NCBI RefSeq assembly: GCF_947500125.1
Contig: NZ_CANMRA010000006.1
Location: 124,001-188,000, forward strand
Reading direction: 5' to 3'
Length of the DNA: 64,000 nt
From: an uncultured Kocuria sp.
GTDB taxonomy: Bacteria; Actinomycetota; Actinomycetes; Actinomycetales; Micrococcaceae
The notes under the pieces were generated by a model. That model worked only from the letters and a program-made list of their open reading frames with translations. It had not been told where the DNA came from and ran no database searches. Below, in pieces: positions 1 to 64,000 of this stretch; position 1 is the first letter of the stretch; each line of letters opens with the position of its first letter. A program made the translations under genes and the position numbers.

Positions 1-1766
1 TCGATGCGGCCGAGCGCGTCGGCGTCGCCGTGCACGGCGGCCCGCATGAGGGGCTCGAACAGGACCACGTCGGCGCCGTGCCCGGTGCCGCCGGCCCCGA
101 AGAACGCCGCCGCGCCGTTGGTGCCGCCGAAGCGCAGCGCCTGGGAGAGCGTGACGTCGCCGAGCAGGAACGCCAGGTAGCGCAGCACGTCCTCCGGGGT
201 CTTCAGCAGCTCGGCGAGCACGCGCGCGGACCGGTCCTCCGGGGCGCCGTGCAGATCCGCGACCAGCACCGCGGAGCGCTCGACGACGACGCCCCCCGCC
301 ATCGTGCGACTGCGCACGCACAGCAATGGCGTGATCCGTGAGGCGTCGACTCGCGTCCACGTCAGCTCCTCACTCAGCGTCCGCTCCTGGGCGGGCAACG
401 AGAGCAGGCGGACGGTCGTCGTGACGCCCTCCGGCTCCTCGACCGCGCCGCTGAGGGAGGCGTCCAGCATGTACGTGCCCTCGGCGTCCTCGGTGCAGTC
501 GAGGCGCAGCCCCGCCCCGGCGAGCGCAGCATGGAAGCGCTCGAGCTCCCGCTCGGCTCGCTGCCGGGCGACCGCGGCCTCGTCCGGCGGCTTCGTGTCG
601 TACGGCTGGCAAACCGCGGACAGGCCGAGGTTGCCGTGCGCGCCGGTCCAGATCTCGTCGATGAGCCCCTTGCGGCCCGTCAGCCGGACGCCGAACTCGG
701 CGTTGCGGCCGAAGCCGCCGCGGGTGGCGTTGGCCGAGCCTGAGTACAGGGTGGTGCTGTGGCCCCGTTCCACGAGGTAGATCTTGGCGTGCAGTCCGGC
801 CAGCCGGCCGGCCGCCGTGGGTCCTGCGCTGCGCTCCCCAGCCTCGTCCTCGGTGCCGTCCAGGTCCGCCGAGGGGTTTAGGACGAAGGTCTCGGCTCGG
901 TCTCCCAGGTCGCCGAAAACGTCAAGGCTCTCGGCGCGGGAGAGCAGCCGGACCTCCCCGCACCGGGCGACGAGGTCAGTGAGCGAGCTGTCGAGGAAGG
1001 GGGAGATCACCAGGGCACGAGTGGCGCGGTCCTGGGCGTGGACGCCGCCGGTCACGTCGTCCCACAAGGACCGGGAGCGCACCGTGCGCTCGCCCGTGCG
1101 GGCCACCCACGTCGCGTCCTTGAACCCGGCCGGCGCTGAGAAGGACACCCCGCGCAGCGAATCGATCAGATCAGTGAGCTCCGCTGTCCGTTTGTTGCTC
1201 AGGCCGGGGGCCACGGCCCAGGAGGCGGTGGTGGCCAGGTAGTCCGCCAGCTCTCCGCCGGGCAGCAGGTTCTCCCGTGGGTCGTCGGACTCGTCGAGGA
1301 CGAGGATGGTGTCCCAGGAGTTGTCGAAGGTGAGGTTGCGGCTGAGCACGAGCACCCGGTGGACACACTTCTCCTCGGCGTCGCGGAAGCGCAGCACCCA
1401 GACCTTGGGGTGGAACACGCCCCCGGTCTCGGGCACGGCCACCTGAACGAGGGAGTCCTCCAGGTAGGTCAGCATCGGCCGGTACTTGGCCGGCACCGAG
1501 ATGCCGCCCGCCTGCACGAACACGGTCAGCCGGTCCGCGTAGCGGCGCACCGACTCCAGCAGCGCCACGGGATCGACGCCCTGGTCCGGGTCCCCGGGCC
1601 CTTCCTCGCTCCCCCGCTGGTCGATCGCGGCGAAGGTCAGCGGTACGAGCAGCAGGGCCACGAGGTCCAGGGAGTAGGTCGTGGTGACGGCGCGGTCCAG
1701 CTCCATCCCCGGCGGCGGCTCGAGCGCGTCGGTGAGGAGCTTGCGGTCCTCGGGTCCCAGACTCAC
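1..1766 (-). CDS. Phospholipase-D-fold protein, DrmC-like (3' end outside the window)
   Basis: A 588-codon open frame reads leftward off the edge of the window, so the C-terminus is missing. Two PLD half-motifs are visible: HPK at residues 119-121 followed by SRNLTFDNS (142-150), and HAK at 326-328 followed by GSAN (343-346) and Glu357. This is the two-HKD layout of PLD-superfamily nucleases, which cut phosphodiester bonds through a covalent histidine intermediate. The second Lys-Ser/Asn-Glu set is the better conserved. The start is a GTG overlapping the stop of the DUF6361 gene by 4 nt, implying translational coupling. PLD proteins (DrmC) are an accessory component of DISARM, and a DISARM-like operon lies 4.7 kb away on the other strand. 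The nuclease role is family-based; the link to DISARM is inference. Confidence 0.85.
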   Translation of the reverse strand, partial: MSLGPEDRKLLTDALEPPPGMELDRAVTTTYSLDLVALLLVPLTFAAIDQRGSEEGPGDPDQGVDPVALLESVRRYADRLTVFVQAGGISVPAKYRPMLTYLEDSLVQVAVPETGGVFHPKVWVLRFRDAEEKCVHRVLVLSRNLTFDNSWDTILVLDESDDPRENLLPGGELADYLATTASWAVAPGLSNKRTAELTDLIDSLRGVSFSAPAGFKDATWVARTGERTVRSRSLWDDVTGGVHAQDRATRALVISPFLDSSLTDLVARCGEVRLLSRAESLDVFGDLGDRAETFVLNPSADLDGTEDEAGERSAGPTAAGRLAGLHAKIYLVERGHSTTLYSGSANATRGGFGRNAEFGVRLTGRKGLIDEIWTGAHGNLGLSAVCQPYDTKPPDEAAVARQRAERELERFHAALAGAGLRLDCTEDAEGTYMLDASLSGAVEEPEGVTTTVRLLSLPAQERTLSEELTWTRVDASRITPLLCVRSRTMAGGVVVERSAVLVADLHGAPEDRSARVLAELLKTPEDVLRYLAFLLGDVTLSQALRFGGTNGAAAFFGAGGTGHGADVVLFEPLMRAAVHGDADALGRI

Positions 1767-2974
1767 GCGGGGACCTCCACGAGGGCGCCGGCCTGGATGT
1801 CGTCGAGAATCCGCCGGGCGGTCGGCCAGTTGTACTGCAACTGTGCCAGCGCCGACGCGCCGCTCCAGGCGTTGAGCGCGCTCGGGTTCACGAGCCGGGC
1901 GCGCGGGCCCTTGAGCGACCGCTCGCGGTGGGCGATGAGCTCGCGGGCGCCGTCGTCGTCGACGATCCCCGACCGGGAGACGACGAGCTCGTGCCACCGG
2001 TCCACGAACGTTCGCGTGGGGCGGCTGATGCGGGCACCTGCTCCGGAGAGCAGTCGCCAGAAGGCATCGAGGCTCCAGTTCCGCATACCGTCCGGGCCAT
2101 CGACGGCGGCGCGCCACTCGACGAGATCCGCGCGGTACCGCTCGGTGCGCTCCGCGTCCTCAGAAGCCTCGGCAAGCTGGAGGTTGTAAAGCAGCGCGGC
2201 TCCGCGGTTGAGCACGGAGAACGCCCGGCCGTGCTCGACCCACTCGGCCATCGCGGCCGGGAACTCACCGGCCCGCGGGTGCTCCCAGACGAAGTCCTTG
2301 GCGGTCCCGACCTCGACCTCCTCGCGCAGGAACCAGGCGTAGAGACTCTCCGGGTGCGAGGTCATGATCCGCCCGCGCAGGTAGTCCGCCTCGGCAGGGG
2401 TGAGGGCGAAGCTCGTTCCCTGCGGCCAGTCCCGCGGACGGAGGAGGAGCGCGTGGGGATCGATGCCGGGGCGAAGCATCGAAGGCCCGTGCTCGTCGTC
2501 GGCCTCGCGCGGCGCCCGGCGGGTCTCGGCGGTGTGGGCGACCCCGTCCCGGAGCAGGCCGGCGATCGAGGCACGGCTGGTGGTGATGCCGTAGCTGCGC
2601 AGCGCCGCCCAATACATGGCCGAGGGCATCCGCCGCAGATCGGCCCGGGCCTGGCCGCCGATCAGCCCCTGCCGGTCGTCGCTGTCGGCCAGCACGTCGA
2701 TGAGCCGGACCTCGCCCCGGCGCAGTTCCGCGACGGCCGTGTCGGCGTCCCTGGCCGCCATGGCGTCGGCGACGAGCCACGGGATGAACAGCAGGTACCG
2801 GGCTCGGGTGTGCAGGACCGAGGAGCCAGGGAACAGCTGTTGGGTGATGGCGTCGCGGATGCTGCCGACGCCGAGCTCGTCGACGGTGGTCCTGTCCCGG
2901 AACGCGTCGAGGACGGCCATGGCCTGGTCGCGCTGGCGGGAATCGGTGTCGAGCCAGGAGAGGAAGGAGGTCAT
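1763..2974 (-). CDS. DUF6361 family protein
   Basis: A 403-aa protein beginning MTSFLSWLD. The conserved N-terminal block with DELGVGSIRD (residues about 35-44), LFPGSSVLHTRARYLLF and an IPWLV motif is, to my recollection, characteristic of DUF6361, a family of unknown biochemistry found next to helicases and PLD nucleases in defence islands. No catalytic motif that I recognise is visible and there are no membrane segments. The ATG overlaps the stop of the upstream GIY-YIG gene (ATGA), and its own stop overlaps the GTG of the PLD gene, so the three are probably co-translated. A role as structural or recognition partner of the PLD protein is inference. Confidence 0.8.
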   Translation of the reverse strand: MTSFLSWLDTDSRQRDQAMAVLDAFRDRTTVDELGVGSIRDAITQQLFPGSSVLHTRARYLLFIPWLVADAMAARDADTAVAELRRGEVRLIDVLADSDDRQGLIGGQARADLRRMPSAMYWAALRSYGITTSRASIAGLLRDGVAHTAETRRAPREADDEHGPSMLRPGIDPHALLLRPRDWPQGTSFALTPAEADYLRGRIMTSHPESLYAWFLREEVEVGTAKDFVWEHPRAGEFPAAMAEWVEHGRAFSVLNRGAALLYNLQLAEASEDAERTERYRADLVEWRAAVDGPDGMRNWSLDAFWRLLSGAGARISRPTRTFVDRWHELVVSRSGIVDDDGARELIAHRERSLKGPRARLVNPSALNAWSGASALAQLQYNWPTARRILDDIQAGALVEVPA

Positions 2975-3936
2975 GAGTGGCGCTCCTCGGACTGCATCCG
3001 CAGAAAAATGTCGTCAGCCAAGGGCATGCAGTGGTAGCGGCCCATCATGGACGTTCCTTTCCGGAGCAGACCTATTGCCGTGGTTCTTGCTGCGTCCCTG
3101 ACCAGTGGGTGGTGAACGGCGAACTCCAGGAATGACGCGTCGGAGTGGATGCTCTGCACTTCCCCCACAGTTCGATAGGACGTCTCGACCACGTCGAGAG
3201 TGGACGGCAGACGAAGACCTGGAGCCACATTGAGAAATCCGTCGAGATAGACCTTGCCGTTCTCGGTCGTCTCGCCGATCACCAGCGTCTCGACGTTGTT
3301 GACGGTGACCGCCGCGATCCGCCGCCAAGTGGAAGTGCGACCAGTGCTCGGCATGGCGCTGACGCACCAATACTTCTTCTCCGTCATATCCGGCGCGGGG
3401 ATCACCTGCCGGATGTATGCGGCGAGGACATTGAGGATGACTTCGTAGTGCGGATGGGCTGCCAGTGTCGCGAAGTTCTTGCCCGAGCGGTCGCGGCCCT
3501 CCGCCGCCATGCACCGGTCGGTGAAATCGGCATGCGGGTCGACACCGTCGAGCCACTCCTCCTGCTGCGGCCGAGTGATCAGCAGGTCCACGGCGGCGTC
3601 ACCCATGGGAAGGCCGACCAGTGCAGAGTTCCGCAGCTTCACGGCCTCGCGCTCCTTGGACTGAACGACCTGGCGTTCCGTCGTGTCGAGGTGCTCAGCC
3701 GATACGGGCGCGAAATCGAGCGCGACGATCGGATAGGCCCACGACCGCACGTGTGTGCGGAAGCGTGTGAGGACGTTGCGGGCCTGCCCCACGTACTCGT
3801 AGCCGTCGGCGAAGTGCAGGACGTAGATCCCGCACCGAGAGGCGCCGGTGGAGAACACATTGCTCACCGCGGACAGGGAGTCGATGCCACGGACGTCGAT
3901 GCGGGTCATGGGCAGGGTGGAAGCCACCCGTGTCAC
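2971..3936 (-). CDS. GIY-YIG nuclease-like protein
   Basis: A 321-aa protein. Residues 36-60 carry GIY (36-38), EYVGQ (47-51) and Arg60, which match the GIY, YIG-like and catalytic-Arg positions of the GIY-YIG endonuclease core. The remaining 240 residues are unrecognised. The family makes metal-dependent DNA cuts; here it may supply nuclease or end-recognition activity to the cassette. The annotated GTG (3936) has no clear Shine-Dalgarno; ATG at 3909 (residue 10) is an alternative start. It lies 31 nt after the Mrr gene and overlaps the DUF6361 start by 4 nt. The catalytic Glu normally found further downstream could not be placed with confidence, so activity is not certain. Confidence 0.7.
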   Translation of the reverse strand: MTRVASTLPMTRIDVRGIDSLSAVSNVFSTGASRCGIYVLHFADGYEYVGQARNVLTRFRTHVRSWAYPIVALDFAPVSAEHLDTTERQVVQSKEREAVKLRNSALVGLPMGDAAVDLLITRPQQEEWLDGVDPHADFTDRCMAAEGRDRSGKNFATLAAHPHYEVILNVLAAYIRQVIPAPDMTEKKYWCVSAMPSTGRTSTWRRIAAVTVNNVETLVIGETTENGKVYLDGFLNVAPGLRLPSTLDVVETSYRTVGEVQSIHSDASFLEFAVHHPLVRDAARTTAIGLLRKGTSMMGRYHCMPLADDIFLRMQSEERHS

Positions 3937-3967
3937 GGCTCGGTCGGATTCGTCCGATGTTCCACTC

Positions 3968-4897
3968 TCACATGCCCTCGAAGAAGTCCTCGTCGACGTC
4001 GACGATCTCGTAGGTCTGCTTCACCTGGACGCCCACCTTGTACTTCAGCATCAGCTTCACCAGCCGTGCGCCGTCGATGAGGATGGGCCGGGACGGGACC
4101 ATCCCGGCATACTCTTTCGCCCCCTGGGTGAAGGTGCTCGTGGTGATGAAGATGCCTTTCGACGCACCGCGGCCGTGCAGAGCACCGACGAACGCCTGGA
4201 TGGCCTCACGGCCGACGTTGTTGCCGTCGGCATAGCGCTTGGCCTGGACGTAGATCTGGTCCAAGCCCAGCGGGTCCTGGTCGATCACCCCGTCCACACC
4301 GCCGTCGCCGCTGCCGCCGATCCTCTGACCGCGGGCCTCCGCGCCGCCGTATCCCATCTTGAGAAGCACGCGCACGACGGCCTCCTCGAAGAAGTCGGGA
4401 TGACTGTCTCTCAATCTCATGAGGAGCTCGTCCCCGACCTCTGTATTGAGCTGGTCGACGCCCTGGTCGATCTTTTCCAACGGATCGAGAGCCTCCACGT
4501 CCCGCACGACTACGGTTCCTGCATCTTCAGTGGACTCGGTTCGCCAGTACGGCATGAAGAAAGTGTTCGCGGTGCTGTAGTTCATCCCCTCGGGATGTTC
4601 CACGAGCCATGCCCGCCCTGCGTCATTGATGGCATAGTGCGCCCGCTTGGGGCGGTCGATCAGGCCGGCCTTGGAGAGGTGGCTCAACGTCCAGCCCATC
4701 CTCTGCGCGTAGCGCAGGCCACCGGTGTTGAGACGCTCGGCTCGGGCTGCGTCACTCAGCTGGGCTATTTCCGCGGCACGGTCGATGAGCTCTCTGCGGT
4801 GGTAGGTCTCACCGTCGCTGAGCACCTCAAGCATCGGCTTCAGGAACTCGGGCCAGGTTGGCACCTCAGTCTGCACAGAGTGGCCATTCATATCCAC
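3968..4897 (-). CDS. mrr: Mrr-type restriction endonuclease
   Basis: A 309-aa protein with the standard two-part Mrr layout. The N-terminal winged-helix domain (residues about 14-100, with the GWTLSHLSKAGLI helix) is linked to a PD-(D/E)XK domain (about 165-300). The catalytic Asp202 lies in GGVDG and the QAK triad at 218-220, followed by IFITTSTFT. Mrr enzymes are type IV restriction nucleases that attack modified DNA, including some N6-adenine-methylated sequences. The GTG at 4897 has GAGGGG seven bases upstream, better than the internal ATGs at 4891 and 4887. It is the first gene of a leftward cassette with the GIY-YIG, DUF6361 and PLD genes. Coexistence with a large adenine methyltransferase 4.5 kb away implies its specificity must not include that mark. 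Confidence 0.9.
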   Translation of the reverse strand: MDMNGHSVQTEVPTWPEFLKPMLEVLSDGETYHRRELIDRAAEIAQLSDAARAERLNTGGLRYAQRMGWTLSHLSKAGLIDRPKRAHYAINDAGRAWLVEHPEGMNYSTANTFFMPYWRTESTEDAGTVVVRDVEALDPLEKIDQGVDQLNTEVGDELLMRLRDSHPDFFEEAVVRVLLKMGYGGAEARGQRIGGSGDGGVDGVIDQDPLGLDQIYVQAKRYADGNNVGREAIQAFVGALHGRGASKGIFITTSTFTQGAKEYAGMVPSRPILIDGARLVKLMLKYKVGVQVKQTYEIVDVDEDFFEGM

Positions 4898-5308
4898 GGT
4901 GTTTCCCCTCTATCCCTCCGAAAACTCTCGGTGTGAGAACGTATCGACCGGCGTTGCCTCACGGCGACTCTCTCACGCCTGACGCCGAGCGGCGTGGCGA
5001 CACCTGGCCATCAGCGGCTTGCTTGACCGCCGAGTCCTCAAGACGCGACGCTGGAAATGCCCCGAGGATCCAGCACATCAGTTCGAGACAGTTCCCCGAT
5101 CCGCGAACTTCTGCATCGAGATGAGAATTGTCCGTCTCCATCCACGCTGAGCGGATGAGGTCTTGTCCCCCGAATGCGGGACTCCGTGGCTCGTGCGGGG
5201 GCCTCGGCGCTGCCGTTGGGTCGAATAAGTCAAAGCACGGTCCGGACGAATACCTCGTTGTCGTGTCACGTTGAGCGCAATCGACACAGATGCTTAAGAC
5301 TCGAACTC
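4898..5308. other. Divergent intergenic region between mrr and the lipoprotein gene
   Basis: A 411-nt stretch between two divergently transcribed genes, so it must hold both promoters. It is visibly less GC-rich than the genes around it. Short overlapping ORFs occur on both strands (e.g. 5078-5287 minus) but none has a ribosome site or recognisable product. I could not assign a -35/-10 pair with confidence. Confidence 0.4.
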
Positions 5309-6355
5309 ATGAGAATTCCTTCCCGCCGCCTACCCGCTGCCGTGCTCCTGGCCTGTGTTCTAGGGGTGAGCGCGTGCGCCGGCGGCCCGGTGGACGACGG
5401 TCCCAGTCTTGACGAGCCTTCTCCCGCGAGCTCAAGCGCTTCCACCACCGCAGTCACCCCGACTCCCCCGCAGGGTTCAGCGAGCGCACTCGCCTCCCCC
5501 GCTGCTGACCCCTCTCCCTCGGGTCAGGCAGAGCTGGCGGTGGCGTTGCCGCAGACCTTCACGTCCCCGGACGGGTCATTGAGTTTCCAATACCCAGCGG
5601 GCTGGACTGTCGAAGTCCCCGAGGGCAACTCTGAGGAGATCAGTCAATGGAACCTCACCGACGCCGAGGGCCTGCAAGTGCTGTCCCTGACGGTGCGGCC
5701 GAATGAGGACATGTACAAGGTCAGCCCGCCGCTGACACCAACGGTCATTCCCCAGGGGCAGATCCCAGGAGCGGTGGATCAGATCGGCACGCCGACGGTC
5801 GCTGCGGTAGCGACTTCGCCCGGCCACAGTCGAGGGAGCGACGCCAGCGTGCTCTACGGGATGACCTCGGCCACCGGGGCTGACCCGGTCTTCGGCGACA
5901 TCCGATGGGGCAACGGTTTCCTGCTGTCCTTCAGCGGGCACCAGATGCTGGGCCCGAACGATCAGGTGGATATGCCGGCTGAGGCCGAGAATTTCGCGGC
6001 GAGCACGCGGTTCCGCACCCAAATCCTGCCCGTCCTCCAGTCCCTCACCGCCACTCCTGTCCCCGGGAAGACAGGCGGAGAAGGTATTGCCGCTGCACCA
6101 GATCCAGCCGTCGGAGCTGCCTGTGCAGGGGTCCAGTACGCCTATGTGAACCTCCAAGGCGTCACGTGTCAGGAAGCCAAGGCAATCCTGCAGGTGGTTT
6201 CCGACACCGGCGAACCCATCGGTACTCGGGGCCGGCGCACCGCTGAGTACCACTGCTTCTGGTCCAGCGCGGGGGAACGAGACGCCGGACTGGCTGACGT
6301 GCTCTGCCGCGACCGAGCTGACGGCTCGGACCTGTTCGACGCCTATTACCGCTGA
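5309..6355 (+). CDS. Secreted lipoprotein of unknown function
   Basis: A 348-aa product starting MRIPSRR. A basic n-region, hydrophobic core and the lipobox LGVSAC (Cys24) mark it as a lipoprotein. A Ser/Thr/Pro/Ala-rich stalk (residues about 30-80) precedes a globular domain containing FTSPDGSLSFQYPAGW, a pattern common in actinobacterial surface lipoproteins, and a Cys-containing C-terminal region (VNLQGVTC, CFWSS, CRDR). The frame is open upstream to 5174, but the ATG at 5309 is the only start giving a proper signal peptide. The gene lies between the two arms of the defence island with 124 nt before the helicase operon. No defence function can be read from it; it may be a bystander or an insertion point marker. 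Confidence 0.8.
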   Translation: MRIPSRRLPAAVLLACVLGVSACAGGPVDDGPSLDEPSPASSSASTTAVTPTPPQGSASALASPAADPSPSGQAELAVALPQTFTSPDGSLSFQYPAGWTVEVPEGNSEEISQWNLTDAEGLQVLSLTVRPNEDMYKVSPPLTPTVIPQGQIPGAVDQIGTPTVAAVATSPGHSRGSDASVLYGMTSATGADPVFGDIRWGNGFLLSFSGHQMLGPNDQVDMPAEAENFAASTRFRTQILPVLQSLTATPVPGKTGGEGIAAAPDPAVGAACAGVQYAYVNLQGVTCQEAKAILQVVSDTGEPIGTRGRRTAEYHCFWSSAGERDAGLADVLCRDRADGSDLFDAYYR

Positions 6356-6364
6356 TGCCTGACC

Positions 6365-6399
6365 TGGTGCAGGCCCCGGTGTCGCACGGTCTTGCACCA
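6365..6399. promoter_or_regulatory. Inverted repeat TGGTGCA-21-TGCACCA
   Basis: A 7-bp perfect inverted repeat with a 21-nt spacer lies directly after the lipoprotein stop and about 80 nt ahead of the helicase operon. It could be a weak transcription terminator or an operator for the 16.5-kb operon; its seven pairs make chance occurrence possible. Confidence 0.3.
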
Positions 6400-6479
6400 A
6401 TCTCCGATGCCATGAGACTGAACAGTAGGTTTCTTCCCTAGACTGCTGATGGCCGCACCCCCCACCCCTGGAGATCGTC

Positions 6480-9371
6480 ATGCCCGACCAAGTGCTGGAC
6501 ATCGCCCCCGGCGCGATCGTCGTCGTCCGGGACGAGCAGTGGCTGGTCTCCTCGGTGGAGCAGACGGCGGACGGCGACCTGCTGACGGTTCGGGGCGTGA
6601 GCGAGCTGGTCGAGGGCACAACCGCGCAGTTCTACACGAGCATCGACACAGTGACGACGACGGACCCGGCGAACACCCGCGTGGTCGCCGATGAGAGCTC
6701 GCACTACGTCCGGTCCCGCCTGTGGCTGGAGTCCACGCTGCGCAAGACCTCCCTGCCGATCTCGGACCCGCGCCCCGTGATGGCCCCCCAGGCGCTGGCG
6801 GACCCGCTGTCCTATCAGCGCGAGGCCGTCGTGAAGGCCCTGGAGCCGGACCGGCTGCGCAGCCGTCTCCTGATTGCGGACGCCGTGGGACTGGGCAAGA
6901 CGCTCGAGATCGGCATGATCCTCTCCGAGCTGATGCGCCGCGGCCGGGGACGCCGCATCCTCATCGTCACGCCACGCCACGTGCTGGAGCAGATGCAGCA
7001 CGAGATGTGGACGCGCTTCGCCATCCCGTTCGTGCGCCTGGACTCGGAGGGCGTCCAGCAGGTCAAGCAGAAGCTGCCGGCCACCCGGAACCCGTTCACG
7101 TACTTCGAGAAGGTCATCATCTCGATCGACACCCTCAAGCAGGACCGGTTCGTCCACGACCTGCGGCGGCACCACTGGGACGCGGTGGTCATCGACGAGT
7201 CGCACAACGTGACGAACCAGTCCACGCAGAACAACCAGCTAGCCCACACGCTGGCCCCGAACACGGAGGCCTTGATCCTGGCCTCGGCCACCCCGCACAA
7301 CGGCCGCAACGAGTCCTTCGCGCAGCTGCTGACCTTGTTGGAGCCCACGAGCGTGGGCGCGGACGGCAGCATCAGCACGGCCGCGGTGGGCAACCTCATG
7401 ATCCGCCGCCACCGCTACTCGGAGTCGGTCAAGAACGAGGTCGGCGACAAGTGGGCCGAGCGGAAGCCGCCCCGGCACGTCCTCGCGGAGCCCAGCCCGG
7501 AGGAACTGGAGGTCGCGCACGAGATCGCTGCCACCTGGACGCACCCGAAGGGCTCCGCCCCGGTCACGGGCGCGGGCTCCCGCCTCTTCCCGTGGACCTT
7601 GGCCAAGGCGTTCCTCTCCTCCCCGGTGGCCCTGGCGGAGACCATCGCCGCCCGACTGAACACCCTCGAGGGCAACGTCGCCGCCGGTGCCGAGCGCGAG
7701 GCCCTCGTCCGTCTCCGCGAGTTCAACGCCGCCTGTCTGTCCCAGGACGGCGGCACCCCGCGCTCCGGCAAGTACAACGAACTGCTGAACCAGTTGCGGG
7801 AGAAGAAGATCGGCCCGCGCTCCCCCGAGCGCGTGGTGGTCTTCGCCGAGCGCGTGCCGACCCTGCGCTGGCTGCGCGACAACCTCCTGCGGGACCTGAA
7901 GCTCAAGGACGACCAGGTCCGCATCCTCCACGGCGCGCTCACCGACGTGGAGCAGCAGGAAATCGTGGAGTCCTTCAAGCAGTCCACGAGCCCCATCCGC
8001 GTCCTGGTCACCGGCGACGTGGCCTCCGAGGGCGTGAACCTCCACCAGCAGTGCCACGAGCTGATCCACTTCGACATCCCGTGGTCGCTGATCCGCATCG
8101 AGCAGCGCAACGGCCGCATCGACCGCTACGGGCAGGAGCACCCGCCGCAGATCACCACCCTGCTCCTCGACCTGCAGGGCGTGGAGGGCTTCACGGGCGA
8201 CGTGCGCGTGCTGACCCGTCTGATCGAGCGCGAGCGCGAGGCGCACGAGAAGCTCGGGGACGCCGCCTCACTGATGGGCGAGTACTCGGGCACCGCGGAG
8301 GAGGCCGCAATCATCGAGGTGCTGCGCGGCGCCAAGGACTTTGACGAGGCGGTCCCGGCCCCGGAGCAGGCGCTCGCGCAGCAGGAGGACTGGCTCTCCC
8401 TCCTGCTCCGAGCCGACACCCAGAAGGACACGCCGAAGAACGACGACGCCCTCCGGGCCGCGCCCTCCGGCGGGCGCCCAGCGCCGGTGCGCACCGCACT
8501 CTTCGGCTCGGACGTGGACTACCTGCTGGCCGGGCTGACGGAGCTCTACGGCGAGCCGAGCCGGGAGCGTGCCGGCGGCGGTGTGGGTCTGCGCATCGAG
8601 CACAACAACGCGGGACGGATCCAGCTGGTCTCCTTCGAGCCGAGCGCGGACCTGCGCCAGCGCCTGGCCGCGCTGCCCCAGTCCTACCTCAAGGAGCGGC
8701 GGGTGCTGGACCGGATGCAGCTGACCCCGGACCGTGCGACGGCGGAGGCCCGCCTGAGCGCGGCGCTCAACGACACGAACGGCAGCTCCTGGCCGGACAC
8801 CCACTTCCTCTCGCCCATGCACCCGGTGCTGGACTGGGTGGCCGACCGGTCGCTGGCCCACCTGGGCCGGGAGGAGATCTTCGCGGTGCAGGGCGACGTC
8901 GCCGTCCCGACCGTCGTGGTGCAAGGCATCGTCACGAACCGCCGCGGCCAGAACATCGCGGTGGCGCACCTGACCGTGCAGTTCATGGGCGCGGTCCCCG
9001 TGCCGCAGGCCTACGACGACCCGGCGGACCTGTTCGGCGACCTGGGCCTGGGGCCGGAAACCGTCGGTGTGCCGGTGCAGGACCCGCAGCAGTACGGGCA
9101 GCTGATCCCGCAGGTCGTCGAAACGGCCCAGTCCTTCGTCGACGAGATGATGGCGCACAGCGCCCGGCAGCAGGCGGAGGAGCGGGCACAGGCGTGGGTG
9201 GACCGCATGGACCGGTGGGAGCACGGCGCCGAGGGGGTGGCGGCCCAGACGCAGCTGTTCCGCCGCTCCCGCTCCGCGGTGGAGGCGGAGCGCCGCCTGG
9301 CCCGGGAGATGCTCCCCGACCGGACCTACGTACGTCCACTGCTCGTCGTCGTGCCCACAGGAGGGAAGTGA
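6480..9371 (+). CDS. drmD: SNF2-type helicase, DISARM DrmD-like
   Basis: A 963-aa superfamily-2 ATPase. The N-terminal 60 residues (VVRDEQW, ELVEGTTAQFYTSID) match the small beta-rich region that precedes the motor in DrmD/RapA-like proteins. The Walker A motif is ADAVGLGKTLEIG (residues about 137-149), the Walker B box is VIDESH (about 237-242), SATPHNG is motif III, and helicase lobe 2 carries VTGDVASEGVNLHQ and the RIEQRNGRIDRYGQ arginine-finger motif. The C-terminal third (about 650-963) is unassigned and ends in helical sequence. GGAG sits 9 nt before the ATG. It is the first gene of the four-gene operon and is followed after 3 nt by the methyltransferase, the gene order of class-1 DISARM. 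The motor role is established for the family; the DISARM name is inferred from motifs and order. Confidence 0.85.
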   Translation: MPDQVLDIAPGAIVVVRDEQWLVSSVEQTADGDLLTVRGVSELVEGTTAQFYTSIDTVTTTDPANTRVVADESSHYVRSRLWLESTLRKTSLPISDPRPVMAPQALADPLSYQREAVVKALEPDRLRSRLLIADAVGLGKTLEIGMILSELMRRGRGRRILIVTPRHVLEQMQHEMWTRFAIPFVRLDSEGVQQVKQKLPATRNPFTYFEKVIISIDTLKQDRFVHDLRRHHWDAVVIDESHNVTNQSTQNNQLAHTLAPNTEALILASATPHNGRNESFAQLLTLLEPTSVGADGSISTAAVGNLMIRRHRYSESVKNEVGDKWAERKPPRHVLAEPSPEELEVAHEIAATWTHPKGSAPVTGAGSRLFPWTLAKAFLSSPVALAETIAARLNTLEGNVAAGAEREALVRLREFNAACLSQDGGTPRSGKYNELLNQLREKKIGPRSPERVVVFAERVPTLRWLRDNLLRDLKLKDDQVRILHGALTDVEQQEIVESFKQSTSPIRVLVTGDVASEGVNLHQQCHELIHFDIPWSLIRIEQRNGRIDRYGQEHPPQITTLLLDLQGVEGFTGDVRVLTRLIEREREAHEKLGDAASLMGEYSGTAEEAAIIEVLRGAKDFDEAVPAPEQALAQQEDWLSLLLRADTQKDTPKNDDALRAAPSGGRPAPVRTALFGSDVDYLLAGLTELYGEPSRERAGGGVGLRIEHNNAGRIQLVSFEPSADLRQRLAALPQSYLKERRVLDRMQLTPDRATAEARLSAALNDTNGSSWPDTHFLSPMHPVLDWVADRSLAHLGREEIFAVQGDVAVPTVVVQGIVTNRRGQNIAVAHLTVQFMGAVPVPQAYDDPADLFGDLGLGPETVGVPVQDPQQYGQLIPQVVETAQSFVDEMMAHSARQQAEERAQAWVDRMDRWEHGAEGVAAQTQLFRRSRSAVEAERRLAREMLPDRTYVRPLLVVVPTGGK

Positions 9372-9374
9372 GCC

Positions 9375-12300
9375 ATGCCCACCAGTGATGCCCTGGTCGT
9401 TGTCAACGACTGGATCAGCGAGTTCTACTTCACGGCCGACGAGACCTCCGGGACCTTCCTGGCTGCGGCCAGGAACCTCGTCAAGCAGTGGAAGGAGGAC
9501 GCCGAGGACTCCCCAGCGGAGCAGAGCCCGCTCGAGCGCTTCACCAGCTCCCGGCAGTCGCTCCTCTCCCAGCTGATCGACCTCCACGCCCGCGCCGCGG
9601 AGCTGGAGCCGAACGCCACGGACCGGCAGCGCCGTGAGGTGCTGGCCCGCTCGTCGGCGGCGGTCGCGGAGCGGCTCCGCACGGTGCTGGGCTTCGGAAC
9701 AAACCCGAAACGCAGCACGGGAGCACTCCACCGGTATGCGGGGCTCGACCTAGCAGAGCCCACCGTCGCACTTATCGATGCCGTGGCCGCCGAGACCCCG
9801 GAGGAGCTGCTGACCAAGAACCGCGGCCTCCTCACCGAGGACGTGGTCCTCCACCCCGACGACGCCGCCCCGGGCGACCCCATCTCCTCCGTTGCCGAGC
9901 TGCTGTCTGCCCTGGTCTCCGAGGAGCAGCCGCCGCGCTACATGCTGGTGCTGGCCGGCCGCACCACCGTACTCACCAGCGAGGACGCCTGGCCGCAGGG
10001 CCGCTACCTGGCGATCGACCTGCAGACCGTCGCCGAGCGCGGCGACGCCCGGTCCGGAGGAGAGATCCAACGGGCGCTGGCGTGCCTGTCAGCGCCCTCC
10101 CTGGCACCGAACCCGACCGGGACGATCTGGTGGGACGCCCGGCGCGAGGAGTCGGTGCGCAACGCCGTGGGCGTGTCCAAGGACCTGCGCGACGGCGTGC
10201 GGGAGTCCATCGAGATCATCGCCAACGAGGTGGTGGCCCGGCGCAAGGCCCAGGGACTGCCGCCGCTGCCGGACGACCAGGCCCAGCCGCTCGCGGTGCA
10301 GTCGCTGCGCTACCTCTACCGCATCCTGTTCCTGCTGTACGCGGAGGCCAGCCCGGAGCTCGGCGTGGTGCCCACGGGCGATCCGGAGTACGCGGCCGGC
10401 TACTCGGTGGACCGCCTGCGCGAGCTGACCCTCAAGCCGCTGACCTCCCGCTCGGAGGGCGGCACGCACTTCTACGAGTCCCTCCAGGTGCTCTTCGACC
10501 TGGTGGAGACCGGTCATCCTCAGGAGGAGACGGCGCAGGAGCAGGCTGACGAAGCCGCGCGCGAGGGTCTGGTGTTCGAGCCGCTGCGCTCGGACCTCTT
10601 CCGCCCGAACCGCACGCAGTTCATCAACGAGGTGAAGCTCGGCAACAAGGCCCTCCAGCAGGTGCTGCAGCGCCTGCTCCTGACCAAGGAGCGCCGCGGC
10701 CGGGACCGCGGCTTCATCAGCTACGTGGCGCTGGGCATCAACCAGCTCGGCGCGGTCTACGAGTCCCTGATGAGCTACACCGGTTCCTTCGCCAACGGCA
10801 CACTGGTGGAGGTCGCCCGGCGCGGTGACCCGTCCGACGGTTCGTGGGTGGTCCCGGAGGAGCGCCTGGACGAGGACCTGCGCGAGCACCTGGTGCTGGT
10901 CCACGACGAGCTGGGCCGCGAGGTGCCCCGCACCTACCGCCACGGCGAGTTCGTCTTCCGCCTCTCGGGGCGGCAGCGCCAGCAGTCGGCCTCCTACTAC
11001 TCCCCCGCCGTGCTCACCGAGTTCACGGTCCAGCAGGGCCTGGCGGAGTTGCTGGCCGACGACCCGCCGTCCCACGAGATCCTGGGCATGTCCGTGTGCG
11101 AGCCGGCGCTGGGCTCCGGGGCGTTCGCCATCGAGGCCGTGCGGCAGCTGGCGAAGGCCTACCTGGACAAGCGCGAGGAGGAACTGGGCGAAAGGGTCGA
11201 TCCCGAGGACTACGCCGCCGAGCTGCAGAAGGTCAAGGCCTACATCGCCCTGCACAACGTTTACGGCGTGGACCTGAACCCCACCGCCGTGGAGCTGGCC
11301 GAGGTCTCCTTGTGGCTGGACACCATGGCCCGCGGCCTCAAGGCACCGTGGTTCGGGCTGCGGCTGCGTGCTGGCAACTCCCTGGTCGGTGCCCGGCACG
11401 CGGTCTACGACGCCGGGGTGGTGCAGAAGTCGCTGCCGAAGCACCGCATGCAGGCCCCCGCCCGCCACGTCCCGCTGGAGCGCGGCGTGGCCGGTTCGGG
11501 CGGGATTTTCCACTTCCTGCTGCCCGCCGAGGGCTGGGGTGCGGCTGGCGTGAACAGCGAGATCAAGAAGGTGGCCCCCGCGGAAGCCAAGGCCCTGCGC
11601 GACTGGGCCGCCCGGGTCCAGAAGAAACCGTCCAAGACGCAGCTCAACGAGTTGCTCTCGCTGACGGAGCGGATCGACGACCTGTGGCAGCTGGCCCGCC
11701 GCCGCATGGTCGAGGCTGAGAAGCAGTCCCGCCGCTCGATCGACGTGTGGGGCGCCGCGTTGGAGCCGGGCGGGGCGGTGACCCGCGAGGAGATCGAGGC
11801 TTCCCTGCGCGACCCGAACTCCGCCTATCGCCGCCTGCGTCTGGTCATGGATGCCTGGTGCGCGATGTGGTTCTGGCCGGTCACCCAGGACCCGGACCGC
11901 CCGGCTCCGCCGGAGTTCGAGGAGTGGCTCGGGGTGCTCCGCCGGATCGTGGGGCAGAAGTTCGCCGGACGCCGCGGACGGCAGGACGAGCACTTCGGCC
12001 AGAGCGACTCCGAGTGGGAGACGCTCGAGGGCATCGAGGCGATGTTCCCGGCGGAGAACGCCGCGAGCATCGACCAGCTGCTCGAGGGGGTCCCGTGGCT
12101 GCGCACCGCGCAGGCGATCGCCAAGGAGCAGCGCTTCTTCCACTGGGAGCTGGACTTCGCGGCGGTGTTCGCCCGTGGCGGTTTCGATCTCCAGGTCGGC
12201 AACCCTCCGTGGGTGCGACCTGACTTGGATGTAGCCGCTCTCCTCGGTGAGAGCGATCCCTGGTGGACACTCACCGACAAGCCCTCCGAGGCAGCCAAAA

Positions 12301-14141
12301 AGGGCCGCAGGGCTTGGTCTCTGAAACTGCCCGGGGCATCGGAGGTTTTGTTGTTGGGCGCACGGGACGCCACGGGACTGTCTGAGTACGTAGGTGCCGT
12401 CAGTGAATATCCCGAGCTGGAGGGAACCCGCCCAGATCTGTACCGAGCCTTCATGTCTCAAACCTGGCGCCATGCTTCGGGGCAAGGACACACTGCCCTC
12501 ATCCACCCCCCGAGCCACCTGACCGACGCCAAGGGATACACGCTTCGCCGTCACACCTACCGCCATCTGCGACGCCACTGGAATTTCTTGAATGAGCTCC
12601 AACTATTTAAAGAAGTCGACCACCACCAGACCTACGGCGTCAATGTGTACGGATTTGAGCGTTCTCCCGCATTCTTGAACGCAGTCTCGATGTACCACCC
12701 GTCCACTGCGACCGGCTCGCTGGCCCACAACGGCGACGGTTCGGAACCGGGTTTTAAGAACGAGGACGGAAAGTGGGATCTGCGTGCGCACGCGTCCCGT
12801 ATCGAGCACGTTGACCGGGATGTGCTCAGCACCTGGCATGCGCTGATGGAATCCGGGTCCTCGGAAATACCCGTGGACGAGACCCGCATCGTTTTCACCG
12901 TTAATCACTCCGCCAGTGATGTACTCCAACGATTGACAGCGACGCACACGCTCCGCGAGTGCAATCCGCAGTTCAGCACTGGCTGGAACGAAACGAACGG
13001 ACGCCGTGACGGCTACTTCGAATCTCGGTGGGGACCAGCCGCCTCATGGGACGACGTCATCCTGCAGGGCCCCTATTTCCACGTGGGCACTCCGTTCTAT
13101 TCCTCCCGCAACGAGACCATGCGCGGCAACCATGACTATTCGCCGGTGGACCTTGAGTTACTACCCTCCGACGCTCTGCCGATCACCGAGTACAAGCCGA
13201 TCCACGAGACAGATGTCGACGGGTCGGTGTCCACCGCTCGCTATGACCGCGACTACGGTTCCTGGGAGATTCCGGACCCATACCATCCTGGTGAAATACG
13301 GCGGGTTTCCGTGCGAAGCCAGTACCGCGTCATGTGGCGCACCATGGCCGCCACAACCGGAGAGCGCACACTGATTCCGGCCCTCTTCCCGCCTGGCCCC
13401 GCGACCGTGGACGCCGTCAGTTGCCAGGGATATTCAGCACATAAGCTCAGCACCCTTTCTCTGGCAACGGCAAGTATGAGTTCACTGCTCTCTGACTTTC
13501 TGATCAGATCCACCGTTGGAAAGCACATCCGGCGACCGGAGTCGACTCGCCTCCCTCGCATTCCCGACGGCCACCCACTGGCCTCAGCCGCCATCCTCCG
13601 GATTCTGCGACTGAACTGCCTCACCGAGGCTTATGCACCCCTTTGGGAAGAGTGCTGGGACCCGGCCATGGCGCAGGACTCCTGGACCGGCGGCCGAGAG
13701 CGCCCGAACCGGCCGCACCTGGGCGATGTCGCTGGTCAGTGGTGTGCTGAAACGCCGTTGCGCGTCGATGAGGACCGTCGTCGTGCGCTGGTGGAGATCG
13801 ACGCGATCATGGCGCACGTGACCGGGGTGCCGATCGACGAGCTCTGCACGATCTACCGCACCCAGTTCGGGGTGCTCTACACCTACGACCGCGGGGAGGA
13901 CAAGCGCGCCAAGATCTACGACGCGAACGGGCGTCTCATCCCCTCGGCGGTGCGCACCGCGTGGAACAAGGCGGGGCGGCCGGGAACCGGCCTGCGGGAG
14001 GCCGACCGGACGTACACGACCTCGTCCGGCCGGGAGGTCGTTGCGGCCGAGCCGTTCCGCATCCTCGACCGTGAGGCGGATCTGCGGGAGGCCTATGCGG
14101 TCTTCGCCGAACGCCTGGCGAGCACGGGCGGCCGGGCATGA
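9375..14141 (+). CDS. drmMI: Eco57I/PglX-class N6-adenine DNA methyltransferase, DrmMI-like
   Basis: A 1588-aa class I SAM-dependent methyltransferase. The SAM-binding motif I is EPALGSGAFAIEA (residues about 575-587), the YGVDLNPTAVELAEVSLW motif follows (about 631-648), and the catalytic NPPW tetrad is at about 942-945, the order of gamma-class adenine methylases such as Eco57I and PglX. The N-terminal 550 residues are helical and of unknown role. The segment after NPPW (about residues 945-1425, bases 12,200-13,660) probably recognises the target sequence and is clearly less GC-rich than the rest. In DISARM the methylase marks self DNA so that helicases and nucleases act on unmodified phage DNA. 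Its stop overlaps the helicase ATG by 4 nt. PglZ/BrxC partners are absent, so BREX/Pgl is unlikely. Confidence 0.88.
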   Translation: MPTSDALVVVNDWISEFYFTADETSGTFLAAARNLVKQWKEDAEDSPAEQSPLERFTSSRQSLLSQLIDLHARAAELEPNATDRQRREVLARSSAAVAERLRTVLGFGTNPKRSTGALHRYAGLDLAEPTVALIDAVAAETPEELLTKNRGLLTEDVVLHPDDAAPGDPISSVAELLSALVSEEQPPRYMLVLAGRTTVLTSEDAWPQGRYLAIDLQTVAERGDARSGGEIQRALACLSAPSLAPNPTGTIWWDARREESVRNAVGVSKDLRDGVRESIEIIANEVVARRKAQGLPPLPDDQAQPLAVQSLRYLYRILFLLYAEASPELGVVPTGDPEYAAGYSVDRLRELTLKPLTSRSEGGTHFYESLQVLFDLVETGHPQEETAQEQADEAAREGLVFEPLRSDLFRPNRTQFINEVKLGNKALQQVLQRLLLTKERRGRDRGFISYVALGINQLGAVYESLMSYTGSFANGTLVEVARRGDPSDGSWVVPEERLDEDLREHLVLVHDELGREVPRTYRHGEFVFRLSGRQRQQSASYYSPAVLTEFTVQQGLAELLADDPPSHEILGMSVCEPALGSGAFAIEAVRQLAKAYLDKREEELGERVDPEDYAAELQKVKAYIALHNVYGVDLNPTAVELAEVSLWLDTMARGLKAPWFGLRLRAGNSLVGARHAVYDAGVVQKSLPKHRMQAPARHVPLERGVAGSGGIFHFLLPAEGWGAAGVNSEIKKVAPAEAKALRDWAARVQKKPSKTQLNELLSLTERIDDLWQLARRRMVEAEKQSRRSIDVWGAALEPGGAVTREEIEASLRDPNSAYRRLRLVMDAWCAMWFWPVTQDPDRPAPPEFEEWLGVLRRIVGQKFAGRRGRQDEHFGQSDSEWETLEGIEAMFPAENAASIDQLLEGVPWLRTAQAIAKEQRFFHWELDFAAVFARGGFDLQVGNPPWVRPDLDVAALLGESDPWWTLTDKPSEAAKKGRRAWSLKLPGASEVLLLGARDATGLSEYVGAVSEYPELEGTRPDLYRAFMSQTWRHASGQGHTALIHPPSHLTDAKGYTLRRHTYRHLRRHWNFLNELQLFKEVDHHQTYGVNVYGFERSPAFLNAVSMYHPSTATGSLAHNGDGSEPGFKNEDGKWDLRAHASRIEHVDRDVLSTWHALMESGSSEIPVDETRIVFTVNHSASDVLQRLTATHTLRECNPQFSTGWNETNGRRDGYFESRWGPAASWDDVILQGPYFHVGTPFYSSRNETMRGNHDYSPVDLELLPSDALPITEYKPIHETDVDGSVSTARYDRDYGSWEIPDPYHPGEIRRVSVRSQYRVMWRTMAATTGERTLIPALFPPGPATVDAVSCQGYSAHKLSTLSLATASMSSLLSDFLIRSTVGKHIRRPESTRLPRIPDGHPLASAAILRILRLNCLTEAYAPLWEECWDPAMAQDSWTGGRERPNRPHLGDVAGQWCAETPLRVDEDRRRALVEIDAIMAHVTGVPIDELCTIYRTQFGVLYTYDRGEDKRAKIYDANGRLIPSAVRTAWNKAGRPGTGLREADRTYTTSSGREVVAAEPFRILDREADLREAYAVFAERLASTGGRA

Positions 14142-17100
14142 GCGAGCTGCTGCCCACCCTGCAGGCGGAAGCCACCCAGTCCGCGCTGGTCGAGTACATC
14201 ACCACGGCGATCGAGTTCTCGGACCAGTACGCCCGGGACGCCTTCAGCTCCTTCCTGCAGTACCCCGAGCACGGGATCTTCCGGGGCCCGTTCCTGCGCA
14301 CGCGCCTGCCGTTCGCGGCGGACGAGAGCGACCCTTCGTTGGCGGTGTTGCCGGAATGGTTCACGCCGTACGCGCACCAGGCGGCGGCGTTCCGGCGGCT
14401 GACCACCTCGCCGGAGGTCACTGGGGACCGGGATCGGGCCGGGCTGCGGATCCCGGAGCCCACAATTGTCACGACCGGCACGGGCTCCGGCAAGACCGAG
14501 TCCTTCCTCTACTCGCTGCTGGACTACGCGGTGCGGGCCCGGAAGGCGGGTGTGCACGGGATCAAGGCGATCATCCTCTACCCCATGAACGCCCTGGCCA
14601 ACGACCAGGCGGGACGCCTGGCACGGATGATCCACGAGGACCCCGCCCTGAAGGGCGTGACGGCCGCGCTGTACACCGGGGAGCACTCCGGGGCACCGCG
14701 CACGGCGATGAGCGCCGACGGGCTCATCGAGGACCGGCACACCATCCGTTCCTCCGTGCCGGACATCGTGCTCACCAACTACAAGATGCTGGACCAGCTG
14801 CTGCTGCGGAAGCCCGACCGGCCGCTGTGGGAGCACTCCGCCGAGTCGCTGCGCTACCTGGTGCTGGACGAGTTCCACACCTACAACGGCGCCCAGGGCA
14901 CGGACGTCGCCCTGCTGATCCGGCGCCTACGGCTGCTCCTGGAGCGGCTGGCCCCGCAGCGCACGCACCTGGTCCCCGTGGCCACTTCCGCCACGCTGGG
15001 CGACGACCGGGACATCGCCCCCGTCGCCGAGTTCGCCACGACGATCTTCGGCGTGGACTTCGGCACGGACGCCGTGGTCACCGAACGGCGCGTGGGGCAG
15101 GAGACGCTGCAGGAGCAGGCCCGCGCCCGTCTGGACCTCGCCGGCCTGGAGGCCGAGGAGCGGCCGACCGCCGGGCAGCTGCAGCCCGTCCTCGATTTGC
15201 TCCCCGGCAGCAACGACGGTCTTCTGCCGGACTCGAGCGAACTGACGTCCGCCGTCGTCGACGTCCTGTGGACCGGCGCGGGCGGCGAGCGCGTGTCGGA
15301 GCTCCGGGGGACCGATGACGCCGCTGTCCGGGACCTGTTCCTCGCCCACCCCCTCGTGGGGCGGCTCCTGGAGCGCACCGCTACGGCGACGACCACGGCG
15401 GAGCTGGCCCAGGCACTGGTCCCCCACCTGGACGCGCTCGGCACCGGGGGACGGCTCGTCGAAGCGCTGTGCGCCGCGCTGTCCCATGTGCGGTCGCGGG
15501 CCGAGCGCAACAGCTTCCCGAACGTCGAGGCCCACCTGTGGACCCGCGAAGTCTCCCGCGTGGACCGGGCGGCCTCGCCCGTGCCGGCCTTCGCGTGGAG
15601 CGACGACCGCACCACGCACGACGGCAGCTTCCTGCCGGCGATCTACTGCCGCCACTGCGGCCGCTCCGGTTGGGGCCTGGCGCTGACCGGCATGGACGAC
15701 CTGATCGTCAAGCCCCAGCGCATCCGTCAAGAGCACGTCCGGCGCACCGGGCGCTTCCGCACCCTCATCTCCGGGACCGGCGCGGACCCGGGCGACGACG
15801 ACCGCCTGCGCTACCTGGACCCCGAGCGGCGGAGCCTGGAGAGCCGCCCGCCGTCAGACGAGACCGCCGACGTCGACAGCCTCCCCGTGCTCATGCACGT
15901 GGGGATCGAGGCGGAGGGACACTCCAAGGACGACACCTGCCCGGCGTGCCAGGAGAAGGATGGCATCCGGTTCGTCGGCGCCAGCACCGCGACGCTGCTG
16001 TCCGTGGCGCTGTCCAGCTTGTTCGGCACGGCAGGGCTGGACCCAAACGAGAAGAAGTCGCTGGTCTTCACCGACTCCGTCCAGGACGCCGCCCACCGGG
16101 CAGGCTTCGTGGAGGCGCGCTCCCACTCGCTGGCCCTGCGCTCGGCGATCGAGTCCTCGCTGGACGACCGGCCGCGGCCGGTGCGGGAGATCGCCGAGCG
16201 CATGATGGCCGCCGCCGGCTCCCCTGAGGACCGGTACCGGCTGCTGCACCCCTCGATCGCGGAGAACACCTCGGTGCGCGGGTACTGGGACGACACCCAG
16301 CCCGCCCGGCAGCGGCGGCGAGCGCAGGAAAACGTCGCCACGCGGCTCGAGTTCGACCTGGAGCTGGAGGCCGGCCTGGTCGGCTCCTACGGGCGCACCC
16401 TGGCCACCACGGGCACCGCGGCCGCCTCCGTGGACGTCTCGGCGGAGGACGCGCTCGCGGTCGGACAGCGGGTGCTGGAGCGGATCGCCCAGCAGATCAG
16501 CTCCGAGACCGTGAAGAGCGGCCCGGCGGGCGACCATCGCACCGAGCTGTGGGTCCGCGGGGTGCTCGAGCGCCTGCGGGCCGACGGGGCGATCGCGCAC
16601 GAGTGGCTGGTGCCCTACCGCAGGAAGGGCGGGCTGCGGTACCAGATCTGGGGCGGCCGCCGACCCAAGGACGTCATGCCGGCCTTTCCTCCCGCGCGAC
16701 GGTCCCCTCGCTTCCCAACCACGGGCCGGCTAAACGCCCGGAGCCTTTTCACCGATCCGAGCAACCGGCAGAGCTGGTTCGTGGACTGGACCGCACGGTG
16801 CCTGGGCACGGACTTCCGCACCGCCGGCCACCTCATGAAACCGCTGTTCACGGCGCTGACCGAGGCCGGTCTCACGGACACCGTCTCGGTGTCCGAGCAC
16901 GGCCGCACCACCGCCGAGAGCTACGGGTTGCGGCCAGAGCGTGTGGTGATGGCGCGGGTCCCGGAACCGGCGCGCGCCCTGCGCTGCTCCGCCTGCGGGG
17001 AGACCGTCACGGGCGTTCCGACAACGCTGGAGGCCTTCACCGGTGGCCCGTGCACGGCCTACCGCTGCAAGGGCGGCCTGCGCTGGGCCGAGCTGCGGAA

Positions 17101-20100
17101 GAGCTACTACCGCAGCCTCTACACCGGGGACATGCGCCGGGTGATCGCCCGCGAACACACCTCCCTGCTGCAGACGGACACACGCCTCGAGTACGAGAAC
17201 GCCTTCAAGGCGAGCGAGTCCACGCCGGGCGCCCCCAACGTCCTGGTGGCCACCCCCACGCTGGAGATGGGCATCGACATCGGCGATCTCTCGACGGTCG
17301 TCCTGGCCTCCATCCCGGACACCGTGGCCTCCTACCTCCAGCGCGTGGGACGCGCCGGGCGCCTGACCGGCAACTCCCTGGACCTGGCCTTCATGTCCAC
17401 GCGCGGCCGGGGCTCGGCGTACATCGAGCCCGAGTTCATGGTCAACGGCTCGGTCCGTCCTCCGGCGGCCTATCTCTCCGCGGAGGAGATCCTCCACCGC
17501 CAGTACATCGCCTTCCTCATGGACCGCATGGCCGGCGACGACGGGATGCCCGTGCCCGCCCGCGGCGCCTCCGTCATGCGCTCGAGCACCCCCGGGACCT
17601 TCCTGGGCGAGATGCTCGCCGACGCACAGGCGCATGCGCAGGAGCGGCTCGACGAGTTCCTCTCCGCCTTCACGATCAGCGAGGACCCCCGCCGGGGCAT
17701 CACCCGGGACGCCGCCGAAACCCTGCGCGGCTGGGCCACCTGGCCAGCGGACGGCCCCAGCGGACTCGAGTCCGCCGTCGGCAAGGCCGTCCAACGGTGG
17801 TTGCACGAGAAGGACGCCCTGCGCCACCGGCGCCAGAAGCTCACCGAGTTGCTCAAGGACATCGCCGAGGGCCGGCTCGTCATCACCGCCGACGACGACT
17901 CCACGGCCCAACAGCTCCGCGGCCAGCAGGAACTGCTCGACGCCCAGGAGCGCAAGCTCGGGGAGGTCGAGGACCCCGAGGCCCGCGCGCGGGAGGAGAA
18001 GCGCCTCGCCGGCGGCCAGATGCGGCTGCGCGCCGAGGAGTCCCGGATGAGCCACGAGCACTGGATCGGCGTGCTCGAGCGCTTCGGGCTGCTGCCGAAC
18101 TTCACGCTTCTCGACGACGCCGTGAGCCTGGACGTCACCCTGATCTACCAGGACGACGACAACCAGTGGCAGCACATCCCGGCCGACTACGAGCGCTCGG
18201 GCTTCACCGCTCTCACCGAGCTCGCGCCCGGCAACCACTTCTACGCCGGCGGCCACGAGCTCACGATCGACGCCGTGGACCTCGGCACCGACGGCGCCGG
18301 CGTGGGCCACCGGGCCTTCTGCCCCGACTGCGGGCACAGCCAGGACATCTCCGCCGCGGAGCGGCCGACCGTCTGCCCCCGGTGCGGGCACCCGGGCATC
18401 GCCGACGAGGGGCAGCACCTGCGCGTCGTCGAACTGACCAAGGTGTACTCAACGATGGAGCTGCACCGGGCCAAGATCGGCGACTCCTCCGAGGACCGCA
18501 CCAGCCTGCACTTCGAGACCCTGACCGTGCCCGACTTCACCGCCGCCGAGACCCGCGCCCGCTGGTCGATCGAGGGCACCGGCGTGGGCACCGCCTTCCA
18601 CCGCGGCACCCGGCTGACCCGGCTCAACGTGGGCCGTCCCCGGGAGGGAGCGCGCGAAGCCGTGCTCGGCGGGCAGAAGCAGCGCATCGGTGGTTTCACG
18701 ATCTGCGCCGAGTGCGGTCACCTGGACGAGGACCTGCAGACCAACACGCCGCAGGAGCACCAGGCCTGGTGCTCCCAGCGCCGAGCCGAGAACCCCGAGG
18801 CCGTGTCCGCCGTGCTCTCCCGGGAGCTCGTCACCGAGACCGTGCTGATCAGCCTGCCGCCCTCCATCGGCGAGGACAGCACCGGACGCTCGCTATGGAG
18901 CTTCTACGCCGCCCTAATGCTGGGGCTGCGGGAACGCTTCGGCGGGGAGATCGGCCATCTGCAGATGGAGGTCGTGCCGGACACCGCCCGCCGCAACGCC
19001 GCCTCCCTGCTGCTGTTCGACTCCGTGCCCGGCGGCACCGGCTACCTGGCGGAGCTGGCCTCACCCCAGTCGCTGTGGAGCCTGTTCCGCGCAGCCCTCG
19101 AGCGACTGGTCGACTGCCCCTGCCGGAACGAGGAGCGGTCCGCGTGCTTCCGGTGCCTCATGCCGCACGTGCGGGCCAGCCACCGGGAGAGCCTCGGCCG
19201 GGCCCGCGCCGTCGAGATTCTCACCACGGTGCTCGACTCGTCCGCGCCGTCGGAGGAGATGACCTGGCGGGTCGCGGAGGGGGACGCTCCCGTGGAGGAC
19301 GACTTCGAGTCGCACCTGGAGTCACGCTTCCGCCGCGTCTTCCGCGCCGCCGTGGCGGAGATCCCCGGTGCTCAGGTCGTGGACACCGTCGGCGACGGCG
19401 GCGCGGGCTTCTCCGCCGTCGTCGGGGACGTCAAGTACTCCTACACCCCGCAGGTCACCCTGGAGCACACCCAGCCCGACGCCGTGCTCAGCTGGCCCGG
19501 CCAGCACGGCATCCGCGGTGTCGCGATCTACCTGGACGGCAAGGCCTTCCATGCCACCGCTCAGCACAACCGGGTCGGCGACGACGCCCGGAAACGGGCC
19601 GGGCTCCGCGAGCAGGGCTATCTGGTCTTCGCAGTGACGGACCGGGATCTGACCGCGTTCGAGGCCCAGCGCCGGGGGGACGCCGCCGAGGACAGCGTGC
19701 TCGACGGCCTCCTGACCCCCCGATATGCCGACACGGTGATCGCGCAGGGGGTGATGGACACCGAGGACCTGGACTACGTCTGCGCGAATCCCGTCGCGCA
19801 GCTGCTGACGCTCATCGAGAGCCCAGCGCGAAACCCGCTCAAGCGGCAGCAGATGGTCTCCCAGTTCCTGAATCTGCTCCTCTTCGACGGGACGCCCCGG
19901 CAGGTCAGCACCGAGGACCTCGGACGCCAGACGCTCGGCGTCCTGGACGCCCCGGAGGGCGGGCCGCGGCCCGACGTTCCGGCGGGACCGGCCGCACCGG
20001 GATTCGTCCGCCGCCTCGGCCCGCTGGTCCTCCTGGGCACGGTCGAGGCACCCGTCAACCGGCTGGCGATCGCGCTGGACGACCGGGAGGAGGCGCTGCG

Positions 20101-20677
20101 CTCCGAGGAGTTCGACCTCGCCTGGCGGAGATGGCTCGCCCTCGCCAACCTGCGCCAGTCCCTGGAACCGGCCTCGACCACGCACATCGAGACGCGCAGC
20201 TCCCTGTCGGAGTGGATCGACGAGCACGCGGTCGAACGGGACTCGTGGGTGGACCTCCTGGTCCAGGCGGGGCAGCAGCCGGTCGGCGGACCGGACCGTC
20301 GTTCCACCGGCTCTCCTGGCTCTCCGAAACCCTCGGGCGCGGTGGATGTCGTCCCCGTGCCGAACACCGTCCGGTTGAGCTCCGAGTGGACGGACCTCAT
20401 GGACGACGCCCTCACGCCCGAGGAGCGGCAGGTGCTCGAGATCGCCGGACGAGAGGGCATGCCCCTGCCCGAGGTCGGCGAGGAGATCGCCGGCATCCCG
20501 GTGGACCTGGCGTGGCCGGGCCTCGGCATCGCCTGGCTCAGCGAGGCGGCCAATGTCGAGGAGTTCGCCCGCGAAGCCCCCGGAACGTGGACGGTGCTCG
20601 GACCCGATGTCCGGAGCGCCCAGCATGTCCTCCAGCAGCTGCCGGGGACCGACGAGCAAGGAATGGTGAACCCGTGA
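14138..20677 (+). CDS. Giant DEAD/DEAH helicase with DUF1998-type region (DrmA-DrmB-like fusion) and nuclease-like C-terminus
   Basis: A 2179-aa protein. Lobe 1 of the motor has TGTGSGKTES (residues about 112-121), the DEFH box (about 244-247) and SATLG. Lobe 2 has ATPTLEMGIDIGD and QRVGRAGR (about 1035-1075). Zinc-type CxxC pairs occur at about 502, 600, 950, 1394/1413 and 1525, and CPC-CFRC at about 1661-1671. LLLFDSVPGGTGYL (about 1624-1637) is typical of DUF1998/MrfA-like C-terminal domains. In canonical DISARM, DrmA (helicase) and DrmB (DUF1998) are separate; here both appear in one chain, also reminiscent of DruE of Druantia. Residues about 1776-1850 contain PD, DGK and a downstream DARKRAGL helix, resembling PD-(D/E)XK/DUF559-type nucleases. 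The final 300 residues are unassigned. Its stop overlaps the next start (GTGA). Confidence 0.85.
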   Translation: MSELLPTLQAEATQSALVEYITTAIEFSDQYARDAFSSFLQYPEHGIFRGPFLRTRLPFAADESDPSLAVLPEWFTPYAHQAAAFRRLTTSPEVTGDRDRAGLRIPEPTIVTTGTGSGKTESFLYSLLDYAVRARKAGVHGIKAIILYPMNALANDQAGRLARMIHEDPALKGVTAALYTGEHSGAPRTAMSADGLIEDRHTIRSSVPDIVLTNYKMLDQLLLRKPDRPLWEHSAESLRYLVLDEFHTYNGAQGTDVALLIRRLRLLLERLAPQRTHLVPVATSATLGDDRDIAPVAEFATTIFGVDFGTDAVVTERRVGQETLQEQARARLDLAGLEAEERPTAGQLQPVLDLLPGSNDGLLPDSSELTSAVVDVLWTGAGGERVSELRGTDDAAVRDLFLAHPLVGRLLERTATATTTAELAQALVPHLDALGTGGRLVEALCAALSHVRSRAERNSFPNVEAHLWTREVSRVDRAASPVPAFAWSDDRTTHDGSFLPAIYCRHCGRSGWGLALTGMDDLIVKPQRIRQEHVRRTGRFRTLISGTGADPGDDDRLRYLDPERRSLESRPPSDETADVDSLPVLMHVGIEAEGHSKDDTCPACQEKDGIRFVGASTATLLSVALSSLFGTAGLDPNEKKSLVFTDSVQDAAHRAGFVEARSHSLALRSAIESSLDDRPRPVREIAERMMAAAGSPEDRYRLLHPSIAENTSVRGYWDDTQPARQRRRAQENVATRLEFDLELEAGLVGSYGRTLATTGTAAASVDVSAEDALAVGQRVLERIAQQISSETVKSGPAGDHRTELWVRGVLERLRADGAIAHEWLVPYRRKGGLRYQIWGGRRPKDVMPAFPPARRSPRFPTTGRLNARSLFTDPSNRQSWFVDWTARCLGTDFRTAGHLMKPLFTALTEAGLTDTVSVSEHGRTTAESYGLRPERVVMARVPEPARALRCSACGETVTGVPTTLEAFTGGPCTAYRCKGGLRWAELRKSYYRSLYTGDMRRVIAREHTSLLQTDTRLEYENAFKASESTPGAPNVLVATPTLEMGIDIGDLSTVVLASIPDTVASYLQRVGRAGRLTGNSLDLAFMSTRGRGSAYIEPEFMVNGSVRPPAAYLSAEEILHRQYIAFLMDRMAGDDGMPVPARGASVMRSSTPGTFLGEMLADAQAHAQERLDEFLSAFTISEDPRRGITRDAAETLRGWATWPADGPSGLESAVGKAVQRWLHEKDALRHRRQKLTELLKDIAEGRLVITADDDSTAQQLRGQQELLDAQERKLGEVEDPEARAREEKRLAGGQMRLRAEESRMSHEHWIGVLERFGLLPNFTLLDDAVSLDVTLIYQDDDNQWQHIPADYERSGFTALTELAPGNHFYAGGHELTIDAVDLGTDGAGVGHRAFCPDCGHSQDISAAERPTVCPRCGHPGIADEGQHLRVVELTKVYSTMELHRAKIGDSSEDRTSLHFETLTVPDFTAAETRARWSIEGTGVGTAFHRGTRLTRLNVGRPREGAREAVLGGQKQRIGGFTICAECGHLDEDLQTNTPQEHQAWCSQRRAENPEAVSAVLSRELVTETVLISLPPSIGEDSTGRSLWSFYAALMLGLRERFGGEIGHLQMEVVPDTARRNAASLLLFDSVPGGTGYLAELASPQSLWSLFRAALERLVDCPCRNEERSACFRCLMPHVRASHRESLGRARAVEILTTVLDSSAPSEEMTWRVAEGDAPVEDDFESHLESRFRRVFRAAVAEIPGAQVVDTVGDGGAGFSAVVGDVKYSYTPQVTLEHTQPDAVLSWPGQHGIRGVAIYLDGKAFHATAQHNRVGDDARKRAGLREQGYLVFAVTDRDLTAFEAQRRGDAAEDSVLDGLLTPRYADTVIAQGVMDTEDLDYVCANPVAQLLTLIESPARNPLKRQQMVSQFLNLLLFDGTPRQVSTEDLGRQTLGVLDAPEGGPRPDVPAGPAAPGFVRRLGPLVLLGTVEAPVNRLAIALDDREEALRSEEFDLAWRRWLALANLRQSLEPASTTHIETRSSLSEWIDEHAVERDSWVDLLVQAGQQPVGGPDRRSTGSPGSPKPSGAVDVVPVPNTVRLSSEWTDLMDDALTPEERQVLEIAGREGMPLPEVGEEIAGIPVDLAWPGLGIAWLSEAANVEEFAREAPGTWTVLGPDVRSAQHVLQQLPGTDEQGMVNP

Positions 20678-23034
20678 CAGCCCAGCCCAAGCAGCTCATC
20701 ATGGACCGAGGCTTCCCGTCGAGCTACGACCGGTCGATCGCCGGCAAGGTCACCGCGACCATCGAGAAGCTCTTCAAGGACACCAGCACCAACGGTCTGC
20801 ACGTCGAGCCGATCCAGAACTGCGCCGACAAGCGGGTGCGCACCGCGCGGGTGGACGACTTCCACCGCATGGTGCTCTTCGATCTGGGCGCCTGGATGCT
20901 GCTCTACGGCGTCTACCCGCACGATCGCGCCTACGTCGTCGCCGCCAAGGCCTACGCCCGGGTGAACCCCACGAGCGGTGCGGCCGAGATCCGCCAGGCC
21001 GAGGGCTCCGACGCGAACGCCAAGGACCGGTACACCGACTCGGAGCTCAAGGCACTCGTGGAGGCCCGCGCCGCCGACCTGCTCGCCGAGCGGCAGAGCG
21101 CCGACCTCAAGCCGCCGATGCCGGCGGCCGAGGAAGCCCGCCCGGATCCCTCGGTCCTGAGCGTCAATCCGCTGGCCGGCTACACGGCAGAGCAACTGAC
21201 CGACGAGCTCGGCATCGACGGCCCCGTGGCCGAGTACGCGGTGGGCGCCCCGTCCGAGGAGGAGCTGCTCACCGCCCTGGGGCGCGTCGGCGGCTGGCAG
21301 GGCGATGCCCTGATGGACCTGGCCAGCGGTACGTCGCTGGACGAGGTGCGCGCAACGTACTCGATCGCTCAGGGCAGCGAGCCGACCGGCGGCACGGAGA
21401 TCGGCATGCCGTCCGGGACCGAGGCAGTGGTCCGCGCCGCCACCGCCGAGCGGGCCGCTTCCCAGTTCCACCTCATCGAGGACGACGAGGCCCTCGCGCG
21501 GGCGCTGGCCAGTGGGAACTTCGACGCATGGCGTCTGTTCCTGCACCCCGACCAGCAGGAGTACGTGGACAAGGAGACCTCCGGCCCGTTCCGGCTCTCC
21601 GGCGGCGCCGGCACCGGCAAGACCGTGGTCCTGGTCCATCGCGCAGTGCGTCTGGCTCGCCAGAACCCCCAGGCACGGATCCTCGTCGTGACCTTCACCC
21701 GCAACCTCGTGGAGATGATCCGCGAGCAGGTCCGATCCCTGGGGCCGGACGTGCGGATGGCCGCAGGTCTCGGACAGCCCGGCATCAGCGTGCTCACCCT
21801 GGACCAAGTGGCCCACCGCGTGCTGGAGGATGCCGCCGGTTCCGAACGGCTTCCCTCCGCCATGAAGTCGGTGCTCGGATGGGGCATCCGGCGCATGCCC
21901 GACTACCGCAGCGCCGGCGCCTACGGAGCCAGTCCGTGGGAGGAGGCGATCGACGCAGCCGGCGCCGAGCTGCCCGAGAACCTCCGCAGCGTCCACTTCT
22001 TCCAGTCGGAGTACCAGGAGATCGTCCTGCCGGGGCAGATCACCGAAGAGATCGGCTACCTGCGGGCTCCGCGCCCGGGACGGGGGACCCGCCTCGGCCG
22101 TAACCAGCGCCGCGCCGTCTGGCAGGCCATCTCCCAGTACCGGGACGATGGTCTGGCCGCCCAGGCAATCGACTGGGACGAGGCCGCCGCCGTAGCCGCT
22201 GCGCTGCTTACCGGTGACTCCGGCGCGCCCCTGGCCGATCACGTGCTCATCGACGAGGGTCAGGACTTCACCCCCACGCGGTGGAAGCTGGCCCGGGCCG
22301 TCGTGGCCGAGAGACCGGATGACCTGTTCATCGCCGAAGACTCGAACCAGCGCATCTACGGCAATCGCATCGTGCTCGGGCACTACGGGATCAAGATCGT
22401 GGGCCGCTCCCGGCGCCTGCGGCTGAACTACCGCACCACGGAGCAGAACCTGCAGCTCGCCCTGAAAGTGCTCGCCGGGGGCTCCTATGATCTCGACGAG
22501 ACCGAAGGCGACCACGAGGTGCACGCTACGGAGCGCGACCGCGACCGGTACATTTCTAGCCGCAGCGGCCCTCGGCCGCTCCTACTGCCAGCCGAGGACC
22601 TGGGGCAGGAGTACGACCGGGTGGCCGAGCTGCTCAAGACCTGGACCACCGAAGTGGAGGACAGCGGGCTGAAGGCCGGCACGCTGGGTGTCCTTACCCG
22701 CACCAAGAAGGAGCGCGACGCCTTCGTACGAGCGATGGGCGAGCGCGGCGTGGCTGTCGCGCCCGTGGACACCCGCGACGCCCCCAAGGGGACGCCAGCC
22801 GTCATGACACTGCACCGGGCCAAGGGCACCGAGTTCTCCCGCGTGGTGCTCTTCGGCGTGAGCGAGGGGTCAATTCCCAAGTTTTTCGCCGGTAGCACCT
22901 ATGACGACCAGGCCCGGGAGCAGAGTAGTCTGCGGGAGCGCTCACTGCTGTACGTAGGCGCCACGCGGGCACGGGACATACTGGCGATCTCGTGGTGCAA
23001 GAAGGCGAGCCCTTACCTGCCGTCCATTGACTGA
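20674..23034 (+). CDS. UvrD/Rep-like superfamily-1 helicase with RelE-like N-terminus
   Basis: A 786-aa protein; GTG start overlapping the upstream TGA. Residues 1-95 (SIAGKVTATIEKLFKD, VRTARVDDFHRMVLFD) fit the RelE/ParE-like fold found at the N-terminus of many defence-island UvrD proteins. An Ala/Glu-rich linker follows, then the helicase: GGAGTGKT (about 310-317), VLIDEGQDF, EDSNQRIYGNR, LNYRTTEQ, TLHRAKGTEF and YVGATRARD, i.e. motifs I-VI of SF1A. These enzymes translocate 3'-5' on single-stranded DNA. A longer frame extends upstream to 16,549 but is the out-of-phase shadow of the giant helicase. As last gene of the operon it probably works with the other two motors, unwinding or clearing DNA. 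UvrD-like genes are not core DISARM components, so its part in the system is inference. Confidence 0.88.
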   Translation: MTAQPKQLIMDRGFPSSYDRSIAGKVTATIEKLFKDTSTNGLHVEPIQNCADKRVRTARVDDFHRMVLFDLGAWMLLYGVYPHDRAYVVAAKAYARVNPTSGAAEIRQAEGSDANAKDRYTDSELKALVEARAADLLAERQSADLKPPMPAAEEARPDPSVLSVNPLAGYTAEQLTDELGIDGPVAEYAVGAPSEEELLTALGRVGGWQGDALMDLASGTSLDEVRATYSIAQGSEPTGGTEIGMPSGTEAVVRAATAERAASQFHLIEDDEALARALASGNFDAWRLFLHPDQQEYVDKETSGPFRLSGGAGTGKTVVLVHRAVRLARQNPQARILVVTFTRNLVEMIREQVRSLGPDVRMAAGLGQPGISVLTLDQVAHRVLEDAAGSERLPSAMKSVLGWGIRRMPDYRSAGAYGASPWEEAIDAAGAELPENLRSVHFFQSEYQEIVLPGQITEEIGYLRAPRPGRGTRLGRNQRRAVWQAISQYRDDGLAAQAIDWDEAAAVAAALLTGDSGAPLADHVLIDEGQDFTPTRWKLARAVVAERPDDLFIAEDSNQRIYGNRIVLGHYGIKIVGRSRRLRLNYRTTEQNLQLALKVLAGGSYDLDETEGDHEVHATERDRDRYISSRSGPRPLLLPAEDLGQEYDRVAELLKTWTTEVEDSGLKAGTLGVLTRTKKERDAFVRAMGERGVAVAPVDTRDAPKGTPAVMTLHRAKGTEFSRVVLFGVSEGSIPKFFAGSTYDDQAREQSSLRERSLLYVGATRARDILAISWCKKASPYLPSID

Positions 23035-23053
23035 GTCTGCATAGCGCCAAAAC

Positions 23054-23073
23054 GTACAACACTGCTGTTGTGC
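23054..23073 (+). terminator. Weak hairpin after the helicase operon
   Basis: ACAACA-CTGC-TGTTGT, extendable by two outer pairs (one G-U), lies 20 nt after the UvrD-like stop codon. The stem is AT-rich and lacks a T-tract, so termination is only a possibility. Confidence 0.3.
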
Positions 23074-23271
23074 AACTCGCATTTCCACCCGAGGGAGCAA
23101 TGGCCCACCGTTGCGCAGCGTAGAGAGACAACGAAGCCAGAAGTGATTGCCTCATACATCATGTTCACATGAAGTTCACACCTTAACTTTCGCCAATGTC
23201 CGTGCGAACCTCCCACCCGGACGGACTAGAGTGACGCACAGCACAGACAGCCAGTCGCGAGGGAGACCATT

Positions 23272-26019
23272 GTGAGCGAACTCAGCTCGTCCGAAGTACA
23301 GGAATGGCTTTTAGGTGACTGGCGCGCCTCATCCAGCAGAATTTGCCTCATTGAAGGATTTAGCGGAATAGGTAAGACCACCCTAGCGCAGAGCGTTGCC
23401 AAATCATGGTCACCCCATAGTTTGGTAGTTTCAATCGAAGAATCAGCAAACACCCTTGACGACGTTTTGTTCGAAGTTGCGTCAAACTTAGAAGAAAGGG
23501 GCTGCAAGACGATTGCCGACGCTAGCGAAGGAGACTACCGAGCTGGCCTTATAGCACATTTAAATAGCGATGAGCTAATAATTTTTGATCATATTGAGAA
23601 TGCGTTTGACCAAGAACGCAAACAACTAAATGCGGAAATAATAGAATATTTGAAACGCATTGAAAAACGTCCCGGCGTGGGGAAAATTCTCCTTCTTTCA
23701 TCTCTCCGGCTCGACCTTCAAGACCAACTTCCCCATCTACAAGTCACCCGCATGGCGCCCTTCTCAAACCAGGAGGCAAAAACATTCCTAAATGATGCAC
23801 TTCAAAAATCCGGTCATGCAACCAACATTCCCGCCAGCGAAATACCCGAGGTTGTCGAATGGCTTGGATGCAATCCCCGCGCCATGAAGGCATTCATCGC
23901 ATGCCTAGATTCTCACGATTTTGAGGAGCTCAAACAAGACGAACCAGATACGTGGGCCCTCCGGCATCTACCAGCTACAGATCAGCTGATCAAAAGACTG
24001 GAAGTCATTTTCCTCAAAATGACCATAGATAAATTAAGTCCTGAAGCAAGAACGCTCCTGGAATCAGCATCCGTCCTGCGCAAGCCATTCAAGGCGGACA
24101 CCCTTCAATCTATTACGCCAAATGGAATAGGGATTGAAATGGCTAGAATGGAATTGTCGAGGCTGTTTATACTTGAAAAACAGCGCGGAATGTTGACACT
24201 TAATCCAGTATCACGCCATTTGGCTTACGCATCTTTAAGGCAGAACCCCCGCCGATTAACTAGATGCCATTCGACGGCTGGGGATTACTACAAGAAACGG
24301 GCTGCAAACACCACGGGCGCTCGCGGAACAATTATCGCCGGTAAAGCGTTTGTAGAAGCAAGGCACCACTTTCGCATTAGCGAACGCATGCGCGATTTGG
24401 AAGACCTGGCTGGGGATTTTCGCCGGATAATTGCCCCCAACTACGCAAAAACCACCGAGATTCCCACATCAAAGGATGACTTAAATGAATACATTCTTGT
24501 CATTCAATCGGTTCTTAGTACCGAGCGGGGTGGCTACCATGCCCTTAGGCTGAAATTCGCGGAGGCATTGATTTCCAGGAATCAACCTGGAGATAGGGTT
24601 CTAGCACTGCGAAACCTGACAATCGCCACAGAACGATCGCGCGCCTTGAGAGCATGGGTGAGGCGCGTCGACCTAGCCGCCGAACTCGATGGGGTACTAG
24701 GCCGACGGCGCATCGTTGACGAAGCCTTCGATAGATTGCCAGTGCAGGATGCATGCGAAGTTGCCATTAAAACCGCGGAAAAATTTGTGTACTCCGAATT
24801 GAAGCAGGAGGCGATTGACGTAGTTCATAAGGCGCTTCGCGCATCCTCAAAAGAACAACTGCAGCGCCTCACTACAGCTCTTTCATTTGTCAGACTTCAA
24901 TTTGGCCAACCGAAAGAAGCCATTAAAGATCTTATCGACGGATACGAGAGGTTGGGAGATGAACCTTTTCGCGCGTATAAGCTATTTGAAGAAGGAATAT
25001 TTATATCCCTTCAACAGCGCGATATTGACTCTTTGAATCGATTTAGGAACCTCGTTCTGGCACGCGGAATTAACGATCATCAGGTTGCGCTTGTCGACAT
25101 GCTTTCACGCCAATCCTGCGGTGACTATTCTGGGGCTGCCCGCTTCGGTAAGGGACATGAGGAATATCCCTCGGTTGTCTTTCAACTTGCCTTTTCACTG
25201 CTTTGCTCAGGGGACGCTCAGGGAGCAGTAAAAACTTTGTCCCAATCTGGTAATTTGTCAGCAAACAACAATGATGTAAAGTGTTGGCTTTTCGCCCTGA
25301 TTTATTTATGCCTGGACAATGAGGAGAAGGCCGAAAAATACCTAAACCATTGTCGCAAAAATCGCGTCCCTATGACACACGAGCGCGTAGATATTAAGGT
25401 CCTTAAGCTATGGAATGAAATTCCGAGGCGGATTCAGCCTTATCCCGCTTTTTACTTTCCCACCTTGCCTCCAATACTGACCGGATTAGATCACGACCTG
25501 AGGCGCACAGATGTCGGCGGATCCGCTTTGGAATTTTTGAGTTTGTCAGACTTCGAGTTCACACGGCATCCGCATCAAGAATTGCAAGAACATGCTCAGG
25601 CAAATAGTTTATTGCCTTCCCAGCCATCGATTGCCGTGCATGTTAGTAATAACCAACAAGTAGGAGATTATCAAATGGGTGATACGTACAATGTGGAAAA
25701 TGGTGGCGTGGTAGGAAAAAACGCCTTTAATGCCGGGAATGTCAACATGAACGCGCATCAACAAGCCTTTTCGCTAACCAGCCCCGAATTACTTGAGGAA
25801 GTTCGCCGTGTTATTGACGTGACGCAATCAAATGGAAATGCTGATTCTGGACATCTGTCTACACTGTATGGGGCGGTTGAATCTATTGAAAATGGGGACG
25901 AAAAGGGCGTGCGCGACCGATTGAGAAGTGGCGGCAAGTGGCTCGCGGCACAGTCTTCGATGGTTGGAACCGGCTTGCTCACCGCGATTATGCAAGATGT
26001 CTTAGGAATTCAGGCTTAG
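23272..26019 (+). CDS. STAND-like NTPase of foreign base composition
   Basis: A 915-aa protein with a P-loop GFSGIGKTT at residues 29-37 and a likely Walker B (ELIIFDHIE, about 103-111), followed by SSLRLD and a long alpha-helical region rich in repeated helix pairs (about 330-760). This is the layout of STAND ATPases: NTPase, winged helix, superstructure sensor. Residues about 795-835 form a Gly/Asn-rich low-complexity stretch (GDYQMGDTYNV, GGVVGKNAF), and a short helical domain ends the protein. The gene is strikingly AT-rich, with some 60-base lines near one third GC in a roughly 70% GC neighbourhood, and uses rare codons such as ATA and TTA. That points to recent transfer. GAGGGAG lies 8 nt before the GTG. 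A defence role is inferred from architecture and from the neighbouring helicase operon; the effector activity is unknown. Confidence 0.75.
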   Translation: MSELSSSEVQEWLLGDWRASSSRICLIEGFSGIGKTTLAQSVAKSWSPHSLVVSIEESANTLDDVLFEVASNLEERGCKTIADASEGDYRAGLIAHLNSDELIIFDHIENAFDQERKQLNAEIIEYLKRIEKRPGVGKILLLSSLRLDLQDQLPHLQVTRMAPFSNQEAKTFLNDALQKSGHATNIPASEIPEVVEWLGCNPRAMKAFIACLDSHDFEELKQDEPDTWALRHLPATDQLIKRLEVIFLKMTIDKLSPEARTLLESASVLRKPFKADTLQSITPNGIGIEMARMELSRLFILEKQRGMLTLNPVSRHLAYASLRQNPRRLTRCHSTAGDYYKKRAANTTGARGTIIAGKAFVEARHHFRISERMRDLEDLAGDFRRIIAPNYAKTTEIPTSKDDLNEYILVIQSVLSTERGGYHALRLKFAEALISRNQPGDRVLALRNLTIATERSRALRAWVRRVDLAAELDGVLGRRRIVDEAFDRLPVQDACEVAIKTAEKFVYSELKQEAIDVVHKALRASSKEQLQRLTTALSFVRLQFGQPKEAIKDLIDGYERLGDEPFRAYKLFEEGIFISLQQRDIDSLNRFRNLVLARGINDHQVALVDMLSRQSCGDYSGAARFGKGHEEYPSVVFQLAFSLLCSGDAQGAVKTLSQSGNLSANNNDVKCWLFALIYLCLDNEEKAEKYLNHCRKNRVPMTHERVDIKVLKLWNEIPRRIQPYPAFYFPTLPPILTGLDHDLRRTDVGGSALEFLSLSDFEFTRHPHQELQEHAQANSLLPSQPSIAVHVSNNQQVGDYQMGDTYNVENGGVVGKNAFNAGNVNMNAHQQAFSLTSPELLEEVRRVIDVTQSNGNADSGHLSTLYGAVESIENGDEKGVRDRLRSGGKWLAAQSSMVGTGLLTAIMQDVLGIQA

Positions 26020-26110
26020 ATACAAGGGGACATCACGCGGCTGACACGGGTTCGGTTTCATAAAGCTGAGAATTGCCGACGCCAAAGACCGCCAGGGTCG
26101 CCAGCAGCGC

Positions 26111-26442
26111 TCAAAGCGGGTCACAGTCGTTGAAGAACTGGGCTGCGAAGAACGGCGCGAAGAGGGCGTAGAAGTTCCAGACGAACCACAAGGTGGCGTC
26201 GCCGATGTTGACGGTCACCACGTCGCGCCAGCGGCGGACGGACCGCGCCGGGCGGTGTTGCCGAGAGCGTGGAAACGGTGGAACGTCGCCTCGCCAGACA
26301 GTGTGATGTGCGACCAGCGCCCATTGACGGTGTCTGGTTCGGTCTGGGTCCGCCGCTGGTAGCGCCCCGCCGCGATACTTGTTCGCTGTCGCACGCGAAA
26401 GAGCCCGGCGATCCCGTGGATTTCGCCCTGCAGCATTAGCAT
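26111..26442 (-). pseudogene. Possible frameshifted ORF remnant
   Basis: Two overlapping minus-strand frames look like pieces of one protein. The N-terminal piece (from 26442, MLMLQGEIHGIAGLF to TFHRFHALGN) and the C-terminal piece (DVVTVNIGDATLW followed by a hydrophobic helix ending NDCDPL at 26111) could be joined by one frameshift near 26,245. The C-terminal part would form a membrane segment. The family is not recognised and no ribosome site supports either frame alone. The 557 nt between the STAND-like gene and the EcsC/TerB-like gene hold nothing else I can support. Confidence 0.3.
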
Positions 26443-26576
26443 GTAAAGACATCGGGTTCACACCGCTGAGGGTCAACAACAGTGCTCATCGCTGGGTCAC
26501 TCTGTTGGAACCTCCGTGGGTTTGTCCAAAGTCTGGCAACCGAGCTGGACGCTGAACCCACCCGGGAGGATTCGAC

Positions 26577-27728
26577 ATGCCCAAAGCTCCCATCGACGGT
26601 ATCGACACCGACGATGCCAATGACGCCGACCGGAAAGTCGTCGAGGATGAACGAGCCAAGCTCAAGGACTTCGTCACGGGGCTGAGCCCGGACGACATCA
26701 AGTCGGGCGGATGGTTCACCAAACTCAGCGCTCAGGCCCTGAGCTCCTACACCGACAAGGTCGACTGGCAGTACTTTCAGGAGCGGTACGAGGGCGTGCC
26801 CGCGGACGCCATCGTCGATCAGCGGATCAAGATGGCGACCCGATACGCCGCTCTCGAAGGCGGGATCTCCGCCGGCGCCTACTCGGCGGCCATCATCGCC
26901 ACCCTCGGGAGCCTTGGTGGCGCCTCGGCGGCGACTGTCCCGGCCGCCGTCACGACCATGATGGTCGATGTCGTGTACATCACCCGGCTTCAGCTCCGCC
27001 TGGCCTACGACGTCGCGGTCCTCTACCGGGTTCCGCTCGACCTGTCCGACCCGAATGACTTGTGGAAGCTCATTCGGGTGGCCTTCACGATCAAGAGCGG
27101 GGAAGCCGTGAGTGGGGGCGTGGTCAAGGCGGTCCCGGCCGTCATGCGGCCGGTGATCAAGCGCTTCTATTCCAAAGGAGTTCTGGCCGCTGGGAAGGGG
27201 CTTCCGGTGGTCGGCAAGTTCCTTCTGCAGCGCAACGTCATCAAGATCGGCATTCCGCTCGTTGGCGTTCCGCTCGCGGTGGTGCTGAACCGCTACACGA
27301 CGTTGGTCGCGGGGCGGCACGCGCAAGCTGTCTTCCGGAACGAGGCGCGGGTGATCGAACTCGCCGGGAATCTGAGCGAGCGGAGTCGGCACCCGCAGCT
27401 GATGCTGTGGGTCGCGTGGCTCGTCATCAACGCGGACCGCAAGATCGACGACGACGAGGCCCTGTTGATCCGTCACCTGGTGAGGCTGGTCCGGGATCAA
27501 CATCAGGTGGTCGATGAGCAGCTCGCTCGCCTCGTAGATGTCGACCCCGCCGAGGTCTGGCGACGCCTGGATGCCGAGCAAGGGGATCTGAGCGACATTG
27601 TCGACGTGGCCGAGCGGGTGGCAACCGTGGACGGTGCCGTCAACACGCGCGAGAAAGCGGTCATCTCCGAGCTTCAAGATCGGTGCGACCGAGTCCGAGG
27701 GTCCATCCGACATATGGTTCGCCCATGA
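26577..27728 (+). CDS. EcsC/TerB-like membrane-associated protein
   Basis: A 383-aa protein with GGGAGG nine nt before the ATG. Residues about 60-270 resemble EcsC-type proteins, with several hydrophobic, Gly/Ala-rich segments (GISAGAYSAAIIATLGSLGG; VVGKFLLQ; IGIPLVGVPLAVV) and a DLSDPNDLWKL motif. The C-terminal 110 residues resemble a TerB-like acidic helical domain: LVINADRKIDDDEALLIRHL and VATVDGAVNTREKAVI form the two DG/DD-containing helical repeats. TerB domains sit in stress and tellurite-resistance complexes at the membrane. The stop overlaps the next gene's ATG (ATGA). The molecular role is unknown; family assignment is by motif resemblance only. Confidence 0.65.
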   Translation: MPKAPIDGIDTDDANDADRKVVEDERAKLKDFVTGLSPDDIKSGGWFTKLSAQALSSYTDKVDWQYFQERYEGVPADAIVDQRIKMATRYAALEGGISAGAYSAAIIATLGSLGGASAATVPAAVTTMMVDVVYITRLQLRLAYDVAVLYRVPLDLSDPNDLWKLIRVAFTIKSGEAVSGGVVKAVPAVMRPVIKRFYSKGVLAAGKGLPVVGKFLLQRNVIKIGIPLVGVPLAVVLNRYTTLVAGRHAQAVFRNEARVIELAGNLSERSRHPQLMLWVAWLVINADRKIDDDEALLIRHLVRLVRDQHQVVDEQLARLVDVDPAEVWRRLDAEQGDLSDIVDVAERVATVDGAVNTREKAVISELQDRCDRVRGSIRHMVRP

Positions 27729-28519
27729 CCCGCCCCGACCCCGCCGTCCTGCTGGCCGACCTGCGCCAGGAGGGGGACCTGCTCGCGGAGCTGCTTCGCT
27801 CTCTTTCCGCCGAGGACTGGGCCCTCCCCACCCCGGCGGAGGGGTGGACCATCCGCCACCAGGTCGCCCATCTCACCTGGACGGAGCGGACCGTGCTCAG
27901 CGCGATCGAGGACCCCGCGGTCTTCGCCCGGCTGCGGGAGCGGTTCCGGGAGGAGGCCGACGTCGTCGACCGCGGCGCCCAGGAGGGTGCGGCACGACCC
28001 CCGGCCGAGATCCTGGCGTCCTGGCAGGAGAGCCGGCGCCGCGTGCTCGAGCGGCTCGCCGCCGTGCCGGAGGGCGAGCGCATCCCGTGGATCGGCCCGC
28101 CCATGGGCGCGCCCATGATGGCCAGCGCCCGGATCATGGAGACCTTCGCCCACGGCCAGGACGTCCGCGACGCTCTCGGAGTGTCCCCGGTGGCCTCGCA
28201 CCGGTTGCGGCACGTCGCTCACCTGGGCGTGGCCACCCGCGACTACACCTTCAAGCAGCGCCGGCTGGACCCGCCGGCCGAGCCGTTCCGCGTCGAGCTC
28301 ACCCATGAGGACGAGACCTGGACCTGGGGACCGGCCGAGGCGGGTCAGCGCGTCCACGGCCCGGCCCTGGACTTCGCCCTGCTCGCCACCCGGCGCCGGC
28401 ACCGCCAGGACGGGAGGTTTGTTGCGGAAGGCCCTGACGCCGACGCCTGGCTCGACATCGTCCAGGCCTTCGCCGGCCGACCGGGTCCGGGGCGGGCCCC
28501 GCTGTCGCAGACGGAATGA
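27725..28519 (+). CDS. TIGR03084 family DinB-like metal-binding protein
   Basis: A 264-aa protein starting MTRPDP. The pattern of an N-terminal four-helix DinB/maleylpyruvate-isomerase-like bundle is clear: WTIRHQVAHLTWTE (first His ligands, about residues 42-55), a central EGERIPWIGPPMGAPMMASARIMETFAHGQDVRD motif region, and a C-terminal sterol-carrier-like domain. This matches the actinobacterial TIGR03084 family, thought to be metal-binding and perhaps mycothiol-dependent transferases. The upstream frame is open from 27683, but the ATG at 27725 overlaps the previous stop and gives the family's usual N-terminus. Substrate unknown. Confidence 0.85.
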   Translation: MTRPDPAVLLADLRQEGDLLAELLRSLSAEDWALPTPAEGWTIRHQVAHLTWTERTVLSAIEDPAVFARLRERFREEADVVDRGAQEGAARPPAEILASWQESRRRVLERLAAVPEGERIPWIGPPMGAPMMASARIMETFAHGQDVRDALGVSPVASHRLRHVAHLGVATRDYTFKQRRLDPPAEPFRVELTHEDETWTWGPAEAGQRVHGPALDFALLATRRRHRQDGRFVAEGPDADAWLDIVQAFAGRPGPGRAPLSQTE

Positions 28520-28572
28520 GGCACCGGCAACGCTCCCAGGAGCACATCGGCTTAGGTTGCCCCACACGAGGA

Positions 28573-28605
28573 GCCGCACGGCACGTCGCCCGCGCCGTGC
28601 GCGGC
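28573..28605 (+). terminator. GC-rich hairpin after the TIGR03084 gene
   Basis: GCCGCACGGC pairs with GCCGTGCGCGGC (two-base bulge) across an 11-nt loop, 54 nt after the stop codon. There is no T-tract, as is usual for actinobacterial stem-only terminators. Confidence 0.45.
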
Positions 28606-28748
28606 ACAGGCTTCAGAGACTGATCTGCACAAAGTCACAATCCGGGTTGACTGAGTCTTGTCAAAATCCCCACATCCCGGCCCACCTGGGCAGACGTCCT
28701 TCATACTGGATGTTCGTCCATGCTCTGCATCACACCTGGGGGATCACC

Positions 28749-29987
28749 ATGTCCGAGCCTGATCGCACGTCGCGCTTCTCGTCGGGGATCTCCCGTCGCC
28801 GCGCCCTGGGCCTCGCGTCCGCACTCGGGCTGACGCCGCTGGCCGTCACCGCAGGCGCTTCGGGCAGCGCGGCGTCGTCCGGCGCACCGAACGCCTCCGC
28901 CGCTGCTTCCGCGGCGGCATCCGCCCCCGGCCGCGCCCCGGGGCGGGCCCCACTGACCACCGATGCCAAGAACCGGGTCGTGCTGCTGGGCACCAGCGGC
29001 GGCCCGCCGTGGTGGAACGACTCCCACCGCGAGGGCGTGGCCTCCGCGGTCGTGGTCGGCGACAAGTACTACCTCATCGACGCCGGGGACGGGGTCGGCA
29101 AGCAGATCAAGAAGGCCAAGCTGGGCACCTGGGACAAGGACATGCGCGGCCCCCTCGACGCCCTGGAAGCCGTGTTCCTCACCCACCTGCACTCGGACCA
29201 CATCTCCGACCTCTACAACATCTTCGGCACCGGCCTGCAGAACGGGGTCACCGTGCCCGACCGGGTGCTGCAGGTCTTCGGCCCCGGCAACCGCGGGGCG
29301 CTTCCGGTCAACTACAAGGGCGAGCAGATCCCGCCCGATCAGGTCGTCAACCCGGCCAACCCGACCCCGGGCACCCGGGAGACGATCGAGGCGATGATGA
29401 AGACCTTCGCCACGGATTTCAACGACCGGATCATCGACTCCGGCTACCCCCCGCCCCGGGAGTTCTTCGTCGGCCGCGACATCGCCCTGCCGGCCGAGCT
29501 GGCCGACGACCCCAACGGTGACCCGCACCCGCGGATGCGCCCCATCGACGTCTACGAGGACGACCGGGTCAAGGTCACCGCCACCCTGGTCCAGCACGCC
29601 CCGGTCTTCCCGGCGTTTGCCTACCGCTTCGACACCGACACCGGCTCCGTGACCTTCTCCGGGGACACCAGCCCGAGCGAGAACCTCGTGGAACTGGCGC
29701 AGGGCTCGGACATCCTCGTGCATGAGGCCATCGCCGAGGAGTGGGTCGGCCAGCACCACCCCGCCCCGCGCGACGCGGCCTCCGAGGCCGAGTACCAGCA
29801 CCTGATCGGAGCGCACACCACCATCGAGGACGTCGGAGGCGTGGCCGAACGCGCCGGGGTGAAGACCCTGGTGCTCAACCACCTCGTGCCCGGCAACTGG
29901 CCGGTTGAGAAGTGGGAGAAGGCCGGGGAGAACTTCTCCGGGGAACTGATCATCAGCGAGGACTTCGACGCCATCCCCATCGGCTGA
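28749..29987 (+). CDS. Tat-exported metallo-beta-lactamase-fold hydrolase
   Basis: A 412-aa protein. The N-terminus has SRRRALGLASALGL, a twin-arginine signal, followed by an Ala/Ser/Pro-rich linker. The mature part has the MBL signature THLHSDHISD (about residues 142-151), an upstream IDAGDG, FSGDTSPSE (third metal site), HEA and a C-terminal LNHLVPG histidine, so all metal ligands appear to be present. The layout, with a long insert after the HxHxDH motif, resembles arylsulfatase/RNase-Z-like extracellular MBL hydrolases. The frame is open upstream, but ATG 28749 is the start that places the Tat motif correctly. It is followed by a strong hairpin, so it is probably monocistronic. Substrate unknown. 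Confidence 0.85.
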   Translation: MSEPDRTSRFSSGISRRRALGLASALGLTPLAVTAGASGSAASSGAPNASAAASAAASAPGRAPGRAPLTTDAKNRVVLLGTSGGPPWWNDSHREGVASAVVVGDKYYLIDAGDGVGKQIKKAKLGTWDKDMRGPLDALEAVFLTHLHSDHISDLYNIFGTGLQNGVTVPDRVLQVFGPGNRGALPVNYKGEQIPPDQVVNPANPTPGTRETIEAMMKTFATDFNDRIIDSGYPPPREFFVGRDIALPAELADDPNGDPHPRMRPIDVYEDDRVKVTATLVQHAPVFPAFAYRFDTDTGSVTFSGDTSPSENLVELAQGSDILVHEAIAEEWVGQHHPAPRDAASEAEYQHLIGAHTTIEDVGGVAERAGVKTLVLNHLVPGNWPVEKWEKAGENFSGELIISEDFDAIPIG

Positions 29988-30023
29988 CCGGAACACCACA
30001 CTGGGCGGATCGTCCGCCGCTAT

Positions 30024-30050
30024 CCCGGAGCCCGCACCACCGGCTCCGGG
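30024..30050 (+). terminator. 9-bp hairpin after the MBL hydrolase
   Basis: CCCGGAGCC and GGCTCCGGG are perfectly complementary with a 9-nt loop, 37 nt after the MBL stop. A stem-only terminator is likely. Confidence 0.55.
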
Positions 30051-30157
30051 AGCTGGCGGGTCCCCGACGTCGACGACGCGCCGCACGTCGGCGCCACACT
30101 TCCTCGGCATCGGTGCTCCCCCTGGAGGAGGGAGGGCTGATTGGTAACACTGTGGCC

Positions 30158-31087
30158 ATGGGGACATCACAGCGCACGACGGGAAAACCGACGACCCACA
30201 GCGAGGGCACGGTTCGTGCAGAGGCTTCGCCGGCCCTGTTCTGGGCCTGGAAACAGCAGCGCATCTGGTCGCGCACGTCCGACCGGCTGAAGAAGCAGCT
30301 GGACCTCTTCAGAGCCGCCGCCCTGCTGCTGGGGATCCTCGCCGCCGTCCTGGCGGTCGCGGCGACGCAGGTGATGGGCGATCAGCCGGTGCTCGGACGA
30401 AGCCTCGGGGCGGGGACGGCAATCAGTGCCGGTCTGGCCACGCTGGTCCAGCGCGGCGTGACCACCGACCGGATTCGGTCCTGGACGAGGGCCCGGTCGG
30501 TCTCCGAGGCCCTCAAGACCGAGGTGTACTCCTACCTCGCCGGCGGCACCCGGTACACCGACTCGGGCCAGCGGGACCGGATCCTGCACCAGCGGTCCCG
30601 GGACCTCGTCAACAAGGTGGAGGGTCTCCTGGGACTGACGGTCGCGGTCGCCCCGGACGAGAAGCGGGTCCCTGCTGTGACGGGCATCGAGGACTACATC
30701 ACCGACCGGGTCGAGCAGCAGATCGAGGGCTACTACCGGCGCAAGGCCGCGATCTACATGCGCCGGGTCTGGTGGTTGCGGGCAACGGCGAGCGCGCTCG
30801 GCGCCGTCGCCGTCGCCCTCTCCGCCGTGGCCACCTGGTTCGAGCTGCCGCCCGTGTCCGCCTGGGTGCCGGTGGCCACGACCATCGGGACGGCCGTGGT
30901 GGCTCACATCGCCGCGAGCCGCTACGACCACCTGATCATCGAGTTCCAGCGCACCGCCTACCGCCTGGAGCTGCTCCAGCAGGCCCGTGCGTGCACGCCC
31001 GGCGACGACGCGACGTTCGTCGACGACTGCGAGGACGCCATCTCCGTGGAGAACCAGGGGTGGATGGCGCGCTGGAACGACGATTGA
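30158..31087 (+). CDS. SLATT/DUF4231 membrane protein, putative effector
   Basis: A 309-aa protein with two pairs of transmembrane helices: residues about 52-70 plus 82-98, and about 210-228 plus 232-250. Each pair is followed by a charged helix (IRSWTRARSVSEALK; RYDHLIIEFQRTAYRLELL). This is the arrangement of DUF4231/SLATT proteins (SMODS- and SLOG-associating two-TM effector), proposed to form membrane pores when triggered by nucleotide signals. ATG 30158 is chosen; GTG 30152 is an alternative, and a strong GGAGGAGGGAGGG purine run lies about 20 nt upstream. It converges on a SLOG gene 31 nt away, and TIR genes follow, which supports an immune-signalling role. Effector function is inference from family and context. 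Confidence 0.75.
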   Translation: MGTSQRTTGKPTTHSEGTVRAEASPALFWAWKQQRIWSRTSDRLKKQLDLFRAAALLLGILAAVLAVAATQVMGDQPVLGRSLGAGTAISAGLATLVQRGVTTDRIRSWTRARSVSEALKTEVYSYLAGGTRYTDSGQRDRILHQRSRDLVNKVEGLLGLTVAVAPDEKRVPAVTGIEDYITDRVEQQIEGYYRRKAAIYMRRVWWLRATASALGAVAVALSAVATWFELPPVSAWVPVATTIGTAVVAHIAASRYDHLIIEFQRTAYRLELLQQARACTPGDDATFVDDCEDAISVENQGWMARWNDD

Positions 31088-31093
31088 GGCCGT

Positions 31094-31109
31094 CCGCCCG
31101 ATCGGGCGG
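31094..31109. terminator. Perfect 16-bp palindrome between convergent genes
   Basis: CCGCCCGATCGGGCGG is fully self-complementary and fills the 31-nt gap between the SLATT and SLOG stop codons. It can form the same hairpin in either transcript, consistent with a bidirectional terminator. Confidence 0.5.
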
Positions 31110-31118
31110 CAGGAACGG

Positions 31119-31994
31119 TCAGCTGCCGCCGGGGTGCCGCGCCGAGGACCAGCGCGCCAGTCCCTGCACGACGAGCGTGGCGATGGTCCCGGGCCGGTGG
31201 GTCGCCGACAGCTGCCGGCGGTCGTGCTCGCTCAGTCCGTCATCGCCCGCGTCGTGGCGTGCCTGCTCGGTGAGAGCGGCCAGTGCCTCGGCGACCTCGT
31301 CGTCGTCGCTCCCGGCCGGGAACCCGTCCGGCGCCCATGCCAGGTCGTCGTGGCCGAGGGCGCGGACGACGGCCGCCGCCGCTCCCCCGAACCCCGCCGA
31401 GACGTACAGGGGCTGGTCTGCAGCCACGGAGCACAGGGCCTCCTCCACGATTCCGGGCATGGCTCCCTGGAAGCCTAGTAGCTTCCCGCCCACGAGCACC
31501 CGTGCATCGGTCTCGGCCGTGACGTGCGTCCGCATGGCCGACAGCGCCGCGGCGCGGTCCTGCGCGGACAGCTCGGCGGGGAGCTCGCCCTCCTGCCGGG
31601 CCTTCTCCCGTTCCAGCACGGTCATGGGCTGCCCGTCGAGGCCCAGCAGCACGAGCTCCGCCGACGTCCCGAGCCGGCGGTCCATGGCGTCGACATCGGC
31701 GTCGGACATCGTGGCGTGCTCGCTGAGCGGGGCGCAGATGGTCAGGGCCTGCCGGTTGTCGCTGTACTTGAGGACTTCGTCCAGCAGCACCTGGGTGAAG
31801 CCCTCGGCCCGGGGCCAGCCCCCGTAGGTGATGCTGCCACCGGCGAGGAACACCGCCCGCGCGATCTCCGCGACGGCCTGCTCGCAGTGGGCCTCGGTCA
31901 GACCGAGCTGGGAGAGGTCACTGCTGTTCGACACCGACAGGGCGATGTGCAGGCCCTTCAACGCGTCACGCGAGACGAGCGGATTCTTGCTCAT
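31119..31994 (-). CDS. SLOG-domain protein, putative nucleotide-signal sensor
   Basis: A 291-aa protein. Residues about 12-80 contain GLHIALSVSNSSDL and GGSITYGGW (52-60), the strand-turn and glycine-rich phosphate-binding features of SLOG/LOG-like Rossmannoid domains that bind NAD- or nucleotide-derived ligands. A second Gly-rich stretch (YVSAGFGGAAAAVV) follows near residue 205. The ATG overlaps the stop of the TIR gene (ATGA), so the two are one operon. In Thoeris, SLOG domains sense a TIR-made cyclic ADP-ribose isomer and switch on an effector; here no effector is fused, and the convergent SLATT protein is the obvious candidate. The ligand and partner are inference. Confidence 0.7.
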   Translation of the reverse strand: MSKNPLVSRDALKGLHIALSVSNSSDLSQLGLTEAHCEQAVAEIARAVFLAGGSITYGGWPRAEGFTQVLLDEVLKYSDNRQALTICAPLSEHATMSDADVDAMDRRLGTSAELVLLGLDGQPMTVLEREKARQEGELPAELSAQDRAAALSAMRTHVTAETDARVLVGGKLLGFQGAMPGIVEEALCSVAADQPLYVSAGFGGAAAAVVRALGHDDLAWAPDGFPAGSDDDEVAEALAALTEQARHDAGDDGLSEHDRRQLSATHRPGTIATLVVQGLARWSSARHPGGS

Positions 31995-33208
31995 GACGGC
32001 AGTTCCCCGCCCCGGGAGGCGAACGTCCTGGGGGTGAAGATCTCGACCTCGTCGGCGAAGCCGGCCAGCCGGCACATGTCCACCAGCACGTCGTGCTCAC
32101 GGGGTCCCAGCGGCGGGTCCGGGTGGATGATCCAGATCTGCCGGTCGTCCGGTCTCTCCGCCTTGTGCTTCTGCAGCCACGGACCGGTGGTGACGGGCTC
32201 CGGCGAGTGCACCGGCAGCCAGTCGAAGCCGCCGTCCCGCAGGTAGACGCTCTGGTACTCCCACAGCCTGTGCTTGAGGGCCTCGGCCACGATCCGGTTG
32301 AGGGCGCGGACGATCCCGGGCCGGGGGTCGTCCACGAGGCAGGCCACCGTGGGCACGTGGTCCATGAGGAAGGAGCCGCGCTCCTCCCCATCCCGCAGGG
32401 CGTGGAGGCCGACGACGGGGACGTCGTGCTCCTTGGCGGCCAGCACCTCGCGCTGGGTCCACTCCCGCTCCGCGTACCGGTCCGTGCGCACCATGAGCAG
32501 AGCACCTCGTCCCGCCGCCGTCAGGAGCCGTTTGCGCCAGTCCGTGCCCGGTTGCAGGTCCGTGGCGTCGAAGAACCTGCTGAGGTGCGTCTCGGCGATC
32601 ACGGCCTGGACCTCGTCGTAGATCCGTGCTCCCTCGGGCTCCGCCGCGAGGTCCCCGTGCTTGGTGTGGCTGACGAAGACGGTGATCTGCTCGGACTGCT
32701 CCGAGGCGGGCGTCATGGCCTGGGCGATGCCCTGCGAGAGCTCACGGCAGAGCACGTCGGGATCATGCACGCTCCGCCGGTCGAGAGTCTGCGCCCACCC
32801 ACCGGTTCCGTAGAGCTCCGTGTGGGCGAGATCGACGCCGTCGGTGCGCACCGGGAAGACTCCGACGTCGGACCGACGGCCTGCGTCGAAGATGGCCCGC
32901 AAGTACTCCCGCCACTCCTCGTGCGCGGCGAAGGCCCTGAGCAGGTGAACGCCCAGAACCGGCACCACAGCGATGAACTGCGCTCGCGGCAATCCGTACG
33001 GCCACGGCTCCGTGATCCCCAGGGGGCGAGGCGGCCCGGTCTTGGACGCCCACCCCGTGCTGCGGTTGTACACCTCGACGGCGCCTCCGGCGAGACCGGA
33101 GAAGATGCGGCTGTGGAAATGATCCATCAGCGCATCCGACACGGTCCGACCGTCCCGGTCGCCGGGATGCCAGACGACGAAGATCTCCAGGATGGGAGGC
33201 AACGGCAT
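31991..33208 (-). CDS. TIR-domain protein with TIR/SLOG-like N-terminal domain
   Basis: A 405-aa protein starting MPLPPILEIF. The central TIR domain covers about residues 174-290: ITVFVSHTKHGD (strand A), FFDATDLQPGTDWRKRL (BB-loop region), ALLMVRTDRY, and REWTQREVLAAKE with the likely catalytic Glu254, then VPVVGL. The N-terminal 160 residues (IFVVWHPGDRDG, VPVLGVHLL) look like a second Rossmannoid/TIR-like fold used in SLOG/TIR gene pairs. The C-terminal 100 residues (RQIWIIHPDPPLGPREHD) are unrecognised. TIR enzymes of this kind cleave NAD+ or make cyclic ADP-ribose isomers. The frame is open upstream to 33592, but ATG 33208 avoids overlap with the divergent gene. It heads the TIR-SLOG operon. 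Confidence 0.8.
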   Translation of the reverse strand: MPLPPILEIFVVWHPGDRDGRTVSDALMDHFHSRIFSGLAGGAVEVYNRSTGWASKTGPPRPLGITEPWPYGLPRAQFIAVVPVLGVHLLRAFAAHEEWREYLRAIFDAGRRSDVGVFPVRTDGVDLAHTELYGTGGWAQTLDRRSVHDPDVLCRELSQGIAQAMTPASEQSEQITVFVSHTKHGDLAAEPEGARIYDEVQAVIAETHLSRFFDATDLQPGTDWRKRLLTAAGRGALLMVRTDRYAEREWTQREVLAAKEHDVPVVGLHALRDGEERGSFLMDHVPTVACLVDDPRPGIVRALNRIVAEALKHRLWEYQSVYLRDGGFDWLPVHSPEPVTTGPWLQKHKAERPDDRQIWIIHPDPPLGPREHDVLVDMCRLAGFADEVEIFTPRTFASRGGELPS

Positions 33209-33326
33209 GAACCCACCGTACGTCGCTGTCGAGCGATTCGGCGGACATGGCGAAACCTTACTGCGACGTGGGCGGATACCGGCAGGGTGGTGACAGCGGC
33301 AGGACGGATCTGAGGAGGAGGCCGAA

Positions 33327-33758
33327 GTGGGCGGCCTCCACAACATCTTCATCAGCCACCGCCACCAGGACGACGCCCTGGTGGCGGCGCTCAAGGAACT
33401 GATCTCGTCCCCCCGGTGCCGCCTCAGGGACTTCTCCGTCATCGCGCCGCTCGCCCTGGGCGCGCTCGCGGACGAGCAGATCATGGCGGTCCTGGCGCCG
33501 CGCATCGCACGGGCCGGAAAGGTGCTCGTGATCGTCCATCCGAAGACGCGTTTCCACCGGTGGGTCGACTGGGAGATCGAGCACGCCCGCATCTACCGGT
33601 CGAAACGCATCATCGGGGTCTGGGCCCCGGGTGCCTCAGGATGCGACCTCCCCGCACCCCTCGACCGCCATGCGCACGCCGTCGTGGAGTGGAACGCGCA
33701 GGAGGTCGTCGCCGCCTTGGAGGGGCGGGACAACTGGCCACGCAGCGCCCGGCCCTGA
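33327..33758 (+). CDS. MTH538/ThsB-like TIR protein
   Basis: A 143-aa single-domain protein with GTG start and GAGGAGG eight nt upstream. IFISHRHQDDALVAALKELI (residues 7-26), GKVLVIVHPKTR and HRWVDWEIEHARIYRSKRIIGVW (78-99) follow the DUF1863/MTH538 TIR-like pattern. Glu83 sits in the expected NADase position. It is transcribed away from the TIR-SLOG operon with a 118-nt shared promoter region. In type I Thoeris, small TIR proteins of this kind (ThsB) detect phage and produce the signal. Two TIR proteins at one locus suggest more than one trigger or signal. Function is inference. Confidence 0.78.
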   Translation: MGGLHNIFISHRHQDDALVAALKELISSPRCRLRDFSVIAPLALGALADEQIMAVLAPRIARAGKVLVIVHPKTRFHRWVDWEIEHARIYRSKRIIGVWAPGASGCDLPAPLDRHAHAVVEWNAQEVVAALEGRDNWPRSARP

Positions 33759-33832
33759 CACTGATGCACCGAATGGAGAGCCGAGAATCCGGTGTTTGTT
33801 GGCGGAACGAAGCCGACGATGCTCGGCCCGCC

Positions 33833-34291
33833 TCATACCATCCACAGTGAGGCACGAATCTCCGGATCACGCTTGTTGTCCGACTTCTGCTGCTCCACGG
33901 CCCTGATCGTGAAGTTGCCGTTCTCGTCGGGCACCACATGCGCGTTGGGCAGAAACGTCGACGTCTCAGCGCTCACCCAGCTCCCGTTCTTCTGCTTGCG
34001 GTCGGTGCTCATCTGGACGAGGCACCCACCTGGAACGTTCATCGCCTTGGTGCTTTTTATCCAGCTCGAGCTCTGCGCCTTGAACAACAGATGGAACTGG
34101 TCAGGATTGCCATGCGTCTCGAGGTTCTTGTCGTTCTTCTGGACGTCTTCGGTCTTGGTGATCATCAACTTCCCCATATGACCGAAATCCATGGAGAGCA
34201 TGTTGCCCTTGAAAAGGAAGAAGAAAAGGACGGTCAGTATTACAACTACTGACACGATGCCGATTGGCGCGATACTTTCTATCTGGCCCAT
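33833..34291 (-). CDS. Small membrane-anchored protein of unknown function
   Basis: A 152-aa protein with one N-terminal transmembrane helix (residues about 8-28, IGIVSVVVILTVLFFFLF) and a roughly 120-residue soluble part rich in Lys, Asn and Gln. GAGGGGG precedes the ATG by about 8 nt. The gene is less GC-rich than its neighbours, suggesting it is an acquired gene. It converges on the TIR-like gene and could belong to the same immune locus, but nothing in the sequence shows this. Family not recognised. Confidence 0.6.
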   Translation of the reverse strand: MGQIESIAPIGIVSVVVILTVLFFFLFKGNMLSMDFGHMGKLMITKTEDVQKNDKNLETHGNPDQFHLLFKAQSSSWIKSTKAMNVPGGCLVQMSTDRKQKNGSWVSAETSTFLPNAHVVPDENGNFTIRAVEQQKSDNKRDPEIRASLWMV

Positions 34292-34729
34292 ATCAAGACC
34301 CCCTCAGTCGGCGGGCAGGACCCGAACACCGTGAAGCTGCACAGTGGCGCAACGGCCCATCACCCTGGTTCCGCCCCATGCCACCAGCCTACTCGCGGGG
34401 CCTCAGCGGGGAACATCAGGACAGGCACATCGACGTTTTGAGAAGTCGGTCGCCTCCCACGAAGACGGCGCAAGAGACTCACCGCCTTCGTGCGCGCACC
34501 CGGACACGCCCGCGCCTCGGCCCCCTGCCGCTCCTCCCTCATACGGAAAACTGTTCATCGTTTTCGGTCTCGACGGCTGAACACATATGGCGTCCCATCG
34601 GTATGAAGCCCATGGCTCCAACGAGAAGACGTTTTCTCCCCTCGGCAAGAGAAGCTGCTGGCCTCGCTGAACGACGGAGCCAGGGAACTGAGGACTTCAA
34701 TCGCCCACGACCGAGAGTGGTCTGGCGCC
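34292..34729. other. 438-nt intergenic stretch, no supported gene
   Basis: Contains the divergent promoter of the small membrane protein and the 3' side of the GntR gene. Overlapping ORFs of 60-180 codons exist on both strands, but none has coding features or a recognisable product. Confidence 0.4.
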
Positions 34730-35407
34730 TCAGCCCTGTGCGGCCGGCCCCACCGTCGCGTCCAGCGGCCGGTCCTCCCGCATCCGGGTGGTCAGCTCCG
34801 TGAAGAACGCCCTCAGCCGGGCCACCGCCTCCGGACCGGAACCCTCACGCAGCAGCTGCAGCATGTCCTGCCAGCCCTCGACCCAGAGCGGCACCAGGTG
34901 GCCTGAGGGGTAGAGCGTGATCCGCCGCAGCGAGCGCAGCATGACCTGCTCCGCCATGGCGGTCAGTTCGTCGTTGTCGGCGGCCGCCAGCAGCACGCGC
35001 ACGGCGTCGATCAGACCGGTGCGGGACTCCTCGACGTGGTACTGCCCCACCTCTTGGGTGAAGCGGGTGACGGTGTCGGCGAGCGCGTCGAGCCGGCCGT
35101 CGTCGAGGTGGGGCACGGCGCGCTCGAGCGCGGCCACGGTGACGACCCCGAGCACGTCCATCAGCTCGATCGCCTGCCGCTGGGTGAGCACGGCGACGTG
35201 CCGGCGCTTGTTGGCGGTGCTGACCACCAGGCCCTCGCCGATGAGCTCGGTGATGGCCTCGCGCACCGGCGTGATGCTCACGTCCAGGCGTGCGGCGATC
35301 TCGGCGTCACGGATCGGGGCGCCGGGAGCGAGCGCGCCGGAGAGGATCTCCTCCCGCAGGTGCTCCGCGACCGCTTCTCGCCGGGTGGCCGGCATCTCGA
35401 ACGCCAC
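34730..35407 (-). CDS. GntR-family (FCD-like) transcriptional regulator
   Basis: A 225-aa regulator. Residues about 5-70 form the GntR winged helix: EHLREEILSGALAPGAPI, DAEIAARLDVSITPVREAI and GLVVSTANKRRHVAVL. The remaining 150 residues are helical, as in FCD ligand-binding domains. GTG at 35407 is chosen because GGAGGG lies 11 nt upstream; the frame stays open to 35527 but the extra residues are Ala/Arg-rich non-conserved sequence. ATG 35395 is an alternative. It is divergent from the esterase/monooxygenase operon, and a 12-bp palindrome lies between them, so it probably represses that operon until a ketone or ester-derived ligand binds. Confidence 0.88.
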   Translation of the reverse strand: MAFEMPATRREAVAEHLREEILSGALAPGAPIRDAEIAARLDVSITPVREAITELIGEGLVVSTANKRRHVAVLTQRQAIELMDVLGVVTVAALERAVPHLDDGRLDALADTVTRFTQEVGQYHVEESRTGLIDAVRVLLAAADNDELTAMAEQVMLRSLRRITLYPSGHLVPLWVEGWQDMLQLLREGSGPEAVARLRAFFTELTTRMREDRPLDATVGPAAQG

Positions 35408-35536
35408 AGTTGTCGTGTCCCTCCGTCTCGCCGGTCCGGACGTCGCCGCTGCTGCCGCAACAACAACGGGCGGTCGGCCGGTGCTGCCCCCAGCGTAGCC
35501 ACCGGGGAGCAAGAAACATTCGGGCACCCCCTAGAA

Positions 35537-35548
35537 ACAATGCATTGT
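35537..35548. promoter_or_regulatory. 12-bp palindrome, candidate GntR operator
   Basis: ACAATGCATTGT is perfectly palindromic and lies between the GntR gene and the esterase gene it probably controls. GntR proteins bind short palindromes of this size in divergent promoters. Confidence 0.5.
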
Positions 35549-35563
35549 GCAGTCTAGCGTCAG

Positions 35564-35579
35564 TGTGACCTGCATCACT
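35564..35579. promoter_or_regulatory. CRP/GlxR-like binding site
   Basis: TGTGACCTGCATCACT matches the CRP consensus TGTGA-N6-TCACA at nine of ten fixed positions. It lies 45 nt upstream of the esterase ATG. Actinobacterial GlxR/Crp regulators use this site for carbon-source control. Confidence 0.5.
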
Positions 35580-35614
35580 CAGAACGAGCGGTGCCGGAAT
35601 CGTTCCGTCGATGA

Positions 35615-38200
<2,586 letters not shown>

Positions 38201-38218
38201 CCGGTTGAACAACCGGAT

Positions 38219-38252
38219 GGAGGGCTCCGGTGCTGCGGCACCGGAGCCCTCC
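38219..38252 (+). terminator. 15-bp perfect hairpin after the monooxygenase
   Basis: GGAGGGCTCCGGTGC and GCACCGGAGCCCTCC pair perfectly around a TGCG tetraloop, 18 nt after the stop codon. No T-tract follows. It closes the esterase-monooxygenase operon. Confidence 0.7.
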
Positions 38253-38811
38253 GCATGCCGGCAGGCCGGGGCTCCGGGCGCATCCCCCTATCGGCAGCCT
38301 GAGGCTCGTGGGACGCCAGGAGAGCGAGATCGACGCGCCGCAACCTCATTTCTTTCTTTTTGCGAATTTCCGACAGAACAATGGAGATTGCCGGGGGAGA
38401 TTGGTTGTCCAGACCCTTGAAGTAGGGGCCGGTCCCGTCGGCGATCTAATGTTCTGTGGACCTTTCCCGGCAAACGGTCGTGCCCTGCCACGGGTGGCAC
38501 CACTCGGCACTCGGCTCCAGGGCAGGGGCATGCTTGCCCGTCGGCACGACCTGGGCAGAGCCCCAGGTCAAGACCACTTTCGTCTCGAGTTGAGCCTCCC
38601 GGGGGATCCCCATGGGCGCGCCTCACCGGGCCACGGCGTCCGGGCGCGGAGGTGCCCTGCCGGATCAGCACTAAAGCCGAGACACGCCCGTGATCTAAAC
38701 GAGACTTTCTCGTTACTTTTCGATTAGTGTTCTCTCCGTGCCGATCGCCTCATCGATCGGCATCCCCGTGCACATCGCCGAATTCTGCCGGTGCCCGGGG
38801 CCCCCATAGAA
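38253..38811. other. 559-nt intergenic stretch upstream of the riboswitch
   Basis: No supported protein-coding gene; overlapping frames up to 165 codons lack ribosome sites. A locally AT-rich segment around 38,700-38,745 is the likely promoter area for the riboswitch transcript. A GC-rich stretch at 38,487-38,532 (TGCCCTGCC facing GGGCAGGGGCA) may fold, but no RNA family is recognised. Confidence 0.35.
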
Positions 38812-38940
38812 CATCGCTCGGCAGAAGCGGGGGAACCATGAACGGCCCCTCCCCCGGGGCCTAGGGGTTAAGTCGTCAGGGCCCCCACCCTGCGACCGGG
38901 TGTCTCCCACCCGCATCCGACAGCTCACCTCGCAGGCAAG
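38812..38940 (+). ncRNA. ydaO/yuaA cyclic-di-AMP riboswitch
   Basis: The conserved blocks of the ydaO riboswitch appear in order: GCGGGGGAACCA (about 38,827-38,838), GGGGTTAAGTC (38,864-38,874) and the highly conserved 3' block of 26 nt at 38,911-38,936 (ATCCG-CAGCT-ACCTCG-A-GC). Cyclic-di-AMP riboswitches typically turn off cell-wall hydrolase genes, and in actinobacteria they often precede secreted NlpC/P60 or Rpf proteins. The downstream gene here is exactly such a hydrolase, 16 nt beyond the aptamer end with its ribosome site (AGGGAGG) between. The 5' boundary is approximate. Confidence 0.8.
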
Positions 38941-38956
38941 AGGGAGGACATCACTC

Positions 38957-39457
38957 ATGCCCGTTTTCCAGTCCCGCATGCCCCGCCACCGCGCCCAGAG
39001 CTCGTTCCGCCTCGGGCGCACCGCCATCCTGGCGGTCGCCGGCGGCGCCCTGGCGCTCAGCAGCGTGGCCCCGGCCCAGGCCGCCCCCGCCGCAGCCCCC
39101 CAGCAGGTCCTCAGCACCCAGTCCCAGTCCGGCAAGGCCGCGACCATCGCCGCCGCGGCCAGGAACCAGCTCGGCGTGCGCCAGGACTGCACCGCCCTGG
39201 TCACCAAGGCCCTGCGCGCGGCCGGAGTCAACCACCACGGGTGGCCGGACTCCTACCTGAAGCTCGGCACCCGGGTCTCCGCCGCCCAGGCCCGGCCCGG
39301 CGACCTGGTCTACTACGCCAACGGCGGCATGGGCTTCGCCCACATCGCCGTGTACATCGGCGGCGGCAAGGCCGTCCACGGCGGCTGGAACGGCAACCAG
39401 ACGGTCATCCAGACCGTCAACGTCGGCTCCGGCCCCGTCTACCTCCGCGTGCGCTGA
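38957..39457 (+). CDS. Secreted NlpC/P60-type cell-wall hydrolase
   Basis: A 166-aa exported protein. Signal peptide: basic n-region (residues 1-21), hydrophobic core (23-36) and cleavage after AQAA near residue 43. The mature domain has catalytic Cys78 in RQDCTALV and the downstream His in GFAHIAVYIGGG, with PGDLVYYA before it. It is a short NlpC/P60-like cysteine peptidase without SH3 or LysM anchor. These enzymes cut peptide bridges in peptidoglycan. ATG 38957 follows AGGGAGG; the upstream frame runs through the riboswitch and is not coding. Expression is probably switched off by cyclic-di-AMP, linking wall turnover to osmotic state. Confidence 0.85.
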   Translation: MPVFQSRMPRHRAQSSFRLGRTAILAVAGGALALSSVAPAQAAPAAAPQQVLSTQSQSGKAATIAAAARNQLGVRQDCTALVTKALRAAGVNHHGWPDSYLKLGTRVSAAQARPGDLVYYANGGMGFAHIAVYIGGGKAVHGGWNGNQTVIQTVNVGSGPVYLRVR

Positions 39458-39473
39458 CCCTGCACCCGTGAGC

Positions 39474-39515
39474 GGGAGTGCGGTTCCCGGCCGTCCCGGC
39501 GGGAACCGCACTCCC
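39474..39515 (+). terminator. 15-bp hairpin after the NlpC/P60 gene
   Basis: GGGAGTGCGGTTCCC pairs perfectly with GGGAACCGCACTCCC around a 12-nt loop, 16 nt after the stop. A stem-only terminator is likely. Confidence 0.7.
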
Positions 39516-39677
39516 GAATCCCCCGGGGCACGACCTCGGGACGTGGGACACCTCGCGGCGATGCGCACGGTGAGAATCCATCCGGGCACCGCCCTTCCCA
39601 GCCCTGATCTCTGACTCCTATGCTCGAGGCGGATCCGCCGGAGGATCGATCGCCAACTCGACGAGGAGTGGAACGGC

Positions 39678-40877
39678 ATGCGACAACTCGCGCACCGGCT
39701 CGACCGGCTGGGCACCGAGACCGCCTTCAGCGTCGCCCAGGCCGCTGCCGCATGGACGGCGAAGGGGAACCGCGTGTACCCCTTCCACCTCGGCGACATC
39801 AACATCCCGACGGCCCCGCACATCATCGAGGCGATGGACCGGGCCATCGCCGACGGCCACACGGGCTACTGTCCCGGTCCCGGCATCCCGCAGCTGCGCG
39901 AGGCCCTCGCCGAGGACATCGGCTCGCGCCGTGGCATCGGCCTCACTCCCGAGAACATCGTCGTGATGACGGGCGGCAAGCCCGTCATTACGAAGTTCCT
40001 GCAGGCGGTCATGAACCCCGGCGACGAGGTGCTCTATCCGAATCCCGGCTTCCCGATCTATGAGTCGCAGATCGAGTACCTCGGGGGCACGTCGGTGCCG
40101 TACCGCTACCTCCCCACGGAGGACGGCTTCGCGATCGACCTCGATCAGGTGCGCGCGTCGATCACCCCGAGCACGGTCGCCATCATCTACAACGACCTGC
40201 AGAACCCCATTTCGGCCGAGTCGACGGCGGCCGAGCGCGAGGCAGTCGCGCAGCTCGCCCAGGAGCACGATCTCTGGGTGCTCTCCGACGAGGCCTACTT
40301 CGAGACGCGCTACGAGGGGGTCTCGAGCTCGATCGCCTCGCTCCCCGGCATGGCCGAGCGCACCGTCATCCTCTACACGTTCAGCAAAAAGTTCGCCATG
40401 ACCGGCTCACGCCTCGGCTGCGCCGTCGCGCCGCCCGGGATCGCCACGGTGCTCGGCACGCTCAACACCAACGACGAGTCCTGCACTACGCACTACGTGC
40501 AGTGGGCCGGCATCGAAGCACTCCGCGGCCCCCAGGAGCCCGCGCAGCAGATGCTCGACGTCCTGCGCGAGCGCCGGGACGCCGCCTGCGAGCTCGTGAA
40601 CGCCACCCCCGGCATGCACGTGGCCGTACCGCAGTCGACGTTCTACCTGTTCCCCGACGTCACCCGGACCATGGAACGCATGGGCTACACGGCGGTCGGT
40701 GACTTCGCGACGGCGGCCCTGCACGAGACCGGCGTCTCCTTCTGCACGCGGGAGCACTTCGGCCGGCGCCAGCCCGGCGAGGAGCGGCAGTACATCCGGC
40801 TCGCCTACTCGGGCCTCGACGTCGCCGACATCCGCGACGGCCTCGGCCGCCTGCGCGAGTGGATCGAGGCGGCATGA
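39678..40877 (+). CDS. Class I/II PLP-dependent aminotransferase
   Basis: A 399-aa fold-type I aminotransferase. The cofactor lysine is Lys237 in TFSKKFAMTGSRLG, with Asp204 in SDEAYFET, Asn176 in YNDLQNPISAE and an Arg near the C-terminus for the substrate carboxylate. AGGAG lies 9 nt before the ATG. It overlaps the 2-hydroxyacid dehydrogenase by 4 nt. An aminotransferase coupled to a 2-hydroxyacid dehydrogenase suggests interconversion of an amino acid, its 2-oxo acid and the hydroxy acid, or glyoxylate handling. Substrate not readable from the sequence. Confidence 0.88.
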   Translation: MRQLAHRLDRLGTETAFSVAQAAAAWTAKGNRVYPFHLGDINIPTAPHIIEAMDRAIADGHTGYCPGPGIPQLREALAEDIGSRRGIGLTPENIVVMTGGKPVITKFLQAVMNPGDEVLYPNPGFPIYESQIEYLGGTSVPYRYLPTEDGFAIDLDQVRASITPSTVAIIYNDLQNPISAESTAAEREAVAQLAQEHDLWVLSDEAYFETRYEGVSSSIASLPGMAERTVILYTFSKKFAMTGSRLGCAVAPPGIATVLGTLNTNDESCTTHYVQWAGIEALRGPQEPAQQMLDVLRERRDAACELVNATPGMHVAVPQSTFYLFPDVTRTMERMGYTAVGDFATAALHETGVSFCTREHFGRRQPGEERQYIRLAYSGLDVADIRDGLGRLREWIEAA

Positions 40878-41833
40878 GCCGGGTCGTCGTCACGGGACGG
40901 ATTCCCGACGCCGCGATCGAGAAGCTCCGCGCCGCCCACGAGGTCGAGATGTGGCCTGATCCGGAGCCGATCGGCCGCGAGGAGCTCCTGCGCCGGGTGG
41001 CCGGCGCCGATGCCGTCGTGAGCCTGCTCACCGAGCGCATCGACGCCGAGCTGCTCGACGCCGCCGGCCCGCAGCTTCACGTGGTCGCGAACGTCGCCGT
41101 CGGCTACGACAACATCGACGTGCCCGCCTGCAGCGAACGGGGCGTCGTGGCCACCAACACCCCCGGCGTGCTCACGGACGCCACCGCCGACATCGCCTTC
41201 GGCCTCATCCTCATGGCGACCCGCCGGCTCGGTGAGGGGGAACGGCTCATCCGCTCCGGCCAGGACTGGAAGTGGGGCATGTTCTTCCTGCTCGGCAGCG
41301 GCCTGCAGGGCAAGACCCTCGGCGTCGTCGGCATGGGCGGCATCGGTCAGGCGACCGCGCGCCGGGCCAAGGCCTTCGGCATGGAGATCGTCTACCAGTC
41401 GCGCAGCGAGATCGATCCCGGGATCGCCGCCGAGCTGGGCGCCCGGCGGGTCGAGCTCGACGAGCTGCTGAGCGTCTCCGACGTCGTGTCGCTGCACTGC
41501 CCCTACGGGCCCGCCACGCACCACCTGATCGGCGCCGAGCAGCTGGCGGCGATGAAGGACTCGGCGTACCTCGTCAACACCGCGCGCGGACCGATCGTCG
41601 ACGAGGCGGCGCTCGCGTCCGCGCTGCGCGAGTGCCGGATCGCGGGCGCCGGACTGGACGTCTACGAGGACGAGCCCCGGGTGCATCCCGAGCTGCTGGA
41701 GCTCGAGAACGTGGTGCTCCTGCCGCACCTGGGCTCCGCCACCGTGGAAACGCGCACCGCGATGGCGGTGCTCGCCGCCGAGAACGTGCTCGCCGTGCTC
41801 GGCGGGCAACGGCCGCCGTCACCGATCGGGTAG
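40874..41833 (+). CDS. D-2-hydroxyacid dehydrogenase (glyoxylate/hydroxypyruvate reductase-like)
   Basis: A 319-aa NAD(P)-dependent oxidoreductase. Rossmann motif GVVGMGGIGQATARRA (about residues 153-168), substrate-binding NVAVGYDNID, catalytic Arg in NTARGPIVDE, Glu in LDVYEDEP and His in LPHLGSAT are all present, so the enzyme should be active. The fold and the YDNID motif match glyoxylate/hydroxypyruvate reductases. Its ATG overlaps the aminotransferase stop, and it is the last gene of the pair. Confidence 0.9.
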   Translation: MSRVVVTGRIPDAAIEKLRAAHEVEMWPDPEPIGREELLRRVAGADAVVSLLTERIDAELLDAAGPQLHVVANVAVGYDNIDVPACSERGVVATNTPGVLTDATADIAFGLILMATRRLGEGERLIRSGQDWKWGMFFLLGSGLQGKTLGVVGMGGIGQATARRAKAFGMEIVYQSRSEIDPGIAAELGARRVELDELLSVSDVVSLHCPYGPATHHLIGAEQLAAMKDSAYLVNTARGPIVDEAALASALRECRIAGAGLDVYEDEPRVHPELLELENVVLLPHLGSATVETRTAMAVLAAENVLAVLGGQRPPSPIG

Positions 41834-42061
41834 CAGCAGGGCCGGCCGTCAAGGTCGCCGCTCGCTCCCAGGCCCGGTGGGCGGTCCGTCACCATGCCGC
41901 CCGCCTCGCCCCGACGGAAGGATGCGATCGAGGACCCCGTGGCCCTCCCCGGGCTGTCGGAGGGCTGCGCCGTGACCCCGCCGTCGTCGTCCGGGGGTTC
42001 TCGGAGATCCCTCTCCAGCAGACGTCGCCGCGCTTTCTGCCACTCCTTGCCGCATTCGCAG

Positions 42062-42128
42062 TATCTTGGCAGATTAAGCACCATGTAATCTGACAAGATA
42101 GTGATTATCCGGGGAAAAGTGTCAGATT
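42062..42128. promoter_or_regulatory. Triple half-site operator ahead of the AlbA_2 regulator
   Basis: TATCTTGGCAGATTA (42062-42076) and TAATCTGACAAGATA (42086-42100) are inverted copies with one mismatch, 9 nt apart. A third copy of the core, TGTCAGATT, lies at 42120-42128 as a direct repeat of the inverse complement of the second arm. The array lies just before the start of a predicted DNA-binding regulator and is more AT-rich than its surroundings. Autoregulation is the simplest reading. Confidence 0.6.
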
Positions 42129-42139
42129 GGAGAGTTCCG

Positions 42140-43861
42140 TTGCGACCAGTTGGCCTTGAACGCCGTACCGAGCTGGAGTCCATGGTCGCCGCGCTGCTCG
42201 CCTCGGAGCAGGACGGCGCACTGCTGTCTACCGAGGAGACCGCTGCCGTCGACCTCAAGGAAGAGGCAGGGCGGCGCAACGGGCCACAGCTCGAGCCCGG
42301 CCTCGCTCAGAATCCGGAGGCCGCCACGAAACTGGCAGACGAAGTAGCGTGCCTCGCCAACTCGCCGGGGGGAGGCGCGTTGATCCTCGGCGTCGAGGAC
42401 CGCACCGGCCAGGTCCTCGGCACGGAGCTCGATGTCGACTGGCTGCGCCAACGCATCAATCGTGCCGTCAGTGTCGCGCCGGACATCGTCGTCCAGTACG
42501 TGGCCGGTCAGAGAGTGCTGATCCTCTACGTCGCCGAATCCCCGGAACCGATCCATGACACCGGCGACCGCCTGCGCTGGCGGGTGGGAGACGAATGCGC
42601 CCGGATCGACCGATCCGAGTGGTGGCAGCACCGGGAGAGGGCTCGAGAAACCGACCCCATGGCCGCACCCTCGGGAGCGACGCCTGACGATATCACCCAA
42701 GGAGCTCTCCGACTGGTGCGCAGCCACACAGGGGCGGATCCGATGGAGACCGACGAGGACCTGCTGCGCCGCCTGGGGGCCGTACGCAGTGACAACAGAC
42801 TCTCGCAGGCGGGGCGCCTGCTGTTCACCCCGGCCGCGCGTCCGCTCATCGAACTGACCGTTCTCGACGTCCACGGCGGCAACGTGATCAATCGCGTGGT
42901 GCCCGACTCCTCCTCGTCGTTGCTCGAACAGCTGGACAATGTCGAGAAAGCGCTCGAGACGCTCAACGACTTCGTCGTCCACACCGACTCCTTCGCTGCG
43001 GAGTCCGTGCGCAAGGTCCCGCCGAACGCGGTGCGCGAGGCCGTGCTCAACGGACTGATCCACCGCGACTGGAACCGGCCCGAGCTGACCGATGTCCGGT
43101 GGATCGAGCACGACAGCACGCTTGTGGTGCGCAACCCTGGTTGCTTCACCGGGGGCATCTCTGCGGACAACGTCCTCAGCAACCGCCACGCGCGCTATCC
43201 GGCCCTCGCAGACCTCTTCCGCGCCATGGGGTTGGTGGAGAAACAGGGACTCGGGGTCGACCGCATGTACCAAGCGATGATCTCGTTGGGGCACCGACCG
43301 CCCATCATCGCCGAGGAGGCCGGGGACCGCGTCACGTGCACCCTCGTCGGCGGGCCTCCTGTACGCCCCGTCATGGAGCTGGTGGGCAGGATCCGGCCCA
43401 CGGCGCGGCAGAAGGACTACCGGATCGCGATCATCGTCGACGCCCTGCTGCACCGCCCCTTCCTCGCCCTGCGGGACGTCGCCGACGCCCTGCAATCGGA
43501 TGCCGCCTCCGCGGACGTGGCGCTCCAGGCCGCGACCCAGTCGACGGTCGACGGGGAAGCGCTCATCCGGACCTACAAGGACGTGTGGGTCTTCGGCCGC
43601 TCCTCGTGGCGGCTCGTTGCCGTTCGCCGTGCGTCCACGTCCGGCCCGGAGGTCCTGCCTCATGCCTCGACGGACTCCCATCGGTTGCGCGCCGTGGTGG
43701 ACGCCTGGCTCGGCGCGCACCCCGCCATCACCAGCGGCGACCTGACGGAACTGACCGGCGTCGCCCGGGGAACGGCACAACGGGCGCTGCAGGACCTCGA
43801 GGGGACGGATCTGCGGAAGGTGGGTGGTGGCCGTTCCACGCGCTACGAACCTGTGCCGTGA
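42140..43861 (+). CDS. AlbA_2 (Schlafen-like) / HATPase regulator
   Basis: A protein of about 573 aa. An N-terminal AlbA_2 domain (VDLKEEAGRR, ACLANSPGGGALILGVED, RINRAVSVAPDIVV) is followed by the ATP-dependent DNA helicase RecG-like HATPase_c_4 region (VPPNAVREAVLNGLIHRDW, NPGCFTGGI, ARYPALADLFRAMGLVEKQGLGVDRMY) and a C-terminal winged-helix part (VVDAWLGAHPAITSGDLTELTGVARGTAQRAL). Proteins with this architecture are putative transcriptional regulators. TTG 42140 has GGAGAG five nt upstream and keeps the operator array outside the gene; GTG 42119 and GTG 42101 are in-frame alternatives that would place operator half-sites in the coding region. No co-oriented partner gene follows. Confidence 0.8.
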   Translation: MRPVGLERRTELESMVAALLASEQDGALLSTEETAAVDLKEEAGRRNGPQLEPGLAQNPEAATKLADEVACLANSPGGGALILGVEDRTGQVLGTELDVDWLRQRINRAVSVAPDIVVQYVAGQRVLILYVAESPEPIHDTGDRLRWRVGDECARIDRSEWWQHRERARETDPMAAPSGATPDDITQGALRLVRSHTGADPMETDEDLLRRLGAVRSDNRLSQAGRLLFTPAARPLIELTVLDVHGGNVINRVVPDSSSSLLEQLDNVEKALETLNDFVVHTDSFAAESVRKVPPNAVREAVLNGLIHRDWNRPELTDVRWIEHDSTLVVRNPGCFTGGISADNVLSNRHARYPALADLFRAMGLVEKQGLGVDRMYQAMISLGHRPPIIAEEAGDRVTCTLVGGPPVRPVMELVGRIRPTARQKDYRIAIIVDALLHRPFLALRDVADALQSDAASADVALQAATQSTVDGEALIRTYKDVWVFGRSSWRLVAVRRASTSGPEVLPHASTDSHRLRAVVDAWLGAHPAITSGDLTELTGVARGTAQRALQDLEGTDLRKVGGGRSTRYEPVP

Positions 43862-44291
43862 TCCCGTCGACCACGAATCGCCACCGCCCGCCGATTCGCA
43901 CGCCCGGGTCCGGCACGAGTGGGATCTGCCCGCTCCCGGCATGGACAGTTGTCCCCCCGGCTATCGGAGATCCCCGACGTCGTCTGCGCGCGACGACCTC
44001 GGCGCCCGGCAACGAGATCGTGGAACTCCTGCGCGCCGTGCTCCTCGGCGGACCAGGCGGTGACGGCAGAGGACTTCGCGGCCGGGTCCTGGACGACCTG
44101 GTCTCGGCCGCCAGTGACAGTCCACGACCCGGCAGGAACCGGACCGTGCCGACCGGATCTTCGAAACAGGGGTGAAGCAAGGGGTGGCCTCTGCCCACCG
44201 AGCATCCCCCTGGCGGGGCCGTGCGTTGGCTTTTGTGACGTTGGGACCCTCGTGGCGGCGAGGAAGCGGGGCGGACAGCGCGACCGATGCG
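43862..44291. other. 430-nt intergenic stretch, no supported gene
   Basis: Lies between the AlbA_2 regulator stop and the decayed antitoxin. Frames on both strands remain open because of high GC, but none has a start with ribosome site or a recognisable protein. Confidence 0.4.
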
Positions 44292-44561
44292 TCAGGCGCT
44301 CTTGAGCCAGGCGTGGAGGGCGTCGCGAATGACGTCGCTGGCCGTGGAGTTCTCGGACAGGGCTCGCTGCTTCACCGCAGCATCGAGCTCCGGGTCCAGG
44401 CGGACAGGGACGACCCGAGCCGCGGCGGAGCCGATCGGCTTGCGTCCACCGGAGCGGCGGAGCGTGTCCGGGTCGTATCCGGCCTCGGCCTCGCGAGCGA
44501 GCCGGTCGATCTCTTCCTCGGGAAGGGGGCGGCCCTAGGAGGTCCGCGGTTCGTGGGTCAT
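44292..44561 (-). pseudogene. Ribbon-helix-helix antitoxin with nonsense codon
   Basis: From the ATG at 44561 (AGGAGGA ribosome site 5 nt upstream) the frame reads MTHEPRTS, then TAG at codon 9 (44537), then GRPLPEEEIDRLAREAEAGY onward, ending DALHAWLKSA at 44292. The conserved RTSxGRP signature of actinobacterial CopG/RHH antitoxins spans the stop, so the TAG has interrupted an 89-residue antitoxin. The C-terminal VVPVRLDPELDAAVKQRA is the RHH strand and first helix. A shorter restart could still make the DNA-binding part. It follows the toxin stub on the same strand. Confidence 0.7.
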
Positions 44562-44572
44562 GGTTGTCCTCC

Positions 44573-44655
44573 TCATGGCAACAGGTCGAAATACTGGGGT
44601 CTGGCCTTCATGGCGTGGATGACGAGCTCGGCGCCGTTGTCCACGGGCACCTCCC
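44573..44655 (-). pseudogene. C-terminal stub of the cognate toxin
   Basis: About 27 codons ending NGAELVIHAMKARPQYFDLLP remain directly upstream of the antitoxin ATG. The IHAM-RP-Y pattern fits the C-terminus of small RelE/BrnT-like toxins paired with RHH antitoxins of this type. The toxin's N-terminal part is missing; the NAD(P)-binding gene ends just where it would begin, so a deletion or gene insertion removed it. Confidence 0.5.
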
Positions 44656-45438
44656 TCACGAGGTGCCACGGAGCCAGTCCTCGAACCGGGTCGGGGCGCT
44701 CGTGACGTTGCCCCGGGGCAGGAGTCCCCCGTTGCCGAGAGCGGTGAAGGGCACAGGCACCCGGAGGATCTTCCGGCGTCCTCCTCGACGCTGGGCGACT
44801 GCACGGGCGAGTTCCGCCATGTCGCGGACCTCGGGGCCGGCGATGGCGGCGTCGTCGGATGCCGCGGTGCTGCCGGGCTCCAGGGCGCGGTCGGCGACGA
44901 ACGCGGCGGCCTCGTCGGCCGCCAGCGGCTGGGAGCGCATCCCGGGCACCACCGAGAGCGGGCCGATGCGCAGCTGCGACAGCAGGGTCTCGGCCAGTTC
45001 GTACCACTGCGCCGAGGCCACGACCGTGACCGGGACCGGGCCGGCACGGTAGGTCCGCTCCTGAGCGGCCTTGCCCTCGTAGTAGCCCATCCACCGGTGC
45101 ACCTCCGGTTCCCGGGCGTTGAGGATCGTGACGCACACGATCCGGGACACCCCTGCCCGCTGTGCCGCCGCCAGCACGTTGCGTGCGGTGGTGGTGAAGA
45201 AGTCGACGGCGCGCCGGCGGGACAGCGTCGCCAGGTGGAGGCAGTCCACCACGGTGGAGACCCCGTCGAACGCGGCGTCCAGACCGTGGCCCGAGTAGAC
45301 GTCGATGCCCTGTCCGCGCGAAACCTCGACGACGTCGACGCCTCGCTTACGCAGGTGCGTCACCACCCGTGCGCCCAGCTGCCCGGTCGCGCCGAGGACC
45401 GCCACCTTCCGGCTCTCACCCTCACCCGTGTTCGTCAT
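44656..45438 (-). CDS. NmrA-like NAD(P)-binding protein
   Basis: A 260-aa atypical short-chain dehydrogenase. The nucleotide-binding motif is VAVLGATGQLGARVV (residues about 12-26), followed by RGQGIDVYSG, VVDCLH and RIVCVTILNAREPE, the pattern of NmrA/SDR-a5 proteins that bind NAD(P) and often act as redox sensors. Residues AAQWYE-like (SAQWYELAETLL) occur where a Tyr-Lys pair would be, but the Lys is not evident, so catalysis is doubtful. ATG 45438 is the first start in the conserved frame. It is divergent from a GlxA-type regulator 135 nt away. Confidence 0.85.
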   Translation of the reverse strand: MTNTGEGESRKVAVLGATGQLGARVVTHLRKRGVDVVEVSRGQGIDVYSGHGLDAAFDGVSTVVDCLHLATLSRRRAVDFFTTTARNVLAAAQRAGVSRIVCVTILNAREPEVHRWMGYYEGKAAQERTYRAGPVPVTVVASAQWYELAETLLSQLRIGPLSVVPGMRSQPLAADEAAAFVADRALEPGSTAASDDAAIAGPEVRDMAELARAVAQRRGGRRKILRVPVPFTALGNGGLLPRGNVTSAPTRFEDWLRGTS

Positions 45439-45573
45439 CGTCGACCGCCCTCTTCCCGTCCGCCCGCGCTTCGGTCCTGATGGCACTGATTGTCCTCACC
45501 CGCCGGCCCCGCCGCGACTGTCATTTTCATAGCTGTCGTCGACTTCCTGCCACGTTGCTGGAAGCATGGATTC

Positions 45574-46524
45574 ATGATCAGCAACGTGGCCGTCATCGTG
45601 TTCGGCGAGATCTCCCCCTTCGAGCTCGGGGTGGCCTGCGAGGCCTGGGCGATCGACCGCTCCGCCGACGGCCTGCCGGTCATGGACTTCGCCGTGTGCA
45701 GCCCCGACGGGCGACCGGTCCGCACGATCGCCGGCTTCGACGTGGCGGTCCACCACGGGCTCGACCGGGTGGCCGAGGCGGACCTCGTGGTCCTCCCGGC
45801 GATGTCCCGGGACCGGGATGTCCCGACAGACGTGATCCACGCGCTGCGCGCGGCCCACGACCGCGGCGCCCGGATCCTCTCCATCTGCTCGGGCGCCTTC
45901 GTCCTGGGGGCCGCCGGTCTGCTCGACGGCCGCCGCTGCACCACCCACTGGATGCACACCGCGGAGCTGGCGGAGCGGTTCCCCGCCGCCCAGGTGGTGC
46001 CCGAAGTCCTCTACGTCGAGGACGGCAGCATCCTCACCAGCGCCGGCACCGCGGCGGGCCTCGACGCCTGCCTCCACCTGTGGCGCCAGGAGTTCGGTTC
46101 GGCGGCCGCCAACACCGTGGCACGGCGCATGGTCGTGCCGCCGCAGCGCCAGGGTGGACAGGCCCAGTTCATCAAGGACCCCGTCCCCGAGCACCGGGCC
46201 GAGACGCTGGACCCGCTGCTCACCTGGATCGTAGGGCACCTCGACGAACCGCTCGACGTCGACGCCCTGGCCCGGCGCGCCGCCATGTCCCCGCGCACCT
46301 TCGCCCGCCGGTTCCGCGACGAGACGGGCACCACGCCGCACGCCTGGATCACCGCACGGCGCCTGCACCGGGCCGAGCAGCTCCTCGAGGAGACCGACCT
46401 GCCCGTCGAGCGCATCGCCGCGGACGTGGGCTTCGGCAACGCGGCCACGCTGCGCCACCACTTCACCCGGATCCGCCGGCTCAGCCCGCAGCAGTACCGC
46501 CGCCGCTTCGCGACGACCTCCTGA
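45574..46524 (+). CDS. GlxA-type (DJ-1/PfpI + AraC) transcriptional regulator
   Basis: A 316-aa regulator. The N-terminal DJ-1/PfpI-like domain (residues about 5-180) has the nucleophile-elbow equivalent SICSGAFVLGAAGLL and the TTHWMH motif. The C-terminal AraC domain (about 215-312) has two helix-turn-helix units: DALARRAAMSPRTFARRF and IAADVGFGNAATLRHHF. ATG 45574 starts the conserved domain; a longer frame begins at 45490 without support. Being divergent from the NmrA-like gene, it is likely to control it and itself. Ligand unknown. Confidence 0.92.
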   Translation: MISNVAVIVFGEISPFELGVACEAWAIDRSADGLPVMDFAVCSPDGRPVRTIAGFDVAVHHGLDRVAEADLVVLPAMSRDRDVPTDVIHALRAAHDRGARILSICSGAFVLGAAGLLDGRRCTTHWMHTAELAERFPAAQVVPEVLYVEDGSILTSAGTAAGLDACLHLWRQEFGSAAANTVARRMVVPPQRQGGQAQFIKDPVPEHRAETLDPLLTWIVGHLDEPLDVDALARRAAMSPRTFARRFRDETGTTPHAWITARRLHRAEQLLEETDLPVERIAADVGFGNAATLRHHFTRIRRLSPQQYRRRFATTS

Positions 46525-46760
46525 CCACCGCTTTCTGAGCACCTCGGCGACGAGAGCGCGGCCGACGAACTCCGTCATGGCCGCGATCGCGAGCAAGCAT
46601 TCCGCTCATTCGGGACTCCGCGGCAGAGCGCCGACAGACTTGGCAGAAAATAACCGGAAGTGGTCATTTCTGCCACTCGTGGCACAGGCTCCGGGCGACG
46701 AGGCTTGTCAGCGTGAGGGTGAGCCGGATCGGCCGGCACACCGCAGGCAAGGAGCTCATC

Positions 46761-47063
46761 ATGATCTCGTTCGTGTTCCTGGTGCTGGCCGCAGCCGCTG
46801 TGCTGTCGGTGTACACAGTGATCGGCCGCCTGGCCGTCCCCCCGGAGGAGCGGGTGCTGTGGCGCGACCTCGGGTGGGACGGCTGGGTCCGTACACTGCG
46901 ACGCAGCCTGGCCTTCCTGGGCGACGTGGCCCCGCGCGTGGACGCCGGTCACCCGGCAAGATCATCGAACGTCGTCGCCCCGTCGTCGGGCCGGCAGGCC
47001 GCCGTGGCTGACGACATCCCGATGAACGCACGGCCCCTGTCCGGGCCCGCAACCTGCTCGTGA
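46761..47063 (+). CDS. Small hypothetical membrane protein
   Basis: A 100-aa frame beginning MISFVFLVLAAAAVLSV with one transmembrane helix at the N-terminus, then a basic soluble tail ending in low-complexity sequence. AAGGAG lies 7 nt before the ATG. The latter half looks non-conserved, so the true 3' end may be altered. Family not recognised. Confidence 0.45.
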   Translation: MISFVFLVLAAAAVLSVYTVIGRLAVPPEERVLWRDLGWDGWVRTLRRSLAFLGDVAPRVDAGHPARSSNVVAPSSGRQAAVADDIPMNARPLSGPATCS

Positions 47064-47082
47064 GGTGCGGCTGGGAGGTGTC

Positions 47083-47122
47083 CTCGTCCGGCAGGCAGGT
47101 CCAGCGCCTGCTGCCGGACGAG
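47083..47122. terminator. Long GC-rich hairpin
   Basis: CTCGTCCGGCAG pairs with CTGCCGGACGAG; after a single-base bulge, CAGG-CCTG extends the stem to 16 pairs with a 7-nt loop. It lies 19 nt after the small membrane ORF and about 100 nt beyond the convergent gene at 47,220, so it could end transcripts from either side. Confidence 0.5.
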
Positions 47123-47219
47123 GGCATTACCCCCTCAGGCGCTACAGCAACCGGCTGCAGAACACCGTGGGCAGCGGTGTGAACCCTTCGGCCGCGTAGG
47201 CGGCACGGGCTGATGTGCC

Positions 47220-47489
47220 TCAGGGCGTCCAGCCGAGGACCGCTTCCCCGAGCGTCATGACCCCGAACCACGTCGCGGCGGCCACGACGGGGACGAGGAG
47301 CACCAGGTAGGACCGGCGCTGCACCAGCCGCACCCCGACGTACGTGAGGAACAGCCACCACGCGCCCAGGAGCAGGATCGCCCACAGCGGAGCCATGAGA
47401 CCGCTGGCCATGTAGAAGAACCCGGCCACCAGCTGGGCCAGGGCCGCGATCACCACAGCCACCACGAACAACGGCGTCGTCGTTCTCAT
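47220..47489 (-). CDS. Small three-helix membrane protein
   Basis: An 89-aa, strongly hydrophobic protein with three predicted membrane helices (residues about 7-27, 32-51 and 60-82) and short basic loops (VQRRSY). ATG 47489 lies 52 nt downstream of the stop of the M20 peptidase gene, on the same strand. Family not recognised; probably an actinobacterial inner-membrane protein. Confidence 0.6.
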   Translation of the reverse strand: MRTTTPLFVVAVVIAALAQLVAGFFYMASGLMAPLWAILLLGAWWLFLTYVGVRLVQRRSYLVLLVPVVAAATWFGVMTLGEAVLGWTP

Positions 47490-47541
47490 GCAAGAACTGT
47501 GCGCCTCCGGGCAGGTTCTGGCAACAGGGGACGCCCCCGAT

Positions 47542-48966
47542 TCACGGGTCCGCCGGCGCCCCTGCAGGCGGCCACGGCTGCGTCCGGCCCAGCTCGTCCC
47601 ACAGGTGGGCCAGGGTGGCCGCCCCGGCCAGCAGCAGGTCCGTGCGGACGCTCTCGTCGCTGTTGTGCCAGTTGTCCTCGAGCAGCCCGGTGCCGAAGAA
47701 CACCACCGGAGCCCCCAGCGCGGTGGACAGCAGGTCGGCCGGGCCTCCCCCGGCGTTGCCCATCCGCCCCACCTCGTCCACCCCGAAGCCGGCGGCCATG
47801 GCCCGGGCCAGCGCCTCCACCGCGGGGTGGTCCGGGGTTCGGTAGGCCTCCTGGGAGGTCTTGGTCGACACGGTCAGCTCGTACTCGTACCCGTCTCCGA
47901 CCCGCTCGGCCACCCAGGCGCGCAGCTGCTCGGCCACGTCCTGCACCTTCTGCCCCAGCACCGTGCGGATGCTCAGGTCCATCGCCGCCTTCGAGGGGAT
48001 CACCGCCCTCGAGACCTCCCGGGGGTCGCCGGCGATGAGGTCGATGACCTCCAGGGCGGGGCGTTCCCACAGCCGCTCCAGCACGGTGTAGCCGGCCTCC
48101 CCGCCGATGCTGCGCGTGCGGGTCCGAGCCAGCCAGTCGGCCTCGTCGAAGGGCAGTGCGGCCAGCTCCGCCCGCCGGGCCTCGGGGATCTCCGGGACGC
48201 GGTCGTAGAAGCCGGGCAGCGTGATCCGGCCCCGGTCGTCGTGGAGGCGGGCGAGGACCCGGGCCATCTCCAGGGCCGGGTTGGGGGCGGCCCCGGAGAC
48301 CGCCCCGCTGTGGATGTCGGTGCGAGGGCCGTAGATCTCCAGGTGGGCGCTGAGCATCCCGCGGATCCCGGTGCACAGCGCAGGGTGATCGGCGCGCCAC
48401 AGCAGCGTGTCGGAGAAGATCACCACGTCGGCGGCCAGCTCCTCCGGGTGCTCCTGGAGGAGCTGGGCCAGGCCGGGGGAACCCGCCTCCTCCTCGCCCT
48501 CGACGAGGACCTTCAGGTTCACGGCCGGGCACGCACGCCCGGTGGCGGCCAGATGCGCCCGGACACCCCACAGGTGGGCGAGGACCTGGCCCTTGGCGTC
48601 GGAGGTGCCCCGGCCGTAGAGCCGCCCGTCCCGGGCCACCGGGTCGAAGGGGGCGGTCTGGTCCCAGTTCTCCTCCTTGACCGCGCGCACGTCGTGGTGG
48701 CTGTAGACCAGCACCGTCGGTGCTCCCGGGGTCTCGCACCAGGCGGCGTGGACGGCCGGGCCGTGGACGCCGGGCCAGATCTCCGTGCGGGGGAACCCGA
48801 CGTCGCGCAACGCCCCGGCCAGCCAGTGGGCCGAGCGCAGCAGGGCGTGCTCGTGCTCCGGGGCCGCGGCCACCGAGGGGATCCGCACCCACTCCTTCAG
48901 CCCGTCCAGCATCTCGGGCAGGTGCGCGGCCAGATAGGAGCGCACCTCGTCGTCGTCGTCGGTCAC
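47542..48966 (-). CDS. M20-family dipeptidase
   Basis: A 474-aa zinc peptidase. Metal ligands: His in YSHHDV (about residue 90), bridging Asp in GTSDAKGQ, Glu pair in VEGEEEAGS, Asp in IFSDTLL and a C-terminal His in DNWHNSDE. The inserted dimerisation domain (about 200-350) is present. Length and the EENWDQTAPFDP motif match the CNDP/PepV-like dipeptidase branch of M20 (peptidase family M20A). It probably hydrolyses dipeptides or acylated amino acids in the cytoplasm. Two genes follow on the same strand after 52 nt spacing. Confidence 0.9.
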   Translation of the reverse strand: MTDDDDEVRSYLAAHLPEMLDGLKEWVRIPSVAAAPEHEHALLRSAHWLAGALRDVGFPRTEIWPGVHGPAVHAAWCETPGAPTVLVYSHHDVRAVKEENWDQTAPFDPVARDGRLYGRGTSDAKGQVLAHLWGVRAHLAATGRACPAVNLKVLVEGEEEAGSPGLAQLLQEHPEELAADVVIFSDTLLWRADHPALCTGIRGMLSAHLEIYGPRTDIHSGAVSGAAPNPALEMARVLARLHDDRGRITLPGFYDRVPEIPEARRAELAALPFDEADWLARTRTRSIGGEAGYTVLERLWERPALEVIDLIAGDPREVSRAVIPSKAAMDLSIRTVLGQKVQDVAEQLRAWVAERVGDGYEYELTVSTKTSQEAYRTPDHPAVEALARAMAAGFGVDEVGRMGNAGGGPADLLSTALGAPVVFFGTGLLEDNWHNSDESVRTDLLLAGAATLAHLWDELGRTQPWPPAGAPADP

Positions 48967-49098
48967 GGTCGCCTCCTCCCCGCGCGGGGTGCCCGTGGCA
49001 CCGTGGCGCGCAGAAGCCGGTGGTGGGACGTGGCCGGACGACCGGCCTCCCGCACCCGGGTGGGTCAGTTCCGCGGGGAGCTCTCCCGGCCGGGCCTC

Positions 49099-49395
49099 CT
49101 AGAGCTCGTGGTCCTCCACGACGTCGAGGTCCCGGAACGTGGGCTCCCCCTCGATGAGCTCGCCCAGCTTCCGGGCGTACTCCTGGGTCTCCGGCAGCTG
49201 GGAGTTCTCCATGGCGGATTCGTAGGAGTCGAAGAGGACGATGTCGCAGTAGCGATCAGGGTGGTTGCGGTCCCTCGCCCACAGGACGCGCCGAGCCGTT
49301 CGTTTTCCCTGGCTGGCCCGTTCCCACTCCGCGGTGACCTCCGCCACCTCCTCCGGCCTCGAGGTGGTGTATTCGATCAGTTGGATGAAAGCCAT
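49099..49395 (-). CDS. Small ABM-like protein
   Basis: A 98-aa protein starting MAFIQLIEYTTSRPEEV. The alternation of strand (FIQLIEYTT), helix (EEVAEVTAEWERAS), strand (RRVLWARDRNHPDRYCDIVLFDSYE) and helix is the ferredoxin-like dimeric alpha-beta barrel of antibiotic-biosynthesis-monooxygenase-type proteins. GAGG lies upstream of ATG 49395 (reverse of CCTC at about 49,410). Function unknown. Confidence 0.75.
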   Translation of the reverse strand: MAFIQLIEYTTSRPEEVAEVTAEWERASQGKRTARRVLWARDRNHPDRYCDIVLFDSYESAMENSQLPETQEYARKLGELIEGEPTFRDLDVVEDHEL

Positions 49396-49597
49396 CACAC
49401 ACGCTCCTCTGGAAGAGCCCATTGCGGGCCACCAGTCTAGATCCGGGCGGCCGGGATGTCGTGGACGGACCGGACATGACGGCCCGCCGTCGAGGACGGC
49501 CGGCCCGTCGACGCCAGGGTGGTGCACCTGACCGGGGATGTTCCGCTCGGCCTGGCCCGGCCGTGACCGCACGACGCGGGACTGGCACGATGGCCGC

Positions 49598-51007
49598 ATG
49601 GCAGCACGCACCGACAGGGGCCGGCGGACGCGGGACCTGATCCGCCTCAAGGTCTCCCTGCTGGACACCGACCCCGAGATCTGGCGCCTGCTCGAGCTGG
49701 ACGCGGACCTCACCCTCGACCGGGTGCACGAGGCCCTGCAGATCGCCATGGGCTGGCGGAACAGCCACCTGCACCTGTTCACGGACACCGATCCGTACCA
49801 GCGGCTGCGGCCGGTGGACGGCGAGTTCCGGGAGCCGCGGCGCTGGATGACGCGCGCCGACCTGGAGGAGCTGGACGGCCTGCCCGAGACCGAGTGGACC
49901 CTGGGCCAGGTGCTGACCGAGGAGACCGGTCCGCTGTTCTACGAGTACGACTTCGGCGACGGCTGGACCCACCGCCTCGAGTTCGTGGAGCAGCTCACCG
50001 TCCCCGCCGCCGAGCCGATCGCCCACGTCGAGCGCGGTGAACGGCGAGCGCCCCCGGAGGACTGCGGCGGTTCCCCGGGATACGCCGAGCTGCTGGACGC
50101 CCTCGCCGATCCCGGCCACGAGCGCCACCAGGAGCTGACGGAGTGGGTGGCCGCCACGGCCGGCCCGTGGCAGCCGTTCGATCCCGACCGCTTCGACGTG
50201 GACGCCGTCAACCGCGAGCTGGCCCTCCTCTTCCCCTCCCCCGACGACGCCGGACGAACCGCGGCGTCCTCGGACACGCCCCTGCTGGTCGCCGCGCTGG
50301 TGGAGCGGGTGCCGCCCACCCTGCGCCCCGAGTTCCGCTCCTCCGTCCGCGCCGCCGCGCTGGAGACCCCCGCGGCGGTCGAGCCGGCCGTGGCGGAGCG
50401 GATGACCGCACCGTACCGCTGGTTGATCCGCCGGGTCGGCGCGGACGGTCTGGCCCTGACCGCCGCTGGGTGGCTGCCGCCGGCCGTGGTGGCCGAGGCC
50501 ATGGACGAGTTCGGCTGGGACGAGCGCTGGATCGGCAAGGGCAACCGGGAGGAGTGGACCCAGCCGGTCCGGCGGCTGCGCGAGCAGGCGCAGCGGCTCG
50601 GCCTGGTGCGCAAGCTCAAGGGCCGGCTGGTCCTGCCCGTGGCGGTCCGGAAGCTCGACGACGACCCCGTGGAACTGTGGTCCTTCGTGGCCCGTTCCCT
50701 GGCCCACCGACACGGGCACGACGCCGAGCGCGATGCCACGCTCCTGCTGGCCCTCGAGCTCGCCGCCGGTCGCGCCGGCTCCCAGGACGGGATGCTGCGG
50801 CGGATCGGCTTCGGCCTGGAGATCCTCGGCTGGCAGGCCGCCGACGGGTGGGGTCTGACCCCCGACATGGTGCGCAACCAGGTGCGGAGCAGCTGGGACG
50901 TGTTCGCCCAGCTGGGCGCCATCGGCGAACTGTCCGCGCTGGACGCACCGGACGCACCTGTTCCTCCGGAAGGGCGTGCCTTCGTCCGCGCAGTGCTGCA
51001 GTCCTGA
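49598..51007 (+). CDS. pRiA4b ORF-3-like protein
   Basis: A 469-aa protein. The N-terminal domain (residues about 12-170) has LKVSLLDTDPEIWRLLELDADLTLDRVHEALQIAMGW, SHLHLF and YEYDFGDGWTHRL, the signature of the plasmid pRiA4b ORF-3-like/IS1096-passenger family. The remaining 290 residues are helical with Trp/Arg-rich repeats and are not assigned; this long form is common in actinobacteria. No catalytic role is established. The ATG at 49598 starts the conserved domain; the upstream frame is non-conserved. Confidence 0.8.
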   Translation: MAARTDRGRRTRDLIRLKVSLLDTDPEIWRLLELDADLTLDRVHEALQIAMGWRNSHLHLFTDTDPYQRLRPVDGEFREPRRWMTRADLEELDGLPETEWTLGQVLTEETGPLFYEYDFGDGWTHRLEFVEQLTVPAAEPIAHVERGERRAPPEDCGGSPGYAELLDALADPGHERHQELTEWVAATAGPWQPFDPDRFDVDAVNRELALLFPSPDDAGRTAASSDTPLLVAALVERVPPTLRPEFRSSVRAAALETPAAVEPAVAERMTAPYRWLIRRVGADGLALTAAGWLPPAVVAEAMDEFGWDERWIGKGNREEWTQPVRRLREQAQRLGLVRKLKGRLVLPVAVRKLDDDPVELWSFVARSLAHRHGHDAERDATLLLALELAAGRAGSQDGMLRRIGFGLEILGWQAADGWGLTPDMVRNQVRSSWDVFAQLGAIGELSALDAPDAPVPPEGRAFVRAVLQS

Positions 51008-51044
51008 TCGCCGCCTGTCCGTCGTTCTGAAGGGACCGCGTGGA

Positions 51045-51110
51045 TCAGCTCCGTCGGGCGCTCTCGCGCCAGGCGTGGAGAGCGCCGCGGAGGACGCCGC
51101 TGGTGTGAGC
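51045..51110 (-). pseudogene. Second decayed RHH antitoxin C-terminus
   Basis: Reading leftward to a TGA at 51045-51047, the frame gives TSGVLRGALHAWRESARRS. This matches the C-terminus of the broken antitoxin at 44,292-44,561 (TASDVIRDALHAWLKSA). Nothing upstream in this frame continues the match, so only the final helix survives. It sits 38 nt after the pRiA4b-like gene. Confidence 0.45.
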
Positions 51111-51238
51111 CCGGCCCCGACCTCCGCGGAGCCTTCCACGTCAGACCGCGTGCCGTCTTGGTGTGACACATCGCATGTCTCGAGAGTGGCCGGGGCTAGG
51201 CTGACGCTGATCTTTTCCGAACGCGTGGGGGCGTGGAC

Positions 51239-51952
51239 ATGAAGCAGAGACTGGGCGGACTTCTTGGCGGGGCGGCGGTACTGAGCCTGATGGCGGGGCT
51301 CGTGCTCCCCTCGCCGGCCGCGGCCGTCATGGTGCAGGGCTACGAGATCGACGACCCGACGAGTCCGACGGTGGTGGTGAACAAGCACCGACCCCTGAAC
51401 CCGGTCACCCACGTGCCTGAGCGCCTGACGCGGATCAAGACCGAGCAGCTGCACTCCGACGCCGCTCAGGCGTACCAGCGGATGGTCAAGGCGGCCAAGG
51501 CGGAGCGGGTGAACATCGTGGCTGTCAGCGGGTACCGCTCCTATGACCACCAGGCCAGCCTCTACGACAGCTACGTGCAGCAATACGGGCAGGAGACCGC
51601 CGACACCATCGCGGCCCGGCCCGGGCACAGCGAGCACCAGACCGGCCTGGCCATGGACGTGGGCAACACCTCCGGGGTGTGCGCCCTGCAGGACTGCTTC
51701 GAGGGCACCCCGGTCGGGGCCTGGGTGGCCGAGCACGCCTGGGAATACGGGTTCATCATCCGCTATCCCAAGGACGAGCAGGACGTCACCGGCTACAAGT
51801 ACGAACCCTGGCACCTGCGCTACGTCGGCCCGCAGCTGGCAGAGGACATGCGGTTCGCGGCCGAGGAGTCGGCCAGAACTGGGACCCAGCCGGACATCGA
51901 CACCATGGAGGAGTTCTTCGAACTCGGTCCGGCTGCGGACTACCTGTACTGA
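51239..51952 (+). CDS. Secreted M15-family D,D-carboxypeptidase (VanY-like)
   Basis: A 237-aa exported peptidase. Signal peptide residues 1-30 (core AVLSLMAGLVLP, cleavage after AAA). The M15B/VanY motifs are HSEHQTGLAMDVG (zinc His and Asp, about 139-151) and EPWHLRYVG (catalytic Glu and zinc His). VSGYRSYDHQ completes the set. It removes the terminal D-Ala from peptidoglycan stem peptides. ATG 51239 is favoured over GTG 51233 by the GGGGG spacing. Confidence 0.92.
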   Translation: MKQRLGGLLGGAAVLSLMAGLVLPSPAAAVMVQGYEIDDPTSPTVVVNKHRPLNPVTHVPERLTRIKTEQLHSDAAQAYQRMVKAAKAERVNIVAVSGYRSYDHQASLYDSYVQQYGQETADTIAARPGHSEHQTGLAMDVGNTSGVCALQDCFEGTPVGAWVAEHAWEYGFIIRYPKDEQDVTGYKYEPWHLRYVGPQLAEDMRFAAEESARTGTQPDIDTMEEFFELGPAADYLY

Positions 51953-52086
51953 GCAGATCGACTCTCCCGTCCCGCCGGCCGTCGGCGTCTGTGCAGATCA
52001 AGAACTCGAACTTTCATGCACTTTGCTCCCCCGTGTCTCCGGCACCGCCTATGGTGACGAGTGTGCACTTGTGAAGGGAGCAAGAC

Positions 52087-53397
52087 GTGACTGCCGACAG
52101 CAACGCGCCCGTGCCGGTGTGGACACTGGCCACCGAGGACGTGAGCGTCCCGGACGTGATGGGCGATGAGGGCATGACACCTGCTCGCCTCGCAGAATTG
52201 AGAACAGCTCTGGCCACACTCGCTGACGCTCCGATCGCGACGCTGGAAGCGCATCCGATCGCGACCACACGAGGTCCGAAAGGCGGTGTCGCGCTCCATG
52301 CGGCCAGTCCGCTCGCGCGGCAGCTGTCGCAGCTCGTGACTCAGACGGCGAAGTCAGCGCCGCCGACGACCGACGTCGCGGCCACCGGTGACGTGCTCTA
52401 CCGAATGGTGGTGCCGGCGAAGTTCGCCGCACAGGTCGGCGAGGGACTTGTGCGGCCCATGGCGGCCAAGACCCTGCCAGGAGGTGTCCGCGGCCCATTG
52501 GTCGGCCCCAACGGCATCTTGGGCCACGCCACGTTCGTGCCCGTTGCTGGCAAGGGCGCTGCAGGTGTTACCAACGGCTCGGCCTCCTCCGCCGGAGTTG
52601 TCGCGGCCAGTGGTGGAGCGTTGACCGTGGCTGCCCCACTCGTCCTCATGGCCGTGGCCGTCAGCGTCAGCGCGCATGCCGAGCAGCAGCGCCAGGAATC
52701 ACTCGAGCGGATCACCGAGTTGCTGGAGCAGCTGCACGAGGACAAGCTCGAGCACGAGCGGAGCGAGCTCGACGGTTGCCGCGACGCCATTGACAAAGCC
52801 ACCTCGATTCTCCTCGACCAGGGCCGCATCGGCCTGTCCTTGGGCCTTGACTCCGCCGCGCACGCTATCGGCACGTCGATTGCACGGACTCGTAGTCGGC
52901 TGACCAGGTGGCAGAACGCGCTGGCGGGGTTTCCTGAGGGCCCGGTCGACGTCGAAACCCTCACGAAGGCATTTCCCGGCATCTTTGAGACAGCTGGCAC
53001 CTTCCGTGCGCACCTCGAGCTGGCGAGGCTCGCGATCGCCCTCAAACGCCGGGTGCTGGTTCTTCAGGCCGTGGAGCACGCACAGCTGGAGGGTGAGAGC
53101 CACCCGTTCACGACCTTCGTCCGCACGTTGCAGGACGACGAGCGTGGTGTCGACGAATTGGAGTCCGCAATCACCTCAGTCCTTCTTCGGCTGTCGTCCC
53201 TCGAACTGAAGCGTCGCGGAGGCTTCCGGAGCATCGTGTACACACAAGGAGAGGTGGACGGCCTCCTCAAGGCTGTGTATCGCCTTCGAGCCCTGGGCGA
53301 TGAGCTCGACGTCGGAATCCACCACGCTGACGTCGCGATCGAGATCGAACGACGCAGCGACGGATCGCTCGTCGTATTTCCCGGTGTGCCTGCGTGA
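52087..53397 (+). CDS. Uncharacterised 436-aa protein with central membrane-like segment and coiled coil
   Basis: GTG start with AAGGGAG six nt upstream. Residues 1-170 are mixed; a Gly/Ala/Val-rich hydrophobic stretch (about 175-205, SAGVVAASGGALTVAAPLVLMAVAVSVS) is followed directly by a charged coiled coil (AEQQRQESLERITELLEQLHEDKLEHERSELD region, about 206-245). The C-terminal 180 residues are helical. No family is recognised. It converges on a NERD-domain gene. The codon use is slightly less GC-biased than neighbours. The layout of a membrane-like hairpin plus coiled coil would fit a membrane-acting or phage-response protein, but this is speculation. Confidence 0.7.
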   Translation: MTADSNAPVPVWTLATEDVSVPDVMGDEGMTPARLAELRTALATLADAPIATLEAHPIATTRGPKGGVALHAASPLARQLSQLVTQTAKSAPPTTDVAATGDVLYRMVVPAKFAAQVGEGLVRPMAAKTLPGGVRGPLVGPNGILGHATFVPVAGKGAAGVTNGSASSAGVVAASGGALTVAAPLVLMAVAVSVSAHAEQQRQESLERITELLEQLHEDKLEHERSELDGCRDAIDKATSILLDQGRIGLSLGLDSAAHAIGTSIARTRSRLTRWQNALAGFPEGPVDVETLTKAFPGIFETAGTFRAHLELARLAIALKRRVLVLQAVEHAQLEGESHPFTTFVRTLQDDERGVDELESAITSVLLRLSSLELKRRGGFRSIVYTQGEVDGLLKAVYRLRALGDELDVGIHHADVAIEIERRSDGSLVVFPGVPA

Positions 53398-53604
53398 CCT
53401 TTTTCGAAGGCCGCGGAACTCGGTTCTGACACAACATCCCAGCAACCGTTCGCCCTGTCGTCCGGCACGAACCGCGGATCGGCAAGGACAACCGCTCGGA
53501 GCGGACCCGGCCGGTCCGACGACCGCGCGAGCGGGGGCTCCGGCTCCTGGAAGAACGAGCACGAGCACGGGTTGTGCTGCGCTCGATCATGAACCCTCTG
53601 TCGA

Positions 53605-54369
53605 TCAGACCGGCCCGGCGCCGAGCAGGGCCGCCAGGAGGATCGGACCATAGTTGATGGCGGCAGCACCGCCCCCGACGAGCAGCGCGAGTTCCCACAG
53701 CGCACGCCGACGCTGCGCGCTCCGCACGGAAACCTGAAGTTCGGCGAAGCGCTCCTGCAGCGCGACGGGATCTTCGGGCGGCGCCGGGCTGTTGTGCCAG
53801 GTACTCGGGACCACGGCTGCGGCCGTGATCCGGGCGACCCGCTCAGGAGTCAGGACGGGACGCCGTCGCTTCAGCCGGCGCAGCAGCTGGCGGTCGGTGA
53901 CGACGTGGACTCCCACGGGTCGCTGCTTGATCGTCAGGTCCTTCGGCTCCATCAGCACCAGCACCGGGGTGACCGACACAGGCTCCCCCGCAGCCGCGCT
54001 CAATCGCTTCGCCGCCCGGGCCGCCTCGTGGCGGGCGTGGGAGAGATAGTGCTGCCTGTGCCCGTCGACGAGGATCACCCGCTCCCCGACCCAGATCTTC
54101 CTGCCCGGATGGTTCTTCGTGTTGAGCGTGAACACTCCCGCCGGCCCGATCAGGACGTGGTCGATGTCCGAGGCCCCGGCGCCGACCGGGACGGCGTGGA
54201 GCACCGTCCACTCCGGACCCAGGCGACGGAGGATCTGCCCCACGGCGATCTCTCCCAGTGCGCCCTGGAACCAGGGCCGGGTGTCGGCACCGAGGGGACT
54301 GCTCCCGATCAGGCGTTGCCACCACTCTCGGGGCGGCTCTTCGCCCTGGAGCCGCAGCGTCTCGGCCAT
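53605..54369 (-). CDS. NERD-domain nuclease-related protein
   Basis: A 254-aa protein. Residues about 30-140 form the NERD domain: WFQGALGEIAVGQILRRL, HAVPVGAGASDIDHVLIGPAGVF and LNTKNHPGRKIWVGE. The Glu (GEIAV), Asp (DIDHVL) and Lys (NTKN) match the PD-(D/E)XK-like nuclease core proposed for NERD. The C-terminus has a hydrophobic segment (LALLVGGGAAAINYGPILLAALL) that may anchor it in the membrane. ATG 54369 is chosen; the upstream frame is low-complexity. NERD proteins are poorly characterised; nuclease activity is a family prediction. Confidence 0.85.
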   Translation of the reverse strand: MAETLRLQGEEPPREWWQRLIGSSPLGADTRPWFQGALGEIAVGQILRRLGPEWTVLHAVPVGAGASDIDHVLIGPAGVFTLNTKNHPGRKIWVGERVILVDGHRQHYLSHARHEAARAAKRLSAAAGEPVSVTPVLVLMEPKDLTIKQRPVGVHVVTDRQLLRRLKRRRPVLTPERVARITAAAVVPSTWHNSPAPPEDPVALQERFAELQVSVRSAQRRRALWELALLVGGGAAAINYGPILLAALLGAGPV

Positions 54370-54776
54370 GACGGACTGCCCTGCCCTACGGTTCGCCAGG
54401 CTCAACGGACGGGACGGACTCGATGAGGATCTCTGGGCGCTGCTGCCCGCCAGCGGTCCGAGCAGCCGGAAGGCGGCGAACCCCAAGGTGCGGATGGGCA
54501 CAGCAGGCGGGAAGATGGGGTCCGCGGAGGGCGTCATGGTGGTCAGCTTTCGAGCAGAACGACATGGTGTCCCCGCATTTCACGCCTTTGCATTCATACA
54601 CGGCAAGACGACGTACCGGGGCACCGCATTGTGACGCTGGTGCGGAACAGGATGGACATGCCGTTGCCCTCGCACGGCGAGTTCCACACCGCCGAACTGG
54701 GGACAACGGCCTCCCCGGTGATTGCTTCTGCATCCATAAGCTGGAGGGGAACTGACGCTTTTCTGACAGGACTCCC
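54370..54776. other. 407-nt intergenic stretch, divergent promoters
   Basis: Separates the NERD gene from the divergent nuclease-like lipoprotein gene. A short plus-strand frame (GTG near 54,631 to the lipoprotein start) is open but has no conserved features. Nothing else is supported. Confidence 0.4.
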
Positions 54777-55943
54777 GTGACACCTCCCCCCGCTTCCCTC
54801 CGCCTGGGCGCCTCCGCGCTCGTCCTCCTGCTCCTGACCGGCTGCGGCGGGTCGGCGGCCTCCAGCGACACGACGTCGTCGTCCTCGCAGACTGCCGCGG
54901 CGGAGACCTCCGCCGCCCCGGAGCTGCGCGGCGAGCGCGCCGTGGTGGAGCGGGTGATCGACGGGGACACCGTCGACGTCCAGCGGAGCGGCGAGGTGGT
55001 CCGCGTGCGGCTGCTCAACATCGACACCCCGGAGACCAAGGACCCGAACGAGATCGTCGAGTGCCTCGGCCCGGAGGCGACCGCGCTGCTGGAGGAGCTC
55101 CTGCCCCCGGGCACCGTGGTGGGCCTGGAGTACGACCAGGAGCGCACCGACTCCTACGACCGCACCCTGGCCGGGGTCTTCCTGCAGGACGGGACCCTGG
55201 TCAACGCCGAGATCGCCCGTCAGGGCCTGGGTACGCCGCTGTACATCGCGCCGAACGACCGGTTCCTGCCGCCCGTCGAGGAGGCCTTCGCCGAGGCGGA
55301 GCAGCAGCAGACCGGCCTGCTCGACCCCGCCCACGGCTGCACCATCCCGGCGCAGGTCCAGCAGGCGACGAGCGCGCTCGCCGACGCCGCCCCGGCGGAT
55401 CTCGCCGACCCGGCCGGTGAGGTCGCGGCCGCCGTCGCGTTCCTGGCAGCCCTGGACGCGGTCGACGGCGACGCGCACCCGCACGTCCGCCATCTGGTCG
55501 GGCTGCCGTCGATCACGAGCGGGATCGCGGGAGTCCGCCAGGACGTCGCCGCCCTCCAGGAGCGCGCCGCGGAGCAGCGCCGCGCGGCGGAGGCGGAAGC
55601 CGCGGAGCGCGCGGAGGCCGAGGACCAGCGCCGTCAGGCAGAGGCCGAGGCGGCACGTCAGGCGGAGGCCGCCCGGCAGGCCGAGCTCGACCGCCAGGCG
55701 GAGGCGGCGCGGCAGGCAGCGGCCGACGCCGCGCGCCGGGCGGTCGTACCTGCACCCGCACCGGCCCCTGCACCTGCACCAGCTCCCGCGCCGGCACCCG
55801 CCCCGGCGCCGGCGCCGAAGCCCGCCCCGAACCCGGGCGCCAACATCGTCAACCAGGCTCCTCCCGGCTACTACGCCGACATCCCCGGCTACACCGGGCC
55901 GCGCTGCTACGCGCCGGGCGGGAAGTTCTTCAAGCCCTGCTGA
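54777..55943 (+). CDS. Thermonuclease (SNase)-like lipoprotein
   Basis: A 388-aa protein. Signal peptide with lipobox LLTGC (Cys23) indicates export and lipid anchoring. The staphylococcal-nuclease-like domain spans about residues 50-185: VERVIDGDTVDV, VRLLNIDTPETKD (Arg and Asp), DSYDRTLAGVFL and NAEIARQGLG, which include the Ca2+-binding Asp residues and the catalytic Arg/Glu positions. Then come an Ala/Glu/Gln/Arg coiled coil (about 262-325), a Pro-Ala linker of about 26 residues, and a short C-terminal domain with two Cys (RCY, KPC). GTG start 54777. It probably digests extracellular DNA at the cell surface, for nutrition or against entering DNA. Confidence 0.88.
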   Translation: MTPPPASLRLGASALVLLLLTGCGGSAASSDTTSSSSQTAAAETSAAPELRGERAVVERVIDGDTVDVQRSGEVVRVRLLNIDTPETKDPNEIVECLGPEATALLEELLPPGTVVGLEYDQERTDSYDRTLAGVFLQDGTLVNAEIARQGLGTPLYIAPNDRFLPPVEEAFAEAEQQQTGLLDPAHGCTIPAQVQQATSALADAAPADLADPAGEVAAAVAFLAALDAVDGDAHPHVRHLVGLPSITSGIAGVRQDVAALQERAAEQRRAAEAEAAERAEAEDQRRQAEAEAARQAEAARQAELDRQAEAARQAAADAARRAVVPAPAPAPAPAPAPAPAPAPAPAPKPAPNPGANIVNQAPPGYYADIPGYTGPRCYAPGGKFFKPC

Positions 55944-56030
55944 GCACAGGAGCTGAGCCAGGACCCTTGACTGCCGGCGCCCCTGACGCGCAGCACCCGG
56001 CGATCCCCATTCCGCGTGCAGCCCGAGGCG

Positions 56031-56264
56031 TCAGCAGCACCGGCACGTATCGCTCCAGCGGTCATATGCCATGCGCGCCAAGTGCCACTGGGCGTTGCGG
56101 TCCCGGTCCCGGGCGACCAGGGCCGCATAGGTAGTGGCGGCGACAGCGGCCAGCGCCCATCCGGCGGTCGACCGCCGGGACGAGGGCGGGGCTTTGATGC
56201 CCAGCGTCATGCCGAGCAGGACGGCCAGCACATGGAGGGGTCGGCCCTCGGGAATGATTTCCAT
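56031..56264 (-). CDS. Small two-helix membrane protein
   Basis: A 77-aa frame beginning MEIIPEGRPLHVLAVLLGMT with two hydrophobic helices (residues about 10-24 and 34-50) and a Cys-rich basic tail. AGGAG lies 7 nt before the ATG. The long upstream extension of this frame is not coding. Function unknown. Confidence 0.5.
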   Translation of the reverse strand: MEIIPEGRPLHVLAVLLGMTLGIKAPPSSRRSTAGWALAAVAATTYAALVARDRDRNAQWHLARMAYDRWSDTCRCC

Positions 56265-57010
56265 GGGGGTGCTCCTGACGTGGGGGAAATGAAGTATGGA
56301 ATCAACATCGTCCCATGTCAGAGCCACATTGCCCTGCGGAATACGCTCGACGGAGCGTCCCCTCATGCGTGGACAGAGGTTCAGCTCGGGGCTTCCCCGA
56401 CGTGGGCAGGTGACGCCCCTGGACCCCGGCTGCGGTCGTCGCCGGCTCCCCGCACGGGCCAGGAGGAGTGCCCACTGTGGGTCGTCCGGGGCTCGGGCAC
56501 AGCTGTGATGCGGACGCACGACCTCGACGGCCAGAATGCCGGTCGCGCGCCCGCAGGGTTCGCGGTGGGCTGGGAACAGCTCGAGTGGTCCGGCGATGCC
56601 GCTCTCGCCGAGGGAATGTCCCACCGGGCGAAGAAGAAGGCCCGAGGACCGGACCGTGCGGCGGTTCCGGCCCGCATCGCCGCAGCGTCCCTGAGCCTGC
56701 CCGCGGCCGTGGCCGCGCTCATGGCCGGCCAGGACCGTCTGACTCCGGCAGGTTCCGCAGCTCCGCGGTCTGGATCGGCGCCGGGGCCCCGACGCCGCAC
56801 TGGACGACTTCGCCGCACGCCTCGGACGTCGCGCCTGCCCCGCAGGTGACCGGCCGGCGTCGTCGTCGCCCAGGATCCGTGCGGAGTCCCCAGCGTGGTG
56901 ACCCAGGGCCTGGACCGGTGCGCGCACAGGCCCCGCACTGCCGTGTCGGACGGGTCGAGGACTCTGGTCCCTGAGACGATCGTCGTCCCAGCGACCCCGA
57001 GGAGCCCATC
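56265..57010. other. 746-nt stretch without a supported gene
   Basis: Several long GC-driven frames overlap on both strands (for example 56,468-56,974 plus and 56,381-57,298 minus), but none has a ribosome site, conserved motif or believable composition. It may contain degraded coding sequence. Confidence 0.4.
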
Positions 57011-57439
57011 GTGGAGAAGACAGGTCAGCCGGTCGAGGAGTACCTCGCCGGGGTCACGCCGAAGAGGCGGCAGGCCGACGCCGAGCGCCTCGTCCCGCTG
57101 TTCACCCGGGTCACCGGGCAGCCGGCGGAGATGTGGGGCACCATCGTGGGCTTCGGCCAGTACCACTACAAGTACGCCAGCGGGCACGAGGGCGACGCCC
57201 CCGCAGCGGGCTTCGCCGCGCGCAAGGCGGCGACGACGATCTACGTGTACGACGGCGTCGACGCCCACCAGGAGAACCTGGCGCGGCTGGGCCCGCACAC
57301 CACCGGGGTGGGCTGCATCTACCTCAAGGATCTCGAGAAGGTGGACCTGGAGGTCCTCGAGCAGATCGTCGCCGCGTCCTACGCCAAGCTCGGCGACGGC
57401 CCGTGGACGGACCGCGCCCGCGACGGCGCCCAGGCCTGA
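57011..57439 (+). CDS. DUF1801 family protein
   Basis: A 142-aa protein with GTG start. The pattern VEEYLAGVTPKRRQADAERL, MWGTIVGFGQYHYKY and TIYVYDGVDAHQENLARLGPH, then CIYLKDLEKVDLEVLEQIV, matches DUF1801 (YdhG-like), a small fold of unknown biochemical role. Complete and apparently intact. The divergent upstream region of 746 nt leaves its promoter unlocated. Confidence 0.85.
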   Translation: MEKTGQPVEEYLAGVTPKRRQADAERLVPLFTRVTGQPAEMWGTIVGFGQYHYKYASGHEGDAPAAGFAARKAATTIYVYDGVDAHQENLARLGPHTTGVGCIYLKDLEKVDLEVLEQIVAASYAKLGDGPWTDRARDGAQA

Positions 57440-57591
57440 GCGGACGCCGCCGCCGACACGGAGACGACATGAGTCACGGGCGGGCGACGATCCGGCCCAT
57501 CCCCTTGGGGGCGGCCCTGCCGGGGCCTACGGTCAGCACACGCCTGATCGAACCCGGCCGGACGGACACCACCACACGAGGGGACGAGACG

Positions 57592-57918
57592 ATGCCGCTC
57601 TACCTGTCCAAGTTCAGCTACACGCCCGAGACGTGAGCCCGGCTGATCGCCCACCCGGAGGACCGTCGCCGGGCCGCCCAGGACTACATCGAATCGGTCG
57701 GCGGGACGCTGCACGGATTCTGGTACGCCTTCGGCGAGCACGACGGCTACAACCTGTGGGAGGCGCCCGACAACGTGTCCATGGCCGCGGTGGCCCTGGC
57801 CATCAGCGGAGGCGGGGCCCTGAGCTCCCTGGAGACCACGGTGCTCATGAGCGTCGAGGACACCCTGGAGGCCCTGCGCCAGGCCGAGCAGATCAAGTAC
57901 CGGCCTCCCGGGACCTGA
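57592..57918 (+). pseudogene. GYD-domain protein with in-frame TGA
   Basis: From ATG 57592 (GAGGGGACGAG upstream) the frame reads MPLYLSKFSYTPET, TGA at 57634, then ARLIAHPEDRRRAAQDYIESVGGTLHGFWY and continues with the GYD domain to a TGA at 57916. The residue lost is almost certainly Trp15 (TGG to TGA), which family members have in the WxxLI motif. The rest is intact, so inactivation is recent, or a sequencing error is possible. GYD proteins are small alpha/beta barrels of unknown role. Confidence 0.75.
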
Positions 57919-58044
57919 CCCGATCCGGCGCACCGGACCGCCAGGTGGCGGGCTGACCGCCCGTTCTCTCAGCGAGAGGAGGGCGGCTCGAGCACGTCGC
58001 CGAGACCGACGCCGCGTCGACGCACCCGGCCCCCTGACGACGTC

Positions 58045-58491
58045 TCAGCCCTGGGGGGCGCCCAGGTGCTTGAGGTGCTCGGCCTTGAGCGTGCGGTAGT
58101 GGGGCATGAGCTCGGCCGCGGTGTAGGTGGCGGTGGCGGTCACCGGCGTCCCGGGGTGGCTGTGCTCGGCCAGGATCTGCTGCAGAGCGGCCTCGTGCTG
58201 GGCGAGGATCGTCTGGTTGAAGTAGCCGTGGTGCAGCAGCGCGGCGATCCCCCCGGCATAGGCCCAGGTCGGGGAGCCCTCGTCCATCGGCGCGCGGGGG
58301 TCGTCCCAGTCGGCGGGCCCGCCGGTGGAGGCCAGCTCGGAGGCCAGGACGCTCTCGAGCACCTCGGCCTGGAAGGACAGGGAGAGCTCGGCGACCTCGT
58401 CGACGATCTCGAACCGGTCCACCCGCACCCCGGCAGGGGGCGGGGTCTGCACCAGGTCCTGGACAGCCTGCAGGAGTTCGGGGGTGGTCAT
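58045..58491 (-). CDS. Uncharacterised 148-aa protein
   Basis: Starts MTTPELLQAVQDLV. The sequence is acidic and helical with no cofactor or catalytic motif and no membrane segment; HTYTAAEL-type and HYRTLKAEHLKHLG regions near the end are helix-rich. ATG 58491 is the first start in the conserved-looking frame. Family not recognised. Confidence 0.6.
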   Translation of the reverse strand: MTTPELLQAVQDLVQTPPPAGVRVDRFEIVDEVAELSLSFQAEVLESVLASELASTGGPADWDDPRAPMDEGSPTWAYAGGIAALLHHGYFNQTILAQHEAALQQILAEHSHPGTPVTATATYTAAELMPHYRTLKAEHLKHLGAPQG

Positions 58492-58826
58492 CGTCGTCTC
58501 GCTTTCCGGGAGGGCGGGGGGAGGTCCCATCGATGCGTTGTCATCAGCGTACTTGCTACCCGGGAGTCACAATCCGTCCGCCGTGTCCCCACAACGGCCT
58601 ACGCGCCCGGATGCGCCCGGCGCCGGCGAGAACGCCCTCCCGGCCCGGTTCTGCCCCTAGTGGGACCGGGCACGCGCACCCCGGGAGCCCGGCACCGCAC
58701 TGCCGGCCGGTGCCCGGTGCCGCCCCGTCCGCGGACGTCACACGTGCTCCATGGCATTTCATTCGAAAACTCGGTGATCTACGGTTCGGGAAACACGTCC
58801 GTGCATCCGCATCCGTGGGGGAACAG
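58492..58826. other. 335-nt divergent intergenic region
   Basis: Holds the promoters of the 148-aa protein gene and the NAD(P)-binding gene. A less GC-rich patch at about 58,745-58,800 just ahead of the latter is the likely promoter. No gene or structured RNA is recognised. Confidence 0.4.
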
Positions 58827-59471
58827 ATGAAGGTCACCGTGTTCGGGGCGATCAGCCCCATCGGCCAGGAGCTCGTCGAGGACCTGCTGTTCCGCGGCTA
58901 TGAGGTCATCGCCCTCGTGGCCGACGCCACGCAGGTGCCGCCCGGCTGGGGCGAGGACGTGCGGGTGGTGCTCGGGCAGATCACCGACCCCGCGGCTGTC
59001 GACGCCGCGATGGACGGTGCTGAGGCGGTGATCAACACTGTGGATCCGCGCCTGCGGCCCCGTTCCCGCCGGCCGGGCCTGGTCGAGGCCACCGGTCACA
59101 TCGTGGCCGGCATGCACCGCCACGGGATCCGCCGCTACATCGGCCACGGCACTCCGTTGGTCTCCCTGTGCCCGAAGGAGAAGCCCACCACCCGCCTCAA
59201 GATCCACCGCTTCCTGGCCCGCCACCTCGATCCGCACGCCTACCGGCAGATGGCAGGAATGCTGCAGGTGGTCGCCGGCTCCGGGCTGGACTGGACGATC
59301 GTGCGGTTCCTGCACGTCACCGGCGGCAGCGCCCGGGGCCTGAAGTACGTGGGGTTCTTCGGCCCCGGCGCGGTGGGCTCCTCGGCCACCGCCGCCGACA
59401 TCGCCCGGTTCACCGCCACCCAGATCCTGGAGACCGCCTACATCCGCGACGCTCCGGCCGTCAGCAACTGA
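58827..59471 (+). CDS. NAD(P)H-binding SDR-like protein
   Basis: A 214-aa Rossmann-fold protein. The N-terminal motif is VTVFGAISPIGQELVEDLL, with Ala-Ile in place of Ala-Thr of the usual GATGxxG, then VIALVAD and GAEAVINTVDP. The later YIGHGTPLVSL and SGLDWTIVRFLHVT motifs match YwnB/BVR-B-like NAD(P)-binding oxidoreductases. GTGGGGG precedes the ATG by 6-8 nt. Substrate unknown. Confidence 0.83.
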   Translation: MKVTVFGAISPIGQELVEDLLFRGYEVIALVADATQVPPGWGEDVRVVLGQITDPAAVDAAMDGAEAVINTVDPRLRPRSRRPGLVEATGHIVAGMHRHGIRRYIGHGTPLVSLCPKEKPTTRLKIHRFLARHLDPHAYRQMAGMLQVVAGSGLDWTIVRFLHVTGGSARGLKYVGFFGPGAVGSSATAADIARFTATQILETAYIRDAPAVSN

Positions 59472-59538
59472 GGCCCGGTCCCGCCGCCGGAGGCGGCAGG
59501 GCCGACGGGCCGGGACCCGTGAGCGCGAGCACGGTCGG

Positions 59539-60567
59539 TCACACCAGGCTTCCCGCCGCGGCCATGACGGCGTTGCGCACGGTCAGCAGGTGCCGCGCCG
59601 TGCTCACGCTGTTCGCCAGGCGGGCCAGACGCACCGTGCGGGTGGTCGGCCGGCGGCGTGCGGCGTCGTACCGCCGGAGGGCCTCCGGCACGTCGGGGGC
59701 CGCGGTCAGGGCATCGACGAGAGCCGTGGCATCGAGCAGCGCCTCGCAGGCGCCCCGGCCGAGATTCGGTGCCATGCCGTGGGCGGCGTCGCCGAGGAGC
59801 ACGGTCCGCCCCTCCACGTAGGACGGCAGCGGCGGAACGTCGAGCAGCGTGCGCCGGTCGATCGGGGTGTCCCCGAGGGCGTCCAGGACGCGCCGCACGG
59901 CCGGGTGCCAGTCCCCGTAGAGCCGTCGGAGGATCTGCGGGTCGGTGCGCCCGGACCCCGCGGAGGAGAGCACGTCGGCGCGGACGCTCGCGAACCAGTT
60001 GGTGTGCCCGGCGTCGTGCGGGGTGATGCCGAAGAGCCGTGCCGGCCCCCAGGTCTCCGTGGTCCCGTCCGCCGGTCCCGGGACGGTGCCGCGGAGGGCG
60101 CCGGTGCCCAGCGGCCGCGGGGCGACCCCGAAGAGCGCGGCGCGGGTGGGGCTGTGGACGCCGTCGGCGGCGACGACGAGATCGGTCCCGGGCAGCGCAC
60201 GGTGGTCGGCGACCAGGGTGTTCCACGCGACGACGTCCGGGGGCAGGCCCTCAGCCAGTGCCGCCAGGAGCGCGGGCCGCGGCACGAGCCGGACCGTGCG
60301 CTCGAGGTCGAGGCGGGCGATCTCGCGACCGTCCGGGCGGAGGAGGCGGGCTCCCCGCTGCTCGACGGAGGCCGCCCGGACCTGCTCCCCCACGCCCAGC
60401 CGGTCCAGGGCCCGCACCGCCTCGGGCCACATGCCCAGGGCCGTGCCGGTGCTGGGCAGGCCCGGCGAGCGCTCGAGCACGTGGACGGCCCAGCCTGCGC
60501 GGAGCAGGCCGCGGGCCGTGGCCAGACCGGCGATGCCGGCCCCGATGATGACGGCTGACCCGCGCAC
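59539..60567 (-). CDS. FAD-dependent aromatic-hydroxylase-type monooxygenase
   Basis: A 342-aa class A flavoprotein monooxygenase. FAD motif VIIGAGIAGLATARGLLRAG (residues 6-25), the DG motif VVAADGVHSPTR (about 162-173) and GDAAHGMAPNLGRGACEAL (about 264-282) are all present. The family hydroxylates phenols or oxidises polycyclic compounds using NAD(P)H and O2. The 342-aa length is at the short end. Substrate unknown. A TIR-like gene lies 55 nt downstream of its start on the same strand, read toward it. Confidence 0.9.
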   Translation of the reverse strand: MRGSAVIIGAGIAGLATARGLLRAGWAVHVLERSPGLPSTGTALGMWPEAVRALDRLGVGEQVRAASVEQRGARLLRPDGREIARLDLERTVRLVPRPALLAALAEGLPPDVVAWNTLVADHRALPGTDLVVAADGVHSPTRAALFGVAPRPLGTGALRGTVPGPADGTTETWGPARLFGITPHDAGHTNWFASVRADVLSSAGSGRTDPQILRRLYGDWHPAVRRVLDALGDTPIDRRTLLDVPPLPSYVEGRTVLLGDAAHGMAPNLGRGACEALLDATALVDALTAAPDVPEALRRYDAARRRPTTRTVRLARLANSVSTARHLLTVRNAVMAAAGSLV

Positions 60568-60622
60568 GGCGCCTCCTGTGGTCGGTGGTCCCCGGCCCGG
60601 GGACGCGCCCCGGGCGGTAGGG

Positions 60623-61000
60623 CTACAGGCGGTCGAGGAAGTTCCCGATGTTCTCCCACGTCCAGGACTCGCAGCGCGCCGGGCCCATCTCGGGCGGCTT
60701 CCTCCGGTGCTCGGGCTCCACCCACAGGCCCAGCAACGGCTTGTCCTGGTCCACGGCGCACCGGATCTGCCACAGCGCCGCGTCCGAGGCCGGTGTGCGG
60801 CCGCCGATCAGCGCGATCACCCCGTCGCTGCGGCGGATCCGTTCCCGCACGTCCTGCTTCCACTCGCCGGGGGACGCCTCGTCCCCGGGCGGTTCCAGGA
60901 ACCGGGCCTGGTCCCCGGACCGGGCCCACTGGGTGGTGAACAGATCCCGGAACAACTCGTCCTGCTCCGCGAAGGCCAGAAATACGGTTCTCGGCGCCAT
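60623..61000 (-). CDS. Orphan MTH538-like TIR protein with Glu-to-Gln change
   Basis: A 125-aa single-domain protein with GGGGAG eight nt before ATG 61000. RTVFLAFAEQDELFRDLF (residues 4-21), the RFLEPPGDEASPGEW loop, GVIALIGGRTP and ALWQIRCAVDQDKPLLGLWVE (75-95) follow the DUF1863/TIR-like pattern. The catalytic Glu of the WxIxxA motif is replaced by Gln78, whereas the TIR-like protein at 33,327 has Glu83 there. It may therefore be catalytically inactive or use another residue. It is 27 kb away from the other TIR genes with no visible effector beside it. Confidence 0.72.
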   Translation of the reverse strand: MAPRTVFLAFAEQDELFRDLFTTQWARSGDQARFLEPPGDEASPGEWKQDVRERIRRSDGVIALIGGRTPASDAALWQIRCAVDQDKPLLGLWVEPEHRRKPPEMGPARCESWTWENIGNFLDRL

Positions 61001-61334
61001 TGCCGTCAACTCCCCGAAAAATCGAACATCAGTGCTATCGAGAGGCACCATATGCTCTGGACGGGATCGGACGGCTGGGACGCAGCAACATCCCTTCATG
61101 AAGACCTCTGATGACCTGATGAGCGGTTCGACGCTCGAATGGCCACGGTGAGCTCTGGTCTGCCCGTCGACGGGGTGGGAAAATGGTGCTGAGCCTGCCC
61201 CTCGCCCGGCCTGATCCCGCCGAGCTTCGCGGCCCGGAGCCCACACCTGCTGACCGGAGCGCGAGACGTCGACGGGACCGGCAGGTGGGCGGCGGGCCGA
61301 GATCCACCCGCCGTTCCAGCACAGGGGAGATCCG
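61001..61334. other. 334-nt divergent intergenic region
   Basis: Lies between the divergent TIR-like and selenium-binding-protein genes and must contain both promoters. The part nearest the TIR-like gene is relatively AT-rich. No gene or structured RNA is recognised. Confidence 0.4.
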
Positions 61335-62816
61335 ATGAGACACCACGGCCACGACCACCACCACACCGGGCCCGGCGGCCACGACGAGGGGATCGATGCC
61401 GCCGCACCCTCGATGACCGATCCCACGTTCTACCGCTCCCCGGCCGAGGCCATCGCCGCTCCACGGGAGGAACTGGCCTACGTGGTCGCCTTCGACCGCA
61501 CGGCACAGCGCCCCGACGCGCTGACCGTCGTCGACCTCGACCCGGCCTCGGCCTCCTACGGCACGGTGGTCGGGTGGGAGGACATGCCCTCCACCGGGGA
61601 CGAGCTGCACCACTTCGGGTGGAACGCCTGCAGCAGCGCGTTCATGCACGAAGGACACGACATGACCGGTCTGTCCCGCCGGTACCTGCTGATGCCCGGG
61701 CTGCGGTCCTCCAACGTGCACATCGCCGACACCCACCCCGATCCCCGCACCCCGCGGGTGATCAAGACCATCACCGCGCACGAGCTGGCCGAGAAGGCCG
61801 GCTACTCCCGCCCGCACACCCTGCACTGCGGCCCGGACGGGGTCTACCTCTCCTGTCTGGGTGCGGCTTCCGGGGACGGCGGGCCGGGCGGGATCGCCGT
61901 GCTCGACCACGACACCTTCGACGTGGTCGGACGGTGGGAGACCGACCGCGGCCCCCAGCACCTGGCCTACGACGCCTGGTGGCACCTGATGCACAACACG
62001 CTGGTCACCAGCGAGTGGGGCACTCCGGCGATGGTGGAGAACGGCGTGGTCGCCGAGCAGCTGCTCAACCAGGAGTACGGCCACGCCCTGCACTTCTGGG
62101 ATCTGGCCGAAGGCCGGCACCTGCAGCGCGTGGAGCTGGGGCCCGAACACCAGATGGCCCTGGAACTGCGTCCGGCCCACGATCCGGAGGCAACCTGGGG
62201 GCTGGTGGACACGGCCATCTCCACGCAGGACCTCTCGGCATCGATCTTCCACTGGCACCGCACCGAGGCCGGGGAGTGGGCCGCTGACCAGGTGGTCTCC
62301 ATCCCCGCCGAACCCTGCGAGGAGGAGAAGCTGCCGCCGTTGCTGCGACCCTTCGGAGCCGTGCCGCCGCTGGTCACCGACATCTCCCTGTCCGTGGACG
62401 ACCGCTGGCTCTATGTCTCCTGCTGGGGCACCGGGGAGCTCAAGCAGTACGACGTCTCCGATCCGGCCCACCCGCGCGAGACCGGATCGGTCCGTCTGGG
62501 CGGGATCGGGGACCGCGCCGCCCACCCCTCCGCCCCGGGCACGTGGCTCGGCGGAGGCCCGCAGATGGTGGAGACCAGCCGCGACGGGAAGCGGGTCTAC
62601 GTGACCAACTCCCTCTACGGGGCCTGGGACGACCAGTTCTACCCCGACGGCGTCGGGGCCTGGATGGCCAAGATCGACGCCGACACCGACACCGGCGGTC
62701 TGTCGATCGACGAGGACTTCTTCCTCTCCCAGGAGGACTTCCGCGGTCTGCGCGCCCACCAGATCCGGCTGCAGGGCGGGGACGCGTCCTCCGACTCCTA
62801 CTGCTACCGCAGCTGA
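61335..62816 (+). CDS. SBP56 selenium-binding protein / methanethiol oxidase-like
   Basis: A 493-aa protein. The N-terminal 20 residues are His-rich (HHGHDHHH). The body is the SBP56 beta-propeller: FYRSPAEAIAAPREELAYVVAFDRT, HHFGWNACSSAF, HTLHCGPDGVYLSCLG, SEWGTPAMVENG, PLVTDISLSVDDRWLYVSCWGTGELKQYDV and a conserved C-terminal HQIRLQGGD. The family includes methanethiol oxidases that convert CH3SH to formaldehyde, H2S and H2O2, using copper in some cases. The His-rich tail could bind metal. Monocistronic-looking. Confidence 0.92.
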   Translation: MRHHGHDHHHTGPGGHDEGIDAAAPSMTDPTFYRSPAEAIAAPREELAYVVAFDRTAQRPDALTVVDLDPASASYGTVVGWEDMPSTGDELHHFGWNACSSAFMHEGHDMTGLSRRYLLMPGLRSSNVHIADTHPDPRTPRVIKTITAHELAEKAGYSRPHTLHCGPDGVYLSCLGAASGDGGPGGIAVLDHDTFDVVGRWETDRGPQHLAYDAWWHLMHNTLVTSEWGTPAMVENGVVAEQLLNQEYGHALHFWDLAEGRHLQRVELGPEHQMALELRPAHDPEATWGLVDTAISTQDLSASIFHWHRTEAGEWAADQVVSIPAEPCEEEKLPPLLRPFGAVPPLVTDISLSVDDRWLYVSCWGTGELKQYDVSDPAHPRETGSVRLGGIGDRAAHPSAPGTWLGGGPQMVETSRDGKRVYVTNSLYGAWDDQFYPDGVGAWMAKIDADTDTGGLSIDEDFFLSQEDFRGLRAHQIRLQGGDASSDSYCYRS

Positions 62817-62894
62817 CCCGCGCGCTCGGCACCGGCACGACCGCTCGGAAGGAACCCCGCGCCGGACGGATCCAGATCACCACGGAGAACCGGA

Positions 62895-63767
62895 ATGGAC
62901 GAGCTGGAGCGGATCGCCGCGACCTTCCCGGAGCTGACGTGGTCGAGGGCGCGGCGGATCACGGAGGGCTGGGACCACGTCGTCGTCGTCCTGGACGACG
63001 CCCTGGTGTTCCGCTTCCCGCAGGAGCCGCCCTACACGGAGGCGCTCGGCCGGGAGGTCGAGGTCCTGGACCACCTCGCCCCGCGGCTGCCCGTGCGGGT
63101 ACCGCGCTACGACCGCGTGGCGCCCGACGGCTCGTTCGCCGGGTACCCGCTCCTGCCCGGCCGGACGCTCCGACCGGAGGTGCTGGCCTCCCTGGACGGC
63201 ACGGCGCGCGACGCGCTCGTGGACCAGCTGGCCGGTTTCCTCTCGGCCCTGCACACCGCGCCCGTCCCCGGCACCCCGCTGGAGCAGGTGCCGCCGTCCT
63301 CCCTGGCCGAGGACCAGGACGACGTCCGCCGCGCGGCGGCCACGCACCTGCCCGCCGTGCTGACCCCGGCCGAGCTCGACGACGTGGAGCGGATCCTCGC
63401 CGACATCGACGCCCTCCTCGCCGCCGATCTCCCCGAGGCGGTCATCCACAACGACGTCTACAGCCGGCACCTGCTCTGGGACGACGCGACCGCCCGCCTG
63501 GGCGTCATCGACTTCAGCGACATGTGCCGCGGGGACCCGGCCGTGGACTTCGCGGAGCTGCACGAGTACGGCGAGGCCTTCGTCCGCGCCGTGCACGAGC
63601 GCTGCACCGGGCCGAGGGACCCCGGGCTCCTCGACCGTGCCTGGACCTACCAGTGCTGGATCGGGGTGTACATGCTCACCGACCACTTCGACGTCGGCAA
63701 GACCTCGTGGGAGACCGCCCGGGAGACCTTCGACCGCGTCCGCGACCAGACCCGGCGTGCCCGGTGA
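62895..63767 (+). CDS. APH-family phosphotransferase
   Basis: A 290-aa aminoglycoside-phosphotransferase-like kinase. Nucleotide-binding LVFRFPQEPPYTEALGREVEVL (Lys replaced by Arg), catalytic HNDVYSRHLLWD (about residues 195-206, Asp as base; His in the Asn position, a known variant) and the Mg-binding GVIDFSDMCRGDPAVDF are present. The family phosphorylates small molecules including antibiotics, but substrate and any resistance phenotype cannot be told from sequence. ATG 62895, 78 nt after the SBP56 gene. Confidence 0.88.
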   Translation: MDELERIAATFPELTWSRARRITEGWDHVVVVLDDALVFRFPQEPPYTEALGREVEVLDHLAPRLPVRVPRYDRVAPDGSFAGYPLLPGRTLRPEVLASLDGTARDALVDQLAGFLSALHTAPVPGTPLEQVPPSSLAEDQDDVRRAAATHLPAVLTPAELDDVERILADIDALLAADLPEAVIHNDVYSRHLLWDDATARLGVIDFSDMCRGDPAVDFAELHEYGEAFVRAVHERCTGPRDPGLLDRAWTYQCWIGVYMLTDHFDVGKTSWETARETFDRVRDQTRRAR

Positions 63768-63876
63768 ACGGGCTCACGCGGACGGTCCGCGCCGCCGGAG
63801 GGTGGTCCGTGCGACGGGTTCTCCCTAGGGTGAGAGACCCAGCCGGCGCCGCACGGCCCAGCACCGAGGAGCGACC

Positions 63877-64000
63877 ATGACCTCCACCCCGTTCACGATC
63901 CGCCCGGCGACGAGCGAGAGGTTCGACGACGTCGCGACCATCCTGGGGCCCCGCAACCCCGACTCGGCGGTCTGCTGGTGCCTCACCTACCGGCTGCCGT
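63877..64000 (+). CDS. GNAT acetyltransferase-like protein, N-terminus only
   Basis: Begins MTSTPFTIRPATSERFDDV, AGGAG 6 nt upstream, and runs off the right edge after 41 codons. IRPAT followed by DDVATILGP and the CWCLTYRLP block resemble the start of GNAT proteins that carry a CWC motif. The acetyl-CoA site is outside the window. Confidence 0.6.
   Translation, partial: MTSTPFTIRPATSERFDDVATILGPRNPDSAVCWCLTYRLP

Follow-up and report, generated by a model that had tools for sequence, protein, structure and literature searches.

Two tightly packed operons lie head to head in the genome of an uncultured Kocuria sp., raising the question of whether they encode one defence system or two. A first-pass annotation of this DNA had read them as a single DISARM-like system, in which a plus-strand operon of helicase and methylase genes is served by a minus-strand cassette of Mrr, GIY-YIG, DUF6361 and PLD genes. 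We examined the locus in a window of 64,000 nt (contig C6:124001-188000), compared its proteins with characterised systems and surveyed their relatives in other genomes. The locus very probably consists of two independent, known anti-phage systems placed head to head in an actinobacterial defence-island hotspot: ARMADA type II, and Azaca with two accessory nucleases.

Identity of the two operons

The named genes, their strands, their order and their tight junctions were all as first annotated (Table 1). The plus operon spans 6480-23034. ArmA and ArmB are 3 nt apart, ArmB and ArmC overlap by 4 nt, and ArmC and ArmD also overlap by 4 nt if the GTG start of ArmD is used, which aligns residue 1 with residue 1 of E. 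coli ArmD. ArmB additionally matched the PADLOC profile REase_MTase_IIG PDLC03611 (E = 0, 1249.6 bits), and the MZB domain of ArmC was detected at 3.9e-11.

Table 1. Genes of the two operons and of the interval between them. Positions are those of the window unless a contig is named.
Gene and product	Position	Strand	Size and supporting matches
ZacC, large helicase, outside the window	contig C6:120698 to ~123.9 kb	-	PADLOC ZacC E = 0, 1050 bits
ZacB, PLD-family nuclease	1..1763, on to contig C6:123898	-	PADLOC ZacB 1.1e-150
ZacA, DUF6361 protein	1763..2974	-	403 aa; Pfam DUF6361 1.6e-46; PADLOC ZacA 1e-124
GIY-YIG-like nuclease	2971..3936	-	321 aa; Pfam GIY-YIG E = 0.0074, below cut-off
Mrr, type IV restriction endonuclease	3968..4897	-	309 aa; Mrr_cat 1.1e-35, Mrr_N 8.1e-24; PADLOC mREase_IV 7e-76
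Predicted lipoprotein	about 5309-6355	+	signal peptide and lipobox, by eye from the translation
ArmA, BrxHII/RapA-like SNF2 helicase	6480..9371	+	963 aa; SNF2-rel_dom 1.1e-15
ArmB, PglX-like/Eco57I-class DNA methyltransferase	9375..14141	+	1588 aa; Eco57I 9.5e-15
ArmC, YprA-family DEAD/DEAH helicase with fused MZB (DUF1998)	14138..20677	+	2179 aa; DEAD, Helicase_C, MZB
ArmD, GajB-like UvrD helicase	20674..23034	+	786 aa; UvrD-helicase 6.8e-22

ARMADA type II was described in a 2025 preprint by Bell et al. from E. coli ATCC 8739 and NCTC 12900, with the strict gene order ArmA (BrxHII-like), ArmB (PglX-like), ArmC (YprA-like) and ArmD (GajB-like); ArmC was described with a Vsr end and ArmD with a RelE-like N-terminus (PMC12458937). 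Judged by sequence, the plus operon holds the full ARMADA type II set, ArmA-ArmB-ArmC-ArmD, which bears out the remark in the first-pass annotation that related arrays had already been described. In BLASTP comparisons with the ATCC 8739 ARMADA tested in that study (PMC12458937), all four window proteins aligned across most of their length: ArmA with 34.5% identity (residues 7-835, 444 bits), ArmB with 34.3% (residues 176-1552, 675 bits), ArmC with 30.6% (residues 39-1838, 645 bits) and ArmD with 30% (residues 1-782, 276 bits). Against the 645 bits to E. coli ArmC, window ArmC scored only 115 bits to E. coli DruE.

The catalytic residues support the same assignment. Bell et al. mutated eight motif residues, of which six mutations abolished and two reduced protection (PMC12458937); the residue numbers are given for NCTC 12900, and in ATCC 8739 they point to the motifs that would be expected. 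All eight residues are identical in the window, in E. coli and in every aligned relative. The equivalents of ArmA K136/D236 are kept in 12 of 12 aligned rows, the ArmB GxG and NPPW residues in 13 of 13, the mutated ArmC residues in all 15, and the equivalents of ArmD K266/D454 in 16 of 16. ArmC also has a C-terminal PD..DGxxH..KR motif block, which recurs in E. coli ArmC and in 13 relatives; Pfam gave no Vsr match for ArmC, and the Vsr-like C-terminal nuclease is assigned by homology to E. coli ArmC. In a 19-row tree, which is small and midpoint-rooted with several long branches and a DrmA row whose placement is meaningless, window ArmC clustered with the ArmC rows and not with the two DruE included. 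The N-terminus of ArmD, putatively RelE-like, aligned with 14 homologues including E. coli ArmD. It had no match among PDB sequences and no relatives in the viral contigs scanned, and its single-sequence structure model (pLDDT 49) was too poor for a structure search. The PDB sequence searches otherwise returned a single chance-level match (E = 0.56).

The plus operon is, as had been inferred, a DISARM relative with a YprA helicase and a UvrD partner, and the DrmA- and DrmB-like parts are indeed fused in one protein, ArmC. That description was right in kind, yet this arrangement had already been described as ARMADA II. If the locus were a genuine class 1 DISARM in which DrmA and DrmB are fused, this would account for the matches of ArmA and ArmB to DrmD and DrmMI profiles and for the PLD protein nearby, but such a reading is highly improbable. 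ArmA reached 335.9 bits against the NCBIfam DISARM_DrmD model (cut-off 610), and in PADLOC ArmC matched DruE models (9.8e-83) far better than DrmA (6.9e-18). The profile searches (DrmA, DrmC, DrmD, DrmMI and DruE models) thus upheld the suspected kinship with DrmD and DrmMI and placed ArmC far nearer to DruE than to DrmA. By contrast, a real DISARM in a related genome (G003) scored 1297 bits to DrmD, 1652 to DrmMI and 985 to DrmA, and was assigned from these three. Class 1 DISARM has separate DrmA and DrmB genes, and here the helicase and MZB parts are both in ArmC. We rejected DISARM with a fused DrmAB because the DrmD match is below the cut-off and ArmC is closer to the DruE models. The PLD gene was likewise rejected as DrmC (2.3e-4 only in PADLOC), because it is ZacB and is encoded on the other strand from the plus operon. 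Full-length DruE and Dru partners, as seen in the Druantia II of another congener (G014; DruE2 1415 bits, DruF2 559 bits), are not seen at the plus operon. To specialists familiar with the 2025 YprA preprint, the plus operon itself would come as no surprise.

By its profile matches, the minus operon is Azaca (ZacA-ZacB-ZacC), with Mrr and a GIY-YIG-like gene ahead of ZacA. We take the PADLOC Zac gene names to denote the three genes of Azaca, which was reportedly first described by Millman et al. in 2022. The Azaca name, its PLD domain and the helicase ZacC are given in two papers (PMC10952713, PMC12278908). DUF6361 and PLD, which had been counted as nuclease partners of the plus operon, are therefore ZacA and ZacB of a different system. 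The cassette extends past the window edge, because ZacC adjoins just left of the window; its profile match falls within L005:16698-20000. Directly after ZacC, a 230-aa gene (L005:15912-16604, minus strand) matches the candidate defence profile PDC-S29 (1.3e-11).

The GIY-YIG-like gene overlaps ZacA by 4 nt and holds the same position in the related genome G009. Its product and four other sequences retain the positions that are catalytic in GIY-YIG nucleases (GxY, YxG, R, E and N). Scans of genome contigs and viral contigs returned no relatives of this protein and PHROGs returned nothing for it, and its single-sequence model (pLDDT 40) was too poor for a structure search. Around three distant homologues (G620, G599 and G711), the DNA examined contained no Zac genes, two of them being on contigs shorter than 7 kb. 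An Mrr relative occurred in 6 of 25 other Azaca loci in one set, and in 1 of 80 Azaca loci of named genomes (34% identity). Because of the latter count, the link between Mrr and Azaca is not general; in agreement, the Azaca of G003 has ZacABC with neither Mrr nor the GIY-YIG gene. Mrr and the GIY-YIG-like gene are most likely accessory nuclease genes in a tightly packed Azaca operon.

Between the operons are 1.6 kb (Mrr start 4897 to ArmA start 6480), which hold the gene of a predicted lipoprotein. Its product gave only a weak PsbP_2 match (0.0034) and no match in the ARMADA neighbourhoods examined, and a relative (39-46%) is found beside ZacC in G003. We considered this gene as a component common to both systems and rejected it; it is probably not part of either operon.

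Separate occurrence of ARMADA and Azaca

If the eight genes (nine with ZacC) formed a single DISARM-like system, with the minus cassette supplying nucleases for the plus operon, the two operons should occur together. That they stand head to head, 1.6 kb apart, fits such a reading. However, among 99 relatives ArmC was present in 12 and ZacA in 6, with the window's genome counted in both. Ten of the 11 other ArmC genomes had no ZacA (E <= 1e-10), and the eleventh (G018), the sole other relative with both, had a diverged ZacA on a different contig. Conversely, the closest ZacA relatives, in G003 (93%) and G009 (89%), were in genomes without ArmC at E <= 1e-20, and G009 carries a contiguous Mrr-GIYYIG-ZacA-ZacB-ZacC block. 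The plus operon itself held together: ArmD adjoins ArmC in 11 of 11 other ArmC relatives, and ArmA is upstream of ArmC wherever the contig is long enough. ZacA and ZacB were absent from the ArmC flanks of these relatives, of which the G005, G025 and G037 contigs end almost at ArmC. The proposal of one eight-gene set thus failed, with the operon found without the cassette and the cassette without the operon. As a separate observation, the ArmC gene of G018 (L009) has one in-frame TGA and is otherwise full length.

We then took the wider samples, using ArmA at E <= 1e-100 as the ARMADA marker, which may include ARMADA type I. In a sample of 396 genomes of the order, ZacA was found in 26 genomes, ArmA in 36 and both in 4, the window's own included. 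With the own genome left out, the counts were 25, 35 and 3, where ~2.2 would be expected (Fisher P = 0.48). An excess of genomes with both was therefore not seen, the presence of Azaca and of ARMADA being uncorrelated. In all three further genomes with both, ZacA and ArmA were 29-40 kb apart (outer ends) and the ArmABCD blocks were complete; wide DNA was examined for 20 plus G105 and G283 of the 26 Azaca genomes, with G324, G333 and G432 left out.

The named-genome set comprised 80 Azaca loci, the 80 kept of 96 relatives, of which 51 had at least 19 kb of DNA. ARMADA genes were found within 10 kb of Azaca in tandem in Cellulomonas sp. APG4 (L146), convergent in Paractinoplanes polyasparticus (L180), and divergent, as in the window, in Agrococcus pavilionensis (L194) and Pseudoclavibacter terrae (L200). 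Weaker helicase matches in L152, L179, L182, L196 and L212 were not counted as ARMADA. Whole genomes were searched for ArmA and PglZ in 36 of the 51 (titles without MAG), a choice that omits seven isolates whose loci had less DNA (L159, L163, L171, L189, L212, L216 and L219). ArmA was present in five of the 36 (L146, L180, L194, L200 and Demequina, which is common to the order sample and the named set, the two sets partly overlapping), and by contig coordinates it was on the Azaca contig in all five. As a control, PglZ (BREX) was present in one of the 36 genomes, less than 10 kb from ZacA (L155).

Throughout our samples, every genome with both systems except G018 has them close together, and the divergent placement recurs in L194 and L200; both points would suit a single system. 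Against this, their presence is uncorrelated, their relative orientation differs between L146 and L180, and E. coli ArmA-D cloned alone still protects (PMC12458937). We rejected the eight-gene system because ARMADA and Azaca occur independently, and give it very little credence. Two systems, ARMADA II and Azaca, appear from these sequence surveys to be independent in presence and to have their location in common, like defence islands in general, although one control system is thin evidence for the latter comparison. Their proximity wherever both occur may reflect more than common islands. In a literature search pairing Azaca/Zac with ARMADA, DISARM, DUF6361, Mrr and GIY-YIG, none of the titles or abstract openings described the pairing, which is a weak negative given the poor coverage of subscription papers; the main text of the ARMADA preprint mentions none of Azaca, Mrr and GIY (PMC12458937).

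Two further loci came up in these surveys. Downstream of Azaca in Actinotalea lenta, a 90-aa stretch (L140:16304-16573) is 57% like ArmA; it is likely an ARMADA remnant, in a genome without ArmA at E <= 1e-100. On a plasmid of Tsukamurella tyrosinosolvens (L239), the annotation splits the ArmC-like helicase of an ARMADA-like block into two overlapping genes, and this block adjoins a separate DUF1998 gene and further helicases.

A hotspot of seemingly exchangeable systems and possible cooperation

Five congeners carry relatives, at 90-94%, of the aminotransferase that flanks the island on the right (window 39678-40877), and the left-flank gene (L005:11123-12583) has a relative at 88% in G003 and at 66% in G021. 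Both flanks are thus found in G003, and for G009 and G014 the right flank alone was found. Beside the aminotransferase are Azaca and ARMADA in the window's genome, Azaca and DISARM in G003, Mrr-GIYYIG-Azaca with BREX (PglX, BrxC, PglZ, BrxD and BrxHI) in G009, and ARMADA divergent from Druantia II in G014. A single hotspot with a fixed flanking gene thus holds ARMADA, Azaca, DISARM, BREX and Druantia II in varying pairs. Judged by this gene content, the hotspot systems behave like exchangeable modules and the two operons travel separately. Since the pairs vary within one hotspot, such genomes are natural strain sets for testing cooperating systems.

Other genes of the island were also recorded. 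A NACHT-type ATPase gene (window 23272-26019) lies in a stretch of 48% G+C (24001-26000) with surroundings at ~70%; it had no PADLOC match and was found in none of the ARMADA or Azaca loci searched. A TIR-domain protein (window 31991-33592, minus strand; TIR_2 2.6e-6) had no PADLOC match. The TerB-like protein (26577-27728) and the flavin monooxygenase-like protein (35699-38200) have counterparts at 94-97% in the G014 hotspot, which has these two in common with the window and differs in defence content.

In E. coli, ARMADA requires all four genes, mutations in its ATPase and methylase motifs impair it, and it defends directly, without abortive infection (PMC12458937). DruE, a relative of ArmC, is reported to load on 3' single-stranded DNA (PMC13192584). 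By analogy, ArmC might load on single-stranded or replicating phage DNA, translocate, and cut it with its C-terminal Vsr-like nuclease; ArmB would methylate or read DNA, sparing the host, and ArmA and ArmD would remodel or unwind DNA, the order of these steps being conjectural. From their domains, ZacC may motor along invading DNA and deliver the PLD nuclease ZacB, with ZacA as a possible adaptor. Mrr could contribute cleavage of modified DNA, with the GIY-YIG protein as another nuclease.

The two systems might function separately and still cooperate, with Azaca in the partner role that Druantia III has in E. coli. In E. coli ATCC 8739, ARMADA and Druantia were shown to act in synergy against some phages (PMC12458937), the G014 hotspot holds ARMADA and Druantia II in divergent orientation, and ARMADA and Azaca are co-located in genomes with both. 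However, genomes with both are not enriched, Azaca is equally well paired with DISARM or BREX in the hotspot, and generic clustering of defence genes explains the proximity, PglZ too being close to ZacA in L155. On balance, we regard cooperation as unlikely. Its more specific form, in which Azaca with Mrr and the GIY-YIG-like gene is a five-gene, multi-nuclease Azaca variant that acts as the synergistic partner of ARMADA II in actinobacteria, in the place of Druantia (type III in E. coli, type II in G014), is slightly more doubtful still.

Comparison with known systems

The locus illustrates a defence island well and is not a new kind of system; its ARMADA II is a further, well-preserved case from actinobacteria in which the tested catalytic residues are intact. 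Like class 1 DISARM, the plus operon has a central YprA helicase, and it shares relatives of DrmD (the SNF2 helicase) and of DrmMI (the PglX-like methylase). It differs from class 1 DISARM in that a single protein with a nuclease-like end combines the DrmA and DrmB parts, there is an additional UvrD helicase, and the adjacent PLD gene is ZacB and not DrmC. The likeness to Druantia is that DruE3 is the best PADLOC profile of ArmC; however, ArmC matches DruE in partial stretches only, stands apart from the two DruE in the small tree, and has gene neighbours that are not Druantia partners. The minus operon resembles Azaca in having ZacA-ZacB-ZacC in order, in one operon and with strong profile matches, and differs from it in that Mrr and the GIY-YIG-like gene head the same operon, as seen elsewhere only in G009 among the loci examined. 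The plus operon agrees with ARMADA II in its four genes, their order, the tested catalytic residues, the fused MZB and the Vsr-like C-terminal region, and the ArmD N-terminus is homologous to that of E. coli ArmD. It differs in its proteins, which are 30-35% identical to those of E. coli, in its actinobacterial host, and in its neighbour, which is Azaca here and Druantia III with Zorya II in E. coli.
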